Positions 1-50,793 of a stretch of DNA of 50,793 nucleotides are shown here, one piece after another. Each line of letters starts with the position of its first letter. The stretch's first letter is position 1. The notes below the pieces were generated by a model, which worked only from the letters and a program-made list of their open reading frames with translations, searched no databases and was not told the origin of the DNA. Source of the DNA: a virus; IMG/VR virus record IMGVR_UViG_3300031951_000240, positions 1 through 50,793 of that record; one strand, given 5' to 3'. Position numbers and translations under genes: made by a program.

Positions 1-513
1 CCAACTGAAGAACCAACTCACGAAGAAGAAGAAATCGACTTAGATGAAATCTTACGTGAAATGGGATATGGTGATGACGAAGAAAAAGTTGAAGAAGCTG
101 AAGAACCAGCACATGATGAAGAAAAAGAAAAACTTCAAGCTGAGTTAAAAGAAGCAATTTCTACAATCAAATCTTTGAAATCAACTATCAACGAAGTAAA
201 TTTGTTAAATGCAAAATTACTTTTCGCAAACAAATTGTTCCGTTCTTACAACTTAACTAACGAACAAAAAGTAAAAGTAGTTGAGAATTTAGACAGAACA
301 ACTTCTGTAAGAGAAGTTAAATTGGTTTACGCAACTTTAGCAGAAAGCATGAAGTTCACTGGTACTGAAAGAAAAGTAGCAGCTAAGAAGACAATGACCG
401 AAGGGTTTGCTTCTAAGCCACAAGCTACAACAGCTCCAAAGAAAGAAATCATCGCTGAAAGCTCAAACGAATTAGCTAACCGCTTTAAGCAATTAGCTGG
501 TATCGTAAAATAA
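1..513 (+). CDS. Prohead scaffold/core protein, C-terminal part (gp22-like), 5' truncated
   Basis: The frame is open from base 1, so this is the 3' end of a longer gene. The Met at 61 is probably internal, because the residues before it are the same Glu-rich acidic sequence. The visible part has an acidic segment, a charged helical stretch likely to be coiled coil, and then a block around 'LLNAKLLFANKLFR' and 'SVREVKLVYATLAESM'. I recognise that block from the C-terminus of T4-like head scaffold proteins. It ends with 'ELANRFKQLAGIVK'. Scaffolds of this type fill the prohead and are removed by the prohead protease. The position 24 nt upstream of the capsid gene matches the T4 order 22-23. A fusion to a protease domain upstream cannot be excluded because the 5' part is outside the window. 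Confidence 0.6.
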   Translation, partial: PTEEPTHEEEEIDLDEILREMGYGDDEEKVEEAEEPAHDEEKEKLQAELKEAISTIKSLKSTINEVNLLNAKLLFANKLFRSYNLTNEQKVKVVENLDRTTSVREVKLVYATLAESMKFTGTERKVAAKKTMTEGFASKPQATTAPKKEIIAESSNELANRFKQLAGIVK

Positions 514-537
514 ACAATCCATAAAAAATAATAAAAA

Positions 538-2229
538 ATGGCAAATTTTGATTTAAGTAAACTTATGGAAGGCAGAAACCCACAACAAGTAATGTTGGCT
601 GAAACACGTCAATTGAAAAGCAAGTGGGAAAAAACTGGTCTTCTTGAAGGTTTAAAAGAAAGAGAGCAACACTCTATGGCAGTGTTGTTAGAAAACCAAG
701 CAAAACAATTGCTTGATGAAGCTACTCAAACTGGTACTGGAAACGCTTCTGGTGGAAGTGAAGAGTGGTCAGGAGTTGCATTACCATTGGTAAGAAGAAT
801 TTTTGGTGAAATCGCTGCGAAAGAGTTCGTAAGTGTACAACCAATGAACTTACCTTCTGGTCTTGTATTCTTCTTGGATTTTAAATACGGAACATCACAA
901 GCTGGACAACCTGGTTTCAATGGTAAATCATTGTTCGGTGGTAATGGTGGTTCTGCTGCAAACGATGCCGATTTCGGTAGAACTGATGCAGCTGTAAACG
1001 GTCTTTATGGTAATGGCCGTTATGGTTTCTCAATCAATGATACTGAAACTTCAGCAGTGACAATCGCTCACACAACTGGTATCGTTTCAGCTTCTTGGTC
1101 TGAAATCGGATTTGACGGTGCGCTTTCTGCATCTTGTGCAGCAGGTCAAATCGTTAAATTGACTGTACCAGCAGCATCTTTCACTAGACCTGATGCAAAT
1201 GGTATTTCTGCATTCGTAGTTTCTGGTTCAGAAGCTTCTAACCCTTATCACAAACCAGCAGCTGGTGAAATCACTAACTTTGGTCAGTTTGCATATGTAA
1301 GTGGTACTAATTATATTTTCTTCGTATCTGCTTCTGCTGGTGCAGCAACTACAGGTAACGATAATGTAATTGTAAAATACCATCAACAACCAACTGCAGC
1401 TGTAAGAGGTGATTTTGAAGATGAATCTGCAAACGGTACAACTATCACTGCTTTAGATATTCCAGAAATTGATCTTGAATTAAGAAGTGAGGCTATCGTT
1501 GCTAAGACTCGTAAGTTGAAAGCAGTATGGACTCCTGAATTAGCGCAAGACTTAAACGCTTACCACTCAATTGATGCAGAAGCTGAATTAACTTCTATGT
1601 TATCAGATTATATCTCTTTAGAGATTGATTTGGAAATTTTAGATATGTTAAAGAGCAACGCATTGACTGTTGATTACTGGTCAGCAACAATTGGTGAAGA
1701 ATACTTGAACAACGGTGCAACTGGTCAAGCTGCATGGGGTTCTTCAGTACCTTCTGGCGCAAATACATACTATACAAAGAATTCTTGGTATCAAACATTA
1801 GGCGTAAAAATCAACAAAGTATCTAACAAGATTCATCAGTTGACTTTACGTGGTGGTGCTAACTTCTTGGTTGCATCTCCAGATGTATGTACTATTTTGG
1901 AATCAATTCCTGGCTTCACTGTAAACGCTGATAAAGACGCTTTACAATTCGCAGCTGGTGTAACTGCAGTAGGTTCTATGAGTAACAGATACACTGTTTA
2001 TAAGAATCCTTATATGACTTCTAACGAAATCTTGTTAGGTTTCAGAGGTAATAACTTCTTGGAAACAGGTGCTGTTTACGCTCCATATGTACCATTGATT
2101 ATGACTCCATTAGTGTATGACCCTCAGAACTTCACACCAAGACGTGGAGTTATGACTCGTTACGCTAAGAAGATGGTTCGTCCTGAATTCTATGGTAAGA
2201 TTTTGGTTAAAGATTTATCTAGAATCTAA
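538..2229 (+). CDS. Major capsid protein, T4 gp23-like
   Basis: This 563-residue protein (T4 gp23 is 521) forms the hexamers of the head shell. Family signatures are the N-terminal block 'VQPMNLPSGLVFFLDFKYG' at about 100-120 and the core 'KTRKLKAVWTPELAQDL' near 323-340, followed by 'DAEAELTSMLSDYI'. The C-terminus has the usual 'PRRGVMTRYAKKMV' pattern. The N-terminal 61 residues are helical and charged and end in L-D-E, which fits the [L/I]-x-E rule of the T4 prohead protease, so maturation may occur after Glu61 (T4 cuts after residue 65). Residues about 170-300 are Ser/Ala/Gly-rich and account for the extra length, perhaps as a surface insertion. The start lacks a Shine-Dalgarno and sits in an A-rich leader. 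A strong terminator follows the gene. Confidence 0.95.
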   Translation: MANFDLSKLMEGRNPQQVMLAETRQLKSKWEKTGLLEGLKEREQHSMAVLLENQAKQLLDEATQTGTGNASGGSEEWSGVALPLVRRIFGEIAAKEFVSVQPMNLPSGLVFFLDFKYGTSQAGQPGFNGKSLFGGNGGSAANDADFGRTDAAVNGLYGNGRYGFSINDTETSAVTIAHTTGIVSASWSEIGFDGALSASCAAGQIVKLTVPAASFTRPDANGISAFVVSGSEASNPYHKPAAGEITNFGQFAYVSGTNYIFFVSASAGAATTGNDNVIVKYHQQPTAAVRGDFEDESANGTTITALDIPEIDLELRSEAIVAKTRKLKAVWTPELAQDLNAYHSIDAEAELTSMLSDYISLEIDLEILDMLKSNALTVDYWSATIGEEYLNNGATGQAAWGSSVPSGANTYYTKNSWYQTLGVKINKVSNKIHQLTLRGGANFLVASPDVCTILESIPGFTVNADKDALQFAAGVTAVGSMSNRYTVYKNPYMTSNEILLGFRGNNFLETGAVYAPYVPLIMTPLVYDPQNFTPRRGVMTRYAKKMVRPEFYGKILVKDLSRI

Positions 2230-2260
2230 TAATTGGAATCTAACGTAATAGTTCAATAAT

Positions 2261-2296
2261 AAAAAGGGGGTGAGAAATCACTCCCTTTTTTATTTT
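2261..2296 (+). terminator. Intrinsic terminator after capsid gene
   Basis: The stem GGGGGTGA / TCACTCCC (one G-T pair) closes a GAAA loop at 2266-2285. It is flanked by an A-run before and a T-run after. It lies 30 nt past the capsid stop and ends the head transcription unit. Confidence 0.9.
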
Positions 2297-2316
2297 TATC
2301 CGTTTCTTTAAATTTT

Positions 2317-2325
2317 ATATTTATA
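2317..2325 (+). promoter_or_regulatory. Putative late promoter box ATATTTATA
   Basis: This exact motif follows the capsid terminator and lies 20 nt before the ATG at 2346. The same box recurs in every larger intergenic gap of the window. Confidence 0.65.
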
Positions 2326-2345
2326 ATGGTAAACTCTTTAAATAT

Positions 2346-2726
2346 ATGGCAGCTGGTAAATATTCTTTTGTAATTGAGCAAGGAGCAACTACAAATATTC
2401 AAATAAATTGGACGGATGTAAGTGGTTCTGCAATAGACCTAACTGGTTATCATAGTAGAATGCAAATTAGACCAGGTGTGGAATCTTCTGATGTATTTCT
2501 TTCATTATCATCTTCACTTAAAGCAGATGGTACTGGTATTAATTTAAGTGGTTCAAATGGTATTACACCTTTGGCTAGTGGTTCATTAGCAATTTATATA
2601 TCCGCTGTATCTTCATCAGTACTAAATTTTGGTGAAGCTTATTATGATTTGGAAATGTGTAAAGGAAATGAAGTTACAAGATTATTAGAAGGAAAAGTAA
2701 AACTATCTAAAAACGTAACTAGATAA
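2346..2726 (+). CDS. Small virion protein, predicted beta fold
   Basis: This 126-residue protein opens with 'YSFVIEQGATTNIQINW' and continues 'AIDLTGYHSRMQIRP'. I recognise this pattern from small all-beta virion proteins of marine T4-like phages and from the N-terminal domains of some baseplate upper proteins. It has alternating hydrophobic strands, no signal peptide and no membrane segment. It is first in a two-gene unit directly after the capsid terminator and one base from the next gene, so both are probably made late in similar amounts. A head decoration or tail-fibre attachment role is possible but not shown. No Shine-Dalgarno is visible before the start. Confidence 0.6.
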   Translation: MAAGKYSFVIEQGATTNIQINWTDVSGSAIDLTGYHSRMQIRPGVESSDVFLSLSSSLKADGTGINLSGSNGITPLASGSLAIYISAVSSSVLNFGEAYYDLEMCKGNEVTRLLEGKVKLSKNVTR

Positions 2727-2727
2727 T

Positions 2728-3033
2728 ATGTCAGTAACAGTAACAAATAATCTTACACAGGTAACTATATCAACTGCAGGAGTTTCTGGTAAAAGTGGGA
2801 CATCTGGCACGTCTGGATTCTCAATTGAATCTGCATCTTTTGCAACAACTGGTTCAAATACATTTATTGGTAATCAAACAATAAGTGGTTCTTTAAACGT
2901 AAGCGCTAGTATTATTTTACCAAACCATGTATCTGCTCCATCTTCACCAAACTCTGGAGCACTTTACTTTAATACAACCGATTCTCATTTCTATGGATGG
3001 GATGGTGGACAATGGAAACAATTGGATAATTAA
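2728..3033 (+). CDS. Small fibre-like protein with short Gly-X-Y segment
   Basis: This 101-residue protein has a short beta N-terminus, then a mini Gly-X-Y run ('GVSGKSGTSGTSG', residues about 18-30). After that comes an 'ISGSLNVSASI' strand as in the large fibre genes downstream. The end 'SGALYFNTTDSHFYGWDG' is a small domain I know from the tips or connectors of phage tail-fibre proteins. It is effectively a miniature of the giant fibres encoded later. The start is one base after the preceding stop, so the pair is probably translationally coupled. It may be a head or whisker-type fibre given its place next to the head genes; that is inference. Confidence 0.6.
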   Translation: MSVTVTNNLTQVTISTAGVSGKSGTSGTSGFSIESASFATTGSNTFIGNQTISGSLNVSASIILPNHVSAPSSPNSGALYFNTTDSHFYGWDGGQWKQLDN

Positions 3034-3061
3034 TCCCAAATAACTAAACTTCCCTTTTCTA

Positions 3062-3070
3062 ATATTTATA
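3062..3070 (+). promoter_or_regulatory. Putative late promoter box ATATTTATA
   Basis: Exact motif in the 62-nt gap, 25 nt before the ATG at 3096. No other box is seen before 20623, so it could drive the neck genes and the 4363-residue gene as one roughly 17.5-kb unit. Confidence 0.65.
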
Positions 3071-3095
3071 GGTAACGTTAAAATAAGTACTTATA

Positions 3096-4262
3096 ATGGC
3101 ATTAGAAACACTCGTATATCCTGGTTCTTCATCGTTTTTCCCAGGTCAGACACCTTTTGGAATTTATGATACTGATTATGAATTCCAAGAAGATGCTCCA
3201 AAAGTGGCACTTTGGTGTGCTAGAAGATTGGGATATCCTATCCAAAATATAGAATTAATAGATGAAAATTTCTATGCATGCTTTGAGGAATCAATTTCCG
3301 AATATGGCGCACAGGTAAATCAATTTAATATTCGTAATAATTTAGATACATTACGTGGTAAATCAAAAGCAAATTCACTTACAAGTAAATTAGTACAAGG
3401 TTCAAACCTTCCAACACTTATTTCAATTTCTGATGCATATGGTACATTAGTTGGTGTTGGTGGAAATACCGATATCAAAAAAGGATATGTTGAATTGGTT
3501 CCTGGTAAACAAGAATATGATTTGGATACATTATGGTCAGCTGTTTCTGAAAGTGGAAAACGAATAGAAATTGTAAAAGTATTCCACGAACCAGTACCTG
3601 CAATCAATAGATTCTTTGACCCATATTCAGTAAGTGGACAGGGTACATTAAACCTTATTGACGAATTTGGATTTGGTTCATATTCTCCAGCGGCACAATT
3701 TATATTGATGCCAATATTTGAAGATATGTTAAGAATTCAGGCAATTGAATTTAATGACCAATTCAGAAAATCGGCATTTACTTTCAATATTGTAAATGGT
3801 AAAATAAGAGTATTTCCAAAACCAACCTCTCAACAGGTAAATTTATACGGAAGATTATATTTTGATTATTTTGTAAAAGATGATTTTACTGAAAATTCAA
3901 CATCAATAACATCAAATGTTATTTCGGATTATTCGGATATTCCATATGATTTTATGGAATACAATGGTATTAATGATGTGGGTAAACAATGGATTAGAAA
4001 ATATACATTGGCTTTAGTAAAAGAACTATTGGGTGCTGTGAGAGAAAAATATTCTCAAATTCCAATTCCTGGTTCCGAAATTAGTTTGGATGGAGCCGCG
4101 TTGAGAGCAGAAGCAACAACGGAAAAAGAAAACTTAATGACACAATTGAGAGAAACTTTAGCAGAATTAGAGAGAACAAAGCAATTTGAAAATAGAAATA
4201 CTGAAGCTACGGCTCATCAAGAAATGTTACGAAAAGTTCCTCTTCCAATTTATATAGGTTAA
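3096..4262 (+). CDS. Neck protein, gp13-like
   Basis: This 388-residue protein (T4 gp13 is about 309) probably joins the portal vertex to the tail. The N-terminal pattern 'FFPGQTPFGIYDTDYEFQ', then 'CARRLGYPIQNIELID' and 'FYACFEESISEYG', is the signature I associate with gp13-type neck proteins of marine T4-like phages. The middle has beta strands ('KKGYVELVPGKQEYDL', residues about 129-144) typical of virion interface proteins. A charged C-terminal helix runs over residues about 335-375. It is four bases upstream of the gp14-like gene, which supports the assignment. It has no catalytic motif, as expected of a structural part. Confidence 0.75.
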   Translation: MALETLVYPGSSSFFPGQTPFGIYDTDYEFQEDAPKVALWCARRLGYPIQNIELIDENFYACFEESISEYGAQVNQFNIRNNLDTLRGKSKANSLTSKLVQGSNLPTLISISDAYGTLVGVGGNTDIKKGYVELVPGKQEYDLDTLWSAVSESGKRIEIVKVFHEPVPAINRFFDPYSVSGQGTLNLIDEFGFGSYSPAAQFILMPIFEDMLRIQAIEFNDQFRKSAFTFNIVNGKIRVFPKPTSQQVNLYGRLYFDYFVKDDFTENSTSITSNVISDYSDIPYDFMEYNGINDVGKQWIRKYTLALVKELLGAVREKYSQIPIPGSEISLDGAALRAEATTEKENLMTQLRETLAELERTKQFENRNTEATAHQEMLRKVPLPIYIG

Positions 4263-4266
4263 TATT

Positions 4267-4728
4267 ATGGCACGTTTTGCACTAACAAGAGATATAAAAT
4301 TTTTTGAAGGTATATCTAGAGAATTAGTTGATGCAGTAGTAGAAACTACTGTAGTTTTATATAAATTAATTATAGAAAACAGTACAACCAATTTATATGG
4401 AGAATCTTTGAATAAAACATTTTATCAAGGTGTTGAATGTAGTGCTATAATTCAAAGAGAAGATACTACATCAAATTATGAAGGATTTGGTTCTGATGTT
4501 TCTCAAAATGTTGAATTTCGCTTTAATAGATTTACTTTAAAAGAAAAAGATTTTTATCCTGAAATTGGTGATATTATTTACCATAATGACGGGTATTTTG
4601 AAATTGATAATGTTAGAGAAGACCAATTAGTTGGTGGTAGAGTTGGTGAAGATGAAAGATTTTCAATTGTTTGTTCTACGTTTATGACTAGAAGAAGCGC
4701 AATACAAACTGAAATGAGAACAATATAA
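4267..4728 (+). CDS. Neck protein, gp14-like
   Basis: This 153-residue protein is much shorter than T4 gp14 (256). It starts 'MARFALTRDIKFFEGISREL' and has 'IIENSTTNLYGESLNKTFY', where the LYGE...K element is typical of gp14 neck proteins. It continues with beta-rich sequence ending in a 'DIIYHNDGYFEIDNV' strand pair. In T4, gp13 and gp14 act together to complete the head before the tail docks, and the two genes are adjacent here as well. The stop overlaps the next start (TAATG at 4726-4730), so the downstream gene is probably translated by re-initiation. Confidence 0.7.
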   Translation: MARFALTRDIKFFEGISRELVDAVVETTVVLYKLIIENSTTNLYGESLNKTFYQGVECSAIIQREDTTSNYEGFGSDVSQNVEFRFNRFTLKEKDFYPEIGDIIYHNDGYFEIDNVREDQLVGGRVGEDERFSIVCSTFMTRRSAIQTEMRTI

Positions 4729-5822
4729 TGGATAATAAAGAAAAAAATAGAGCAAAACAATTACCAATAGAAAAAAAATATATCAAAGGAGTTTCTCTAA
4801 TTGATGTTGACTCTACTATTGCCGATTATATGTCATCTGTAATTATACCTGATTTAGATGAAAATGGTAACACACTTAAAGTACCTTTAATTTATGGAAA
4901 TGCAGAGAGATGGAACAACGCAAGAAAAGATGGATATTTAAGAGACCAAAGAGGTAGAATACAAATACCTTTAGTAATGTTTAAAAGAAACTCTATTGAT
5001 AGAAATACAAACTTACAACATTTTAGAGAACAACTCACTATTCCTGCAGTTAAAAAATATACTCAAAAAAATAGATATGAAAGATTTACTTTACAAAATA
5101 ATGCAGGACCAGCATATGAAAGTTATAGTGTTCATGTTCCAGCTTATGTAACAATCACATATGAAGTAATGATATGGACTTCTTTTACGGAACATATGAA
5201 TAAAATAGTTGAAGCATTTCAATACGCAACTGATAGATATTGGGGCAAAGAAGATGGTAGAAGATTTGTCACAAGAATTAATGGGTTTGAAAATCAACAA
5301 GAGGTGGGGCAAGGTTCTGAAAGAATTATTCGTACAACCTTTACTATGGTAGTAAATGCTTATTTAATACCAGAAAGATATAATGAAAAACCTACTGTAA
5401 AAAAACAAATGACTCCAAAAAGAGTACAATTTAGCGTTGAAACCGATTTGACAGGAGATGCATTTACAAACAATTCCTTATACAATGAATATGCACAAGT
5501 AATTGATTTTATTGGTTTAAAAAGTGTACAAACTGCTGTTTTTGTAAATAGTAATACAATAAAATTAACAAATGTTAGACAACCCATTTTACCAAATGAA
5601 CTAATTGGAGTATTTGATACAAAAAATTGGTTTAGAGTTTATATTAATGGAGATTTTATTTCACCAGGTAACTATAACAATAGTGGTGTGTTTGTACCAA
5701 ATTATTCTTATACATTTAATAACGCAACAAATGAAATTACTTTTGTATTCACAGGCTTATCTTTTGCATTAGATGCAAACGATGAAATAGAAATCACAGG
5801 TAAATTTGAACAATTAGCATAA
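4728..5822 (+). CDS. Tail terminator/completion protein, gp15-like, with extra C-terminal domain
   Basis: This 364-residue protein (T4 gp15 is 272) probably caps the tail tube and sheath and forms the tail side of the neck. Family-like features are 'VPLIYGNAERWNNARKDGY' near residues 44-62, a central 'VTITYEVMIWTSFTEHMNKIVEAF' region (residues about 143-166), and an 'IIRTTFTMVVNAYLIPERY' strand region near 200-218. Residues about 255-364 form an added domain with the pattern 'FRVYINGDFISPGNY' and 'DANDEIEITGKFEQL'. The two following small genes appear to repeat this domain. The start overlaps the gp14-like stop by one base. Confidence 0.72.
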   Translation: MDNKEKNRAKQLPIEKKYIKGVSLIDVDSTIADYMSSVIIPDLDENGNTLKVPLIYGNAERWNNARKDGYLRDQRGRIQIPLVMFKRNSIDRNTNLQHFREQLTIPAVKKYTQKNRYERFTLQNNAGPAYESYSVHVPAYVTITYEVMIWTSFTEHMNKIVEAFQYATDRYWGKEDGRRFVTRINGFENQQEVGQGSERIIRTTFTMVVNAYLIPERYNEKPTVKKQMTPKRVQFSVETDLTGDAFTNNSLYNEYAQVIDFIGLKSVQTAVFVNSNTIKLTNVRQPILPNELIGVFDTKNWFRVYINGDFISPGNYNNSGVFVPNYSYTFNNATNEITFVFTGLSFALDANDEIEITGKFEQLA

Positions 5823-5823
5823 T

Positions 5824-6186
5824 ATGAATATTAGACAACTTAAAAATATAATGAAAGAAGTAAATGAACCAAATGAATTTATTTTGGTACCTGACGATTT
5901 GCAACATCCTTTATACTGGATTTATAAAGTAAAATCAGTTAGAGTAAAAACTTTATTTCCTTTATTGGAAGGGTTGAGAAAACCAGATGCTAGATTTGAT
6001 GTTTTTATAAATGGTTTATATATTTCTTATAATGACTATATATACGAAAATAAAAATGAATATTTTTACATAAAATTTAAAAGAAGTAATTTTCCAGAAT
6101 ATGATAGGTTTGGAAATATTTATGCTTTAGAAGATTCAGATGAAATTAAAATAAATGGTGATTTAGAACTTTATAATAATGAGTAG
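5824..6186 (+). CDS. Small virion protein, paralogue of the gp15-like C-terminal domain
   Basis: This 120-residue protein is of unknown function. Its second half ('FDVFINGLYISYNDYIY' then 'DSDEIKINGDLELY') parallels the C-terminal domain of the preceding gp15-like protein, including the [F/Y]-I-N-G turn and the final D-E-I-x-[I]-x-G-x-[F/L]-E-L strand. It begins one base after the gp15-like stop and overlaps the next gene by 8 nt, so the three are tightly coupled. It is likely a beta-sandwich interface subunit of the neck or upper tail. It may have arisen by partial duplication of its neighbour; this is inference from visible sequence similarity only. Confidence 0.6.
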   Translation: MNIRQLKNIMKEVNEPNEFILVPDDLQHPLYWIYKVKSVRVKTLFPLLEGLRKPDARFDVFINGLYISYNDYIYENKNEYFYIKFKRSNFPEYDRFGNIYALEDSDEIKINGDLELYNNE

Positions 6187-6562
6187 AAAACTTCCAAATA
6201 TTAATATTGATACCACTCAAAGGCTAAGAGATAGATTAGGCTTTAGAGAATTTGTACTTCAGGTAAACAAAGAAACGTTTACTTTTAACTATGTACCAGA
6301 TTTGATGGAAGTAGAAAATGATATATATTTTAAATTAACACTTACTAATAAAAGATTTGTAATTGATATTTTAGAAGTTGATAATATAAAAGATTACATT
6401 GATATCTATTTATATGGTGTAAAACAACCTCAAAATCGTTATGGAATTGAGATTGTTGGTAATAATATAATTGTTACGTTTGTTGCGGATATTACCAGAT
6501 TACCAAAAGAGGTAAAGGCAGCAGATTTTGAAATAAAAGGGAAAATAGTAGAAATTGTATAA
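6179..6562 (+). CDS. Small virion protein, second paralogue of the gp15-like C-terminal domain
   Basis: This 127-residue protein is of unknown function. Its second half ('IDIYLYGVKQPQNRYGI' then 'AADFEIKGKIVEIV') follows the same plan as the previous gene and the gp15-like C-terminus. In this copy the N-G turn has become Y-G, so it is the most diverged of the three. The first half ('FREFVLQVNKETFTFNYV') is another beta segment. It overlaps the upstream gene by 8 nt and shares a TAATG stop/start with the giant fibre gene, so it may be the adaptor through which that fibre joins the virion. That role is inferred from coupling alone. Confidence 0.58.
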   Translation: MSRKLPNINIDTTQRLRDRLGFREFVLQVNKETFTFNYVPDLMEVENDIYFKLTLTNKRFVIDILEVDNIKDYIDIYLYGVKQPQNRYGIEIVGNNIIVTFVADITRLPKEVKAADFEIKGKIVEIV

Positions 6563-9500
6563 TGGCTAGACTGATACCTCGTAAACAAATTGAAGAACAA
6601 CAAAATATAACCGGGTCTTTAACGGTTGCGGAAAACTTGTTTTTAGGAAATGATGCGATTATTTCTGGCTCACTTTTTGTATCAAAAAGTTTCTTTATGG
6701 GAAACGATACCGGTTCAAAAAATGAGATTACAGGTTCAGTATTTTTAACTGGTTCGTTGATAATTGATGGTGTTCTAAAAACGGGAGCACCTAATACTGT
6801 TTTATCAATTACATCATCAAACACAATATTAGCAGAAGATACACAAAGATATTCTGGTATTTTGGCAAAAGATTTTGGTGCTAACGTACCTACACTATAT
6901 GTTTCTTCTACCGATGGTGATGATACAAATGATGGTAGAACTATTCAATTTCCACTTCGTACAATTAAAAGAGCTGCATCATTAGCAGCACCTGGATACG
7001 ATGGACGTTATGGTTTTGATACGGGTTCTATTCAAAATGGATATGTAATTAAAGTTCAGGCTGGTACATATTTGGAAGATAACCCTGTTATACTTCCTAA
7101 AAATACAACTATTTGGGGTGCAGGTTTGCGTATTACAAAAATCAACGCTAAAAACCCTACTGAAGACTTATTCTATGTAAACTCTGGTTGTTATATCGCA
7201 GAGGTTACTATGGGAGGATTGAGATTATTTCCTGACCAAATAAATCCTGAAAAAGGATTTGCTGTAGCGTTCCAACCTGGTGCATTTATCACAACTTCAC
7301 CATACGTTCAGAACTGTTCACAAATTTCTAACCAAGAGAATTCATTTACGGAGCTTTATGAAGAAATTCCTCCTGGCGGTGGTGGATTGTATGTTAATGG
7401 TGATGTAATCAATCCTGATTCACCACTCGCTTCAATGGTATTAGATGCCTATACACAAATTTCTCCAAACGGAGTTGGTTGTTTGGTAAATGGTAGAGGA
7501 TTCATTCAGCTCGTATCTTTCTTTAATAACTTCTCATATTATGCAATTAGAGTAAACAATGGTGGACATGCTACCCTAAACAACTCAAACATTTCGTTTG
7601 GTTTGTATGGTATGTATGCTAGTGGTTCTCGTTTTATTAGTGGTAGTGGTGGAAATATTGATGCTAGAGATAGAGTAAGAGCAAGTTGGAGTGTAGTTGT
7701 TGATGTATTGAATAGAGGGTTAGATGCATTGCCTGAAGTAACAACATTAAATACAGCGGAAGGTATCCGTTTATCATCTCCTTCTCAATTTCCACAATAC
7801 ACTACTTCATCTGGAGTAGAATTATCTTCAACCGCTGCGGATGAAATTTCAGCGGATTTTAAATTAGTAAGTGAAATAGTAGATAGTGGTACTTCAAATT
7901 ATCCTACGTTATTAGCAAGAAGTTCAAATAAAGGATTTAGTTCAGAATCACCTTATAATATTTTAGGAGCAACACAAATTACAGGCTCTTATTCTGGTTC
8001 GGCTACTCCACTATCTGCATCTCAAGGAGATTTAAATCAAATTAGCTCTTCGTTTGGTGTATTATTAGGTATTTTTTCAAATGGTACTGGTTCCTATGAT
8101 TTTAAATCATCAACATCGGCAAGTATTAGAAGAACATCAATAATACCATCACCTGCTTCTCCGGCATTACCAAATGATGTAACCGCTAGTATAAGTTCAT
8201 CTTTTGAAACCGTAATAGATATTATAAAAAATGGATTAAGTGTTGTACCAAAATTAACTTCTTCATTAAGTGCAAGTTTTTATATTGGTGGATTAGAACC
8301 AGTTCAAAGTGGTATCTCATCTTCAGTAGAAACAATTAATAAAGTAAGTGCAAGTTTTAGTATAATTTATAACATATTATCAAATGGTACTGGTAGTAAT
8401 ATTTTACCAATTCCAAATAACCATAGAAGAAATTATACAATTACAAATGTAAACAGTTCATCTTATAATTGGGATGGTGTTGGTAATAATCCTACAATAA
8501 CTTTATTTAGAGGTGAAACTTATAAATTTTATGTAAGTGCATCGGAAGGACAAGGTGGAATTGATTATCCATTCTTTATAAGAACACAACCAGTTGAAAC
8601 TATTGCAAACACTTTTGATTATAATAAAGGCGTAATAAATAATGGTGATAGTGTTGGTAATATTACGTTCACTGTACCATATGATGCACCAAATACATTA
8701 TATTATACATCACAAATTAATAATACATTAAGTGGTAGATTCTTTATAATAAATAATTCAGAAACTCCAAGAGAATTAATTGCAAATACACTAACATATC
8801 CAGCAACTATAAGTGGAAGTGTGGCTAGTGAAGACACTGATATAATTAACGCATTTGAAATTCTTACCGGAAGTAAAGCATTTATTCAAGAAGAAGTAAT
8901 ACAGTATATTTCATCTTCTTGGAGTGGTGTAGATGGATTCTATTACAATGAGGCAACCTGCCGTAGAGATGTTGGTTTCTTGATTGATGCTGTTGCGCAA
9001 GACCTATTATTGGGTGGTAATGATAAAAGTATTACTGCAGGTAGATTCTATTACGAATATCCATCTAGTGCAATTACATCACAAAAAGACCCAACCAAAA
9101 CAGCAGTAAAATACGCAGCTAGATTAGCAATTGAACTTATCAAAAATAAAACATTTAGGGATATTGATTTAGATGCATATACACAAAAAAGAAAAACTGC
9201 ATGGCAAGTAATCAATAACAATAAATCATTTATACAAAATGAAACTATTGCATTTTTATCTTCTTCTTGGTCTAATTTTTATTATAATGAAGCAAAGTGT
9301 AAACGAGATGTTGGTTATATTCTAGATGCTGTAGCAACTGATACTCTATATGGAGGTAATGAAAGAAGTATTGAAGCGGGTGAATTTTATTATTTATATC
9401 CTTCATTAGCGATTGTTGAGGGAGATGGTGATGGTAATGGACAATTGGGACAAACTTTAGATGGTATTCGCTTTGCAGCAGGTTTAGTAAATAATTTAGT

Positions 9501-12500
9501 TGCAGGAAAAACATTTAGTTTACCAACTACATCTTCACAAGCTGCATACTCTTTAATAAGAAGTAATAAGAGTTTAATACAAAATGAAGTAATTGAATTT
9601 GTAAATGTTGCTTTTCCACAATTATCATATAACCAAGAAAAGTGTAGACGTGATGTTGGATACATATTAGATAATGTTTCAACTGACTTGTTGTATGGTG
9701 GAAATGAGAGAAGTGTAATAGCAGGTAAATATTATTATGAATACCCATCTATTGCTACAACAACTCAAAGAAGAGAAACAATTGGTGCAATTAAATACGC
9801 AAAAATTATTACTGATTATATTGTAAGTAATATTATTTTAGATACACCAAGAATTGTAAATAATGATGAGAGAAATTTTAAAGTTACAAATAATACAAAT
9901 GTAACATCATCAAATAGTGGTACGCAAACTCAACAAAATTCTATTAGTAGTTCTTTTGCAATTATTGAAGGAATTATTAAAAGAGGTATATCCGCTGTAC
10001 CTTCAATATTGGCACAAAATACGGGTTTAAATTGGGGTAAAGATAATCCTCTTAATGTAACATCTGGTTCACAGGTTACATCATCATTTGTATCTCCATC
10101 CGAAGTTAATAAAATTGGAAGTGGATATGATATTGTAAATACAATTATTGCAGGTGGTATTGCAGCTGAACCAGCAATCACATACTCACAGGCAAATGCG
10201 ATAAAAGTAACTTCATTAGCACAATATAGTGGTTCAAATGCCGCAAGTGGTGCGTTAAGTAGTTCATTGTCCGCATCTATATCATTGATAGGTACAATAA
10301 TTACAAATGGTACTGGTTCAATTCCACTTTATACATCAAGTGTAGCGGCAAACATTAAAGTAACTGCTACATCGTTAGAAACTTTGGCAATACCAGCAAC
10401 AACTGCAGAATCACAAAGTATTAGTTCATCAATGAAACTTATTACCGATGTATTAGTAAGTGGTAAATCGGTAATACCTGTATTAACTTCTTCTTTATCT
10501 CAAAATATTAAAGTAAGTGCAACTGAACAATACGTTTCTTCATCTTATAGTGGAAGCTTGGAAGATGTTGCATTTATTTCATCTTCAATTTCAATTGTAA
10601 CTAAAATTATTGAAAGAGGTGAGAGTGCAGGTGTATTTGGTAAGCAACCATATACGGCTCCATTATCATCATCTAATGCAAGAGCTGCTTATGAAATAAT
10701 TAAACAAAATATTGATTTCATACAAGACGAAACAATAGCATATTTAAGTTCTTCTTGGAGTACATTTGAGTATGATGAAGCTAAATGCCGTAGAGATGTT
10801 GGATTAATTATAAGTGGTGCCGCTGAAGATTTAATTTTTAACGTAAATTCATCATCAGTAGTAAATGGACAATTCTATTATGAATATCCATCGCAGGCTA
10901 CTGGTTCTCAATTGGCACAAACTTTAGATGGTATTAACTACGCAAGTAGATTAGCACAAAAATTAATTCAAAATATAGAATTACAACAATTTACTGGAAG
11001 TAGAGCAAGTGCTTCATTCTTGATATTGAATAACAAAGATTTTATAGCAGATGAAACCATAGCATATATGAGTTCATCTTGGGGAAGTTTTGATTACAAT
11101 GAAACAACTTGTAGAAGGGATATTGGATATATTTTAGATGCAATCAGAACTGATATTATCTATGGCGGTAATGAAAGAACTAGAATAGCAGCGGATTACT
11201 ATTTTACATATCCATCGGCAGCAACTGGTTCACAATTAATTCAAACAACTGATGCTATCAACTACGCAAGTAGATTAGCACAAAAGATTGTTGTTGGAGA
11301 AACATTCACACAAGCTTCACTTAATTCAATAAACGCAAGTGAGTTAATAAGAAGAAACAAAGAACTTATTGCGGCAGAAGTTGTAGAATATGTTTCATCT
11401 TCTTGGAGTGGAGTTTATTATAATGAGGCTAAGTGTAAAAGAGATGTGGGATATATTTTAGATGCAGTAAGAACTGATTTGGTATATGGTGGAAATGAAA
11501 GAAGTATTGTTGCTGGTGATTTTTATTATAGATATCCATCTGCAGCAACGGTGGGTGGAGAACCTTCCGTATCTCAGCAATTAGACCCAACTATAACAGG
11601 TGTTTATTACGCAAATCAATTAGTACAAAATATTATTAAGAATGTTAGTTTAACTAATCCATCTGAAGCTGTATTAGCCGCAAGAAAATTAGTAAAAGAT
11701 AATAGAACATTCTTACAACAAAATACTATTGAGTATGTGAACGATACATATCCAACATTAAATTATATACAATCTAAATGCTTTAGAGATGTTGGATTTA
11801 TAACTGATAATGTTTTAACTGATTTAGTATATGGTGGAAATGAGAGAGCAATTACTGCAGGAAGATTCTATTTCTTATACCCATCACAAGCAACGGATGC
11901 ACAAGTAACCGAAACAACCGATGCAGTAAGATTTACGAGAGATTTGGCAAAGTTGGTTGCGATTGGTGGTAAGGCAATAGAAGATAGTTTTGATAATGTA
12001 GCAAAAATTATTGAAAGTGGTAGTTCTGCGTTTCCAACTTTAGTTTCAAATACTGAAAATGGTATTAAAAAGACTAGTGAAGTACAAACAATTACTTCAA
12101 GTATTGTAAATCAAACCGATAAAAACATTGTATCTCAATCATTTGGAAATGTAATTAATATTATAGATAAAGGTATTTCTGCAATACCAACAATTACATC
12201 TTCTTCAATAAAGGGTGTTATACGTTTAACTAATAATCAATTTAGTTCATCGGTACAACCACTTCCATCTGATTCTGCAAAAGTAACTACTGGTTTTAAT
12301 ATAGTATTGGATATTATAGCAAATGGTACTGGTTCAATTCCAAATTTGGTAAATAATGCAAGTGGATTAATTAAAAATACAAACTATCCTCAATTTATTT
12401 CAACCGCATCTATATCTAATACATTTATTACTGGCTCAAACAATAGTTTTGATATTGTTTTAGATATTGTGAAAGAAGGAACTGGCTCATTACCAACATT

Positions 12501-15500
12501 GGTAAAGAATGTAAACGCATTGTTGAGAATAACAAATGAAACTCAATATTCATCATCAGTTGCAGTATCTAAATCATTAGCTAATAATATAACTTCTAGT
12601 TTTAATAGAGTAATTAATATATTAGAAAATGGTACAGGCTCTTTACCAACACTTGTTCTAAATACTGTAAATAATATTAAAGTTACATCAACACCACAAT
12701 ACATTTCTGCATCATCTGCAACACAAACCGAAGTAAATGCAATATCGGCATCTATTTCAATAGTAACAAATATTATATCAAATGGTACTGGTTCATTTAT
12801 AGCAAATTTACCTACATCATCATATACTTCATCGGTATCTTCATCGGCTGTATTAGCAGCATACGGAATATTAAAACAAAATATACCATTCATACAAAAT
12901 GAAGTTATTGCTTATTTGAGTTCATCTTGGTCAACTGCATCTTATGATGAAGAAAAATGCCGTAGAGATGTTGGATTAATTATTAGTGGCGCAGCTGAAG
13001 ACCTTATTTGGAATAGTAACTCCGCATCAGTAGTAAACGGTAAATTTTATTACGATTACCCATCTCAAGCACAAGGTTCACAATTAAATCAAACTTTAGA
13101 TGGAGTATTCTATGCAAGTAGATTAGCACAAAAACTAATTGTAAATACGGTATTATCATATCCAAATTCACAATCATTAGTTGCACATGATATTTTAGTA
13201 AACAACAAAAGATTTATTCAAGAAGAAACAATTGCATATTTATCTTCTTCTTGGGCATCTCATTCTTATGACCAAAATACTTGTAAGAGAGATGTTGGTT
13301 ATATAATTGACGCAGTGGCAACTGATGTTAAGTGGGGTGGCAACGAAAGAACAATTAAAGCAGGAGTTTATTATTACCTTTATCCATCAGAAGCAACAGG
13401 CTCACAAATACAAGAAACTGTTACTGGTATTGGATATGCAAGAGATTTGGCAGATAAACTATTAAGAGGTAATACATTTAGTAAAGTATCTCAAAATAGA
13501 TTGCAGGCAAGAGAGTTGATTTACAATAATAAAGGATTTATTGCCGATGAAGTTATCGCATATGTTTCTGCAAGTTGGAGTACTGCATCATATAACGAAC
13601 AAACATGTAAAAGAGATGTTGGTTATATTTTAGATGCAGTTGCAACTGATTTAGTTTATGGTGGTAATGAAAGAAGTATAGAGGCAGGGGAGTTTTATTA
13701 TAGATACCCATCTCAAGCAACAACATCTCAATTAGGACCAACATTAAGTGGTATTAAGCACGCTAAGCATATGGTGGAGCAAATACTTAATAATAGAGTA
13801 TTTGTAACAGCTTCACTTTCAGTTCAAACTACATATAATTTAGTAAAAGAAAATAAAGATTTAGTACAAACTGAAACTATTGGATTCCTTAATTCTGCAT
13901 GGAGTTTTTTCCAATATGACCAAATTAAATGTAGAAGGGATGTTGGTTACATAATTGACGCTGTGGCAACTGATATACTTTATGGTGGAAATGAGAGAAG
14001 TAGAGAAGCTGGTGAATACTATTATTTATATCCATCTCTTGCAATAGTAGAAGGTGATGGTAATGATGAAGGACAATTAGACCAAACATTGGATGGTATT
14101 AAACACGCTAAAGGTTTAGTTGAAAAGGTAGCAAAAAATATAACATTATTACAACCTACTAATTCAGAACTTACTGCATGGAATTTGTTAAGACAAAATA
14201 AACAATTAATTCAAAAAGAAACTATTGCATTTTTGAGTTCATCTTGGACTAATGTTGGTGGTTTTACATTTAACGAATTAAGTTGTAGTAGAGATGTTGC
14301 GTATATTATTGATAATGTAGCAACTGACCTATTATATGGTGGTAACGAAAGAAGTTCTAAAGCAGGTGAATACTATTATTTATATCCTTCTGCAGCAGTA
14401 TATACTTCATCAATTTCTCCAACAACGAATGCACAAAAAGGACCTACTATTGATGGTATTCAATTTGCAGCGGGTATTTCACAAAAAGTAATATCTTCAC
14501 AATTATTGACTTCACCAACTGAATTTGTTTCATCTTCGTATAATCTTCTTAAAAATAATAGAACATTTATACAAAACGAAACTATTCAATTTATTGATGC
14601 TTTCTATCCATATTTGAGATATAATAGAGAAAAATGTAGAAGGGATGTTGGGTATATCGTTGATAACGTAGCAACTGACCTTTGGTATGGTGGTAATCAG
14701 AGAAGTATTATTGCTGGTGATTACTATTATAGATATCCATCTAAAGCAACTAAAGTTGACCAGGTAGTTGAAACTGTAGCGGGTGTTGAATATGCAAAAT
14801 CACTTTCTAAAAAGATAGTTCAAAATTTACAATTATCTTCACCTACTTTAGTTTCAAATACTAATGCAAATATTAGAGTAAGTCATATAACTCCAATTAC
14901 ATCATCAATATCTGCCACAACAGTAGAAATTAATAAAGTGAGTTCATCATTTGCATTAGTTACTGAAATTATTGCAGGTGGATTGAATGTAGTACCACCA
15001 CTTGTAACAAACTCAAGTTCTTCTATTAAAGTATCAAATGAATCTCAAATTACTTCATCTGTATCAGCAAGTTCAATTGAAGTTGGTATAACAACGGCAT
15101 CATTTGGATTAATAAGAGATATTATTTATTGGGGTTCTGCGTCTGTGCCTGATAGTTTGGCAAATAATTACAATTATGGATTCCAATTAAGTACACCAAC
15201 TTTATTGCATATTTCATCAATAACACAAAGTTTAGGAAGTGGAACGTATAACACCCAAACTGCAAGTATTAGTAGTTCATTTGGAAACGTAATTAATATT
15301 ATAAACAATGGAACTGGTTCTATACCAACATTGGTTTCAAATACTTCTTCTTCAATAAAAACAACAACCGCAACCGCAATTTCAATTACGGGTAGTGGTT
15401 CTGAAATAAATAGAATTGGTAACTTGTTTGGTATTGTATTGAATATAGTAAATACCGGAACATCGGTAATTCCAACATTAATACCAAATACATCTGCAAG

Positions 15501-18500
15501 TATTAAAGTTACAGCAACACCGCAAATAATAAGTGGAAGTAGTGCAGATAGATTACAAGCTAAACTTATTTCTTCATCATTCTCTTTAGTAATTGATACA
15601 TTATTAAATGATGGTACGAGTTCAGTTGTTTATGAGGCACCTGCTATTACTCCAAATACTAATGCAAAAATCAATAATGCGTATAATTTATTATTAGATA
15701 ATAAACAAATGATTATAGATGAAACAATTGCATTTATGAGTTCATCTTGGTCAACATTTGTATATAATGAGGCAAGTTGTAGTAGAGATGTAGGGTTAAT
15801 TATAAGTGGTGCAGCATTTGATTTATTATATGGTGGAAACTCCGCATCTTTCGTAAATGGAAGATTCTATTTTGACTATCCTTCTCAAGCTACTGGTTCT
15901 CAATTAGACCAGACTGTAACTGCATTAAAGTTTGCAGGTGGAATGGCTGAAAAAGTAGTTAGAAATACTGTATTAACACATTTTTCTTCATCATTTGTTT
16001 CTTCTTCTTGGGCATCATTAAGAACAAACAAACAATTTATAGTATCAGAATCTATTGCGTATTTAAGTTCATCTTGGCAAGGATTTGTGTATTCTCAATC
16101 TAAATGTGAAAGAGATTTAGGTTACATTATAGATGCGGTTGCAACCGATATTTTATATGGTGGTAATGAGAGAAGTATTATTGCAGGTAGATATTATTAT
16201 GATTACCCATCCGAAGCAACTGATGAACAATTAGAACCAACATTAACCGGCGTTAGACATGCTAGGGGATTAGCGATGAATATTGTGAGTGGTTCAACAT
16301 TTGTATCACCATCTGCTAACAACCAAACCGCATATAATCTAATTAAAAATAACAAAACTTTCATTCAGGAAGAAACCGTAGCGTTTGTAAACGCTAAATG
16401 GCCTGAGTTGGATTATATTGAATCTAAATGCCGTAGAGATGTTGGATATATTGTAGATGCAGTAGCAACTGACCTATTATACGGTGGTAATGAAAGAAGT
16501 AATAAAGCTGGAGAGTTCTATTACTTATATCCTTCATTGGCAACCGAATCAGAGCAGGTAGTTGAAACAACAACTGCAATTGATTATGCTAGAAGATTAA
16601 CTGAGCAAATCATTAATAGTAACTTAATAGCAGAACCACAAATTATATTGAATACTGCGAATAATATTAAAGTTACTGGAACAACACAATACTCAGCTTC
16701 ATACTCAGCATCCGCATATGAAGTGAATAGAGTAAGTTCATCATTTGCAGTAGTAACAAATATTGTAGAAGTTGGTACGGGTTCAATTCCATCATTAATT
16801 TCAAATACATCTGAAAGTATTAAGTTTACAAATGCAAATCAGTATATAACTGCATCATCTAATTATGGAACAACTTATGAGGCTTCTTTAATTTCAGCAT
16901 CAATTTCAATAGTAACAAATATTGTGGCAATTGGAACTGCTTCATTACCAACTCCTGTAGTTTACACAACTCCATCAACTGCATCTAATGTTTATTACGC
17001 ATATAACTTATTAAAAGAAAACATAGGATTCATTCAAAATGAAACTATCGCGTATATTAGTTCTTCTTGGAGTACTGCATCTTACGATGAAACTAAATGT
17101 AAGAGAGATGTTGGATTGATTATTAGTGGTGCAGCTGAAGATATGTTGTTTGGTGTAGATTCTGCATCAATTGTAAATGGTAAGTTCTATTTTGAATCAG
17201 CATCACAAGCAACTGATTCTCAATTGAACTACACATTGGATGGATTATTCTACGCAAGTAAATTAGCACAAAAAGTACTTCAAAATATTGAGTACCAAAC
17301 AGCTTCAATTGAAAGAACAACTGCATGGACATTGCTAAATCAAAATAAACCATTTATTCAGAATGAAACAATAGCGTATATTAGTTCATCTTGGGTGACT
17401 GGTTCTAATTCTGATGTAGCATTTACATATAACGAAGATAAGTGTAAGAGAGATATTTCTCACATTATAGACGCTGTTGCAACCGATGTTTATTATGGTG
17501 GTAATGAAAGAATAAGAACTGCGGGATTATATTATTACTTATATCCATCAGCGGCAACTGGTTCTCAATTAGATGAAACATTGGATGCTATGAGATATGC
17601 AGGGCAATTGGCACAAAAAGTAATTGTAAATACTCAATTCTTTACCGCTTCAATCTACGCATCAGCATCTCACGCGTTAATGAAACAAAATAAGGCATTC
17701 ATACAAGAAGAAACTATTGCTTATGTAAGTTCTTCTTGGGTTGGTTTACAATATACCGAATCTAAATGTAGAAGGGATGTTGGACACCTAATAGATGCCG
17801 TATCAACTGATATTCTTTATGGTGGTAATGAGAGAAGTGCTAAAGCAGGATTGTATTATTTCTTATATCCTTCATTGGCTACTGGTTCTCAATTAGAATC
17901 TACTGTAAATGCAATTGATTACGCGGGTGGAATAGCTAAGAACATTATTCAAAATAAAGTATTTGTTACCGCATCGCAAGTAGTATCTGCTTCAGTAGCA
18001 TTGTTAAGAAGTAATAGAGAGTTTATACAAGAAGAAACATTACATTACTTAACATCAAGTTGGGCTAACTTTAATTATGATAAAGCTAAGTGTAGACGAG
18101 ATGTTGGATATATTATTGATGGTGTAGCAACTGACCTATTGTATGGTGGTAATGAAAGAACTGTGATGAGTGGAGAATTCTATTTCAAATATCCATCTAA
18201 AGCAACTTTATTGGGCGATGGAGATGGTGATGGGCAATTAAAACAAACCAATGATGGTATAAACTACGCAAGTAGAATAGCACAAAAGGTAATACAAAAC
18301 GTTGAGTTTAATACAGCATCTTTGGCAGTATCTTCTTCAGTTTACTTATTAAGAGAAAACAAAAACTTTATTGCGGCGGAAGCTATTGCATATGTTTCAT
18401 CTTCTTGGAGTGGTGTTAAATATAACGAAGCAAGTTGTAGTAGAGATGTTAAGTATTTGATTGATGCAGCAACAACTGACCTTCTTTATGGTGGACAAGA

Positions 18501-19653
18501 AAGAAGTGTAATAGCGGGAACATACTATTATTTATTCCCATCAAGGGCAACTAACGCAGGTGTACCTTCTGAACAAAACCAATTGGACCCAACAATTACT
18601 GGTGTAAGATATGCGGGAAGATTGGCAAGTAAATCAGTAACAAATCCAACTTATGTAGATGTGTGGGTTGCTTCTGGTTCATTAATGAGAACGGCTCAAC
18701 TATTAACATTCAATAAACCATTAATTCAAAAAGAAACAATTACTTTCTTGAGTTCTTCTTGGAGTACATTAAAATATAACGAAGTAAGTTGTTCTCGTGA
18801 TTTAGGATTTATTATAGACGCTATCAGAACTGACTTGGTATATGGTGGTAATGAAAGAAGTATTGAGGCAGGTTCTTATTATTATAGAATACCTTCAGTA
18901 GCAATCGCAGAATCATATACTGATAATGGTGAAGTTGGACAAAAGAAACAAACTGTAGATGGTATTAACTTTGCAAGAGGTATAGCTGAAAAATTAGTTA
19001 GAAACACTCAATTAACTTATTTAGCACCTTCTACAAAGAGAAGACAAGCAGCAGCAAGATTAGTAGCGGCTAAAGATGAATTGAAACAAAGAGCAATCGG
19101 ATATACAAATGGAGCATTCCCATATTTAGTATATAATGAAGCTAGTTGTTCAAGAGATACTGGATTGATTGTTGATGCATGTGCAACTGATTTGTTGTAT
19201 GGTGGCAATGAAAGAGCAATTGCAGCAGCATCTTCTTACTATACAGGACAATATGGAAGTGCACAAGCGGTAATTTCTTCTCAAAAATTAGAGACTCTTG
19301 AAACAAATAGATATTTAAGAACGAGAGCTGAGTTTATCGCAGCTGGAGCACCATTGGAATCATTTGGTTCTCTAATTGTGGCAACTGGTATTGACTACTC
19401 CTATAATGGTAGTGGTGTGACATTTAAAGCACTCCCTCCAAACCAAGGTGGTAGTGGTGTTGCAAATCCGGCTTTTGAAATTACCGAATTGGGTGGGGGT
19501 AGAATCTTCTTCACATCCGGTAACCAAGATGGTGACTTTAGAATCGGTACTGGTTTAAGTATTAACCAGGCAACTGGTACTCTTGTGGGTAGAACGTTTA
19601 GTAAATCTCTATTCTCATTGGTAACTCCGTTCTCATTGGCACTTCAAATATAA
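6562..19653 (+). CDS. Giant 4363-residue fibre/virion protein with beta-helix and 23 RDVG modules
   Basis: This is one uninterrupted frame. Residues 1-90 are short fibre repeats ('ITGSLTVAENLFLGN'). Residues about 110-380 are a probable right-handed beta-helix (pectate-lyase-like: 'LYVSSTDGDDTNDGRTIQFP', 'NGYVIKVQAGTYLEDNPVIL'). Residues about 624-732 are a cupredoxin-like domain that lacks the metal ligands. From about 770 to 4250, five arrays of a module built around C-x-R-D-[VI]-G...D-A-V-A-T-D-L-x-Y-G-G-N-E-R-S (23 copies) alternate with roughly 35-residue 'SSSF..V..II.NGTGSIPTLVSNT' repeats. The last 120 residues ('NQDGDFRIGTGLSINQATGT') form a terminal domain I know from marine phage structural proteins. 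It is likely a very long tail-associated fibre or sheath-like appendage. No enzymatic active site was recognised. Confidence 0.8.
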   Translation: MARLIPRKQIEEQQNITGSLTVAENLFLGNDAIISGSLFVSKSFFMGNDTGSKNEITGSVFLTGSLIIDGVLKTGAPNTVLSITSSNTILAEDTQRYSGILAKDFGANVPTLYVSSTDGDDTNDGRTIQFPLRTIKRAASLAAPGYDGRYGFDTGSIQNGYVIKVQAGTYLEDNPVILPKNTTIWGAGLRITKINAKNPTEDLFYVNSGCYIAEVTMGGLRLFPDQINPEKGFAVAFQPGAFITTSPYVQNCSQISNQENSFTELYEEIPPGGGGLYVNGDVINPDSPLASMVLDAYTQISPNGVGCLVNGRGFIQLVSFFNNFSYYAIRVNNGGHATLNNSNISFGLYGMYASGSRFISGSGGNIDARDRVRASWSVVVDVLNRGLDALPEVTTLNTAEGIRLSSPSQFPQYTTSSGVELSSTAADEISADFKLVSEIVDSGTSNYPTLLARSSNKGFSSESPYNILGATQITGSYSGSATPLSASQGDLNQISSSFGVLLGIFSNGTGSYDFKSSTSASIRRTSIIPSPASPALPNDVTASISSSFETVIDIIKNGLSVVPKLTSSLSASFYIGGLEPVQSGISSSVETINKVSASFSIIYNILSNGTGSNILPIPNNHRRNYTITNVNSSSYNWDGVGNNPTITLFRGETYKFYVSASEGQGGIDYPFFIRTQPVETIANTFDYNKGVINNGDSVGNITFTVPYDAPNTLYYTSQINNTLSGRFFIINNSETPRELIANTLTYPATISGSVASEDTDIINAFEILTGSKAFIQEEVIQYISSSWSGVDGFYYNEATCRRDVGFLIDAVAQDLLLGGNDKSITAGRFYYEYPSSAITSQKDPTKTAVKYAARLAIELIKNKTFRDIDLDAYTQKRKTAWQVINNNKSFIQNETIAFLSSSWSNFYYNEAKCKRDVGYILDAVATDTLYGGNERSIEAGEFYYLYPSLAIVEGDGDGNGQLGQTLDGIRFAAGLVNNLVAGKTFSLPTTSSQAAYSLIRSNKSLIQNEVIEFVNVAFPQLSYNQEKCRRDVGYILDNVSTDLLYGGNERSVIAGKYYYEYPSIATTTQRRETIGAIKYAKIITDYIVSNIILDTPRIVNNDERNFKVTNNTNVTSSNSGTQTQQNSISSSFAIIEGIIKRGISAVPSILAQNTGLNWGKDNPLNVTSGSQVTSSFVSPSEVNKIGSGYDIVNTIIAGGIAAEPAITYSQANAIKVTSLAQYSGSNAASGALSSSLSASISLIGTIITNGTGSIPLYTSSVAANIKVTATSLETLAIPATTAESQSISSSMKLITDVLVSGKSVIPVLTSSLSQNIKVSATEQYVSSSYSGSLEDVAFISSSISIVTKIIERGESAGVFGKQPYTAPLSSSNARAAYEIIKQNIDFIQDETIAYLSSSWSTFEYDEAKCRRDVGLIISGAAEDLIFNVNSSSVVNGQFYYEYPSQATGSQLAQTLDGINYASRLAQKLIQNIELQQFTGSRASASFLILNNKDFIADETIAYMSSSWGSFDYNETTCRRDIGYILDAIRTDIIYGGNERTRIAADYYFTYPSAATGSQLIQTTDAINYASRLAQKIVVGETFTQASLNSINASELIRRNKELIAAEVVEYVSSSWSGVYYNEAKCKRDVGYILDAVRTDLVYGGNERSIVAGDFYYRYPSAATVGGEPSVSQQLDPTITGVYYANQLVQNIIKNVSLTNPSEAVLAARKLVKDNRTFLQQNTIEYVNDTYPTLNYIQSKCFRDVGFITDNVLTDLVYGGNERAITAGRFYFLYPSQATDAQVTETTDAVRFTRDLAKLVAIGGKAIEDSFDNVAKIIESGSSAFPTLVSNTENGIKKTSEVQTITSSIVNQTDKNIVSQSFGNVINIIDKGISAIPTITSSSIKGVIRLTNNQFSSSVQPLPSDSAKVTTGFNIVLDIIANGTGSIPNLVNNASGLIKNTNYPQFISTASISNTFITGSNNSFDIVLDIVKEGTGSLPTLVKNVNALLRITNETQYSSSVAVSKSLANNITSSFNRVINILENGTGSLPTLVLNTVNNIKVTSTPQYISASSATQTEVNAISASISIVTNIISNGTGSFIANLPTSSYTSSVSSSAVLAAYGILKQNIPFIQNEVIAYLSSSWSTASYDEEKCRRDVGLIISGAAEDLIWNSNSASVVNGKFYYDYPSQAQGSQLNQTLDGVFYASRLAQKLIVNTVLSYPNSQSLVAHDILVNNKRFIQEETIAYLSSSWASHSYDQNTCKRDVGYIIDAVATDVKWGGNERTIKAGVYYYLYPSEATGSQIQETVTGIGYARDLADKLLRGNTFSKVSQNRLQARELIYNNKGFIADEVIAYVSASWSTASYNEQTCKRDVGYILDAVATDLVYGGNERSIEAGEFYYRYPSQATTSQLGPTLSGIKHAKHMVEQILNNRVFVTASLSVQTTYNLVKENKDLVQTETIGFLNSAWSFFQYDQIKCRRDVGYIIDAVATDILYGGNERSREAGEYYYLYPSLAIVEGDGNDEGQLDQTLDGIKHAKGLVEKVAKNITLLQPTNSELTAWNLLRQNKQLIQKETIAFLSSSWTNVGGFTFNELSCSRDVAYIIDNVATDLLYGGNERSSKAGEYYYLYPSAAVYTSSISPTTNAQKGPTIDGIQFAAGISQKVISSQLLTSPTEFVSSSYNLLKNNRTFIQNETIQFIDAFYPYLRYNREKCRRDVGYIVDNVATDLWYGGNQRSIIAGDYYYRYPSKATKVDQVVETVAGVEYAKSLSKKIVQNLQLSSPTLVSNTNANIRVSHITPITSSISATTVEINKVSSSFALVTEIIAGGLNVVPPLVTNSSSSIKVSNESQITSSVSASSIEVGITTASFGLIRDIIYWGSASVPDSLANNYNYGFQLSTPTLLHISSITQSLGSGTYNTQTASISSSFGNVINIINNGTGSIPTLVSNTSSSIKTTTATAISITGSGSEINRIGNLFGIVLNIVNTGTSVIPTLIPNTSASIKVTATPQIISGSSADRLQAKLISSSFSLVIDTLLNDGTSSVVYEAPAITPNTNAKINNAYNLLLDNKQMIIDETIAFMSSSWSTFVYNEASCSRDVGLIISGAAFDLLYGGNSASFVNGRFYFDYPSQATGSQLDQTVTALKFAGGMAEKVVRNTVLTHFSSSFVSSSWASLRTNKQFIVSESIAYLSSSWQGFVYSQSKCERDLGYIIDAVATDILYGGNERSIIAGRYYYDYPSEATDEQLEPTLTGVRHARGLAMNIVSGSTFVSPSANNQTAYNLIKNNKTFIQEETVAFVNAKWPELDYIESKCRRDVGYIVDAVATDLLYGGNERSNKAGEFYYLYPSLATESEQVVETTTAIDYARRLTEQIINSNLIAEPQIILNTANNIKVTGTTQYSASYSASAYEVNRVSSSFAVVTNIVEVGTGSIPSLISNTSESIKFTNANQYITASSNYGTTYEASLISASISIVTNIVAIGTASLPTPVVYTTPSTASNVYYAYNLLKENIGFIQNETIAYISSSWSTASYDETKCKRDVGLIISGAAEDMLFGVDSASIVNGKFYFESASQATDSQLNYTLDGLFYASKLAQKVLQNIEYQTASIERTTAWTLLNQNKPFIQNETIAYISSSWVTGSNSDVAFTYNEDKCKRDISHIIDAVATDVYYGGNERIRTAGLYYYLYPSAATGSQLDETLDAMRYAGQLAQKVIVNTQFFTASIYASASHALMKQNKAFIQEETIAYVSSSWVGLQYTESKCRRDVGHLIDAVSTDILYGGNERSAKAGLYYFLYPSLATGSQLESTVNAIDYAGGIAKNIIQNKVFVTASQVVSASVALLRSNREFIQEETLHYLTSSWANFNYDKAKCRRDVGYIIDGVATDLLYGGNERTVMSGEFYFKYPSKATLLGDGDGDGQLKQTNDGINYASRIAQKVIQNVEFNTASLAVSSSVYLLRENKNFIAAEAIAYVSSSWSGVKYNEASCSRDVKYLIDAATTDLLYGGQERSVIAGTYYYLFPSRATNAGVPSEQNQLDPTITGVRYAGRLASKSVTNPTYVDVWVASGSLMRTAQLLTFNKPLIQKETITFLSSSWSTLKYNEVSCSRDLGFIIDAIRTDLVYGGNERSIEAGSYYYRIPSVAIAESYTDNGEVGQKKQTVDGINFARGIAEKLVRNTQLTYLAPSTKRRQAAARLVAAKDELKQRAIGYTNGAFPYLVYNEASCSRDTGLIVDACATDLLYGGNERAIAAASSYYTGQYGSAQAVISSQKLETLETNRYLRTRAEFIAAGAPLESFGSLIVATGIDYSYNGSGVTFKALPPNQGGSGVANPAFEITELGGGRIFFTSGNQDGDFRIGTGLSINQATGTLVGRTFSKSLFSLVTPFSLALQI
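8431..8757 (+). other. Cupredoxin-like domain, ligands lost
   Basis: Residues about 624-732 of the 4363-residue protein align by eye with the two cupredoxin-like domains of the 3513-residue protein ('PTITLFRGETYKFYV', 'DYPFFIRT', 'APNTLYYTSQINNTLSG'). All four expected copper ligands are changed: His to Tyr669, Cys to Ser717, His to Asn720 and Met to Leu723. The domain probably keeps the fold without metal. Confidence 0.7.
8860..19270 (+). repeat. Five arrays of C-x-RDVG modules (23 copies)
   Basis: Each module reads roughly: 'FIQNETIAYLSSSW', an aromatic strand, then C-x-R-D-V-G-Y-I-x-D-A-V-A-T-D-L-x-Y-G-G-N-E-R-S, then 'AGEFYYLYPS'. Arrays hold 3, 4, 6, 3 and 7 copies, at about 8860-9810, 10690-11960, 12870-14820, 15680-16600 and 17000-19270. 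They are separated by blocks of the shorter SSSF repeat. The first module of arrays two to five is always a distinct 'GLIISGAA' variant. Nearly every copy keeps a single Cys before RD. Confidence 0.85.
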
Positions 19654-19670
19654 AAGGAAAATAAAAAGAA

Positions 19671-20603
19671 ATGGCAAATGTATTTGTACCGTTAAACCGA
19701 TTTCAGTCAGTAGTAACATCTCTGACTGGTGAGCAGGATGAAGTTTATGTTACGCCGGTAGGTGTTTCATCAATTGTTCTTTCTGCACAAATTACAAACA
19801 ATAGTTTTGTTACACAGCCTGTAACTATATTAGTAACATCTAATAGAGAAATTCCATTACCATCTTTTGAAGGTGTTTATAGTGGTAGTTCTTTTATAAG
19901 CGCATCTGTTGGTGGGTTTGTAACATTAGATAATTTTAGTGGAAGTTTTGATAGTGCATCGGCACTTCTGGCTCTTAATAGACAATTTTTAAGAAAAGAA
20001 GTGGCTGCATATTCATCATTTCAAAATAATCTTTCTGAAACTCCTTTTGTATTTACTTCTTCAAGATTTGAAAATTACGCTTTAGATTTAGCAGACGCAA
20101 TTTCTTATGATTTAGATAATAATCTAAAAATTAGAACTGATAAAGCTGCAAAATCATATTTTACAAAAAACGGTATTAATATTATAAAAACAAATTTTCC
20201 TGAGGAATATTCATCATCGTTAGACGCTTTAGAATATTTTAATTATTTAAGTCAACAAGTAATAAAAAATCAATCAGTAACAGCATCTCAATTTGTTAGT
20301 AGATTGTATCAAAACACAGTAACTCAATCTTTTAATTCTTTTAGTCCTACAACTTTACAATTTAGTAGTTCTGCTTATGTTATAAATGGATTAGTAAATA
20401 CTGTAATAAACACAATTGAAAATCCAACTTTAATAGCACAAAATCCTATTCAGTTGGTTACAAACGTAACAATTCCGGCAGCGGATTCACTTTCACCTGT
20501 TGTAGCAGGTAAATTAGTATTAGAGGAAGGATATGGCTTTATTGTTTCTGGCTCGCCAGATTTATCAGTAATTCTTTCACTTCTTGAATCTGCAAATGAA
20601 TAA
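19671..20603 (+). CDS. Virion protein with one degenerate RDVG-type module
   Basis: This 310-residue protein starts 17 nt after the giant gene. Residues about 1-95 are beta-rich ('VYVTPVGVSSIVLSAQI'). Residues about 100-165 ('LLALNRQFLRKEVAAYSSF', 'ENYALDLADAISYDLDNN', 'AAKSYF') follow the same order as one C-x-RDVG module of the giant protein, but the Cys and the RD are replaced and GGN is missing. The C-terminus ('GKLVLEEGYGFIVSGSPDLS') resembles small structural proteins of marine T4-like phages. It is probably a partner or terminal adaptor of the giant fibre, derived from the same module family. No enzyme motif is seen. The leader is A-rich (aaaaggaaaataaaaagaa). Confidence 0.65.
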   Translation: MANVFVPLNRFQSVVTSLTGEQDEVYVTPVGVSSIVLSAQITNNSFVTQPVTILVTSNREIPLPSFEGVYSGSSFISASVGGFVTLDNFSGSFDSASALLALNRQFLRKEVAAYSSFQNNLSETPFVFTSSRFENYALDLADAISYDLDNNLKIRTDKAAKSYFTKNGINIIKTNFPEEYSSSLDALEYFNYLSQQVIKNQSVTASQFVSRLYQNTVTQSFNSFSPTTLQFSSSAYVINGLVNTVINTIENPTLIAQNPIQLVTNVTIPAADSLSPVVAGKLVLEEGYGFIVSGSPDLSVILSLLESANE

Positions 20604-20622
20604 CGATATAAATTATCTATTA

Positions 20623-20631
20623 ATATTTATA
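20623..20631 (+). promoter_or_regulatory. Putative late promoter box ATATTTATA (distal of two)
   Basis: Exact motif, 41 nt before the ATG at 20673. It is the first of two boxes whose starts are 22 bp apart. Confidence 0.55.
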
Positions 20632-20644
20632 GGTGATTTTTTAG

Positions 20645-20653
20645 ATATTTATA
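20645..20653 (+). promoter_or_regulatory. Putative late promoter box ATATTTATA (proximal of two)
   Basis: Exact motif, 19 nt before the ATG at 20673, within the usual spacing range. It would drive the 3513-residue fibre, the adhesin and the chaperone gene. Confidence 0.65.
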
Positions 20654-20672
20654 ACAAAGCTGGTAAGTACGA

Positions 20673-23600
20673 ATGGCAATAAGTAATCTTTTAACGGGTA
20701 GGGTAAGGGTAGTTTCACCCAAAAATGTAACACCGGATAGGTATCAATTTATAGATTTATCTCAAGTTGAACCAAATTTAGGTGTTCCAAACTTTTCTGC
20801 TTCACTTTCTGGCTCCCCTGCGATAGTAGTTTCGGATGACCAGGGTAATAGAGGATTTGTAAGGAGTTTAGATTTAGATAGAGTAACTGGACAATTTACA
20901 GGTTCTTTTACTGGTAGTGCTACATCATTAAGTGGTAGTTTTACGGGTTCTTTTTCCGGCTCTTTTTCCGGTTCGTTTAGTGGTGATGGTAGTGGATTAA
21001 GAAATCTACCTGATGCAACTTTTATAGCAAGTGGTTCGGCAACTGCCTCTTTTATTAATAATGATTTATTAGTCAATACAAATACTAGGATACAAGGTGA
21101 TTTATATGTAGATGATACAATATACGCTGAGCAGATTTTAGTATCTTATATTTCTTCTTCAATAATTTACTCATCAGGTTCAAATGTATTTGGTGATGAG
21201 GAAACTGATATACAACAATTTACAGGTTCGGTAGAAGTAAGAGATAGATTAAATGCATATGTGATTTCTGGTTCAACTATATCAGGTAATCTTACGGGTT
21301 CATTTATAGGAAGTGCAAGCGCTTTTGGTACTTTCACAGGTTCTGCGGAATTGACAGGTTCTTTTAGCGGTTCATTTACTGGTTCATTTTTTGGTGATGG
21401 TAGAAATTTAATAAATCTGCCTGAAGCTACTAAATTGGCAACAGGTTCTATAACCGCATCTGTAACACCTGAATTTGGATTTAGAGTAGAATCAATAGAG
21501 AGTGGTTCAGAATTTACTGGTAGTGTTGATATATCTGGTAGTTTATTTATAAATCCATTTAGTGGCTCTATACAATTAAGGTCAGGTTCAGTATATTATG
21601 GTGAAGGTAAATATTTGAGAGAAATACCTCGTTCGGCACTTACTGAAGATGCTTTAATTAGTACCGAAATCAAATCCGGTTCAGTAACTGCTTCAGTAGC
21701 ACCAAATTTTGGATTTCAAGTAATTTCAGTAGATAGTGGTTCTCGTATTACAGGTAGTGTGTTTATTACCGGAAGTATGATTATTACTGCTACAAGCGGT
21801 GCACTTATTTTGGGTTCATCATCTGCATATTTTGGTGAAGGTACTTATTTAAGAAATATTCCAAGAAATGCACTTACCGAAGATGCATTAATATCAGTAG
21901 AAATTAAAAGTGGTAGCGTAACTGCATCAGTTTCTCCTGATAGGGGGTTTGTAGTAACATCACCTTTTAGTGGTTCAAAATTTACTGGTTCTTTATTTGT
22001 AACCGGTGGTATTGTTCAATTAGCAGATGGTTCTTTTTATTCTGGTAGTGGTGAGGGATTATTTAATATTCCATTATCCGCTTTAGCAGAAGAAGTTGTA
22101 GCAGCAACAAGAATTCAGACTGGTTCGGTGACCGCATCAGTTTCTTTGGATAAAGGATTTCAGGTAATATCAGAAGCAAGTGGTTCTCAATTTACCGGTA
22201 GTTTAAAAATAAGTGGTAGTAGAGTAGAATTATATTCTGGTTCTTATTCTGGTAGCGGTAGATTCCTTTTTGATATTCCAAAAACGGCAATATCTGATTT
22301 AGATACATCAAAAATATTTAGTGGTTCATATACCGCATCAATTACACCAGATTACGGATTTACTGTAAATACTCGTTCAACAATTAGTGGTAGTTTTGTA
22401 GTATCATCTTCAGCAGAACCGCTAGCAACCTCATCAATACCAAATTATTTTTATGTAACTTCAGCTGGTTCATCTGCATATGTATTTGATGGTGCAGCAA
22501 GTGGACAAAACCCAGCATTGACTTTAGTAAGAGGGGTAACTTACCGCTTTGAAGTAAATGCAAACGGGCATCCTTTCTTTATAAAAACAACTGCCACAAC
22601 TGGTACAGCAGCACAATATAATACTGGAGTTGTAAATAACGGTGAAGATAGTGGTTCAGTATATTTCACACCTCCTTCGGGTTCACCTGATACTTTATTT
22701 TATCAGTGTCAATTCCACTCTGCGATGGGTGCATCAATGAGTATAGTTGATAACTTATATCTTCAAGATAGAATTTTATTTGAAGGCAATACTGCTATAA
22801 GTGGTGGATTGTATGTAAGAGATTATGTAAGAGCAAGGGAATTTACAGGCTCTTTTAGTGGTTCATTCTTTCAAGGAGATGGTAGTGGATTATTTAATAT
22901 TCCACGTTCTGCATTTACCGGTGATGCATTTAGAATAGCATCAGGTTCAATTACCGCATCAACAACACCTGATTTTGGATTCAAAGTTGAAACCGATAGA
23001 ACGGGCTCAGCGTATGGTTCTCAATTTACAGGTTCTGTTGATATAAGTGGTAGTTTGAGAGCTTTTATAGTCAGTGCTTCTTTAGTATCTGGTTCTTTTG
23101 TAGGAGATGGTAGTGGATTGAGAAATGTTCCATCGGAAGTATCAAACAGAATTTCAAGTGGTAGTGTAACCGCATCAGTAAATCCTGATAGTGTTGGTTT
23201 TAAAGTTGAATCTGCTGAATTTGGTTCTAGATTCACTGGTTCGTTGTTTATTACTGGTGGTGGTGTATTTTTGGAGACGGGTTCTTCATTTAGTGGTAGT
23301 GGTAGATTTCTTTACGATATTCCACGTTCTGCTTTATCTTTTGATATTTCGTTAATTGCTAGTGGTAGTGTAACCGCATCGGTAGCACCTAATTTTGGAT
23401 TTAGAGTAGAATCAATAACAAGTGGTTCAAGATTTAGTGGAAGTTTATTCATAAGTGGAGGTGGTGTATTCTTATCATCCGGTTCATCATATTCTGGTAG
23501 CGGTAGAAATTTATTTGATATACCTCGTTCCGCAATATCTGATTTAGATACTTCTAAAATCTTTAGTGGTAGCGTTACCGCTTCAGTAGCACCTAATTTT

Positions 23601-26600
23601 GGATTTGTAGTAAATTCAGTAGCAAGTGGTTCTGCATTTAGTGGTAGTTTAAGTGTAAGTGGCAGTGCAAGATTTAGAATGGGAGTTTCCGCATCGGTAT
23701 TTAGTGGTAGTGGTGCTGGATTGACAGATATTCCGTTTTCAGCACTTTCGCAAGAATTATTTAGAATTGCAAGTGGTAGTGTTACTGCCTCTGCATTACC
23801 TGATAGAGGATTTATCGTTGAATCGTCAGATTTGGGTTCTAGAATAACGGGTAGTGTTGCTATAACTGGAAGTTTAAGAGTAACAACAACATCGGGCTCA
23901 TTAATTTTAGATTCATCATCTGCATATTTTGGTGAAGGTACTTATTTAAGAAATATTCCAAGAAATGCATTAAGTGAAGATGCATTGATATCAACTGAAA
24001 TCAAATCTGGTTCAGTAACGGCATCAGTTTCACCTAATTTTGGATTTGTAGTTAAATCTGCCGCAAGTGGTTCATTCTTTACTGGTAGTGTAAGAGTAAG
24101 TGGAAGTCTTTATGTAGAAAGTGGTTCTTTCTTTGTTGGGGATGGTTCTAAATTAACAAATATTACATTAGCCAATTTAGCAATTGATTCTACAAAAATA
24201 TTTAGTGGAAGTGTAACAGCATCAATAGCACCTGATAGAGGATTTGAGGTTAATACATATTCCACAATTAGTGGTAGTTTTATAGTTTCATCATCGGCAA
24301 GAGAAGTACTAACTTCATCTTTATTTCCTGTTTATAATGTAACTAATAATGGAAGTGGTGAGTATGTGTTTAGTGGTTCAATACAAGGTTCAAATCCAAC
24401 ACTTACTTTAGTAAGAGGTGTCACTCATACTTTTAACATAAATGCAAGTGGACACCCATTCTTAATTAAGACAACACAAACAACAGGTACTGCAAATCAA
24501 TATAATAGTGGAGTATCTAACAATGGTACTGATAATGGAACAATAACATTTACTCCACCATCTGGTTCTCCAAATGTTTTGTATTATAACTGTCAATTGC
24601 ATTCATCTATGGCAGGTACAATGAATATTGTAGATTCAATTGTAATACCTGCGGAAATTAAATTTATTGGTGCAACTAAAATAGAAGGTACATTAACCGC
24701 TTCAATGTATAGTGGTAGTGGTAGAGGATTATTTGATATACCTCGTTCAGCATTATCAGAAGAAGTATTCCGTATAGCGAGTGGAAGCGTAACCGCTTCA
24801 GTAGCACCTGATTATGGATTTAAAGTAGAATCCGTAGATAGTGGTTCACAATTTACCGGTAGCTTATTGATTACTGGTAGTATGATAATAAATGCAACTT
24901 CTGGAGCATTATTGCTTGAATCATCTTCTAATTTCTTTGGAGAGGGTGCATATTTAAGAAACATACCTCGTTCAGCACTTACTGAAGATGCATTAATATC
25001 TGCTGAAATTAAATCTGGATCCGTAACAGCATCGGTATCTCCTGATTTTGGATTCGTTGTACTAACTCCATTTACATCATCATTTGGTGAAGATGGTTCG
25101 TTTACGGCATCTATTGCATCTCAATTTACAGGTTCTGTTTCAGTAAGTGGTAGTTTATTTATATCAGATATAAGTGGCGGATTATTTATTGATTCTAGTT
25201 CATTCATATACGCTGAAGGTACTTATTTAAGACGTATTCCAAAATCAGCATTAACAGAAGATGCACTTATTAGTACTGAAATCAAATCAGGTTCAGTAAC
25301 TGCATCGGTTACTCCTGATGAAGGATTTAGAGTAATAACTCCATTCACACAATCGCAAGTTGGTTCTCAATTCACTGGTTCTATTGAAGTTAGTGGAAGT
25401 ATAAGAGCAACTGAATTCTTATTTGGTGACGGTAGATATATTACAAATGTACAAGCGGCAGCAGCACCATTAATTGCTAGTGGTAGTGCAACTGCATCCG
25501 TTCAAAGTGGTGATACATTTATTATTACAACTGCAGCAACTGGTAGTGGTTTGGATGTACAATATGGTTCTAGATTCACTGGTTCTATTGATGTAAGTGG
25601 AAGTGTTAAAGCACAATATCTTGTTGGTGATGGTTCTTATATTACTAATGTACAAGCGGCAGCTGCACCATTCATTGGTAGTGGTTCGGCAACAGCATCA
25701 GTTCAAAGTGGAGATACATTTATTGTAACAACCGGAGCAACTGGTTCACAAATTGGAACTAGAATTACTGGTTCTGTAGATGTTAGTGGTAGTATTACAG
25801 CGTTTGCATTTGTTGGAGATGGTTCTCAATTAACAAACGTAGTTGCGGCAGCATCTCCTTTGATTGCTAGTGGTAGTGCAACCGCATCGGTAGCAAGTGG
25901 TGATAGATTTCAAGTCATAACTTCACCTCAATCTGGCTCATTTAAAGCAGAAATTACAGCCTCATTGGCGGTTAGTGGTGCAATTACAGCATCAATATAT
26001 TTTGGTGATGGTGGCGGATTATTTAATATCCCACCTGATGCGATTGAAAACTTGGAGTTATTTAAAATTAACTCTGGCTCAGGCGTTGCTATTATTGACC
26101 CAAATATATTAAATGTAAACGTACCAATTACTGCTGCAAGATATGACGGAGATGGTAGTGGATTATTTAATATCCCACCGGAAGCATTAGATGATTTAAA
26201 GATTGATAGAATTCAGTCTGGTTCAGTTGAAGCAGTAATATCACCAAATAAAGGATTGCAAATTGGAACTAGAACATTCGTATCTGGTAACTTAAGTGTA
26301 ACCGGTGCATTGTTCGTTACAGGTGGAAACATTGTAGCAAACTCTGGTTCTGTTTTCTTTGGTGATGGTAGTGGATTGACAAATATCAATATTGCTAACT
26401 TATCGTTTGAAACATTTATATTAAAGAGTGGTTCAGCAACGGCATCAATTTCACCTGATAAAGGATTTGTAGTTAATACATCTTCATTTGTTTGGGGTGA
26501 TTCTTATGTTGATGGTAGATTGAGAGCAAATGAAATTACGGCAAGTCATTATTTATTTTCTCCATTAGTTAGTGGTTCATTCTTGGGTACATACAATTTC

Positions 26601-29600
26601 CAAGGAGTAGGACCAACTGCATCTGCTGAATATGATATTTTAAGATTTGACGAAGCGAGAGGATATTTTGTACCACAACCTGAAACTTCATTAACTGAAA
26701 CTGTATCTTTTAATAATGTAAGTACTTTAACAATTGTACATAATTTGGGTATTAGATATCCAGTTGTACAAGTTTACGCAACAGGTTCGGAAGACCAAAT
26801 TATACCTGGTACTGTAAAATCAATTGATGATGATACTATTCAATTAATATTTGCTGGATTAACCTCTGGACACGTTGTAATTGGTAGTGGTGGTTCATTG
26901 ATTAATGGTACGATACCTGGTGATAGAGTGTTTGGTACTGTACTTTCTGCATCATACGCTGTTAAAGCAGGATTTGCTGATGCGGTAACTGGATTTGATT
27001 CAGCATCACTTTCGGCTTTATCTGCATCATTAGCAAATGCAAATGAATATGTAAGAAATAACCAAACATCTTCAATGGCGGTATTTAGTGCAGTAAGTTC
27101 ATCTTACGCATTAACCGCATCTTACGCATTAAATGCTGGACAAGGTGGAGGAACTGATTTATTTATTTTCCATACCGGTTCATTAACAAAATCTCAAGTT
27201 GCTAAAATTAACTTTAGTGGTTCGGGTGTTGATGTAATTGCATCTGGCTCGGATGGTGTATTAGTAACTATAAATGGTGGATTAGCACAAACATCATTGA
27301 CAGCATCCTATGTACTTTCATCTGATGTTGATGGTCCATTGGGAATGGATAGTATAACTTTTGCAAGAACTGCATCTTATGCAATGTTTGCATTAAATAC
27401 CCCATCATCCGATACATCATCATTCTTAAACATCAATACAAACCAAACAATAAATGCATCACTTACAATTAGTGGAAGTTTAGGTGTAAGTGGAAGTGTA
27501 TTTTTTAGTAGTAGTGTAGCATTACAAAGTTTACCATCTGGTTCTTCAAATGAGGTGGTAATTTGGGACCCAATAACAAAAAGATTAGCATATAGAAACG
27601 TAGCAGCAGCGGTAGGTTCTTCTGGTACAGGTGGTACTTCTGGTTTTGATGGTTCATCTGGTTCATCGGGAACTTCTGGTACTTCTGGCTCAACTGGCTC
27701 TGCAGGTAGTTCGGGTTCTAGTGGCACATCTGGTACCGATGGTTCATCAGGTTCTTCTGGTAGTTCTGGTTCATCTGGTACTGCTGGAACTTCCGGAAGC
27801 TCTGGCTCTAGCGGAAGTTCAGGAAGTTCCGGCTCATCTGGTACTTCCGGCTCATCAGGTTCTAGCGGCAGCTCTGGTACAAGCGGAAGCTCTGGTACAA
27901 CAGGTTCATCTGGTAGTTCTGGTACATCTGGAAGTAGTGGCACTGCAGGTACAAGTGGAAGCTCCGGCACATCTGGTAGTTCTGGAAGTTCGGGCACATC
28001 CGGCACATCTGGCACAAGTGGCACATCGGGTTCTTCTGGCACAAGTGGCACCTCAGGAAGTTCTGGTACATCTGGAAGTTCTGGTACAACTGGTTCAGAT
28101 GGTACATCGGGAACATCAGGTAGTGGAGGCACATCTGGTTCTTCTGGTACAAGTGGCACATCAGGAAGTTCTGGTACATCTGGCACCTCAGGAAGTTCGG
28201 GTAGTTCTGGTACATCTGCAACATCAGGTAGTGGAGGTACTTCTGGTTCAGGAGGTACTGCAGGCACATCAGGTACAACTGGTACCGGAGGCTCATCTGG
28301 CACCTCAGGAAGTTCTGGTACATCAGGAAGTTCTGGTTCATCTGCAACTGCAGGTACGGGTGGTACATCTGGTACAAGCGGCACAAGTGGTAGTTCTGGT
28401 AGTGGAGGCTCATCGGGAACATCTGGTTCAGATGGTACATCTGGTACTTCGGGAACTTCAGGTAGTAGTGGTGAAGCGGGCACATCAGGTACTTCAGGTA
28501 GTGGAGGCACATCGGGCACATCCGGTACAAGTGGCACCTCAGGAAGTTCCGGCTCATCTGGTACTACGGGTTCAGCAGGTACTTCAGGAAGTTCAGGAAC
28601 AAGCGGAGTAGATGGCACATCGGGAACATCTGGTAGTTCGGGTAGTTCTGGCTCAAGTGGAAGTTCTGGTACCACAGGTTCATCAGGTTCATCTGGTAGT
28701 TCTGGAAGTTCAGGAACATCTGGTAGTAGTGGTACTAGTGGCAGCTCAGGCACAACGGGTTCATCTGGTACAACAGGTTCTTCGGGTACATCTGGAAGCT
28801 CTGGTACTGCAGGTTCTTCAGGTGTTGATGGCACATCCGGTACATCGGGTACATCTGGCACATCTGGTTCATCAGGAAGTTCAGGAAGTTCGGGTAGTTC
28901 TGGTACAAGCGGAAGTGATGGTTCATCTGGTACTGATGGTAGTAGCGGTTCAGCGGGCAGCTCAGGTTCATCAGGAAGTTCAGGAAGTTCGGGTACATCA
29001 GGTTCATCGGGTAGTTCTGGTTCCTCTGGAACTGCAGGTTCTTCGGGTACTGATGGTAGTTCCGGCTCGGGAGGAAGTTCTGGCACCGCAGGTAGCAGTG
29101 GCACAACGGGTTCATCCGGTACAACTGGCTCTGATGGCACAAGTGGAATTGATGGTACAAGTGGAAGCTCAGGTAGTTCGGGTTCATCGGGTTCATCATC
29201 AACATCAGGTTCATCTGGTACAACCGGGTCTTCTGGTACAACCGGCTCTGAAGGTACTTCGGGCACCTCTGGCAGTGATGGTAGTAGCGGTACTGATGGC
29301 TCATCTGGTTCAGCAGGTTCATCGGGTAGTGCAGGTTCATCTGGTAGTTCAGGAACAACGGGCTCATCTGGTACAACTGGTTCTGATGGTACGAGTGGTA
29401 TAGATGGAAGTAGTGGCACATCCGGCTCATCTGGTACCGATGGTAGTAGTGGAAGTGGAGGCACATCCGGTACATCTGGTAGTTCTGGCTCATCCGGTTC
29501 TTCTGGTTTGAATGGAACGTTCTTTGGTTCATCAGGTACATCGGGAAGTTCGGGTAGTTCTGGTTCATCTGGTAGTGGAGGAAGCTCTGGTAGTAGCGGC

Positions 29601-31214
29601 TCGGATGGTACAACTGGCTCAGCAGGTACATCTGGTTTAGATGGTACATATTTTGGAAGTTCGGGTACATCGGGTACAAACGGTACCACTGGTACTGCAG
29701 GTTCATCTGGATTAGATGGAACTTCAGGCTCTAGCGGGCTCTCTGGTACTGATGGCACTTCGGGTAGTGGAGGTACATCTGGTTTAGATGGAACTTATTT
29801 TGGTTCATCTGGTACCACAGGTACATCGGGCACCGGAGGGACAAGTGGCGTAGACGGTACATCGGGTATAAGTGGAAGTTCGGGTTCTTCAGGTAGTTCT
29901 GGTCTAAATGGTACATTCTTTGGTAGTAGTGGTTCATCGGGTTCTTCTGGTTCTTCAGGCGAATCGGGTACATCTGGTAGTGGAGGTACAACTGGCTCAG
30001 CTGGTTCATCAGGTTCTTCTGGTAGTTCAGGATTAAATGGTACATTCTTTGGTTCATCTGGTACCGCAGGAAGTTCGGGTAGTACAGGTACCGCAGGTTC
30101 ATCTGGATTGGACGGAACCGGTGGAACATCTGGTACTTCAGGTAGTTCAGGTAGCAGTGGATTAAATGGTACATTCTTTGGAAGTAGTGGAACATCGGGT
30201 AGTTCAGGCTCAACTGGCACCGCAGGTAGTTCTGGAGTAAGTGGTACTGATGGAACATCTGGTAGTTCGGGTTCCTCTGGTCTAAATGGTACATTCTTTG
30301 GAAGTAGTGGAACTGCAGGAAGCTCTGGTTCAAATGGCACTTCGGGTGTAAATGGAACAAATGGTTCAGCTGGAAGCTCTGGTAGTACAGGTACCGATGG
30401 TACATCTGGCACTTCTGGTAGTTCTGGTCTAAATGGTACATTCTTTGGAAGTAGTGGAACTTCTGGTACATCTGGAGCACAAGGTTCGCAAGGAGACGCA
30501 GGTACATCAGGTACTTCAGGAACAACTCCTCCAGGCTTTACTTCTGGTACATCTGGTACTGATGGATTTAGTGGAACATCGGGTTCTTCGGGCACATCAA
30601 CACCAGGAATTTCATCTGGTACATCGGGTAGTGCTGGTGTAAGTGGAACGTCTGGTACTTCAGCATTAGGAGTAACATCGGGGACAAACGGTAGTTCTGG
30701 TGTAAATGGTACAAATGGTACTTCTGGATTCGCATCATTTAGTGGTACGCTTGATAATGGTGTATTAACATTAGAAGGAACACCTCCGAATGTAAGAGTT
30801 GAAGATAATATGACATTCAATGGTAGTACATTGGCTATTACCGGAAATGTGACAGTAACAACTTCAATTGCTGCAAGTACTTTCATATCAGCAACAACAT
30901 TTAGAGAAACTTATGCAGACCAAGGAACTGGTGGAAGTGTAACAATTGACCTTTCAACCGGTAATAACTTTAGAAGACAATTTAATGGAGCCGCAACAAT
31001 AGCATTTAGTAATCCACCTGCTTCAAACGCGTTTGGATTTACTTTAACAACAGTAAATGCGGGAGCATTTGCTATAACATGGCCAGCAAGTGTTGATTGG
31101 CCAGGTGGTACAGCACCTGTATTAACATCAGCCGGTACGGATGTATTAACATTCTTTACATTTAATGGTGGTACAACATATTACGGATTTGTAGTAGGAA
31201 AAAATATTAGTTAA
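20673..31214 (+). CDS. Giant 3513-residue tail fibre with cupredoxin-like and Gly-X-Y domains
   Basis: One uninterrupted frame. Residues about 60-115 are 'SGSFTGSFSGSF' strand repeats. From about 120 to 1940, some 22 copies of a roughly 70-residue beta module ('SGSVTASVAPNFGFRVES', 'FTGSLFISG', then a '[YF]GEG.YLRNIPRSALTED' turn) are interrupted by two cupredoxin-like domains (591-693 and 1220-1321). A globular region ('TIVHNLGIRYPVVQVYATG') lies near 2020-2100. Residues 2315-3352 are about 346 Gly-X-Y triplets of Ser, Thr, Ala and Asp with almost no proline. The last 160 residues form a cap and C-terminal beta domain. This architecture fits a long trimeric tail fibre with a thin flexible shaft. 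It shares the 'SSSIIYSSGSNVFGD' motif with the 2872-residue fibre, so the two are probably paralogous parts of the host-recognition apparatus. Confidence 0.85.
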   Translation: MAISNLLTGRVRVVSPKNVTPDRYQFIDLSQVEPNLGVPNFSASLSGSPAIVVSDDQGNRGFVRSLDLDRVTGQFTGSFTGSATSLSGSFTGSFSGSFSGSFSGDGSGLRNLPDATFIASGSATASFINNDLLVNTNTRIQGDLYVDDTIYAEQILVSYISSSIIYSSGSNVFGDEETDIQQFTGSVEVRDRLNAYVISGSTISGNLTGSFIGSASAFGTFTGSAELTGSFSGSFTGSFFGDGRNLINLPEATKLATGSITASVTPEFGFRVESIESGSEFTGSVDISGSLFINPFSGSIQLRSGSVYYGEGKYLREIPRSALTEDALISTEIKSGSVTASVAPNFGFQVISVDSGSRITGSVFITGSMIITATSGALILGSSSAYFGEGTYLRNIPRNALTEDALISVEIKSGSVTASVSPDRGFVVTSPFSGSKFTGSLFVTGGIVQLADGSFYSGSGEGLFNIPLSALAEEVVAATRIQTGSVTASVSLDKGFQVISEASGSQFTGSLKISGSRVELYSGSYSGSGRFLFDIPKTAISDLDTSKIFSGSYTASITPDYGFTVNTRSTISGSFVVSSSAEPLATSSIPNYFYVTSAGSSAYVFDGAASGQNPALTLVRGVTYRFEVNANGHPFFIKTTATTGTAAQYNTGVVNNGEDSGSVYFTPPSGSPDTLFYQCQFHSAMGASMSIVDNLYLQDRILFEGNTAISGGLYVRDYVRAREFTGSFSGSFFQGDGSGLFNIPRSAFTGDAFRIASGSITASTTPDFGFKVETDRTGSAYGSQFTGSVDISGSLRAFIVSASLVSGSFVGDGSGLRNVPSEVSNRISSGSVTASVNPDSVGFKVESAEFGSRFTGSLFITGGGVFLETGSSFSGSGRFLYDIPRSALSFDISLIASGSVTASVAPNFGFRVESITSGSRFSGSLFISGGGVFLSSGSSYSGSGRNLFDIPRSAISDLDTSKIFSGSVTASVAPNFGFVVNSVASGSAFSGSLSVSGSARFRMGVSASVFSGSGAGLTDIPFSALSQELFRIASGSVTASALPDRGFIVESSDLGSRITGSVAITGSLRVTTTSGSLILDSSSAYFGEGTYLRNIPRNALSEDALISTEIKSGSVTASVSPNFGFVVKSAASGSFFTGSVRVSGSLYVESGSFFVGDGSKLTNITLANLAIDSTKIFSGSVTASIAPDRGFEVNTYSTISGSFIVSSSAREVLTSSLFPVYNVTNNGSGEYVFSGSIQGSNPTLTLVRGVTHTFNINASGHPFLIKTTQTTGTANQYNSGVSNNGTDNGTITFTPPSGSPNVLYYNCQLHSSMAGTMNIVDSIVIPAEIKFIGATKIEGTLTASMYSGSGRGLFDIPRSALSEEVFRIASGSVTASVAPDYGFKVESVDSGSQFTGSLLITGSMIINATSGALLLESSSNFFGEGAYLRNIPRSALTEDALISAEIKSGSVTASVSPDFGFVVLTPFTSSFGEDGSFTASIASQFTGSVSVSGSLFISDISGGLFIDSSSFIYAEGTYLRRIPKSALTEDALISTEIKSGSVTASVTPDEGFRVITPFTQSQVGSQFTGSIEVSGSIRATEFLFGDGRYITNVQAAAAPLIASGSATASVQSGDTFIITTAATGSGLDVQYGSRFTGSIDVSGSVKAQYLVGDGSYITNVQAAAAPFIGSGSATASVQSGDTFIVTTGATGSQIGTRITGSVDVSGSITAFAFVGDGSQLTNVVAAASPLIASGSATASVASGDRFQVITSPQSGSFKAEITASLAVSGAITASIYFGDGGGLFNIPPDAIENLELFKINSGSGVAIIDPNILNVNVPITAARYDGDGSGLFNIPPEALDDLKIDRIQSGSVEAVISPNKGLQIGTRTFVSGNLSVTGALFVTGGNIVANSGSVFFGDGSGLTNINIANLSFETFILKSGSATASISPDKGFVVNTSSFVWGDSYVDGRLRANEITASHYLFSPLVSGSFLGTYNFQGVGPTASAEYDILRFDEARGYFVPQPETSLTETVSFNNVSTLTIVHNLGIRYPVVQVYATGSEDQIIPGTVKSIDDDTIQLIFAGLTSGHVVIGSGGSLINGTIPGDRVFGTVLSASYAVKAGFADAVTGFDSASLSALSASLANANEYVRNNQTSSMAVFSAVSSSYALTASYALNAGQGGGTDLFIFHTGSLTKSQVAKINFSGSGVDVIASGSDGVLVTINGGLAQTSLTASYVLSSDVDGPLGMDSITFARTASYAMFALNTPSSDTSSFLNINTNQTINASLTISGSLGVSGSVFFSSSVALQSLPSGSSNEVVIWDPITKRLAYRNVAAAVGSSGTGGTSGFDGSSGSSGTSGTSGSTGSAGSSGSSGTSGTDGSSGSSGSSGSSGTAGTSGSSGSSGSSGSSGSSGTSGSSGSSGSSGTSGSSGTTGSSGSSGTSGSSGTAGTSGSSGTSGSSGSSGTSGTSGTSGTSGSSGTSGTSGSSGTSGSSGTTGSDGTSGTSGSGGTSGSSGTSGTSGSSGTSGTSGSSGSSGTSATSGSGGTSGSGGTAGTSGTTGTGGSSGTSGSSGTSGSSGSSATAGTGGTSGTSGTSGSSGSGGSSGTSGSDGTSGTSGTSGSSGEAGTSGTSGSGGTSGTSGTSGTSGSSGSSGTTGSAGTSGSSGTSGVDGTSGTSGSSGSSGSSGSSGTTGSSGSSGSSGSSGTSGSSGTSGSSGTTGSSGTTGSSGTSGSSGTAGSSGVDGTSGTSGTSGTSGSSGSSGSSGSSGTSGSDGSSGTDGSSGSAGSSGSSGSSGSSGTSGSSGSSGSSGTAGSSGTDGSSGSGGSSGTAGSSGTTGSSGTTGSDGTSGIDGTSGSSGSSGSSGSSSTSGSSGTTGSSGTTGSEGTSGTSGSDGSSGTDGSSGSAGSSGSAGSSGSSGTTGSSGTTGSDGTSGIDGSSGTSGSSGTDGSSGSGGTSGTSGSSGSSGSSGLNGTFFGSSGTSGSSGSSGSSGSGGSSGSSGSDGTTGSAGTSGLDGTYFGSSGTSGTNGTTGTAGSSGLDGTSGSSGLSGTDGTSGSGGTSGLDGTYFGSSGTTGTSGTGGTSGVDGTSGISGSSGSSGSSGLNGTFFGSSGSSGSSGSSGESGTSGSGGTTGSAGSSGSSGSSGLNGTFFGSSGTAGSSGSTGTAGSSGLDGTGGTSGTSGSSGSSGLNGTFFGSSGTSGSSGSTGTAGSSGVSGTDGTSGSSGSSGLNGTFFGSSGTAGSSGSNGTSGVNGTNGSAGSSGSTGTDGTSGTSGSSGLNGTFFGSSGTSGTSGAQGSQGDAGTSGTSGTTPPGFTSGTSGTDGFSGTSGSSGTSTPGISSGTSGSAGVSGTSGTSALGVTSGTNGSSGVNGTNGTSGFASFSGTLDNGVLTLEGTPPNVRVEDNMTFNGSTLAITGNVTVTTSIAASTFISATTFRETYADQGTGGSVTIDLSTGNNFRRQFNGAATIAFSNPPASNAFGFTLTTVNAGAFAITWPASVDWPGGTAPVLTSAGTDVLTFFTFNGGTTYYGFVVGKNIS
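22443..22751 (+). other. Cupredoxin-like domain 1, complete type-1 copper ligand set
   Basis: Residues 591-693 of the 3513-residue fibre. The ligand pattern is His633 (in 'NGHPFFIKT') and Cys679, His682, Met685 (in 'YQCQFHSAMG'). This matches the His...Cys-x2-His-xn-Met arrangement of blue-copper proteins such as plastocyanin. Copper binding is inferred from ligand positions. Confidence 0.7.
24330..24635 (+). other. Cupredoxin-like domain 2, complete type-1 copper ligand set
   Basis: Residues 1220-1321 of the same fibre. Ligands would be His1261 ('SGHPFLIKT') and Cys1307, His1310, Met1313 ('YNCQLHSSMAG'). The His-to-Cys distance of 46 residues is identical to domain 1, which argues for retained function rather than decay. 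Confidence 0.7.
27615..30728 (+). repeat. Gly-X-Y shaft of about 1,038 residues, proline-poor
   Basis: Glycine occurs at every third residue from 2315 onward, with X and Y mostly Ser, Thr, Ala, Asp or Gly. Eight G-L-[ND]-G-T-[FY]-F-G interruptions, each shifting the register by one residue, occur only in the last third. Proline appears only in the final breaks ('TPPGFT', 'TPGIS'). All six Ser codons and all Gly codons are mixed through the tract. The unit is protein-level, not a DNA satellite. Confidence 0.9.
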
Positions 31215-31225
31215 TAATTAGAGTT

Positions 31226-32125
31226 ATGAGTATAGCAAGAAAATTAATACCAACGGGAGAAGAAACGTTTCCTTTTAAATTTCAAGTAACAACAACAGCG
31301 GCAAACACCGTTTTTACTTGTCCATTATCTGATTTTGGAGGTCTTTCTCCAAATCTTAATATAGATTGGGGAGATGGTTCTAATTCTGGTTTAATAACTT
31401 CTTCTTCTTCGGTAGCAAGAATTCATACTTATGTTTCTGCTGGAACATATACAATTACAATTAGCGGATTAATGCCTGGCTTTACAGTAAATAATTCGGC
31501 ATCAATTAGAAATTTAATAACAGCGATTGTTCAATGGGGTAGTGTTGGTTCTAGAACTATAAATTTTTATGGATGTGTAAATATTACATCTATACCTTCA
31601 AGTGCAAGTATGAGTGCAGTTGGTGGCTACGATGGCTTAAATGAAATGCGTTCATTTGCAAATTTTATGAGAGCCACACGTATAACAACGATACCTTCGG
31701 ATATATTTGCATTCTCTCCTTTAGCAACAACATTTTCGGATACGTTTTCATCCATACCAACGTTATCAACAGTGCCTTCGGGATTATTTGATGCAAATAC
31801 AAGTGCAACTATATTTTCTTCTTGCTTTTTTGCGTGTACCGGTTTAACATCAGTACCATCAACATTATTTGACCAAAACACATTAGCAACAAACTTTTCG
31901 GGTACATTTAGAAACTGTTTATCATTAACAAACGTTTTACAATTTACCTTTAATACTTCTGTAACAATTTTTAATAGTTGTTACAATATGAGTACAACTA
32001 CAAATTCTTTAACAGGTACAGCACCAGAACTTTGGAATAGAGTACCAACACCATCGGGAGTTGATTGTTTTAATAACTGCACAGGTTTATCTAATTTTGC
32101 TTCAATTCCATTAAACTTTAAGTAA
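31226..32125 (+). CDS. Putative adhesin: PKD-like domain plus BspA-type leucine-rich repeats
   Basis: This 299-residue protein starts 11 nt after the giant fibre. Residues about 35-80 ('LNIDWGDGSNSG' ... 'HTYVSAGTYTITISG') carry the W-G-D-G and H-x-Y-x-x-x-G-x-Y-T-[IV] marks of PKD-like folds. Residues about 120-290 are repeats of about 24-26 residues ('LTSVPSTLFDQNTLATNFSGTF' type, with F..C/L spacing) resembling BspA-type leucine-rich repeats, which are common in Bacteroidota surface proteins and some phage fibres. There is no signal peptide. Placed between a fibre and a fibre chaperone, it is a good candidate for a receptor-binding tip. Binding target unknown. Confidence 0.65.
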   Translation: MSIARKLIPTGEETFPFKFQVTTTAANTVFTCPLSDFGGLSPNLNIDWGDGSNSGLITSSSSVARIHTYVSAGTYTITISGLMPGFTVNNSASIRNLITAIVQWGSVGSRTINFYGCVNITSIPSSASMSAVGGYDGLNEMRSFANFMRATRITTIPSDIFAFSPLATTFSDTFSSIPTLSTVPSGLFDANTSATIFSSCFFACTGLTSVPSTLFDQNTLATNFSGTFRNCLSLTNVLQFTFNTSVTIFNSCYNMSTTTNSLTGTAPELWNRVPTPSGVDCFNNCTGLSNFASIPLNFK

Positions 32126-32127
32126 TT

Positions 32128-32571
32128 ATGTATTTAAGAATTGTAAATAATGAAACAACATATCCTTACTCTTTAAAACAATTAAGAGAAGATAATCCGC
32201 GAATCAGTTTCCCATCAGAGATGACGGAATCGGTAATGAATGAATATAATATATTTGAAGTAAGACAAACCCCAAAACCAAATGATTATACAAAAAATAT
32301 TACCGAAGGAACACCAATATTAGTAGATGGTGTTTATTATCAAAATTGGGTTCAAACCAACGCCTCGCAAAGTGAGATAGATAATAGAATAGAAATTAAG
32401 TGGGAAGAAATTAGACAAATTAGAAACGAATTATTAATAGAATGTGATTGGACACAATTAGCTGATATTCCAAATGAAACTAAAACAATTTGGCAATCGT
32501 ATAGACAACAGTTAAGAGATGTGACAACACAAACAACCCCTTTTAATATAGTATGGCCGGTAAAACCTTAA
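32128..32571 (+). CDS. Tail-fibre assembly chaperone (Phage_tail_APC-like)
   Basis: This 147-residue protein has a C-terminal block, 'IRQIRNELLIECDWTQLADI' ... 'WQSYRQQLRDVT' ... 'FNIVWPVKP', that matches the pattern of the phage tail assembly chaperone family: R-x-x-L-L-x-x-x-D-W-T-Q, then Y-R-Q-x-L-R-D, then a W-P end. Such proteins help fibres fold and trimerise and are usually encoded directly after a fibre gene. That is the case here, two bases after the adhesin. The N-terminal half ('MYLRIVNNETTYPYSLKQLR') is the usual variable substrate-facing part. It probably ends the transcription unit that starts at 20673. Confidence 0.75.
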   Translation: MYLRIVNNETTYPYSLKQLREDNPRISFPSEMTESVMNEYNIFEVRQTPKPNDYTKNITEGTPILVDGVYYQNWVQTNASQSEIDNRIEIKWEEIRQIRNELLIECDWTQLADIPNETKTIWQSYRQQLRDVTTQTTPFNIVWPVKP

Positions 32572-32584
32572 TTGGGATTGTTTT

Positions 32585-32593
32585 ATATTTATA
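32585..32593 (+). promoter_or_regulatory. Putative late promoter box ATATTTATA
   Basis: Exact motif in the 48-nt gap, 26 nt before the ATG at 32620. It would drive the unit ending with the 2872-residue fibre. Confidence 0.65.
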
Positions 32594-32619
32594 CCTATAA
32601 GTTTAATAATTAAGGTAAA

Positions 32620-32901
32620 ATGGTAATTCACAGCCCCATATTTTCAGGTTCAATCATTCAAGATAGAAATAACGCATATGCGGATTTGAGTGGTTCGTTT
32701 ACTGGTTCGGTGACGGGTTCTTTTAAAGGTACTATTGATGTACAACAAGCATCATTTGATAATCTTGTTGTAAATAATAGTTTATCAGTTAGTGGTTCAA
32801 TTAGAATGACAGGTTCTATGAATTTAACTGCTGGAGGATATTTAGTAGATGGAGTAAATGTTTTAGATTCAGCAATTGCATTTGCAATAGCTTTAGGATA
32901 A
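32620..32901 (+). CDS. Small fibre-like protein
   Basis: This 93-residue protein has strand repeats of the fibre type ('LSGSFTGSVTGSFKGTID', 'NSLSVSGSIRMTGSMNLTAG') and a short hydrophobic end ('LDSAIAFAIALG'). The sequence resembles the N-terminal attachment parts of the two giant fibres, so it may be a connector, or a remnant that broke off one of them. It has no enzymatic motif. It begins 26 nt after a late promoter box with no Shine-Dalgarno and lies 11 nt before the next gene. Confidence 0.55.
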   Translation: MVIHSPIFSGSIIQDRNNAYADLSGSFTGSVTGSFKGTIDVQQASFDNLVVNNSLSVSGSIRMTGSMNLTAGGYLVDGVNVLDSAIAFAIALG

Positions 32902-32912
32902 AATTAGAATAA

Positions 32913-33245
32913 ATGGCAAACGCTTTTAAAAATAGTATTACAGGTTCAATTGGAACAACAGGTGTGACAGTTTATACAACACCTGCAAACACATCAACAA
33001 CCGTAATTGGAGTTGGTGTAGCAAATGTAAATTCTCAAAATATTTCTGTTAGTGTGATGGTAAGAGATAGTTCTTCCAATAAAACAGCGTATTTAGTAAA
33101 GGATTCATTAATTTTACCTGGTAGTTCTAACGTATTAGTTGGTGGTGAACAAAAATTAGTATTGGAGACTGGAGATTTTCTTTCAGTAACATCATCATTA
33201 GCTAGTTCAGCGGATGTAATTGTTTCGGTATTGGAGATAACATAA
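32913..33245 (+). CDS. Small conserved virion protein
   Basis: This 110-residue, all-beta protein reads 'MANAFKNSITGSIGTTGVTV', 'TTVIGVGVANVNSQNISV' and 'KLVLETGDFLSVTSS'. I recognise the family from many marine T4-like phages, where it is an uncharacterised structural protein near tail-fibre genes. The length is normal for the family. It has no signal peptide or membrane helix. It sits between a fibre-like fragment and the 2872-residue fibre, 12 nt before the latter, and probably forms a beta-barrel that joins fibre and baseplate. That function is inference. Confidence 0.6.
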   Translation: MANAFKNSITGSIGTTGVTVYTTPANTSTTVIGVGVANVNSQNISVSVMVRDSSSNKTAYLVKDSLILPGSSNVLVGGEQKLVLETGDFLSVTSSLASSADVIVSVLEIT

Positions 33246-33257
33246 AAGTTGTAATGA

Positions 33258-36200
33258 ATGGAGTATTTAGGTAAAAGTCCTAATGGTTTAAATCAATTAA
33301 GTTCATCCTTAATTGGATTATTTGTAAGTGGAAGTAAAATTGCTGACTTTTCATCTGCATCGGTGAGTATAGTTGGTAGTTTTAGTGCTTCTGGTGTACA
33401 AACAAATTTAATTGTATCACAATCTAATTCTCCGATACAAATTTTAGGTAATGTACAAATTACCGGTTCTTTAAATATTTCATCATCAATATCGGCTTCT
33501 TTATTTAGAGGCGATGGTGGTGGATTATTTAATATTAATGCATCTGCAATTGGGGATTTGAATCAACTAAAGTCTGGTTCAGCAATTGCAAATATTTCAC
33601 CAAATAAAGGTTTGATTGTAAACACTGGTGTTTCTATTGATAATTTTTTAATAGTAAGTGGAAGTGCAACAATTGGTAGTAATGCAACAATTGCAAATAA
33701 TTTAGTAGTTGGTGGAAAAATTACTACAACCGAATTACATACAACATTCATATCATCATCAATTATCTATGCAAGTGGTTCAAATAAATTTGGTGATGCA
33801 ACATCAGATAGACAAGAAATTACAGGTTCACTTTCAGTAAGTGGCTCAATAGGAGTTACTGGTGATACAATACCTACTGATAATACAACGAATGAAGTTT
33901 TAGTTGTAAACTTAACAACAGGCAGAGTAGGTAGAAGATTTGCAGCAGCAACATCTGGTACATCTGGTACTTCTGGCACATCAGGTAGTGGAGGCTCATC
34001 AGGTTCTTCTGGTTCAAGCGGCAGCTCTGGTACATCAGGTAGTGGTGGTAGTTCAGGTAGTTCTGGTAGTGGTGGTACAAGTGGCACATCTGGTAGCTCG
34101 GGTTCTTCAGGAACTTCGGGTAGTGGTGGTACATCTGGTACATCTGGTAGTGGTGGTAGTTCAGGTAGTTCTGGATCCGGAGGTACATCAGGTACTTCTG
34201 GTAGTGGAGGAACTTCTGGTTCCGGTGGTACTTCTGGTTCAGGAGGCACATCTGGTTCCGGTGGTACATCGGGTAGCGGAGGAACTTCTGGTTCTTCAGG
34301 TAGTTCGGGTTCATCAGGAAGTTCTGGTAGTTCGGGTTCATCTGGTACAACCGGTTCATCTGGTACAACCGGCTCGGCAGGTACAACGGGTACTGCAGGT
34401 AGTGGTGGTTCTTCGGGAAGCACAGGTTCTTCTGGTACAACGGGTTCATCCGGTATTTCTGGCTCATCAGGTAGTTCTGGTACAAATGGTTCATCTGGTA
34501 CCGGAGGTAGTGCTGGTACAGCAGGTAGTGGAGGTACATCTGGCATTTCAGGCGCAGGTGGTAGTGCAGGTACATCCGGTTCTTCGGGTTCTTCATCAAC
34601 ATCAGGAACATCAGGCAGTTCAGGTAGTTCTGGCACATCCGGTTCAACGGGTTCTTCTGGTATTACAGGAGCAGGTGGTAGTGCAGGTTCTTCAGGTAGT
34701 GGAGGTACATCAGGTACATCTGGTAGTTCTGGCACATCTGGTAGTGGAGGCACTGCGGGTACATCCGGCTCAGCAGGTTCATCGGGTTTAAGTGGTAGTT
34801 CTGGTTCTGGTGGTAGTTCGGGTACATCTGGAAGTGGAGGCACTTCAGGTACAACCGGCTCATCTGGTACAACAGGTACTTCTGGAAGTGCCGGCACATC
34901 TGGTACATCTGGTTCAGCAGGAACTGCTGGTAGTGGTGGTACAAGTGGACAAAGTGGTGGTATCAAGTATGATTTTAGTACAATAATAACTGATACTGAT
35001 CCTGGTAATGGTAAGGTTCAGTATAATAATGCAACAATCGGTTCAGTAACATTTATCTATATTGATATTTTAGACCAAAATGGCAATAACCAATTAGCAT
35101 GGCTTAATACATGGGATGATAGTACAACATTAGGAGCTAGAGGATATGTAGTATTATCTTCAAGAGATAGTGGTACTGTTAATAATATATTTTTAGTTAA
35201 TGGCGCGGTAACAAACGCATCAGGCTATTTTAAAATTCCTGTTTCTTATGTAAGTGGTACACTTCCTTCAAATAACGCACAATTGGTTCTTGATTTTGTA
35301 AGAACAGGAGATAGTGGTACTTCGGGTACATCTGGTTCAGCAGGTTCTTCGGGAAGTTCTGGTTCAGCAGGAACAAGTGGCTCTGCTGGCTCATCTGGTA
35401 GTGGAGGTACATCTGGTTCTGCTGGAACTGCAGGTAGTGGAGGTTCTTCTGGTACATCGGGTAGCGGTGGTTCATCTGGAACTGCAGGTAGTGGAGGTTC
35501 ATCTGGTACTGCTGGTAGCGGAGGCACATCCGGTAGTGCAGGAAGTGGTGGTACTGCCGGCACATCGGGTAGCGGTGGTTCATCTGGAACTGCAGGTAGT
35601 GGTGGTTCATCTGGTACAAGAGGCACCGCAGGAAGTGGTGGTACATCTGGTACTTCTGGTAGTGGTGGCACATCGGGTACATCGGGTAGTGGTGGAACTG
35701 CAGGAACTTCAGGTAGTGGTGGTTCATCTGGTTTATTAGCATTAACTGGTACAACTGATAATGGTGTAATCACATTAAATGGAAGTGCACCAAATGGTAC
35801 TGTTGAAAGTAATTTAACTTTTGATGGTACATTATTGACAGTGACTGGTAATGCAACAATTACTGGTAACTTAACTGTAAGTGGTACAACAACTACAATT
35901 AATACCGAAACAATAAATCTTGCTGATAATATTATAACGTTAAACTCAAACTTTACTTCAGGTGCACCAACTGAAAATGCTGGTATTGAAGTAAGGAGAG
36001 GTTCTTCAGCAACTGTTTCGTTTTATTGGGATGAATCAAATGATAGATGGACAGCGGATAATACTTTATATGTAAATGGTAATGTGGTTCTTACAGGTAC
36101 TATTGATACCGGTCAAGGAGCTACAGAGGTTTACTTAATGAACCAAAATCTGCGTACTACTGATAATGTAACTTTTAATCAAGTAACAGCAAATACTTTT

Positions 36201-39200
36201 GTTGGTAGTTTATCTGGAAATGCAACAACTGCAACAACTGCAACATTTATAAATGTACAAGATACAAGAGCAACAGCTAGTACACCACAAACACAAAACG
36301 CAAATCAGGGCGTTAGATTTGATTTCAAACAAAATTCTACAAATGGATTAAATGATGGTGGTACTTACAATGGCGTAATGTACTTTAGAAAATATGGTTC
36401 AACTACTGATTGGAGTGGCGGCGGAGCAAATGAATTAGGATTTACGGATAATGGTAATATGTGGTTGAGATATGGTTCAAGTACATCTTGGGGTGCGTGG
36501 AAACGTATAATGGATACAACATCGTATCCTTATGCAGCAAATATGAATCAGGATGTAAGAACAACTGACTCACCAACATTTGCTAACGCAACAATTGCTG
36601 GACATTATTATACATCAAACAATGGTTCTAATATTGCAATCAGAAGTCAGAATAATAACTCTGATGTAGGATTATTATTACAAAATAGTGGTGGTAGTTA
36701 TAAAGTACAAATTTACGGTACTGGTGCTAACTACGGATTTTTAAATGGAGCTTGGGCAAGTTGGGATATTAGAAAGGAAGTAAATGGTAATATGTTCCTT
36801 AATAATCAAAGTACATATTACTTAAATGGTAGTGAAATATTCTATAATAGAGTTTATGGTGTAACCGATATGCGTTCACCAATTTATTATGATTATAATG
36901 ATACATACTATTATTTAGACCCAGCAGGCTCTTCAAGACTTAATACTGTATATCCACAAAATTTAGGTGGTGCAACACTAAACGTAAGAAGTACGGATGT
37001 TGGTGTAAATGGTAGTGGTATATATGAAGCAATTACATTCATTGATGGCACAGTTGTTCAAGCGCACGTTTCTACCGGTAATGGTAACCCTTCAGGTTGT
37101 TATCAATGGTACACTACCGAATGGGTAGAAGTTAATGCTGAAAAAGATTATGAATTCATCGTATGGGTAAGAAGTACAGGTAATGATAACCTTTATGTTG
37201 GATGGAATGAGCAAAGGACTGATGGTACGGGTATAAGTTCAAATCCGTATTTCCATACATCACCATTAAATACTGGTGGTACATGGGTTAAATTAGTTCA
37301 TAAATTTAGAAGCTGGAGAACTCCATCACCTCAAGGAAATACGGAAGGGGTAGATAGATACGCATCAACATCATCAAATGTAATTGATAATACAAACTCA
37401 AATGCAGATGGTGTAATGCACTCATCAACTCGTAGAGTACAAATGAGATTTGGTACTTGTTATGGTGGTGTGAACGGAAGTAAAACATATTTTTATGCAC
37501 CAAGAATTAGAGAGGCAACTCATGAAGAATTTAAACAATCAGTAACAATTCCTTATTGGAATGGTAGTTCATATGGTGGTAGATTAAGATTTGGATATAA
37601 TGATTGGGGATATACTGGAATAGGAATGTATGGAGCTGCTGGAGAATTCCGCATGAGTTCGGACAGTGGTGATTTGAACGTAAGAGTTGATGGTTGGGGT
37701 ATATACAACAACTATCTTCAAACATATATTTTCTATGATTTAGCAAACTCAGCATATCGTATAGATGGTGATGGACAATCAAGACTACAACAATTAGCTG
37801 TTGGTTCTTCAGGAGCAGCATGGGATGTTTCTGGTATAAATGTAAATGGTGATATGGGTATCACCGGTGCTAATTTTATTTACTTTGGACATAGTAATGG
37901 TTCATTAGGAAGTTGGCAGACGAGAACATATGCGAGTGGTGGAAGACAAATATGGAACTTAAACGGATTTGAATTTAACAGAACTGGATATGGTGGAAAC
38001 TTAGTCCTATATTCTGATTCATCTGAAAGAGTTGGTATATCAACATCGGATTTTTCATACACCGCATCAGACAACTCAGCAACTGTTGGTAGTATAACTA
38101 ATAATAGATTATTCATAAATGGTTCAGTACAATTGTTAGGTAATAACGATGCAATTGTATTTGGTAGAGGTACATCAACCTTCCTTAAAGATGAGGAGCT
38201 TAGATTTGGTTGGGGTGGCGGATGGTATATGCAAGATAGTACTTGGATTCGTTCTAGTGGTGGTAGAAATGTTTATGTTGATTCGTATATAAGAGCACAG
38301 GGTTCGTTTAGAGTTGGTTCTGAATATTCAATTTGGGGAACTTACGGAACATATAGTGCGTATCTAACTAGAATGGCATACATTTCATTTGACTGGAACG
38401 CTAGTTATGATTTATATTATTATCATGGTATTGCATCTACTGATTTAAATGGTTCGTTTAGTGATTCAATAAGTATAAACTCATTTAATGATATTATTTT
38501 AAGGGTTGACTCAAATGATAATAACAACAACTCTTATGTAAGATTTATGGATAATACCTCTGGTAATAACCAATTTGCTTACATAGGTAGAGAAAGTGGT
38601 AGTCCTATTGCATACTTTGGTGGTTCGGTTTATGGAACTATATTCTATGATGCAAATGATAGTGGTTATTATATAGACCCTAATTCAACTTCCCAATCCG
38701 CAGGAAGAATGCGTGGTGGTATTTTGTTTGGCCCAAATCCAACTTGGGGAGCGTATCTTTATGTTGGTACTGATGGTAGACAAGGGTTAGTTGATAGTGG
38801 TACTCCTTCGGTAGCATCTACAAATGGTAACTTACATTTGGATGCTGGTAGTGGGTATCAATTGTACCTTAACTATTATGATGGTAACGTAATTTATTTT
38901 GGTGGTGGTGCATATAATAACTGGGGAGAATTTAGTAGTGGTATTTTCTACGCATACAATCAGATGCGTTCACCAATTTTCTACGATTATAATAACACTG
39001 GATACTATGTAGACCCTAATGGAAACTCAAATATATATTCATTAACATCTGGATACTTTTATGTGAATGGATATGGATATGATACATCAAACTCTGACCA
39101 ATGGCCTTACATTTATTGGTTAAGAGCTGGTAGTTGGGATGAAGGTTTGATTAAACACTCAACATCAAGAGGGTATTGGGGTAGAGAAGGTTTTGGTATT

Positions 39201-41876
39201 CATATGAGTTCATCAAAATCATTCAGTATCTTAACTTCTGGATGGACAGGTGTAGCACAATTCCATCCTGATGGACATCTTTGGGTAAGAGACCAAATGA
39301 GAGCGGGTATTTACTATGATGCAAATGATACTACATATTACGTCAACCCAGCAGGTGATTCTAGATTTAGCGGTATCTATTTAAGTGGTATTTCATCATC
39401 TTCAAATGGTATATATTTTTATGGTGTTGTAGGTGATAATCCTGGTTCTTATAACCACACTGCTCTTATTGAAAGAATTTGGAGAAACGGTGATGAATCA
39501 GAATTACTTTTATTTAAGGGAAATGATCCTGATACTTCAACTATACATGACCGTTTAAGAGTTGCTGCAACTGGTAGAATCGTATTCCATTCAACAGCAA
39601 CATATGGTAATGTAAACGATTATATATCTGCGGCCGGTACTGGTAATATTGAAGGTAGTGGATATTTTTATGGTGGTGAATTCCACGTACCAGGTAATAT
39701 CCAAACTCCAATAATGTATGATAGAAACAACTCTGGATATTTTGTTGACCCAGCAGGACGTTCTCGTTTATCTTCAATGGATTATGGAAATGGTGGATAC
39801 TATTTAGCTGGTGGTAGTTGGGGTTATAGACACAATACTCCTTATGGATATATTGAATTTGGACCGGCTAACTCATCACATGCTCACATTTATACTGACC
39901 GTTCAAACTTCTATTATAACGTATATGAAATGTATCTAAATGGATACAGAGTAGCAATGTATAACTGGTGGGTTGGTAATATGTATTTAGGAAGTGGTGG
40001 TGATTTCTACGCAACTATTTTCTATGATTCAAATAATAGTGGATATTATATAAATCCAGATGGTGGTTCTAGTATGAATCAGGTCACAACTAATAATCTC
40101 TATATTAGACCTGGATATATGTTACATTCTGATCCTGGTGGTTGGACTGGTGAACACTATAAATTACAATGGCACTCATCACATATGTATGGCCAAATTT
40201 ATGGTAATGGTTATTTCATTATGAGATATGGTTCTGATGGTTTAGAATCCCATCAGTTTGCAAGAGATGGAAACTATTGGAATAGATATATGGGTTGGAT
40301 GAGTAACTACATCAACCAAAACGTAAGAACTGATGCAGGACCTACATTCCAAGAAGTTTATGTAAATGGATGGTTTAGAAACAATACTTCTGGACATGGT
40401 TTATATAACCAAAACAGAGGAATGCACTGGTATTCAAATAACGGATATTGGAAATCAGCTGGTGGTGGATATGGATATGGTGGTATTGTAATGTACAATA
40501 ACTACGAATCTGATTTAAGAGGATATGCTGGATATTGGGATGGTAGTGGTTTTGGTATGTTGAACTCATCTGGTAACTGGCAGATTCGTATTGAATATGG
40601 TAATGCTCATATGGAATTATATCGTGTGACATGGGCAAACGATATGAGAGCATATATTTTCTATGATAGAGGTGATACCGGATACTATATGGACCCTAAC
40701 TCTCGTTCTCAATGGTTAGGATTAGAAAATAGAGGTAAAGGTAATATATCATTAACCGGTAGGTCAAACTGGAGAAGACCACAAGATTACACTGGTGATG
40801 TTTATTATTGGACAGGTAATATGGGTTGGGGTACAACTGACTTCAACTGGGTAATGGATTGGGGTAGTGGTGATATTGATACTTGGTCAAACCCTGCTAA
40901 CCAACCTCCTGGTACATCTCACTGGGTGGGTGTTCAATCATACCACTATACTTGGAGTTATAATTCGGGATATGGATGGCAGTTAGTTGGTGGACCTGTG
41001 GATAGATTGTGGTTCAGAAACTCTTGGCCAAACAATAGTGGATGGAAAGCACAGGTTGACTCAAATAATAGAGGTGAATATTGTATTCCAACTTATGATT
41101 ATAACCACTATTCAAGAGTTTACTTTACTTATAATAGAGGATACTACGCAACACAAACCGATTCGGCAATGTGTCAGCCGTACTCAACCGGCAATAATGG
41201 TGCATTTATGAGTTTCCACAAAGGTGGTTACTACGCATTGAATTTAGGTTTGGATGGCGATAACGTTGTAAGATGGGGTGGATGGTCATCTAGATGGCAG
41301 AGATACTATTTGAATGATGATACTATTGGTACTCCATATGTAGTTCGTGCAAACTTTGATAACTATGGTGGTGGTGGTATGTGGGTATCCGATGATGGTG
41401 ATTTGGCAGACGTAAATGACGGATATTTATCACTTCGTGCATCTTATGGATTGAGAATCTTCTCTGGTAATAGAGGTGGTGGTGCAAATATTAACTTAAG
41501 ATATGACGGTGTAATTATTGCATCAAACAACATTATTGCGTATGGTTCACCTTCGGATAGAAGATTAAAAGATAATGTTAAATTCTACGAAAATGCTTTA
41601 GAAAAAGTTCTTAAATTAAGAGGTGTTGAATTTGATTGGAAGGAGGGAACTGATGAGTACGAAACAACCGGTTTAAGACATGATATTGGTTTCATTGCGC
41701 AAGAGGTTGAAGATATAGAACCATTATTAGTAAGAGCAGATGAAGCTGGATATTTAGCAATAAGAGATAGAGCAATGCCGGCATTATTGGTAAACGCTAT
41801 GAAAGAACAACAGGCTCAAATTGAAGAATTGAAAGCTAAAGTAAAAATGTTAGAAGAAAAATTAGGTTTGGGATAA
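33258..41876 (+). CDS. Giant 2872-residue tail fibre with two Gly-X-Y shafts and C-terminal S74 chaperone
   Basis: The ATG at 33258 is used; the ATG at 33254 is in another frame and stops after six codons. Residues 1-230 are fibre strands, including 'FISSSIIYASGSNKFGD', shared with the 3513-residue fibre. Gly-X-Y tract one covers 234-568. A compact insert at 569-683 follows ('YDFSTIITDTDPGNGKVQYN'), then Gly-X-Y tract two at 684-825 and a cap ('NGVITLNGSAPNGTV'). From about 1200 to 2480 there are eight 'IFYDSNNSGYYIDPNGxSxL' repeats in an aromatic, Asn- and Gly-rich distal part. From about 2764 the peptidase-S74 intramolecular chaperone ('PSDRRLKDNVKFYENAL') ends in a coiled coil. Such proteins trimerise and cut themselves before the chaperone. 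It is probably a receptor-reaching tail fibre. Confidence 0.85.
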   Translation: MEYLGKSPNGLNQLSSSLIGLFVSGSKIADFSSASVSIVGSFSASGVQTNLIVSQSNSPIQILGNVQITGSLNISSSISASLFRGDGGGLFNINASAIGDLNQLKSGSAIANISPNKGLIVNTGVSIDNFLIVSGSATIGSNATIANNLVVGGKITTTELHTTFISSSIIYASGSNKFGDATSDRQEITGSLSVSGSIGVTGDTIPTDNTTNEVLVVNLTTGRVGRRFAAATSGTSGTSGTSGSGGSSGSSGSSGSSGTSGSGGSSGSSGSGGTSGTSGSSGSSGTSGSGGTSGTSGSGGSSGSSGSGGTSGTSGSGGTSGSGGTSGSGGTSGSGGTSGSGGTSGSSGSSGSSGSSGSSGSSGTTGSSGTTGSAGTTGTAGSGGSSGSTGSSGTTGSSGISGSSGSSGTNGSSGTGGSAGTAGSGGTSGISGAGGSAGTSGSSGSSSTSGTSGSSGSSGTSGSTGSSGITGAGGSAGSSGSGGTSGTSGSSGTSGSGGTAGTSGSAGSSGLSGSSGSGGSSGTSGSGGTSGTTGSSGTTGTSGSAGTSGTSGSAGTAGSGGTSGQSGGIKYDFSTIITDTDPGNGKVQYNNATIGSVTFIYIDILDQNGNNQLAWLNTWDDSTTLGARGYVVLSSRDSGTVNNIFLVNGAVTNASGYFKIPVSYVSGTLPSNNAQLVLDFVRTGDSGTSGTSGSAGSSGSSGSAGTSGSAGSSGSGGTSGSAGTAGSGGSSGTSGSGGSSGTAGSGGSSGTAGSGGTSGSAGSGGTAGTSGSGGSSGTAGSGGSSGTRGTAGSGGTSGTSGSGGTSGTSGSGGTAGTSGSGGSSGLLALTGTTDNGVITLNGSAPNGTVESNLTFDGTLLTVTGNATITGNLTVSGTTTTINTETINLADNIITLNSNFTSGAPTENAGIEVRRGSSATVSFYWDESNDRWTADNTLYVNGNVVLTGTIDTGQGATEVYLMNQNLRTTDNVTFNQVTANTFVGSLSGNATTATTATFINVQDTRATASTPQTQNANQGVRFDFKQNSTNGLNDGGTYNGVMYFRKYGSTTDWSGGGANELGFTDNGNMWLRYGSSTSWGAWKRIMDTTSYPYAANMNQDVRTTDSPTFANATIAGHYYTSNNGSNIAIRSQNNNSDVGLLLQNSGGSYKVQIYGTGANYGFLNGAWASWDIRKEVNGNMFLNNQSTYYLNGSEIFYNRVYGVTDMRSPIYYDYNDTYYYLDPAGSSRLNTVYPQNLGGATLNVRSTDVGVNGSGIYEAITFIDGTVVQAHVSTGNGNPSGCYQWYTTEWVEVNAEKDYEFIVWVRSTGNDNLYVGWNEQRTDGTGISSNPYFHTSPLNTGGTWVKLVHKFRSWRTPSPQGNTEGVDRYASTSSNVIDNTNSNADGVMHSSTRRVQMRFGTCYGGVNGSKTYFYAPRIREATHEEFKQSVTIPYWNGSSYGGRLRFGYNDWGYTGIGMYGAAGEFRMSSDSGDLNVRVDGWGIYNNYLQTYIFYDLANSAYRIDGDGQSRLQQLAVGSSGAAWDVSGINVNGDMGITGANFIYFGHSNGSLGSWQTRTYASGGRQIWNLNGFEFNRTGYGGNLVLYSDSSERVGISTSDFSYTASDNSATVGSITNNRLFINGSVQLLGNNDAIVFGRGTSTFLKDEELRFGWGGGWYMQDSTWIRSSGGRNVYVDSYIRAQGSFRVGSEYSIWGTYGTYSAYLTRMAYISFDWNASYDLYYYHGIASTDLNGSFSDSISINSFNDIILRVDSNDNNNNSYVRFMDNTSGNNQFAYIGRESGSPIAYFGGSVYGTIFYDANDSGYYIDPNSTSQSAGRMRGGILFGPNPTWGAYLYVGTDGRQGLVDSGTPSVASTNGNLHLDAGSGYQLYLNYYDGNVIYFGGGAYNNWGEFSSGIFYAYNQMRSPIFYDYNNTGYYVDPNGNSNIYSLTSGYFYVNGYGYDTSNSDQWPYIYWLRAGSWDEGLIKHSTSRGYWGREGFGIHMSSSKSFSILTSGWTGVAQFHPDGHLWVRDQMRAGIYYDANDTTYYVNPAGDSRFSGIYLSGISSSSNGIYFYGVVGDNPGSYNHTALIERIWRNGDESELLLFKGNDPDTSTIHDRLRVAATGRIVFHSTATYGNVNDYISAAGTGNIEGSGYFYGGEFHVPGNIQTPIMYDRNNSGYFVDPAGRSRLSSMDYGNGGYYLAGGSWGYRHNTPYGYIEFGPANSSHAHIYTDRSNFYYNVYEMYLNGYRVAMYNWWVGNMYLGSGGDFYATIFYDSNNSGYYINPDGGSSMNQVTTNNLYIRPGYMLHSDPGGWTGEHYKLQWHSSHMYGQIYGNGYFIMRYGSDGLESHQFARDGNYWNRYMGWMSNYINQNVRTDAGPTFQEVYVNGWFRNNTSGHGLYNQNRGMHWYSNNGYWKSAGGGYGYGGIVMYNNYESDLRGYAGYWDGSGFGMLNSSGNWQIRIEYGNAHMELYRVTWANDMRAYIFYDRGDTGYYMDPNSRSQWLGLENRGKGNISLTGRSNWRRPQDYTGDVYYWTGNMGWGTTDFNWVMDWGSGDIDTWSNPANQPPGTSHWVGVQSYHYTWSYNSGYGWQLVGGPVDRLWFRNSWPNNSGWKAQVDSNNRGEYCIPTYDYNHYSRVYFTYNRGYYATQTDSAMCQPYSTGNNGAFMSFHKGGYYALNLGLDGDNVVRWGGWSSRWQRYYLNDDTIGTPYVVRANFDNYGGGGMWVSDDGDLADVNDGYLSLRASYGLRIFSGNRGGGANINLRYDGVIIASNNIIAYGSPSDRRLKDNVKFYENALEKVLKLRGVEFDWKEGTDEYETTGLRHDIGFIAQEVEDIEPLLVRADEAGYLAIRDRAMPALLVNAMKEQQAQIEELKAKVKMLEEKLGLG
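33957..34961 (+). repeat. Gly-X-Y tract 1 of the 2872-residue fibre
   Basis: About 112 triplets (residues 234-568) of Gly with Ser, Thr, Ala and Gly, without proline. G-S-G-G-T-S-type triplets are more frequent than in the other fibre. Several phase-keeping bulky residues occur (I, N, L, Q). Confidence 0.88.
35307..35732 (+). repeat. Gly-X-Y tract 2 of the 2872-residue fibre
   Basis: About 47 triplets (residues 684-825), separated from tract 1 by a compact domain of about 115 residues. It is followed at once by the same cap sequence that ends the shaft in the 3513-residue fibre. Confidence 0.88.
36870..40720 (+). repeat. Eight 'FYD..N.GYY.DP.G.S' fibre repeats
   Basis: Copies begin near residues 1207, 1490, 1793, 1907, 2015, 2152, 2254 and 2463. 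The core is [IM]-[FYM]-Y-D-x-[NA]-[ND]-[ST]-x-Y-[YF]-x-[DN]-P-x-G-x-S. Intervals are irregular, so the repeats are probably beta turns separating globular shaft segments. Confidence 0.8.
41550..41876 (+). other. Peptidase S74 intramolecular chaperone domain
   Basis: The domain begins at the S-D-R-R-L-K signature, with Ser2766 as the expected cleavage nucleophile. It continues with 'VEFDWKEG' and 'DIGFIAQEVEDIEP', typical of endosialidase-type chaperones, and ends in a coiled coil ('QIEELKAKVKMLEEKLG'). It would fold the trimer and then be released. Confidence 0.88.
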
Positions 41877-41883
41877 CAACTAT

Positions 41884-41892
41884 ATATTTATA
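41884..41892 (+). promoter_or_regulatory. Putative late promoter box ATATTTATA
   Basis: Exact motif in the 36-nt gap, 20 nt before the ATG at 41913. A clear Shine-Dalgarno (aaaggag) lies between it and the start. Confidence 0.65.
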
Positions 41893-41912
41893 TATATTAA
41901 AGGAGAATAACT

Positions 41913-42338
41913 ATGGCAATTAAAATAGCAGCAAACATTGGAACATCGCAAGGTATAACTGATGAAGCTTATGTTAGAATCTACCGATATGTGGTAGATA
42001 GAAACAAAGGTGCATTAGAATTGTATGTGAACGTATTTAAAAACGAAGAAACTGCAAGATTATTAGAAACAAACATTTCTAATCGTATGGGAGCACCTAT
42101 TCAAGAAAGATTTCTTGCAAAGGTAGATGCGATTCCACATTGGCACTCATTACCTATGAATAGAACTGAGCAAGAAGTTATTGATGGTAGAGTTTACGAA
42201 AAGAAAGTTCCAGATTTTAGTGTTTTGGAAGGTGGTGATATATTTTCAAAAGCATATCCACTTTTAAAACAAAAAATAGCTGCGGATTTAATAGAAAGAA
42301 ATGTAATTCAATCAGCAACTGTTTTGCAGGACGTATAA
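41913..42338 (+). CDS. Conserved hypothetical virion-region protein
   Basis: Function not recognised. The 141 residues begin with 'MAIKIAANIGTSQGITDEAY' and 'VRIYRYVVDRNKGALELYVN', then a charged middle and an amphipathic C-terminal helix ('FSKAYPLLKQKIAADLIERN'). Proteins with a similar N-terminal beta part are often found next to tail-fibre genes in T4-like phages. It has one of the few canonical Shine-Dalgarno sequences in the window (aaaggag, 8 nt before ATG), which suggests high expression. It is first in a two-gene unit. No membrane segment or enzyme motif is visible. Confidence 0.55.
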   Translation: MAIKIAANIGTSQGITDEAYVRIYRYVVDRNKGALELYVNVFKNEETARLLETNISNRMGAPIQERFLAKVDAIPHWHSLPMNRTEQEVIDGRVYEKKVPDFSVLEGGDIFSKAYPLLKQKIAADLIERNVIQSATVLQDV

Positions 42339-42353
42339 AAAATTAAAAAGAAG

Positions 42354-42641
42354 ATGATAACTTTTATTGAAGAAAAAAATTTATTTGGTAAAAAAGTTAA
42401 TACTGTATTTACAAACATTTTAAGATATGATTTAAATGATGATGATTGTATTTTAAGATATGAATTGAGATATAGAGACCCAAATAGAGAATCGGTTGCA
42501 ATACCAGATACAACAGTATCAACTGGTGAATGGAAAGTACCACAAAATGTATTAAATGCATGGAGTGGTAGTAATTTTTATTTAGCAGAAAGAATGTGTA
42601 GTGATTTTAACTTTGTTGTTACGGGACAAGAAAATGGTTAA
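42354..42641 (+). CDS. Hypothetical protein
   Basis: Function not recognised. The 95 residues show an acidic beta-rich pattern ('NILRYDLNDDDCILRYELRY') and then 'VSTGEWKVPQNVLNAWSGSN', with no signal peptide and no membrane helix. It is 15 nt downstream of the previous gene with an A-rich leader, so it is probably co-transcribed and co-expressed. Position between fibres and sheath suggests a small baseplate or tail part; this is context only. Confidence 0.5.
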   Translation: MITFIEEKNLFGKKVNTVFTNILRYDLNDDDCILRYELRYRDPNRESVAIPDTTVSTGEWKVPQNVLNAWSGSNFYLAERMCSDFNFVVTGQENG

Positions 42642-42653
42642 TTTTAAAAACAA

Positions 42654-42662
42654 ATATTTATT
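42654..42662 (+). promoter_or_regulatory. Putative late promoter box, variant ATATTTATT
   Basis: One mismatch to the consensus, 16 nt before the ATG at 42679, in a 37-nt gap. An AGGA lies 5 nt before the start. Confidence 0.5.
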
Positions 42663-42678
42663 ATAAAAATAGGAAACA

Positions 42679-43068
42679 ATGGCTATAAATTATACTTGGG
42701 CTGTAAAAGCTCTTTCAAAAACAAGTGGTAATGGTCTTACTGATGTGATAATCGGTACTAGATGGGAATGTGTAGGTACTGATGATTCTGATAATACTAC
42801 TGGAACATTTATCGGTGCAACACCTTTTAAATTAGATTCAGTAGATCCAGATAACTTTACAGAATATTCACAACTTACCGAAGAACAAGTTTTAGGATGG
42901 ATAAAACATCACGTAAGTAGTTCAACACAAACAGGTTATTGGGACCATATTTCTGATAGAATTCAAAAAGATATCAATAATAAGAAAGGTGTAATCAAAA
43001 ATGTAGATACATTTGATTTGCCTTGGTCACCATCTTCTGGTTCAATTTCTGGTTCAGTACCAATCTAA
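42679..43068 (+). CDS. Small conserved virion protein (DUF7936-like)
   Basis: This 129-residue protein has a pattern I know from T4-like phage virion regions: 'YTWAVKAL' at the start, 'GTRWECVGTDDSDNTTGTFI', 'FTEYSQLTEEQVLGWIKHHV' near the middle, and a 'TFDLPW' end. The family is uncharacterised. The length and layout are normal: two beta strands, a helix and a conserved W-P-type end. It is a one-gene unit between two promoter boxes and is followed by a probable hairpin terminator at 43098. It could be a tail or baseplate accessory; no enzyme motif is seen. Confidence 0.6.
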   Translation: MAINYTWAVKALSKTSGNGLTDVIIGTRWECVGTDDSDNTTGTFIGATPFKLDSVDPDNFTEYSQLTEEQVLGWIKHHVSSSTQTGYWDHISDRIQKDINNKKGVIKNVDTFDLPWSPSSGSISGSVPI

Positions 43069-43097
43069 TTTGAATAAAAACCTTTTTATATAGATAG

Positions 43098-43131
43098 TAT
43101 CCAAAGCATTATATTGTGTTTTGGATATTTT
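43098..43131 (+). terminator. Probable intrinsic terminator before sheath gene
   Basis: TATCCAAA (43098-43105) pairs with TTTGGATA (43120-43127) around a 14-base loop, followed by a short T-rich stretch. It is weaker than the other terminators in the window. Confidence 0.5.
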
Positions 43132-43135
43132 CTTT

Positions 43136-43144
43136 ATATTTATA
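43136..43144 (+). promoter_or_regulatory. Putative late promoter box ATATTTATA, long leader
   Basis: Exact motif, but 56 nt before the sheath ATG, so the leader would be about 45 nt, the longest in the window. A ttggag Shine-Dalgarno-like site lies 7 nt before the start. Confidence 0.6.
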
Positions 43145-43200
43145 TCTGTATTTTTGGATTGAATACAAATTACAATTAAAAACCTAATTGGAGAAATAAA

Positions 43201-45561
43201 ATGGCAGAAAGAATCGTATCACCAGGCGTATTTACGAGAGAAAATGACCTATCCTTCTTATCGCAAGGAATAGGCGAAATTGGAGCAGCAATCATAGGAC
43301 CTTTCAAACAAGGACCTGTTTTCGTTCCTACTATCGTAAGAACACAATCAGAGTTTGAAGCAATCTTCGGAACTCCTGATGGAACTTATTATACTGAATA
43401 TGCAGTACAAAATTATTTAAGAGAAACCGGCATTGTAACAATTGTAAGAGTAGGTGGAGTTGGTGGTTACCAAGAAGCTGCTCCAATTGGTATTTTTGCA
43501 TCTGGTGGATTAGTTGGCGAAAAATTAATTGCAACATTACATACAACTGAAAGAGGTAATCAAGATGTTGAAAAAGCAGTACAATTAATATCTGACCCAA
43601 GAGCAGCATACTCTGGTTCGTTCTTACTTTCTGGTTCTGATTTTGGTTGGGTTTCTGCATCTATTCTTCCAAGAGATACAAATGATATTTCAGACGTATT
43701 TGGTGAATCTCCATTAGGAAGTAAAAAAGCTTTTGGATATACATACTTTGAACATTTAGCATCTGCATCTTATTCAAATGCAGCAGCAGGTTTATGGGGT
43801 GGTACGGTTGTTAGTGCAGTTGCACTTCCAACACAAGATTTTGCATACGATGCACAATCTGCAGAAACTCCATATGTACAATCTCAATTGATTAGTGGTG
43901 AAAGATATGACCTCTTTAAATTTGTAACTTTAGGACAAGGTACACTTTATAATACTAAATTTAAAATTGGTATTTCTAATGTAAAAGCAGCAGGTGAAGA
44001 TGGTTCAACCGATTATTCTACATTTACTGTAACAATTAGAGGATATGGTGATACTGATAAGAGAAAGAGTGTATTGGAAACTTACAATGGAGTAAATTTA
44101 GACCCTGCTTCTCCAAACTATATCGCAAGAAGAATTGGTGACAGATGGTTGACGATTGATAATAATGGTAAAATTACCGAAAATGGTGATTACTCCAATA
44201 AATCACAATATGTAAGAGTGGTTGTAGCTGATGCGGGTTCATTCCCAATTTCAGCAGCACCATTTGGACATGGAGCTTATACAAATCCAATTAAGGCAAC
44301 TGATAACGCACAGGCATTAAAAGTTCAAAAAGTAACTTTCCAAACAAATTCAATTGGCAATACTTCATCATCTCCAGTATATTTCTCTGGTTTTGATTAT
44401 GAAACTAGTGGAGTATCTTTGGATAATAAACAATATTTAAAACCACTTCCAATCGGTGCACAAACGGGTTCAAATACCGCATTTGCATTTGATGGTAATA
44501 TTAGTGGTGTAGGATTGAGTTATCAAATGACTGGTTCTGCAGCAACTGATATGGTGAAAAGACAATTTGTTTTGGCTTTCCAAGATGGTTTTGATGGTAC
44601 AAATCCTGTATTGAGAATTGGTAAACCTGGTGTAAACGATTACAATAACAATCCAGTATGGGGACCATCTAATACACAAGGATTTAATTGTGCAACATCA
44701 ACCTCATCTGGTTCAGTTGCATATACAAAAGCAATTAACGCCGTATCAAATCCTGACGAATGGGATATCAATTTAGTAGCAACTCCTGGTATTGTAAGAC
44801 AATTACATCCTTCAATTGTGACTAAAGTGATTGATATGGTTGAAGCTAGACAAGATGCATTCTATATCGCTGATTTCAACGATTACGCGGATACAATAAC
44901 TCAAGCAACTGAGCAAGCAAATGCTGTTGATTCAAACTATGTAGCAACTTACTACCCTTGGGTAAAAACAATTGATACAAACACAAACAAACTTACAACT
45001 GTTCCACCTTCTACATTGTTACCAGCAGTTTATGCAAGTAACGATAGATTAGCGGCTGAGTGGTTCGCACCAGCTGGTTTGAATAGAGGTGGTATCGTAG
45101 GAGCTGTGAGTGTATTGAATAGATTAACACACGCTGAAAGAGATACACTTTATGAAAACAAAGTAAACCCAATTGCAACATTCCCTGGACAAGGTATTGT
45201 AGCATTCGGACAGAAAACTTTGCAAGATAAAGCATCTGCATTGGATAGAATCAACGTAAGAAGATTATTGATTGCAGTTAAGAAGTTTATCGCATCTACA
45301 TCTCGTTATTTAGTGTTTGAACAAAACACTTCTGAAACTAGAGGAAGATTCTTAAACACTGTAAATCCTTACTTGGAAACTATTCAACAAAGACAAGGTT
45401 TGTACGCATTCAAAGTAGTTATGGATGAAACCAATAACACACCGGATGTAATTGATAGAAATATTATGGCTGGACAAATTTTCTTACAACCTGCTAAGAC
45501 TGCGGAATTCATAGTAATTGATTTCAACATCTTACCAACTGGAGCAAGTTTCTCAGCATAA
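43201..45561 (+). CDS. Contractile tail sheath protein, gp18-like
   Basis: This 786-residue protein (T4 gp18 is 659) polymerises around the tail tube and contracts on infection. The N-terminus 'ERIVSPGVFTRENDLSFLSQ', 'AAIIGPFKQGPVFVPTIV' and 'FGTPDGTYYTEYAVQNYL' is classical for T4-type sheaths. The C-terminal third ('YYPWVKTIDTNTNKLTTVPP', 'FAPAGLNRGGIVGAV', 'PGQGIVAFGQKTL') and the end 'IVIDFNILPTGASF' are equally typical. The extra length lies in the middle (about 180-470), the usual variable outer domains. It has its own promoter and a Shine-Dalgarno-like site. The tube gene follows, as expected. Confidence 0.96.
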   Translation: MAERIVSPGVFTRENDLSFLSQGIGEIGAAIIGPFKQGPVFVPTIVRTQSEFEAIFGTPDGTYYTEYAVQNYLRETGIVTIVRVGGVGGYQEAAPIGIFASGGLVGEKLIATLHTTERGNQDVEKAVQLISDPRAAYSGSFLLSGSDFGWVSASILPRDTNDISDVFGESPLGSKKAFGYTYFEHLASASYSNAAAGLWGGTVVSAVALPTQDFAYDAQSAETPYVQSQLISGERYDLFKFVTLGQGTLYNTKFKIGISNVKAAGEDGSTDYSTFTVTIRGYGDTDKRKSVLETYNGVNLDPASPNYIARRIGDRWLTIDNNGKITENGDYSNKSQYVRVVVADAGSFPISAAPFGHGAYTNPIKATDNAQALKVQKVTFQTNSIGNTSSSPVYFSGFDYETSGVSLDNKQYLKPLPIGAQTGSNTAFAFDGNISGVGLSYQMTGSAATDMVKRQFVLAFQDGFDGTNPVLRIGKPGVNDYNNNPVWGPSNTQGFNCATSTSSGSVAYTKAINAVSNPDEWDINLVATPGIVRQLHPSIVTKVIDMVEARQDAFYIADFNDYADTITQATEQANAVDSNYVATYYPWVKTIDTNTNKLTTVPPSTLLPAVYASNDRLAAEWFAPAGLNRGGIVGAVSVLNRLTHAERDTLYENKVNPIATFPGQGIVAFGQKTLQDKASALDRINVRRLLIAVKKFIASTSRYLVFEQNTSETRGRFLNTVNPYLETIQQRQGLYAFKVVMDETNNTPDVIDRNIMAGQIFLQPAKTAEFIVIDFNILPTGASFSA

Positions 45562-45581
45562 TACGAAAACAAACAAAATAG

Positions 45582-45590
45582 ATATTTATT
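45582..45590 (+). promoter_or_regulatory. Putative late promoter box, variant ATATTTATT
   Basis: One mismatch to the consensus, 25 nt before the tube gene ATG, in a 54-nt gap. The tube would therefore be expressed separately from the sheath. Confidence 0.5.
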
Positions 45591-45615
45591 AATATAAAAT
45601 AAAAGGTAATTAAAA

Positions 45616-46113
45616 ATGGCAGATATACTATCCTTTGATAAGATGTTCTATACGAACTTCGAACCTAAAATGAAGAATCGCTACATTATGGAGTTTAGCG
45701 ATTTATCAATCCCTTCATTTTTAGTGAGTGCAGCAAATAGACCAACAATTCAGTTCCAAACTGTGAAGCTTGACCATATCAACGTATATAGAAAGCTTAA
45801 AGGTAAAGGTGAATGGCAAGATTTGGAAATCACTCTTTATGACCCTATTGTTCCATCTGGAGCACAAGCGGTAATGGAGTGGGTTCGTTTATCACATGAA
45901 TCTATTACCGGTAGAGATGGATATGCAGAAATGTATAAGAAAGATATTGATTTCTATTTGTTAGGACCTGTTGGTGATAAGATTGAGCAGTGGAAGTTAA
46001 AGGGAGCATTTATATCTCAGGCAAACTTTGGTGATTTAGCATACAACTCTGAAAATGAGCCAGTTAATATCACTTTAACACTTACTTACGATTACGCAGT
46101 TCTTGAATTTTAA
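45616..46113 (+). CDS. Tail tube protein, gp19-like
   Basis: This 165-residue protein (T4 gp19 is 163) stacks in hexameric rings to make the inner tube for DNA passage. Landmarks are 'FEPKMKNRYIMEFSDLSIPS' near the N-terminus, 'ITLYDPIVPSGAQAVMEWV' in the middle and the closing 'VNITLTLTYDYAVLEF', all standard for the family. It follows the sheath gene and ends at a strong terminator, forming a single-gene unit. A weak AAAAGG lies about 10 nt before the start. I see nothing abnormal in it. Confidence 0.95.
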   Translation: MADILSFDKMFYTNFEPKMKNRYIMEFSDLSIPSFLVSAANRPTIQFQTVKLDHINVYRKLKGKGEWQDLEITLYDPIVPSGAQAVMEWVRLSHESITGRDGYAEMYKKDIDFYLLGPVGDKIEQWKLKGAFISQANFGDLAYNSENEPVNITLTLTYDYAVLEF

Positions 46114-46134
46114 TTTAAGAAAAAAGATAAAAAT

Positions 46135-46165
46135 AAGGGATACTCAAAAGGTATCCCTTTTTTAT
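46135..46165 (+). terminator. Intrinsic terminator after tail tube gene
   Basis: AAGGGATAC (46135-46143) pairs perfectly with GTATCCCTT (46151-46159) around a 7-base loop, and a T-run follows. Confidence 0.92.
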
Positions 46166-46186
46166 TTCTAATTTTTTTAGAATAAT

Positions 46187-46195
46187 GTATTTATA
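46187..46195 (+). promoter_or_regulatory. Putative late promoter box, variant GTATTTATA
   Basis: One mismatch to the consensus, 23 nt before the ATG at 46219, just after the tube terminator. Confidence 0.5.
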
Positions 46196-46218
46196 TATAC
46201 AAAACAAAATATAACGTT

Positions 46219-46974
46219 ATGCAAGAAAAACAATTTGATTTTCCAACGGAAGTGTTAGATTTACCATCTGAAGGTAAACTTTATCCAAAAGATAATCCAC
46301 TTTCATCTGGTAGAATTACAATAAAATTAATGACAGCTAAAGAAGAAGATATTTTAGCTTCAGGTAATCTAATTAGAAAGGGTATAGTTTTAGATAAATT
46401 ATTTGAATCTATTTTAGTTGATAATATTAATCCTGATGAAATACTAATAGGAGATAAAAACGCAATATTATTAGCAACGCGTATGTTGGGTTATGGTCCA
46501 GATTATGATTTTTCTTTTTTTTCTTCGGTAAAAAATGAAGTTTTGAAAGCAAGATGTGACCTTTCCCAAATAAAAACAAAAAATGTTGATACTTCAATTT
46601 ATAATAGTAAAAACGAATTTGAGTTTATAACACCAGCTGGTAAAAATAAACTTATATTCAAACTATTGACACACGGTGATGAAAAGGCTGTAGAGAAGGA
46701 TATTACGGCATTAGAAAAACTTAATAAAGATATAAAGAGTGATATTACCACTCGTTTGAGATATATGATAAAATCAGTAGACGGAAATTCTGATATTGGA
46801 CATATCACTAAATATATTAATAATATGTTAGCTAGAGATAGTAAAGCATTTAGAGATTATGTTAAAGCAATTTCTCCGGATATGGATATGAAATTTACTT
46901 ATACTCATGAAAATGGAGAGGTGGAGGAGGCGCCTATTGCATTAGGCGTAAACTTTTTTTGGCCTTCCGAGTAA
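46219..46974 (+). CDS. Tail assembly chaperone / gp26-family baseplate protein (0-frame product)
   Basis: This 251-residue protein starts 'FDFPTEVLDLPSEGKLYPKD' and continues 'IKLMTAKEEDILASGNLI', the signature of the T4 gp26 baseplate family (PF12322-type). In other tailed phages the gene in this place, between tube and tape measure, encodes a tail assembly chaperone that is extended by a programmed frameshift. Near the stop the gene has AAC-TTT-TTT-TGG with a run of seven T (46954-46960). The +1 frame is open there and continues into a conserved-looking extension. Residues about 100-220 are charged and mostly helical, with 'YMIKSVDGNSDIGHITKYI' near 185. It is probably made in two forms that coat the tape measure before tube assembly. 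Confidence 0.75.
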   Translation: MQEKQFDFPTEVLDLPSEGKLYPKDNPLSSGRITIKLMTAKEEDILASGNLIRKGIVLDKLFESILVDNINPDEILIGDKNAILLATRMLGYGPDYDFSFFSSVKNEVLKARCDLSQIKTKNVDTSIYNSKNEFEFITPAGKNKLIFKLLTHGDEKAVEKDITALEKLNKDIKSDITTRLRYMIKSVDGNSDIGHITKYINNMLARDSKAFRDYVKAISPDMDMKFTYTHENGEVEEAPIALGVNFFWPSE

Positions 46975-47176
46975 TCATAGCATAAATCTCCATACACAAA
47001 TCTTTGATATGGTGTACTATGGACAAGGATTTACGGTAATGGAAATATATAATATGCCAACGTATCTACGAAACTTTTATTATAATAAGTTAGCAGATGC
47101 AAAGAAAAAAGAGAATGAAAGTGTGAAAAACGCACAAACACAAAAACAACCTTCAAGAGTTAGGATTAAAAGATAA
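46952..47176 (+). CDS. Frameshift extension of the tail assembly chaperone (+1/-2 frame)
   Basis: This frame opens right after TAA at 46949-46951 and runs without a stop to 47176. It overlaps the end of the gp26-like gene by 23 nt. If the ribosome shifts +1 (or -2) on the seven-T run, the product is about 318 residues with a tail reading GLPSNHSINLH...'IFDMVYYGQGFTVMEIYNMP' and then 'TYLRNFYYNKLADAKKK'. The pattern of an aromatic-Gly-x-G-F element, then a M-P-x-[YW]-L-R-x-F-Y block, is typical of the T part of tail chaperones. An alternative is independent translation from ATG 47009 (55 residues), for which no ribosome site is seen. The stop codon lies inside the terminator stem. Confidence 0.7.
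   Translation, partial: TFFGLPSNHSINLHTQIFDMVYYGQGFTVMEIYNMPTYLRNFYYNKLADAKKKENESVKNAQTQKQPSRVRIKR
46954..46960 (+). promoter_or_regulatory. Probable programmed frameshift site (T7 run)
   Basis: In the zero frame this reads AAC TTT TTT TGG CCT. A tRNA-Phe on TTT can re-pair one base forward or two bases back. Both routes enter the open +1 frame at GGC 46961. A -1 shift would stop after eight codons at 46983. Confidence 0.65.
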
Positions 47177-47190
47177 TCCTAACTTTTTTC
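47159..47190 (+). terminator. Intrinsic terminator overlapping the chaperone stop codon
   Basis: GTTAGGATTA (47159-47168) pairs perfectly with TAATCCTAAC (47174-47183) around AAAGA, with six T after. The TAA stop at 47174-47176 is within the 3' arm, so a ribosome finishing the frameshifted product would disrupt the hairpin. Confidence 0.9.
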
Positions 47191-47199
47191 TTTTATAGG

Positions 47200-47208
47200 A
47201 TATTTATA
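47200..47208 (+). promoter_or_regulatory. Putative late promoter box ATATTTATA
   Basis: Exact motif immediately after the terminator, 20 nt before the ATG at 47229. It would drive the small gene, the tape measure and what follows. Confidence 0.65.
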
Positions 47209-47228
47209 AGTGTTAAATTATACTCATT

Positions 47229-47465
47229 ATGAAAAGATATAAAATATCAGAAGGAAATTTTCAAAAATTTTGGGATTTTATTACAGGAAAAAAACCTGCA
47301 CCTAAACCAATTCAAAAGGTGATTGATGATGATCCTGAATTGAAAAAAATAATGAAAGATTATGAAAAAATAAATTCAGATACAATTGTTCAATTAAATC
47401 GTATAAAAAAAGAAAATCCAGACATTTACGATTACTTGAAAAAAGCTGGATTTTTAAGTAAGTAA
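47229..47465 (+). CDS. Small helical hypothetical protein
   Basis: Function not recognised. The 78 residues are rich in Lys, Asp and Glu and mostly helical ('ELKKIMKDYEKINSDTIVQL'), with an N-terminal 'FQKFWDFITGKKPAPKP'. It lies between the chaperone and the tape measure gene, 9 nt before the latter, and is the first gene after a promoter box. Small helical proteins in this position occur in several T4-like phages; an accessory role in tape measure or baseplate assembly is possible but unproven. No membrane segment or signal peptide is seen. Confidence 0.5.
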   Translation: MKRYKISEGNFQKFWDFITGKKPAPKPIQKVIDDDPELKKIMKDYEKINSDTIVQLNRIKKENPDIYDYLKKAGFLSK

Positions 47466-47474
47466 TTATAAAAT

Positions 47475-49859
47475 ATGGCAGAAAATTTATCCGATGAATC
47501 CAAAAAGAAGCAGCTGTTAGACGAACAGAACGAAGTCCAACAACGAATAGAAGAACGTAATAAACGTATGGCGTTGGCAGGACAAGATGAAATCAAGCGT
47601 CTTAAAAAAAGAAATGAGCAGGATAAAGAACATATAAAGAATTTAAAAGAGGAATTAAAAGTAATATCTGATTCCGAAAAGAAATCAAAAGAATATACAG
47701 ATGTTTGGGAAAAAGCATTAAAAAGACAAGGAGATTATAATGATACGCAAGAAGATTTTCAAAAATCTTTTGGTAGATTGGGTAAAGATGTTCAAACAAC
47801 TTTACAAAAATCTACAAATGAGAGTAACGCATTTTCAACTATAACTGGAAGAATTTTAGAATTAAAAAAAGAACAAATAAATGCTTCAGATGAAGAATAT
47901 TCTCAATTACAAAAGAGAATAGATGTCCTAACTAACATAAGAAATCAACAAGAGGGTGCTGCTGAATCAATGATTGAGGCAAAAAAACACGCACATGGTA
48001 TAAGTGAAGCAGAAAAAAGAAAGCAAAAATTTCAAAGAGATACAGCTGGATTGACAGGTAAAGATAAAGCCGCAGCAGAAGCAAGTTTTAAAGCAAAAGA
48101 AAAATTGTTAGCTGCAGAAGAAAGAATAAAAAAAATACACGAGCAACAACATAAGATGGCACATATTTTACCAGAATCGGTACAATCTGCATTAGGGTTT
48201 GTTAAAGAAATGGGTTCAGTTGCTAAATCAATGTCACTCAAATTAGCGGGTACATTTCTTTTAGCCGGTGCGTTAATGGCGGCATATCATGCATTTTCAG
48301 AATTAGATAAAGCAGCGGAAGATTATAGAAAAGAAACGGGTATGACTGTTTCTCAAACCGAAGAATTAGGACATCAGGCACACCACATAGAAATGTATTA
48401 TAGAAAAGTGGGTGTAGAACTGAAAGATGTTTATGATACTGCCAACGCTTTAGCAAATACATTTAGTGATGTTGTAGCACACTCGGAACAAACATTAAGT
48501 GCAATTACTTTAATGAAATCCAACTTTGGTGTTTCGGCCCAAACTGGTGCAGAGGTACAAGGTATTTTTGAACAAATTGGTGGGTTATCACAACAAACTG
48601 CCGCAAATGTTCAAATGCAAGCTATAAATTTAGCTAAACAATTGAAAGTATCTCCAAAAGAAATGATGGAGGACATAGCTAAAAGTGCGGGCATAACAGC
48701 AAAATATTTTAAAGGAGATGTTTCACTATTAATAAAACAGGCTGCAGAGGCTAAAAGATTGGGTACTAATCTACAAGAAGTTGAAAAAACTGCTGAAGGT
48801 CTTCTTGATTTTGAAAATGGTATAGAAAAAGAATTGGTTGCGGCAACTATGGTTGGTGGTCAATTCAATTTAAGTAGAGCAAGAGCACTGGCTTATGAAG
48901 GTGATATACTAGGAGCACAAAAAGCATCATTAGATGCTATTGAGCAAGCCGGAGATTTTACTAAAATGGATGTGTTTTCCAAAAGAGCATTAGCAGATGC
49001 TACAAATATGACAGTTGAACAAATTAGCAAACAATTGGCAATGAGAGAACAATTGGCTAATTTAAATGAAACTGATAAAAAAGCAGCAGAAGATGCCATT
49101 GCTAAAGGATTAGATATAAGTAATTTAAATGAAGACCAATTAAAACAAAAAGTTGAAGAATTTTCAAAGCAACAGGAAATAAATGGACAACTTACCAAAA
49201 TGGAAGATTCCTTTAAAGGTATAATAGCTCAATTAGGTGGTACATTGATGCCACTTATGACATCTTTAGTACCTGTAATGGAAATGTTATTTAAACCATT
49301 AGAATGGGCAGTAGCAGGTATTCAGATGTTTATTCAAGGGTTAAAAGAAGGTAAAGCTGGAGCGATTGCAATGCTAGTTGTTCTTTCTCCTTTATTAATC
49401 TCAATGGTAGGCTCAGCGATAAGTGCTATATTTGCTGGATTAGCGTGGTTGGGGCCTTTTGGTGTTCCTCTCGCTATAGCCGCAGTTGCGGGTTTTATGT
49501 CACAAATGGGTAAAGCAAAGGGCCAAGCAGCTGGAGATGTGATGTCACCTGCTAGTGGTAAAACTCAAATTTCTACAAAAGAAGGAGCTTTACTTAATTT
49601 ATCAAAAAATGATGATGTTGTAGCTGCACCTGGTGCAGTAAAAGCATTATCTACAATTAATAATACAGGTGGTCAGACTCAATCAGTAATATCTTCAAAT
49701 AGTAATAATATGATAGGAGCACTAATTCAAGAATTTAGAGGTGTAAGAGCAGATATGCAAGCAGGAAAAATAGGTGTTTATATGGATGGGGATAGAGTTA
49801 CGGCGGGTGTAGCAAAAGTTGTAGGTAGAGGAACTAGAAACGATTTTGCACTTCAATAA
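47475..49859 (+). CDS. Tail tape measure protein
   Basis: This 794-residue protein probably sets tail length. At the usual 1.5 angstrom per residue it would give a tail near 120 nm. Residues 1-235 are charged coiled coil (Lys/Glu/Gln-rich). A hydrophobic helix lies at about 254-275 ('LAGTFLLAGALMAAYHAF'), then a long amphipathic helical region with 'QEVEKTAEGLLDFENGIEKE'-type heptads. Strongly hydrophobic helices occupy about 629-680 ('AMLVVLSPLLISMVGSAISA' and the next segment). The C-terminus carries 'TKEGALLNLSKNDDVVAAPG' and a Gly-rich end. No lysozyme or peptidase motif is visible. Position after the tail chaperone supports the call. The leader lacks a Shine-Dalgarno. Confidence 0.88.
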   Translation: MAENLSDESKKKQLLDEQNEVQQRIEERNKRMALAGQDEIKRLKKRNEQDKEHIKNLKEELKVISDSEKKSKEYTDVWEKALKRQGDYNDTQEDFQKSFGRLGKDVQTTLQKSTNESNAFSTITGRILELKKEQINASDEEYSQLQKRIDVLTNIRNQQEGAAESMIEAKKHAHGISEAEKRKQKFQRDTAGLTGKDKAAAEASFKAKEKLLAAEERIKKIHEQQHKMAHILPESVQSALGFVKEMGSVAKSMSLKLAGTFLLAGALMAAYHAFSELDKAAEDYRKETGMTVSQTEELGHQAHHIEMYYRKVGVELKDVYDTANALANTFSDVVAHSEQTLSAITLMKSNFGVSAQTGAEVQGIFEQIGGLSQQTAANVQMQAINLAKQLKVSPKEMMEDIAKSAGITAKYFKGDVSLLIKQAAEAKRLGTNLQEVEKTAEGLLDFENGIEKELVAATMVGGQFNLSRARALAYEGDILGAQKASLDAIEQAGDFTKMDVFSKRALADATNMTVEQISKQLAMREQLANLNETDKKAAEDAIAKGLDISNLNEDQLKQKVEEFSKQQEINGQLTKMEDSFKGIIAQLGGTLMPLMTSLVPVMEMLFKPLEWAVAGIQMFIQGLKEGKAGAIAMLVVLSPLLISMVGSAISAIFAGLAWLGPFGVPLAIAAVAGFMSQMGKAKGQAAGDVMSPASGKTQISTKEGALLNLSKNDDVVAAPGAVKALSTINNTGGQTQSVISSNSNNMIGALIQEFRGVRADMQAGKIGVYMDGDRVTAGVAKVVGRGTRNDFALQ

Positions 49860-49871
49860 AAAATTAGTAAA

Positions 49872-50793
49872 ATGCCAACATTATTAGAACTTTTTAATAA
49901 TAAAAAATATGATACTCTTGCAAATCAAACGCCAAAAGATGCGTTTGAAGTTAGAGATAGTAAAAGTGTACCTATATCATCTACGAGCTTTGCATTAAAC
50001 AAAACTGCTACACCTGGTATTATTAGATTGAGAAGTGGAAATAAGACAGAAAGAATTGGAGAAACGAGATTAGAACAAGAAAACGTTGGATTATTTCAAT
50101 ACATGGTTTTAGGTTCACCTGCCATTTATGGTACTGATGTATTAAGAATGTCCACACAACAAACTTCATTAGTAGAAACAATGAAGATTGGAACTGGGGG
50201 TAAAGGATTAGCAGCAACTGCTGCACAAATTGTAGGAGATACTGTAGGAGAGGCATTTAAATTTGGTGCTTCAAAGGCAGTTGGAGTTCCTGCAACATTT
50301 AATCCAAAAGCACTTGCAACAAAAGCAGTTGGACAATTTAAAAATACATTTGGTTCATTTTTTCCAGATGTATTAATACCTTCAAAAGTTGTTTCTAGTC
50401 CGTTATTTAAAATAAAAGTACCAGGTGTAAGTGAAGAATTTCGTACACATCAAATACTGGCAACTCTTAAAAATATTTCAAATGGTACAAAAGTTGCAAC
50501 ATTTTTAGCTAGAAACGCAACTGGAACACCTGACCAAATAAAACAAACATTGGTCAATCAAGGTTTAAACATAGCACAAGAGCAAGCTAAAAAATTGGTT
50601 GCAAAAAAAGTTGCAGGTTGGTTATCAACGGGTGGAGAAAAAGCTCAACAATTAGCGAAAGAGCTCAGAGAAACCGGAAATGTGAGTATTAAATATTCAT
50701 CATTAAGAAAATATTCCGATGTAACAAAAAATGAGAGAGATTTTGGAAAAAACCCACTCAATTTTGCTAATCAGCCGTTTAAAACAAATGATA
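49872..50793 (+). CDS. Tail/baseplate-region protein, 3' truncated
   Basis: The frame is open from the ATG at 49872 to the end of the window (307 codons). It starts 'MPTLLELFNNKKYDTLANQT' and includes 'TPGIIRLRSGNKTERIGETR', an Ala/Gly-rich helical stretch ('GLAATAAQIVGDTVGEAF', residues about 115-132) and a Lys-rich helix ('AQEQAKKLVAKKVAGWL'). I do not recognise the family. Its position 12 nt after the tape measure gene suggests a tail hub or baseplate structural protein, possibly the gene that precedes the hub in related phages. No transmembrane segment is clear. The product cannot be judged fully without the 3' end. Confidence 0.6.
   Translation, partial: MPTLLELFNNKKYDTLANQTPKDAFEVRDSKSVPISSTSFALNKTATPGIIRLRSGNKTERIGETRLEQENVGLFQYMVLGSPAIYGTDVLRMSTQQTSLVETMKIGTGGKGLAATAAQIVGDTVGEAFKFGASKAVGVPATFNPKALATKAVGQFKNTFGSFFPDVLIPSKVVSSPLFKIKVPGVSEEFRTHQILATLKNISNGTKVATFLARNATGTPDQIKQTLVNQGLNIAQEQAKKLVAKKVAGWLSTGGEKAQQLAKELRETGNVSIKYSSLRKYSDVTKNERDFGKNPLNFANQPFKTND

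Follow-up and report, generated by a model that had tools for sequence, protein, structure and literature searches.

The window analysed here, a stretch of 50,793 nt of viral DNA, raises the question of what function is served by a short box that recurs in its intergenic gaps, and which factor reads it. The call of 26 genes leaves exactly ten gaps of at least 36 nt, and in every one of them (10/10) the coding strand has ATATTTATA or a variant with one base changed, as the first-pass annotation had reported. The exact 9-mer is present in seven of the ten gaps, in eight copies, and a one-base variant in the other three (at 42654, 45582 and 46188); on the opposite strand of the same gaps, neither the box nor a one-base variant was found (0/10). 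Chance occurrence in A+T-rich gaps was rejected, because none of 2000 per-gap dinucleotide shuffles attained all ten gaps (mean 0.94, maximum 5). Over the whole window, ATATTTATA occurs 8 times on the + strand and 0 times on the − strand, compared with a mean of 3.1 and a largest value of 7 in 100 dinucleotide shuffles. The whole-window count of the 8-mer TATTTATA, 15 on the + strand and 0 on the − strand, is less striking (shuffle mean 9.4, with 15 attained in 4 of 100), and it is the placement of the 8-mer that is extreme. All eight copies of the exact 9-mer are non-coding, although non-coding DNA is 2.0% of the window, and the difference in density that the annotation had expected was found for TATTTATA, with 9 non-coding copies (8.7 per kb) against 6 coding copies (0.12 per kb).

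The exact boxes are all located on the + strand, at 2317–2325 (3' of a terminator-like hairpin and before gene 2346, phrog_1084, of unknown function), 3062–3070 (before gene 3096, head-tail adaptor family, phrog_211), 20623–20631 and 20645–20653 (the upstream and downstream members of a tandem pair before the giant ORF 20673–31214), 32585–32593 (before gene 32620), 41884–41892 (before gene 41913), 43136–43144 (before the tail sheath gene 43201–45561) and 47200–47208 (before genes 47229 and 47475, tape measure family). The variants, on the same strand, are ATATTTATT at 42654–42662 before gene 42679 and at 45582–45590 before the tail tube gene 45616–46113, and (G)TATTTATA at 46188–46195 before the T4_baseplate-family gene 46219–46974. 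The distance from the end of the 8- or 9-mer to the ATG is 16–26 nt in nine gaps, where the nearer copy of the tandem pair is used and the other lies at 41 nt; for the sheath gene the distance is 56 nt. These values agree with the earlier ones, as does the finding that none of the gaps shorter than 25 nt has a box, most of them being too short for a box at that distance. Most of the 254-nt gap at 46975–47228 is probably coding by way of a conserved frameshift, which would leave a gap of about 52 nt with the box at 47200 still inside.

In the four window gaps longer than 100 nt, the order is terminator-like hairpin, box and ATG, with the hairpin 6–28 nt before the box. An intrinsic-terminator-like hairpin at 2261–2290 lies upstream of box 2317, and terminator-like hairpins at 43096–43129, 46135–46159 and 47155–47187 lie upstream of boxes 43136, 46188 and 47200, respectively, all on the + strand. 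In a scan of the window outside 20001–30799, terminator-like sites were modestly in excess (12 vs 6.4 and 13 vs 8.5 in shuffles), and sigma-70 consensus promoters were not (87 vs 105 and 75 vs 90 in shuffles). The family searches of the window genes covered those other than three giant ORFs.

The box was also found in 80 contigs that encode a relative of the sheath protein. In 42,240 non-coding nt of these contigs, TATTTATA occurs 288 times against 3 times for its reverse complement, TATAAATA, and a relaxed box is present in 338 of 357 gaps of at least 36 nt. When the stretch 11–45 nt upstream of every gene was examined regardless of gap length, the box was found before 254/357 genes with gaps of at least 36 nt, 17/110 with gaps of 13–35 nt and 2/215 with gaps of at most 12 nt, which suggests that the box marks transcription units, not every start codon. 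Most exact boxes in the relatives lie 15–28 nt before the ATG, and further distance classes are found at 41–61 nt.

Two box classes are observed in Flavobacterium phage immuto, where the late box precedes many virion genes and a separate box with an upstream TTG, resembling host sigma-A promoters, precedes an early-type cluster. Among gaps of at least 25 nt, the late box is present in 19/27 in the virion blocks and 1/28 in the early-type block, and the early box in 0/27 and 14/28, respectively, the gene blocks having been drawn after the box positions were already visible. The exceptions are 8/27 late-block gaps without the box and 13/28 early-block gaps with neither box; outside both blocks, the late box is present in 9/28 gaps. 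In the immuto gaps, TATTTATA is found 23 times, compared with 8 in the opposite orientation (TATAAATA). The 18 early-type boxes, which were chosen for having TA at −12/−11, all have TTG at one spacing (18/18), and TTG was not a selection criterion. For the 37 late boxes, no upstream column from −40 to −3 exceeds 0.36 bits, and in 35 non-redundant boxes (of 354) from the 80 contigs no upstream column exceeds 0.43 bits; a conserved −35 element is found in neither set.

Eleven records hold homologs of both the sheath protein and immuto gp118; eight of them were found via gp118 and three via the sheath gene, and they are not a random sample. The majority/minority strand counts of ATATTTATA are 13/3 in G059, 29/5 in G060, 38/3 in G061, 24/1 in G062, 26/1 in G063, 24/5 in G064, 14/1 in G024, 15/6 in G025, 16/1 in immuto, 17/6 in Mel-JY01 and 7/3 in LR756508 (484 kb), so that ten of the eleven hold 15 to 41 copies with at least 71% on one strand. 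Outside this group, the counts are 7/6 in T4 and 3/3 in RM378. The bias is weaker in 80 contigs with a gp118 homolog, where TATTTATA and TATAAATA occur 158 and 59 times in non-coding DNA with gene direction unsorted. In the distant phage LR756508, a gp118 homolog is present (40.5%), and its late-region gaps contain 0 copies of TATTTATA and no clear alternative box by eye.

Immuto gp118 and its homologs form a conserved family whose predicted fold may be of the sigma-region-2 type, and are a candidate phage sigma factor that may be the counterpart of T4 gp55. gp118 is the sole match of immuto to phrog_234, the gp55 family (E 0.008); at E up to 1, the family also matches 7 of 14 control genomes, two archaea included, and has no match in Mel-JY01, G024 or LR756508. 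Against all PHROGs, the gp55 family ranks only third for gp118 (E 0.5), and the search with phrog_12791 matched T4 only. With E values up to 1, of which 0.007 is the best, 21 of 31 members of the gp118 family match Sigma70_r2; member L115 scores 15.5 bits, which is below the curated cut-off of 24, and T4 gp55 itself scores 14.5 bits. The gp118 homolog is the only Sigma70_r2 match in LR756508 and G025 (15.7 and 13.2 bits), and no match was obtained in immuto, Mel-JY01 or G024. The hhalign comparison of the gp118 family with gp55 gave an E value of 0.018 at a probability of 2.6%, and PDB sequence searches with the family retrieved no sigma factor.

In VIA-align, the top match of the predicted fold of gp118 was the gp55 chain 7d7c_F (Z 9.8, rmsd 6.2, 131 aligned), with SigB (9.5), sigma-E (9.2) and SigH as near-ties within 1 Z, values that helical models can reach by chance; among the matches listed, 50 of 50 are sigma chains by title. 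Foldseek on the PDB gave nothing at E ≤ 0.001 (best sigma-E, 0.83), and in the BFVD fold search the first match is unnamed (E 0.0013) and sigma-named phage proteins appear at E 0.8 and 1.4. The candidate is about 230–256 aa long, including a further C-terminal helical domain, whose fold in gp118 is predicted confidently (pLDDT 92) and has no clear structural match (best Z 5.7, IscU); the matches at Z 4–5 are helix-turn-helix proteins and one sigma-H chain, and its Pfam matches are at chance level. The annotated sigma factor of RM378 was considered as a gp118 relative, and the alignment was not convincing. Neither a gp118 homolog nor a Sigma70_r2 match was found in the window, which is a 50.8-kb fragment, and no gp118 homolog in the 28 sheath-relative records searched (of 80), all of which are possibly fragments. 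The gp55-like gene that the first-pass annotation had proposed to look for has a candidate in the relatives, with weak matches, and none in the window.

The box is probably a late promoter that has no −35 element and is recognized by a gp118-type phage sigma factor on the host RNA polymerase. ATATTTATA, with the core TATTTAT[A/T], would serve as the −10-like element in a class of promoters of myoviruses that are related to T4 and probably infect Bacteroidota, and would be read at about −13 to −6, probably on the melted non-template strand. The reader would be the host RNA polymerase with a divergent sigma factor of the gp118 family, acting as the functional counterpart of T4 gp55, and the phage of the window would carry such a protein. 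Each box would serve one late unit, often directly after a terminator. If start sites follow the T4 register, leaders would be about 11–21 nt long, and that of the sheath gene about 51 nt. The early-type genes of the relatives would use a separate promoter of the host sigma-A type. The box stands before late virion genes, as judged on gene content only, and the comparison with the relatives suggests that TATTTATA may be an on-switch of the particle-building late genes; it is reasonable to count about ten putative late units in the window.

The box might also be a variant form of the −7 element that host sigma-A reads, TAnnTTTG in Flavobacterium, with the late genes read by the unmodified host holoenzyme. 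The late box and the immuto early-type box TATATTTAGG have ATATTTA in common, and the sigma-A motifs of F. psychrophilum are described as variations on TAnnTTTG (PMC9723704). However, TA at −12/−11 is not kept in the 37 immuto late boxes (T first in 16%, A second in 54%), TTG at the early spacing is not conserved in them, and the late and early boxes segregate by gene block, and this explanation is considered unlikely.

That the box is read by an alternative sigma factor of the host, or by some phage transcription factor that is not gp118, is rather improbable as well. gp118 and the box are linked by association only, and LR756508 has the homolog with no box in its late region; on the other hand, the box is kept across phages with a sheath that is only 47–54% identical to that of the window over the matched parts, and the strand-biased copies are found in ten of the eleven records with both genes. 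An element of translation start or mRNA processing, to which the common distance of 15–28 nt before the ATG would be suited, is very improbable: the box is nearly missing before operon-internal genes, a result on which a translation element was rejected, and both the 41–61 nt distance classes and the hairpins immediately upstream of the boxes also argue against it.

If the box is a late promoter of this kind, it would provide a simple rule by which late units can be annotated in a large group of phages that are mostly uncultured; in this group, one scan found at least 596 stretches that encode a sheath-protein relative. gp118 and the box would be a testable sigma-box pair, and the T4 gp55 structures, together with two lineages that differ at the two central box positions, could allow base recognition by phage sigma factors to be dissected. 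Literature searches on the late promoters of such phages found no report of a TATTTATA box. More tentatively, these phages may possess a separate Bacteroidota-phage late system, in which TATTTATA is read by a sigma factor that has a C-terminal domain of its own, possibly without gp33 or a T4-type clamp; late transcription would then have lost its hallmark coupling to replication, or rebuilt it differently.

Among known systems, the Bacteroidota sigma-A promoter has TTG at −33. Its −7 element, TAnnTTTG, is likewise A+T-rich, with a TTTA core common to the immuto early-type boxes, but the late boxes of immuto and the relatives do not have the upstream TTG, nor do those of immuto keep the −12/−11 TA. 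The T4 late promoter TATAAATA is recognized by gp55 with gp33 and the clamp gp45. No LDFLY C-terminus like that of gp55 was seen by eye in the gp118 family, and PF02916 (gp45) has no match in immuto, Mel-JY01, G024 or G025, a search that detected T4 gp45 and could miss divergent clamps. A clamp-loader subunit is annotated in Mel-JY01. Group-2 jumbo phages (gp23-type, such as PTm1 and LAK), some of which infect Bacteroidota, are described as encoding sigma factors and an ortholog of gp33, and the passages on them name no TATTTATA box (PMC7824862); gp118 was compared with these sigma factors only via the weak BFVD match to PTm1 (E 1.4). The late promoters of KVP40, 44RR and S-PM2 are reported as in silico consensus boxes near that of T4, and the Aeh1 variant differs at −13/−12, whereas the present box differs at the central bases (PMC2988020).

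The first-pass annotation had interpreted the box as a probable late promoter of reversed T4 polarity. A directional, promoter-like box before virion genes, distinct from an early-type promoter class in a relative, and a gp55-like candidate in the relatives were retained from this interpretation, and the reversed polarity was not, as TATTTATA and TATAAATA, read in one direction, agree at 6 of 8 positions and differ at two central ones, where T replaces A; the resemblance on the reverse strand arises because the word is nearly symmetric. TATAAATA itself is absent from the coding strand of the window (0 copies). T4 gp55 recognizes the melted non-template strand (PMC7892883), and therefore a change of the central bases is a simpler account of the box than a flip. 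The two systems have in common a single −10-like A+T octamer without a −35 element before virion genes. They differ in the central bases, TT here and AA in T4, and in the C-terminal helical domain that gp118 adds to the fold for which gp55 is the top structural match.

As shown by the gene calls, the window, a single virus record of 50,793 nt, holds 26 genes, all on the + strand, of which the first and last are partial. A PHROGs search took in 23 of the 26 proteins, and the T4-type virion families among them are the major head protein, head-tail adaptor, sheath stabiliser, sheath, tube, T4_baseplate family and tape measure. The 9-mer box ATATTTATA, a candidate late promoter, occurs in eight copies on the + strand and none on the − strand. 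The first-pass annotation had placed a box in every large gap, and this is confirmed: the box or a one-base variant lies on the coding strand in 10/10 gaps of at least 36 nt (0/10 on the other strand), and 0 of 2000 shuffles of the gaps reached a box in all ten. In all four gaps longer than 100 nt, those with boxes at 2317, 43136, 46188 and 47200, a terminator-like hairpin lies 6–28 nt upstream of the box.

The window has other features. A 4363-aa ORF of unusual size (6562–19653) lies inside the T4-like virion module, and tandem 9/18/27-nt repeats at 27615–30386 and 33951–35732, within the giant ORFs 20673–31214 and 33258–41876, coincide with rises in GC to 0.51 and 0.47 and with long antisense ORFs. 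At 46219–47176, a conserved frameshift (+1 or −2) at the AACTTTTTTTGG site 46951–46962 lies directly upstream of the tape measure region, and the alternative frame ends at the stop 47174–47176. The same arrangement is found in immuto and Mel-JY01, and we take it to resemble a tail-assembly-chaperone frameshift.

The closest relatives by sheath protein are Microcystis phage Mel-JY01, LR756508 (484 kb, unannotated) and Flavobacterium phage immuto. In the best 80 IMG/VR sheath relatives among the matches listed (67–84% identity), the proposed coding versus intergenic count gave 288 copies of TATTTATA in 42,240 nt of non-coding DNA and 68 in 988,619 nt of coding DNA; the T4 word TATAAATA gave 3 and 53, respectively. 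A relaxed box was present in 338/357 gaps of at least 36 nt, 16/54 of 25–35 nt and 2/56 of 13–24 nt. These counts are not independent because the loci are kin; thinning by flank similarity reduced 354 boxes to 35 with dissimilar flanks. In gaps of at least 61 nt in relatives, a strict script found a hairpin with a T-run in 62/198, followed by a box in 54 of the 62, and operon-internal genes carried a box in 2/215.

Immuto has two promoter-like classes: 37 late boxes, TATTTAT[A/T] (or ATATTTAT), with no conserved upstream element, and 18 boxes of an early type (TATATTTAGG or near matches to it), every one with TTG upstream at one fixed spacing. Equal box density before early genes, named beforehand as evidence against a late promoter, was not seen: in gaps of at least 25 nt, the late box occurs in 19/27 of the virion blocks versus 1/28 of the early-type block, where the labels follow gene content, not timing, and the block borders were set after the boxes had been seen. 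The early box occurs in 0/27 and 14/28, respectively, and the remaining gaps carry 9/28 late and 3/28 early boxes. In Mel-JY01, 21/86 such gaps have a late box, including those 5′ of the annotated tube gene and the position-labelled portal and baseplate genes.

Many other Mel-JY01 gaps (PP395634, L013–L016) carry TAnnTTTG boxes; TTG-N17-22-TAnnTTTG gives 36 and 30 matches on the two strands, counted without a shuffle control. Since such boxes are typical of Bacteroidota sigma-A, the Microcystis label is questioned, and the true host may be a Bacteroidota. In RM378 (NC_004735, L230), TTATTTAA or GATATTTAAAG lies close to the ATG in several gaps and is perhaps that phage's own late box.

The candidate reader of the box is gp118 (78174–78872), a 232-aa hypothetical protein and the one weak match (E 0.008) in a gp55-family scan of immuto. 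It has homologs in Mel-JY01 (36.4%), LR756508 (40.5%) and at least 600 IMG/VR stretches. In the reverse test against all PHROGs, the gp55 family ranked third (E 0.5). Sigma70_r2 is matched under its cut-off by 21/31 family members, and by T4 gp55 at 14.5 bits; the sole matches in LR756508 (15.7 bits) and the related record G025 (13.2 bits) are the gp118 homologs, and a search of immuto, Mel-JY01 and G024 gave none. For L115, a family member modelled with AlphaFold2 (pLDDT 77.5), Foldseek alone gave no significant match in the PDB. In VIA-align, all 50 listed rows are sigma chains by title, with T4 gp55 first (Z 9.8) and SigB, SigH and sigma-E tied within 1.

Box copies on the majority/minority strand were compared in 22 records. 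The counts are 13/3, 29/5, 38/3, 24/1, 26/1 and 24/5 (G059–G064, in order), 14/1 (G024), 15/6 (G025), 16/1 (immuto), 17/6 (Mel-JY01) and 7/3 (LR756508) with both a gp118 homolog and a sheath relative; 4/1 (G039), 7/2 (G040), 7/0 (G065) and 13/4 (G066) where a gp118 homolog but no sheath relative was found; 10/0, 11/1, 10/1, 12/1 and 9/2 (G001–G005) where a sheath relative but no gp118 homolog was found; and 7/6 (T4) and 3/3 (RM378) outside the group. In contigs surrounding gp118 the bias is less marked (158 vs 59). The backwards-word control is uninformative because the box word reads the same backwards. Neither the gp118 family nor Sigma70_r2 matched in the window, no gp118 homolog was found in 28 window-like records, and none of the records tested above 54% sheath identity has both a sheath relative and a gp118 homolog. 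LR756508 has the homolog, and the box is absent from its late region.

The gp118-family motif FDPTNGAKAYSYF aligns by eye, ungapped, with sigma-70 region 2.3, so that its invariant Tyr would, by alignment and not structural superposition, be the equivalent of gp55 Tyr97. By the same kind of by-eye alignment, the −9 and −8 pockets appear to have other residues in the family than in T4 gp55. According to PMC7892883, Tyr97 stacks on the base at −12, and in the melted −10-like element it is the non-template strand to which gp55 binds. Bacteroidota jumbo phages that encode sigma factors have been described before (PMC7824862); our search of one literature library found no report of the box. The reversed T4 polarity first proposed is not needed, as TATTTATA and the T4 word run in the same direction and differ at two central positions.
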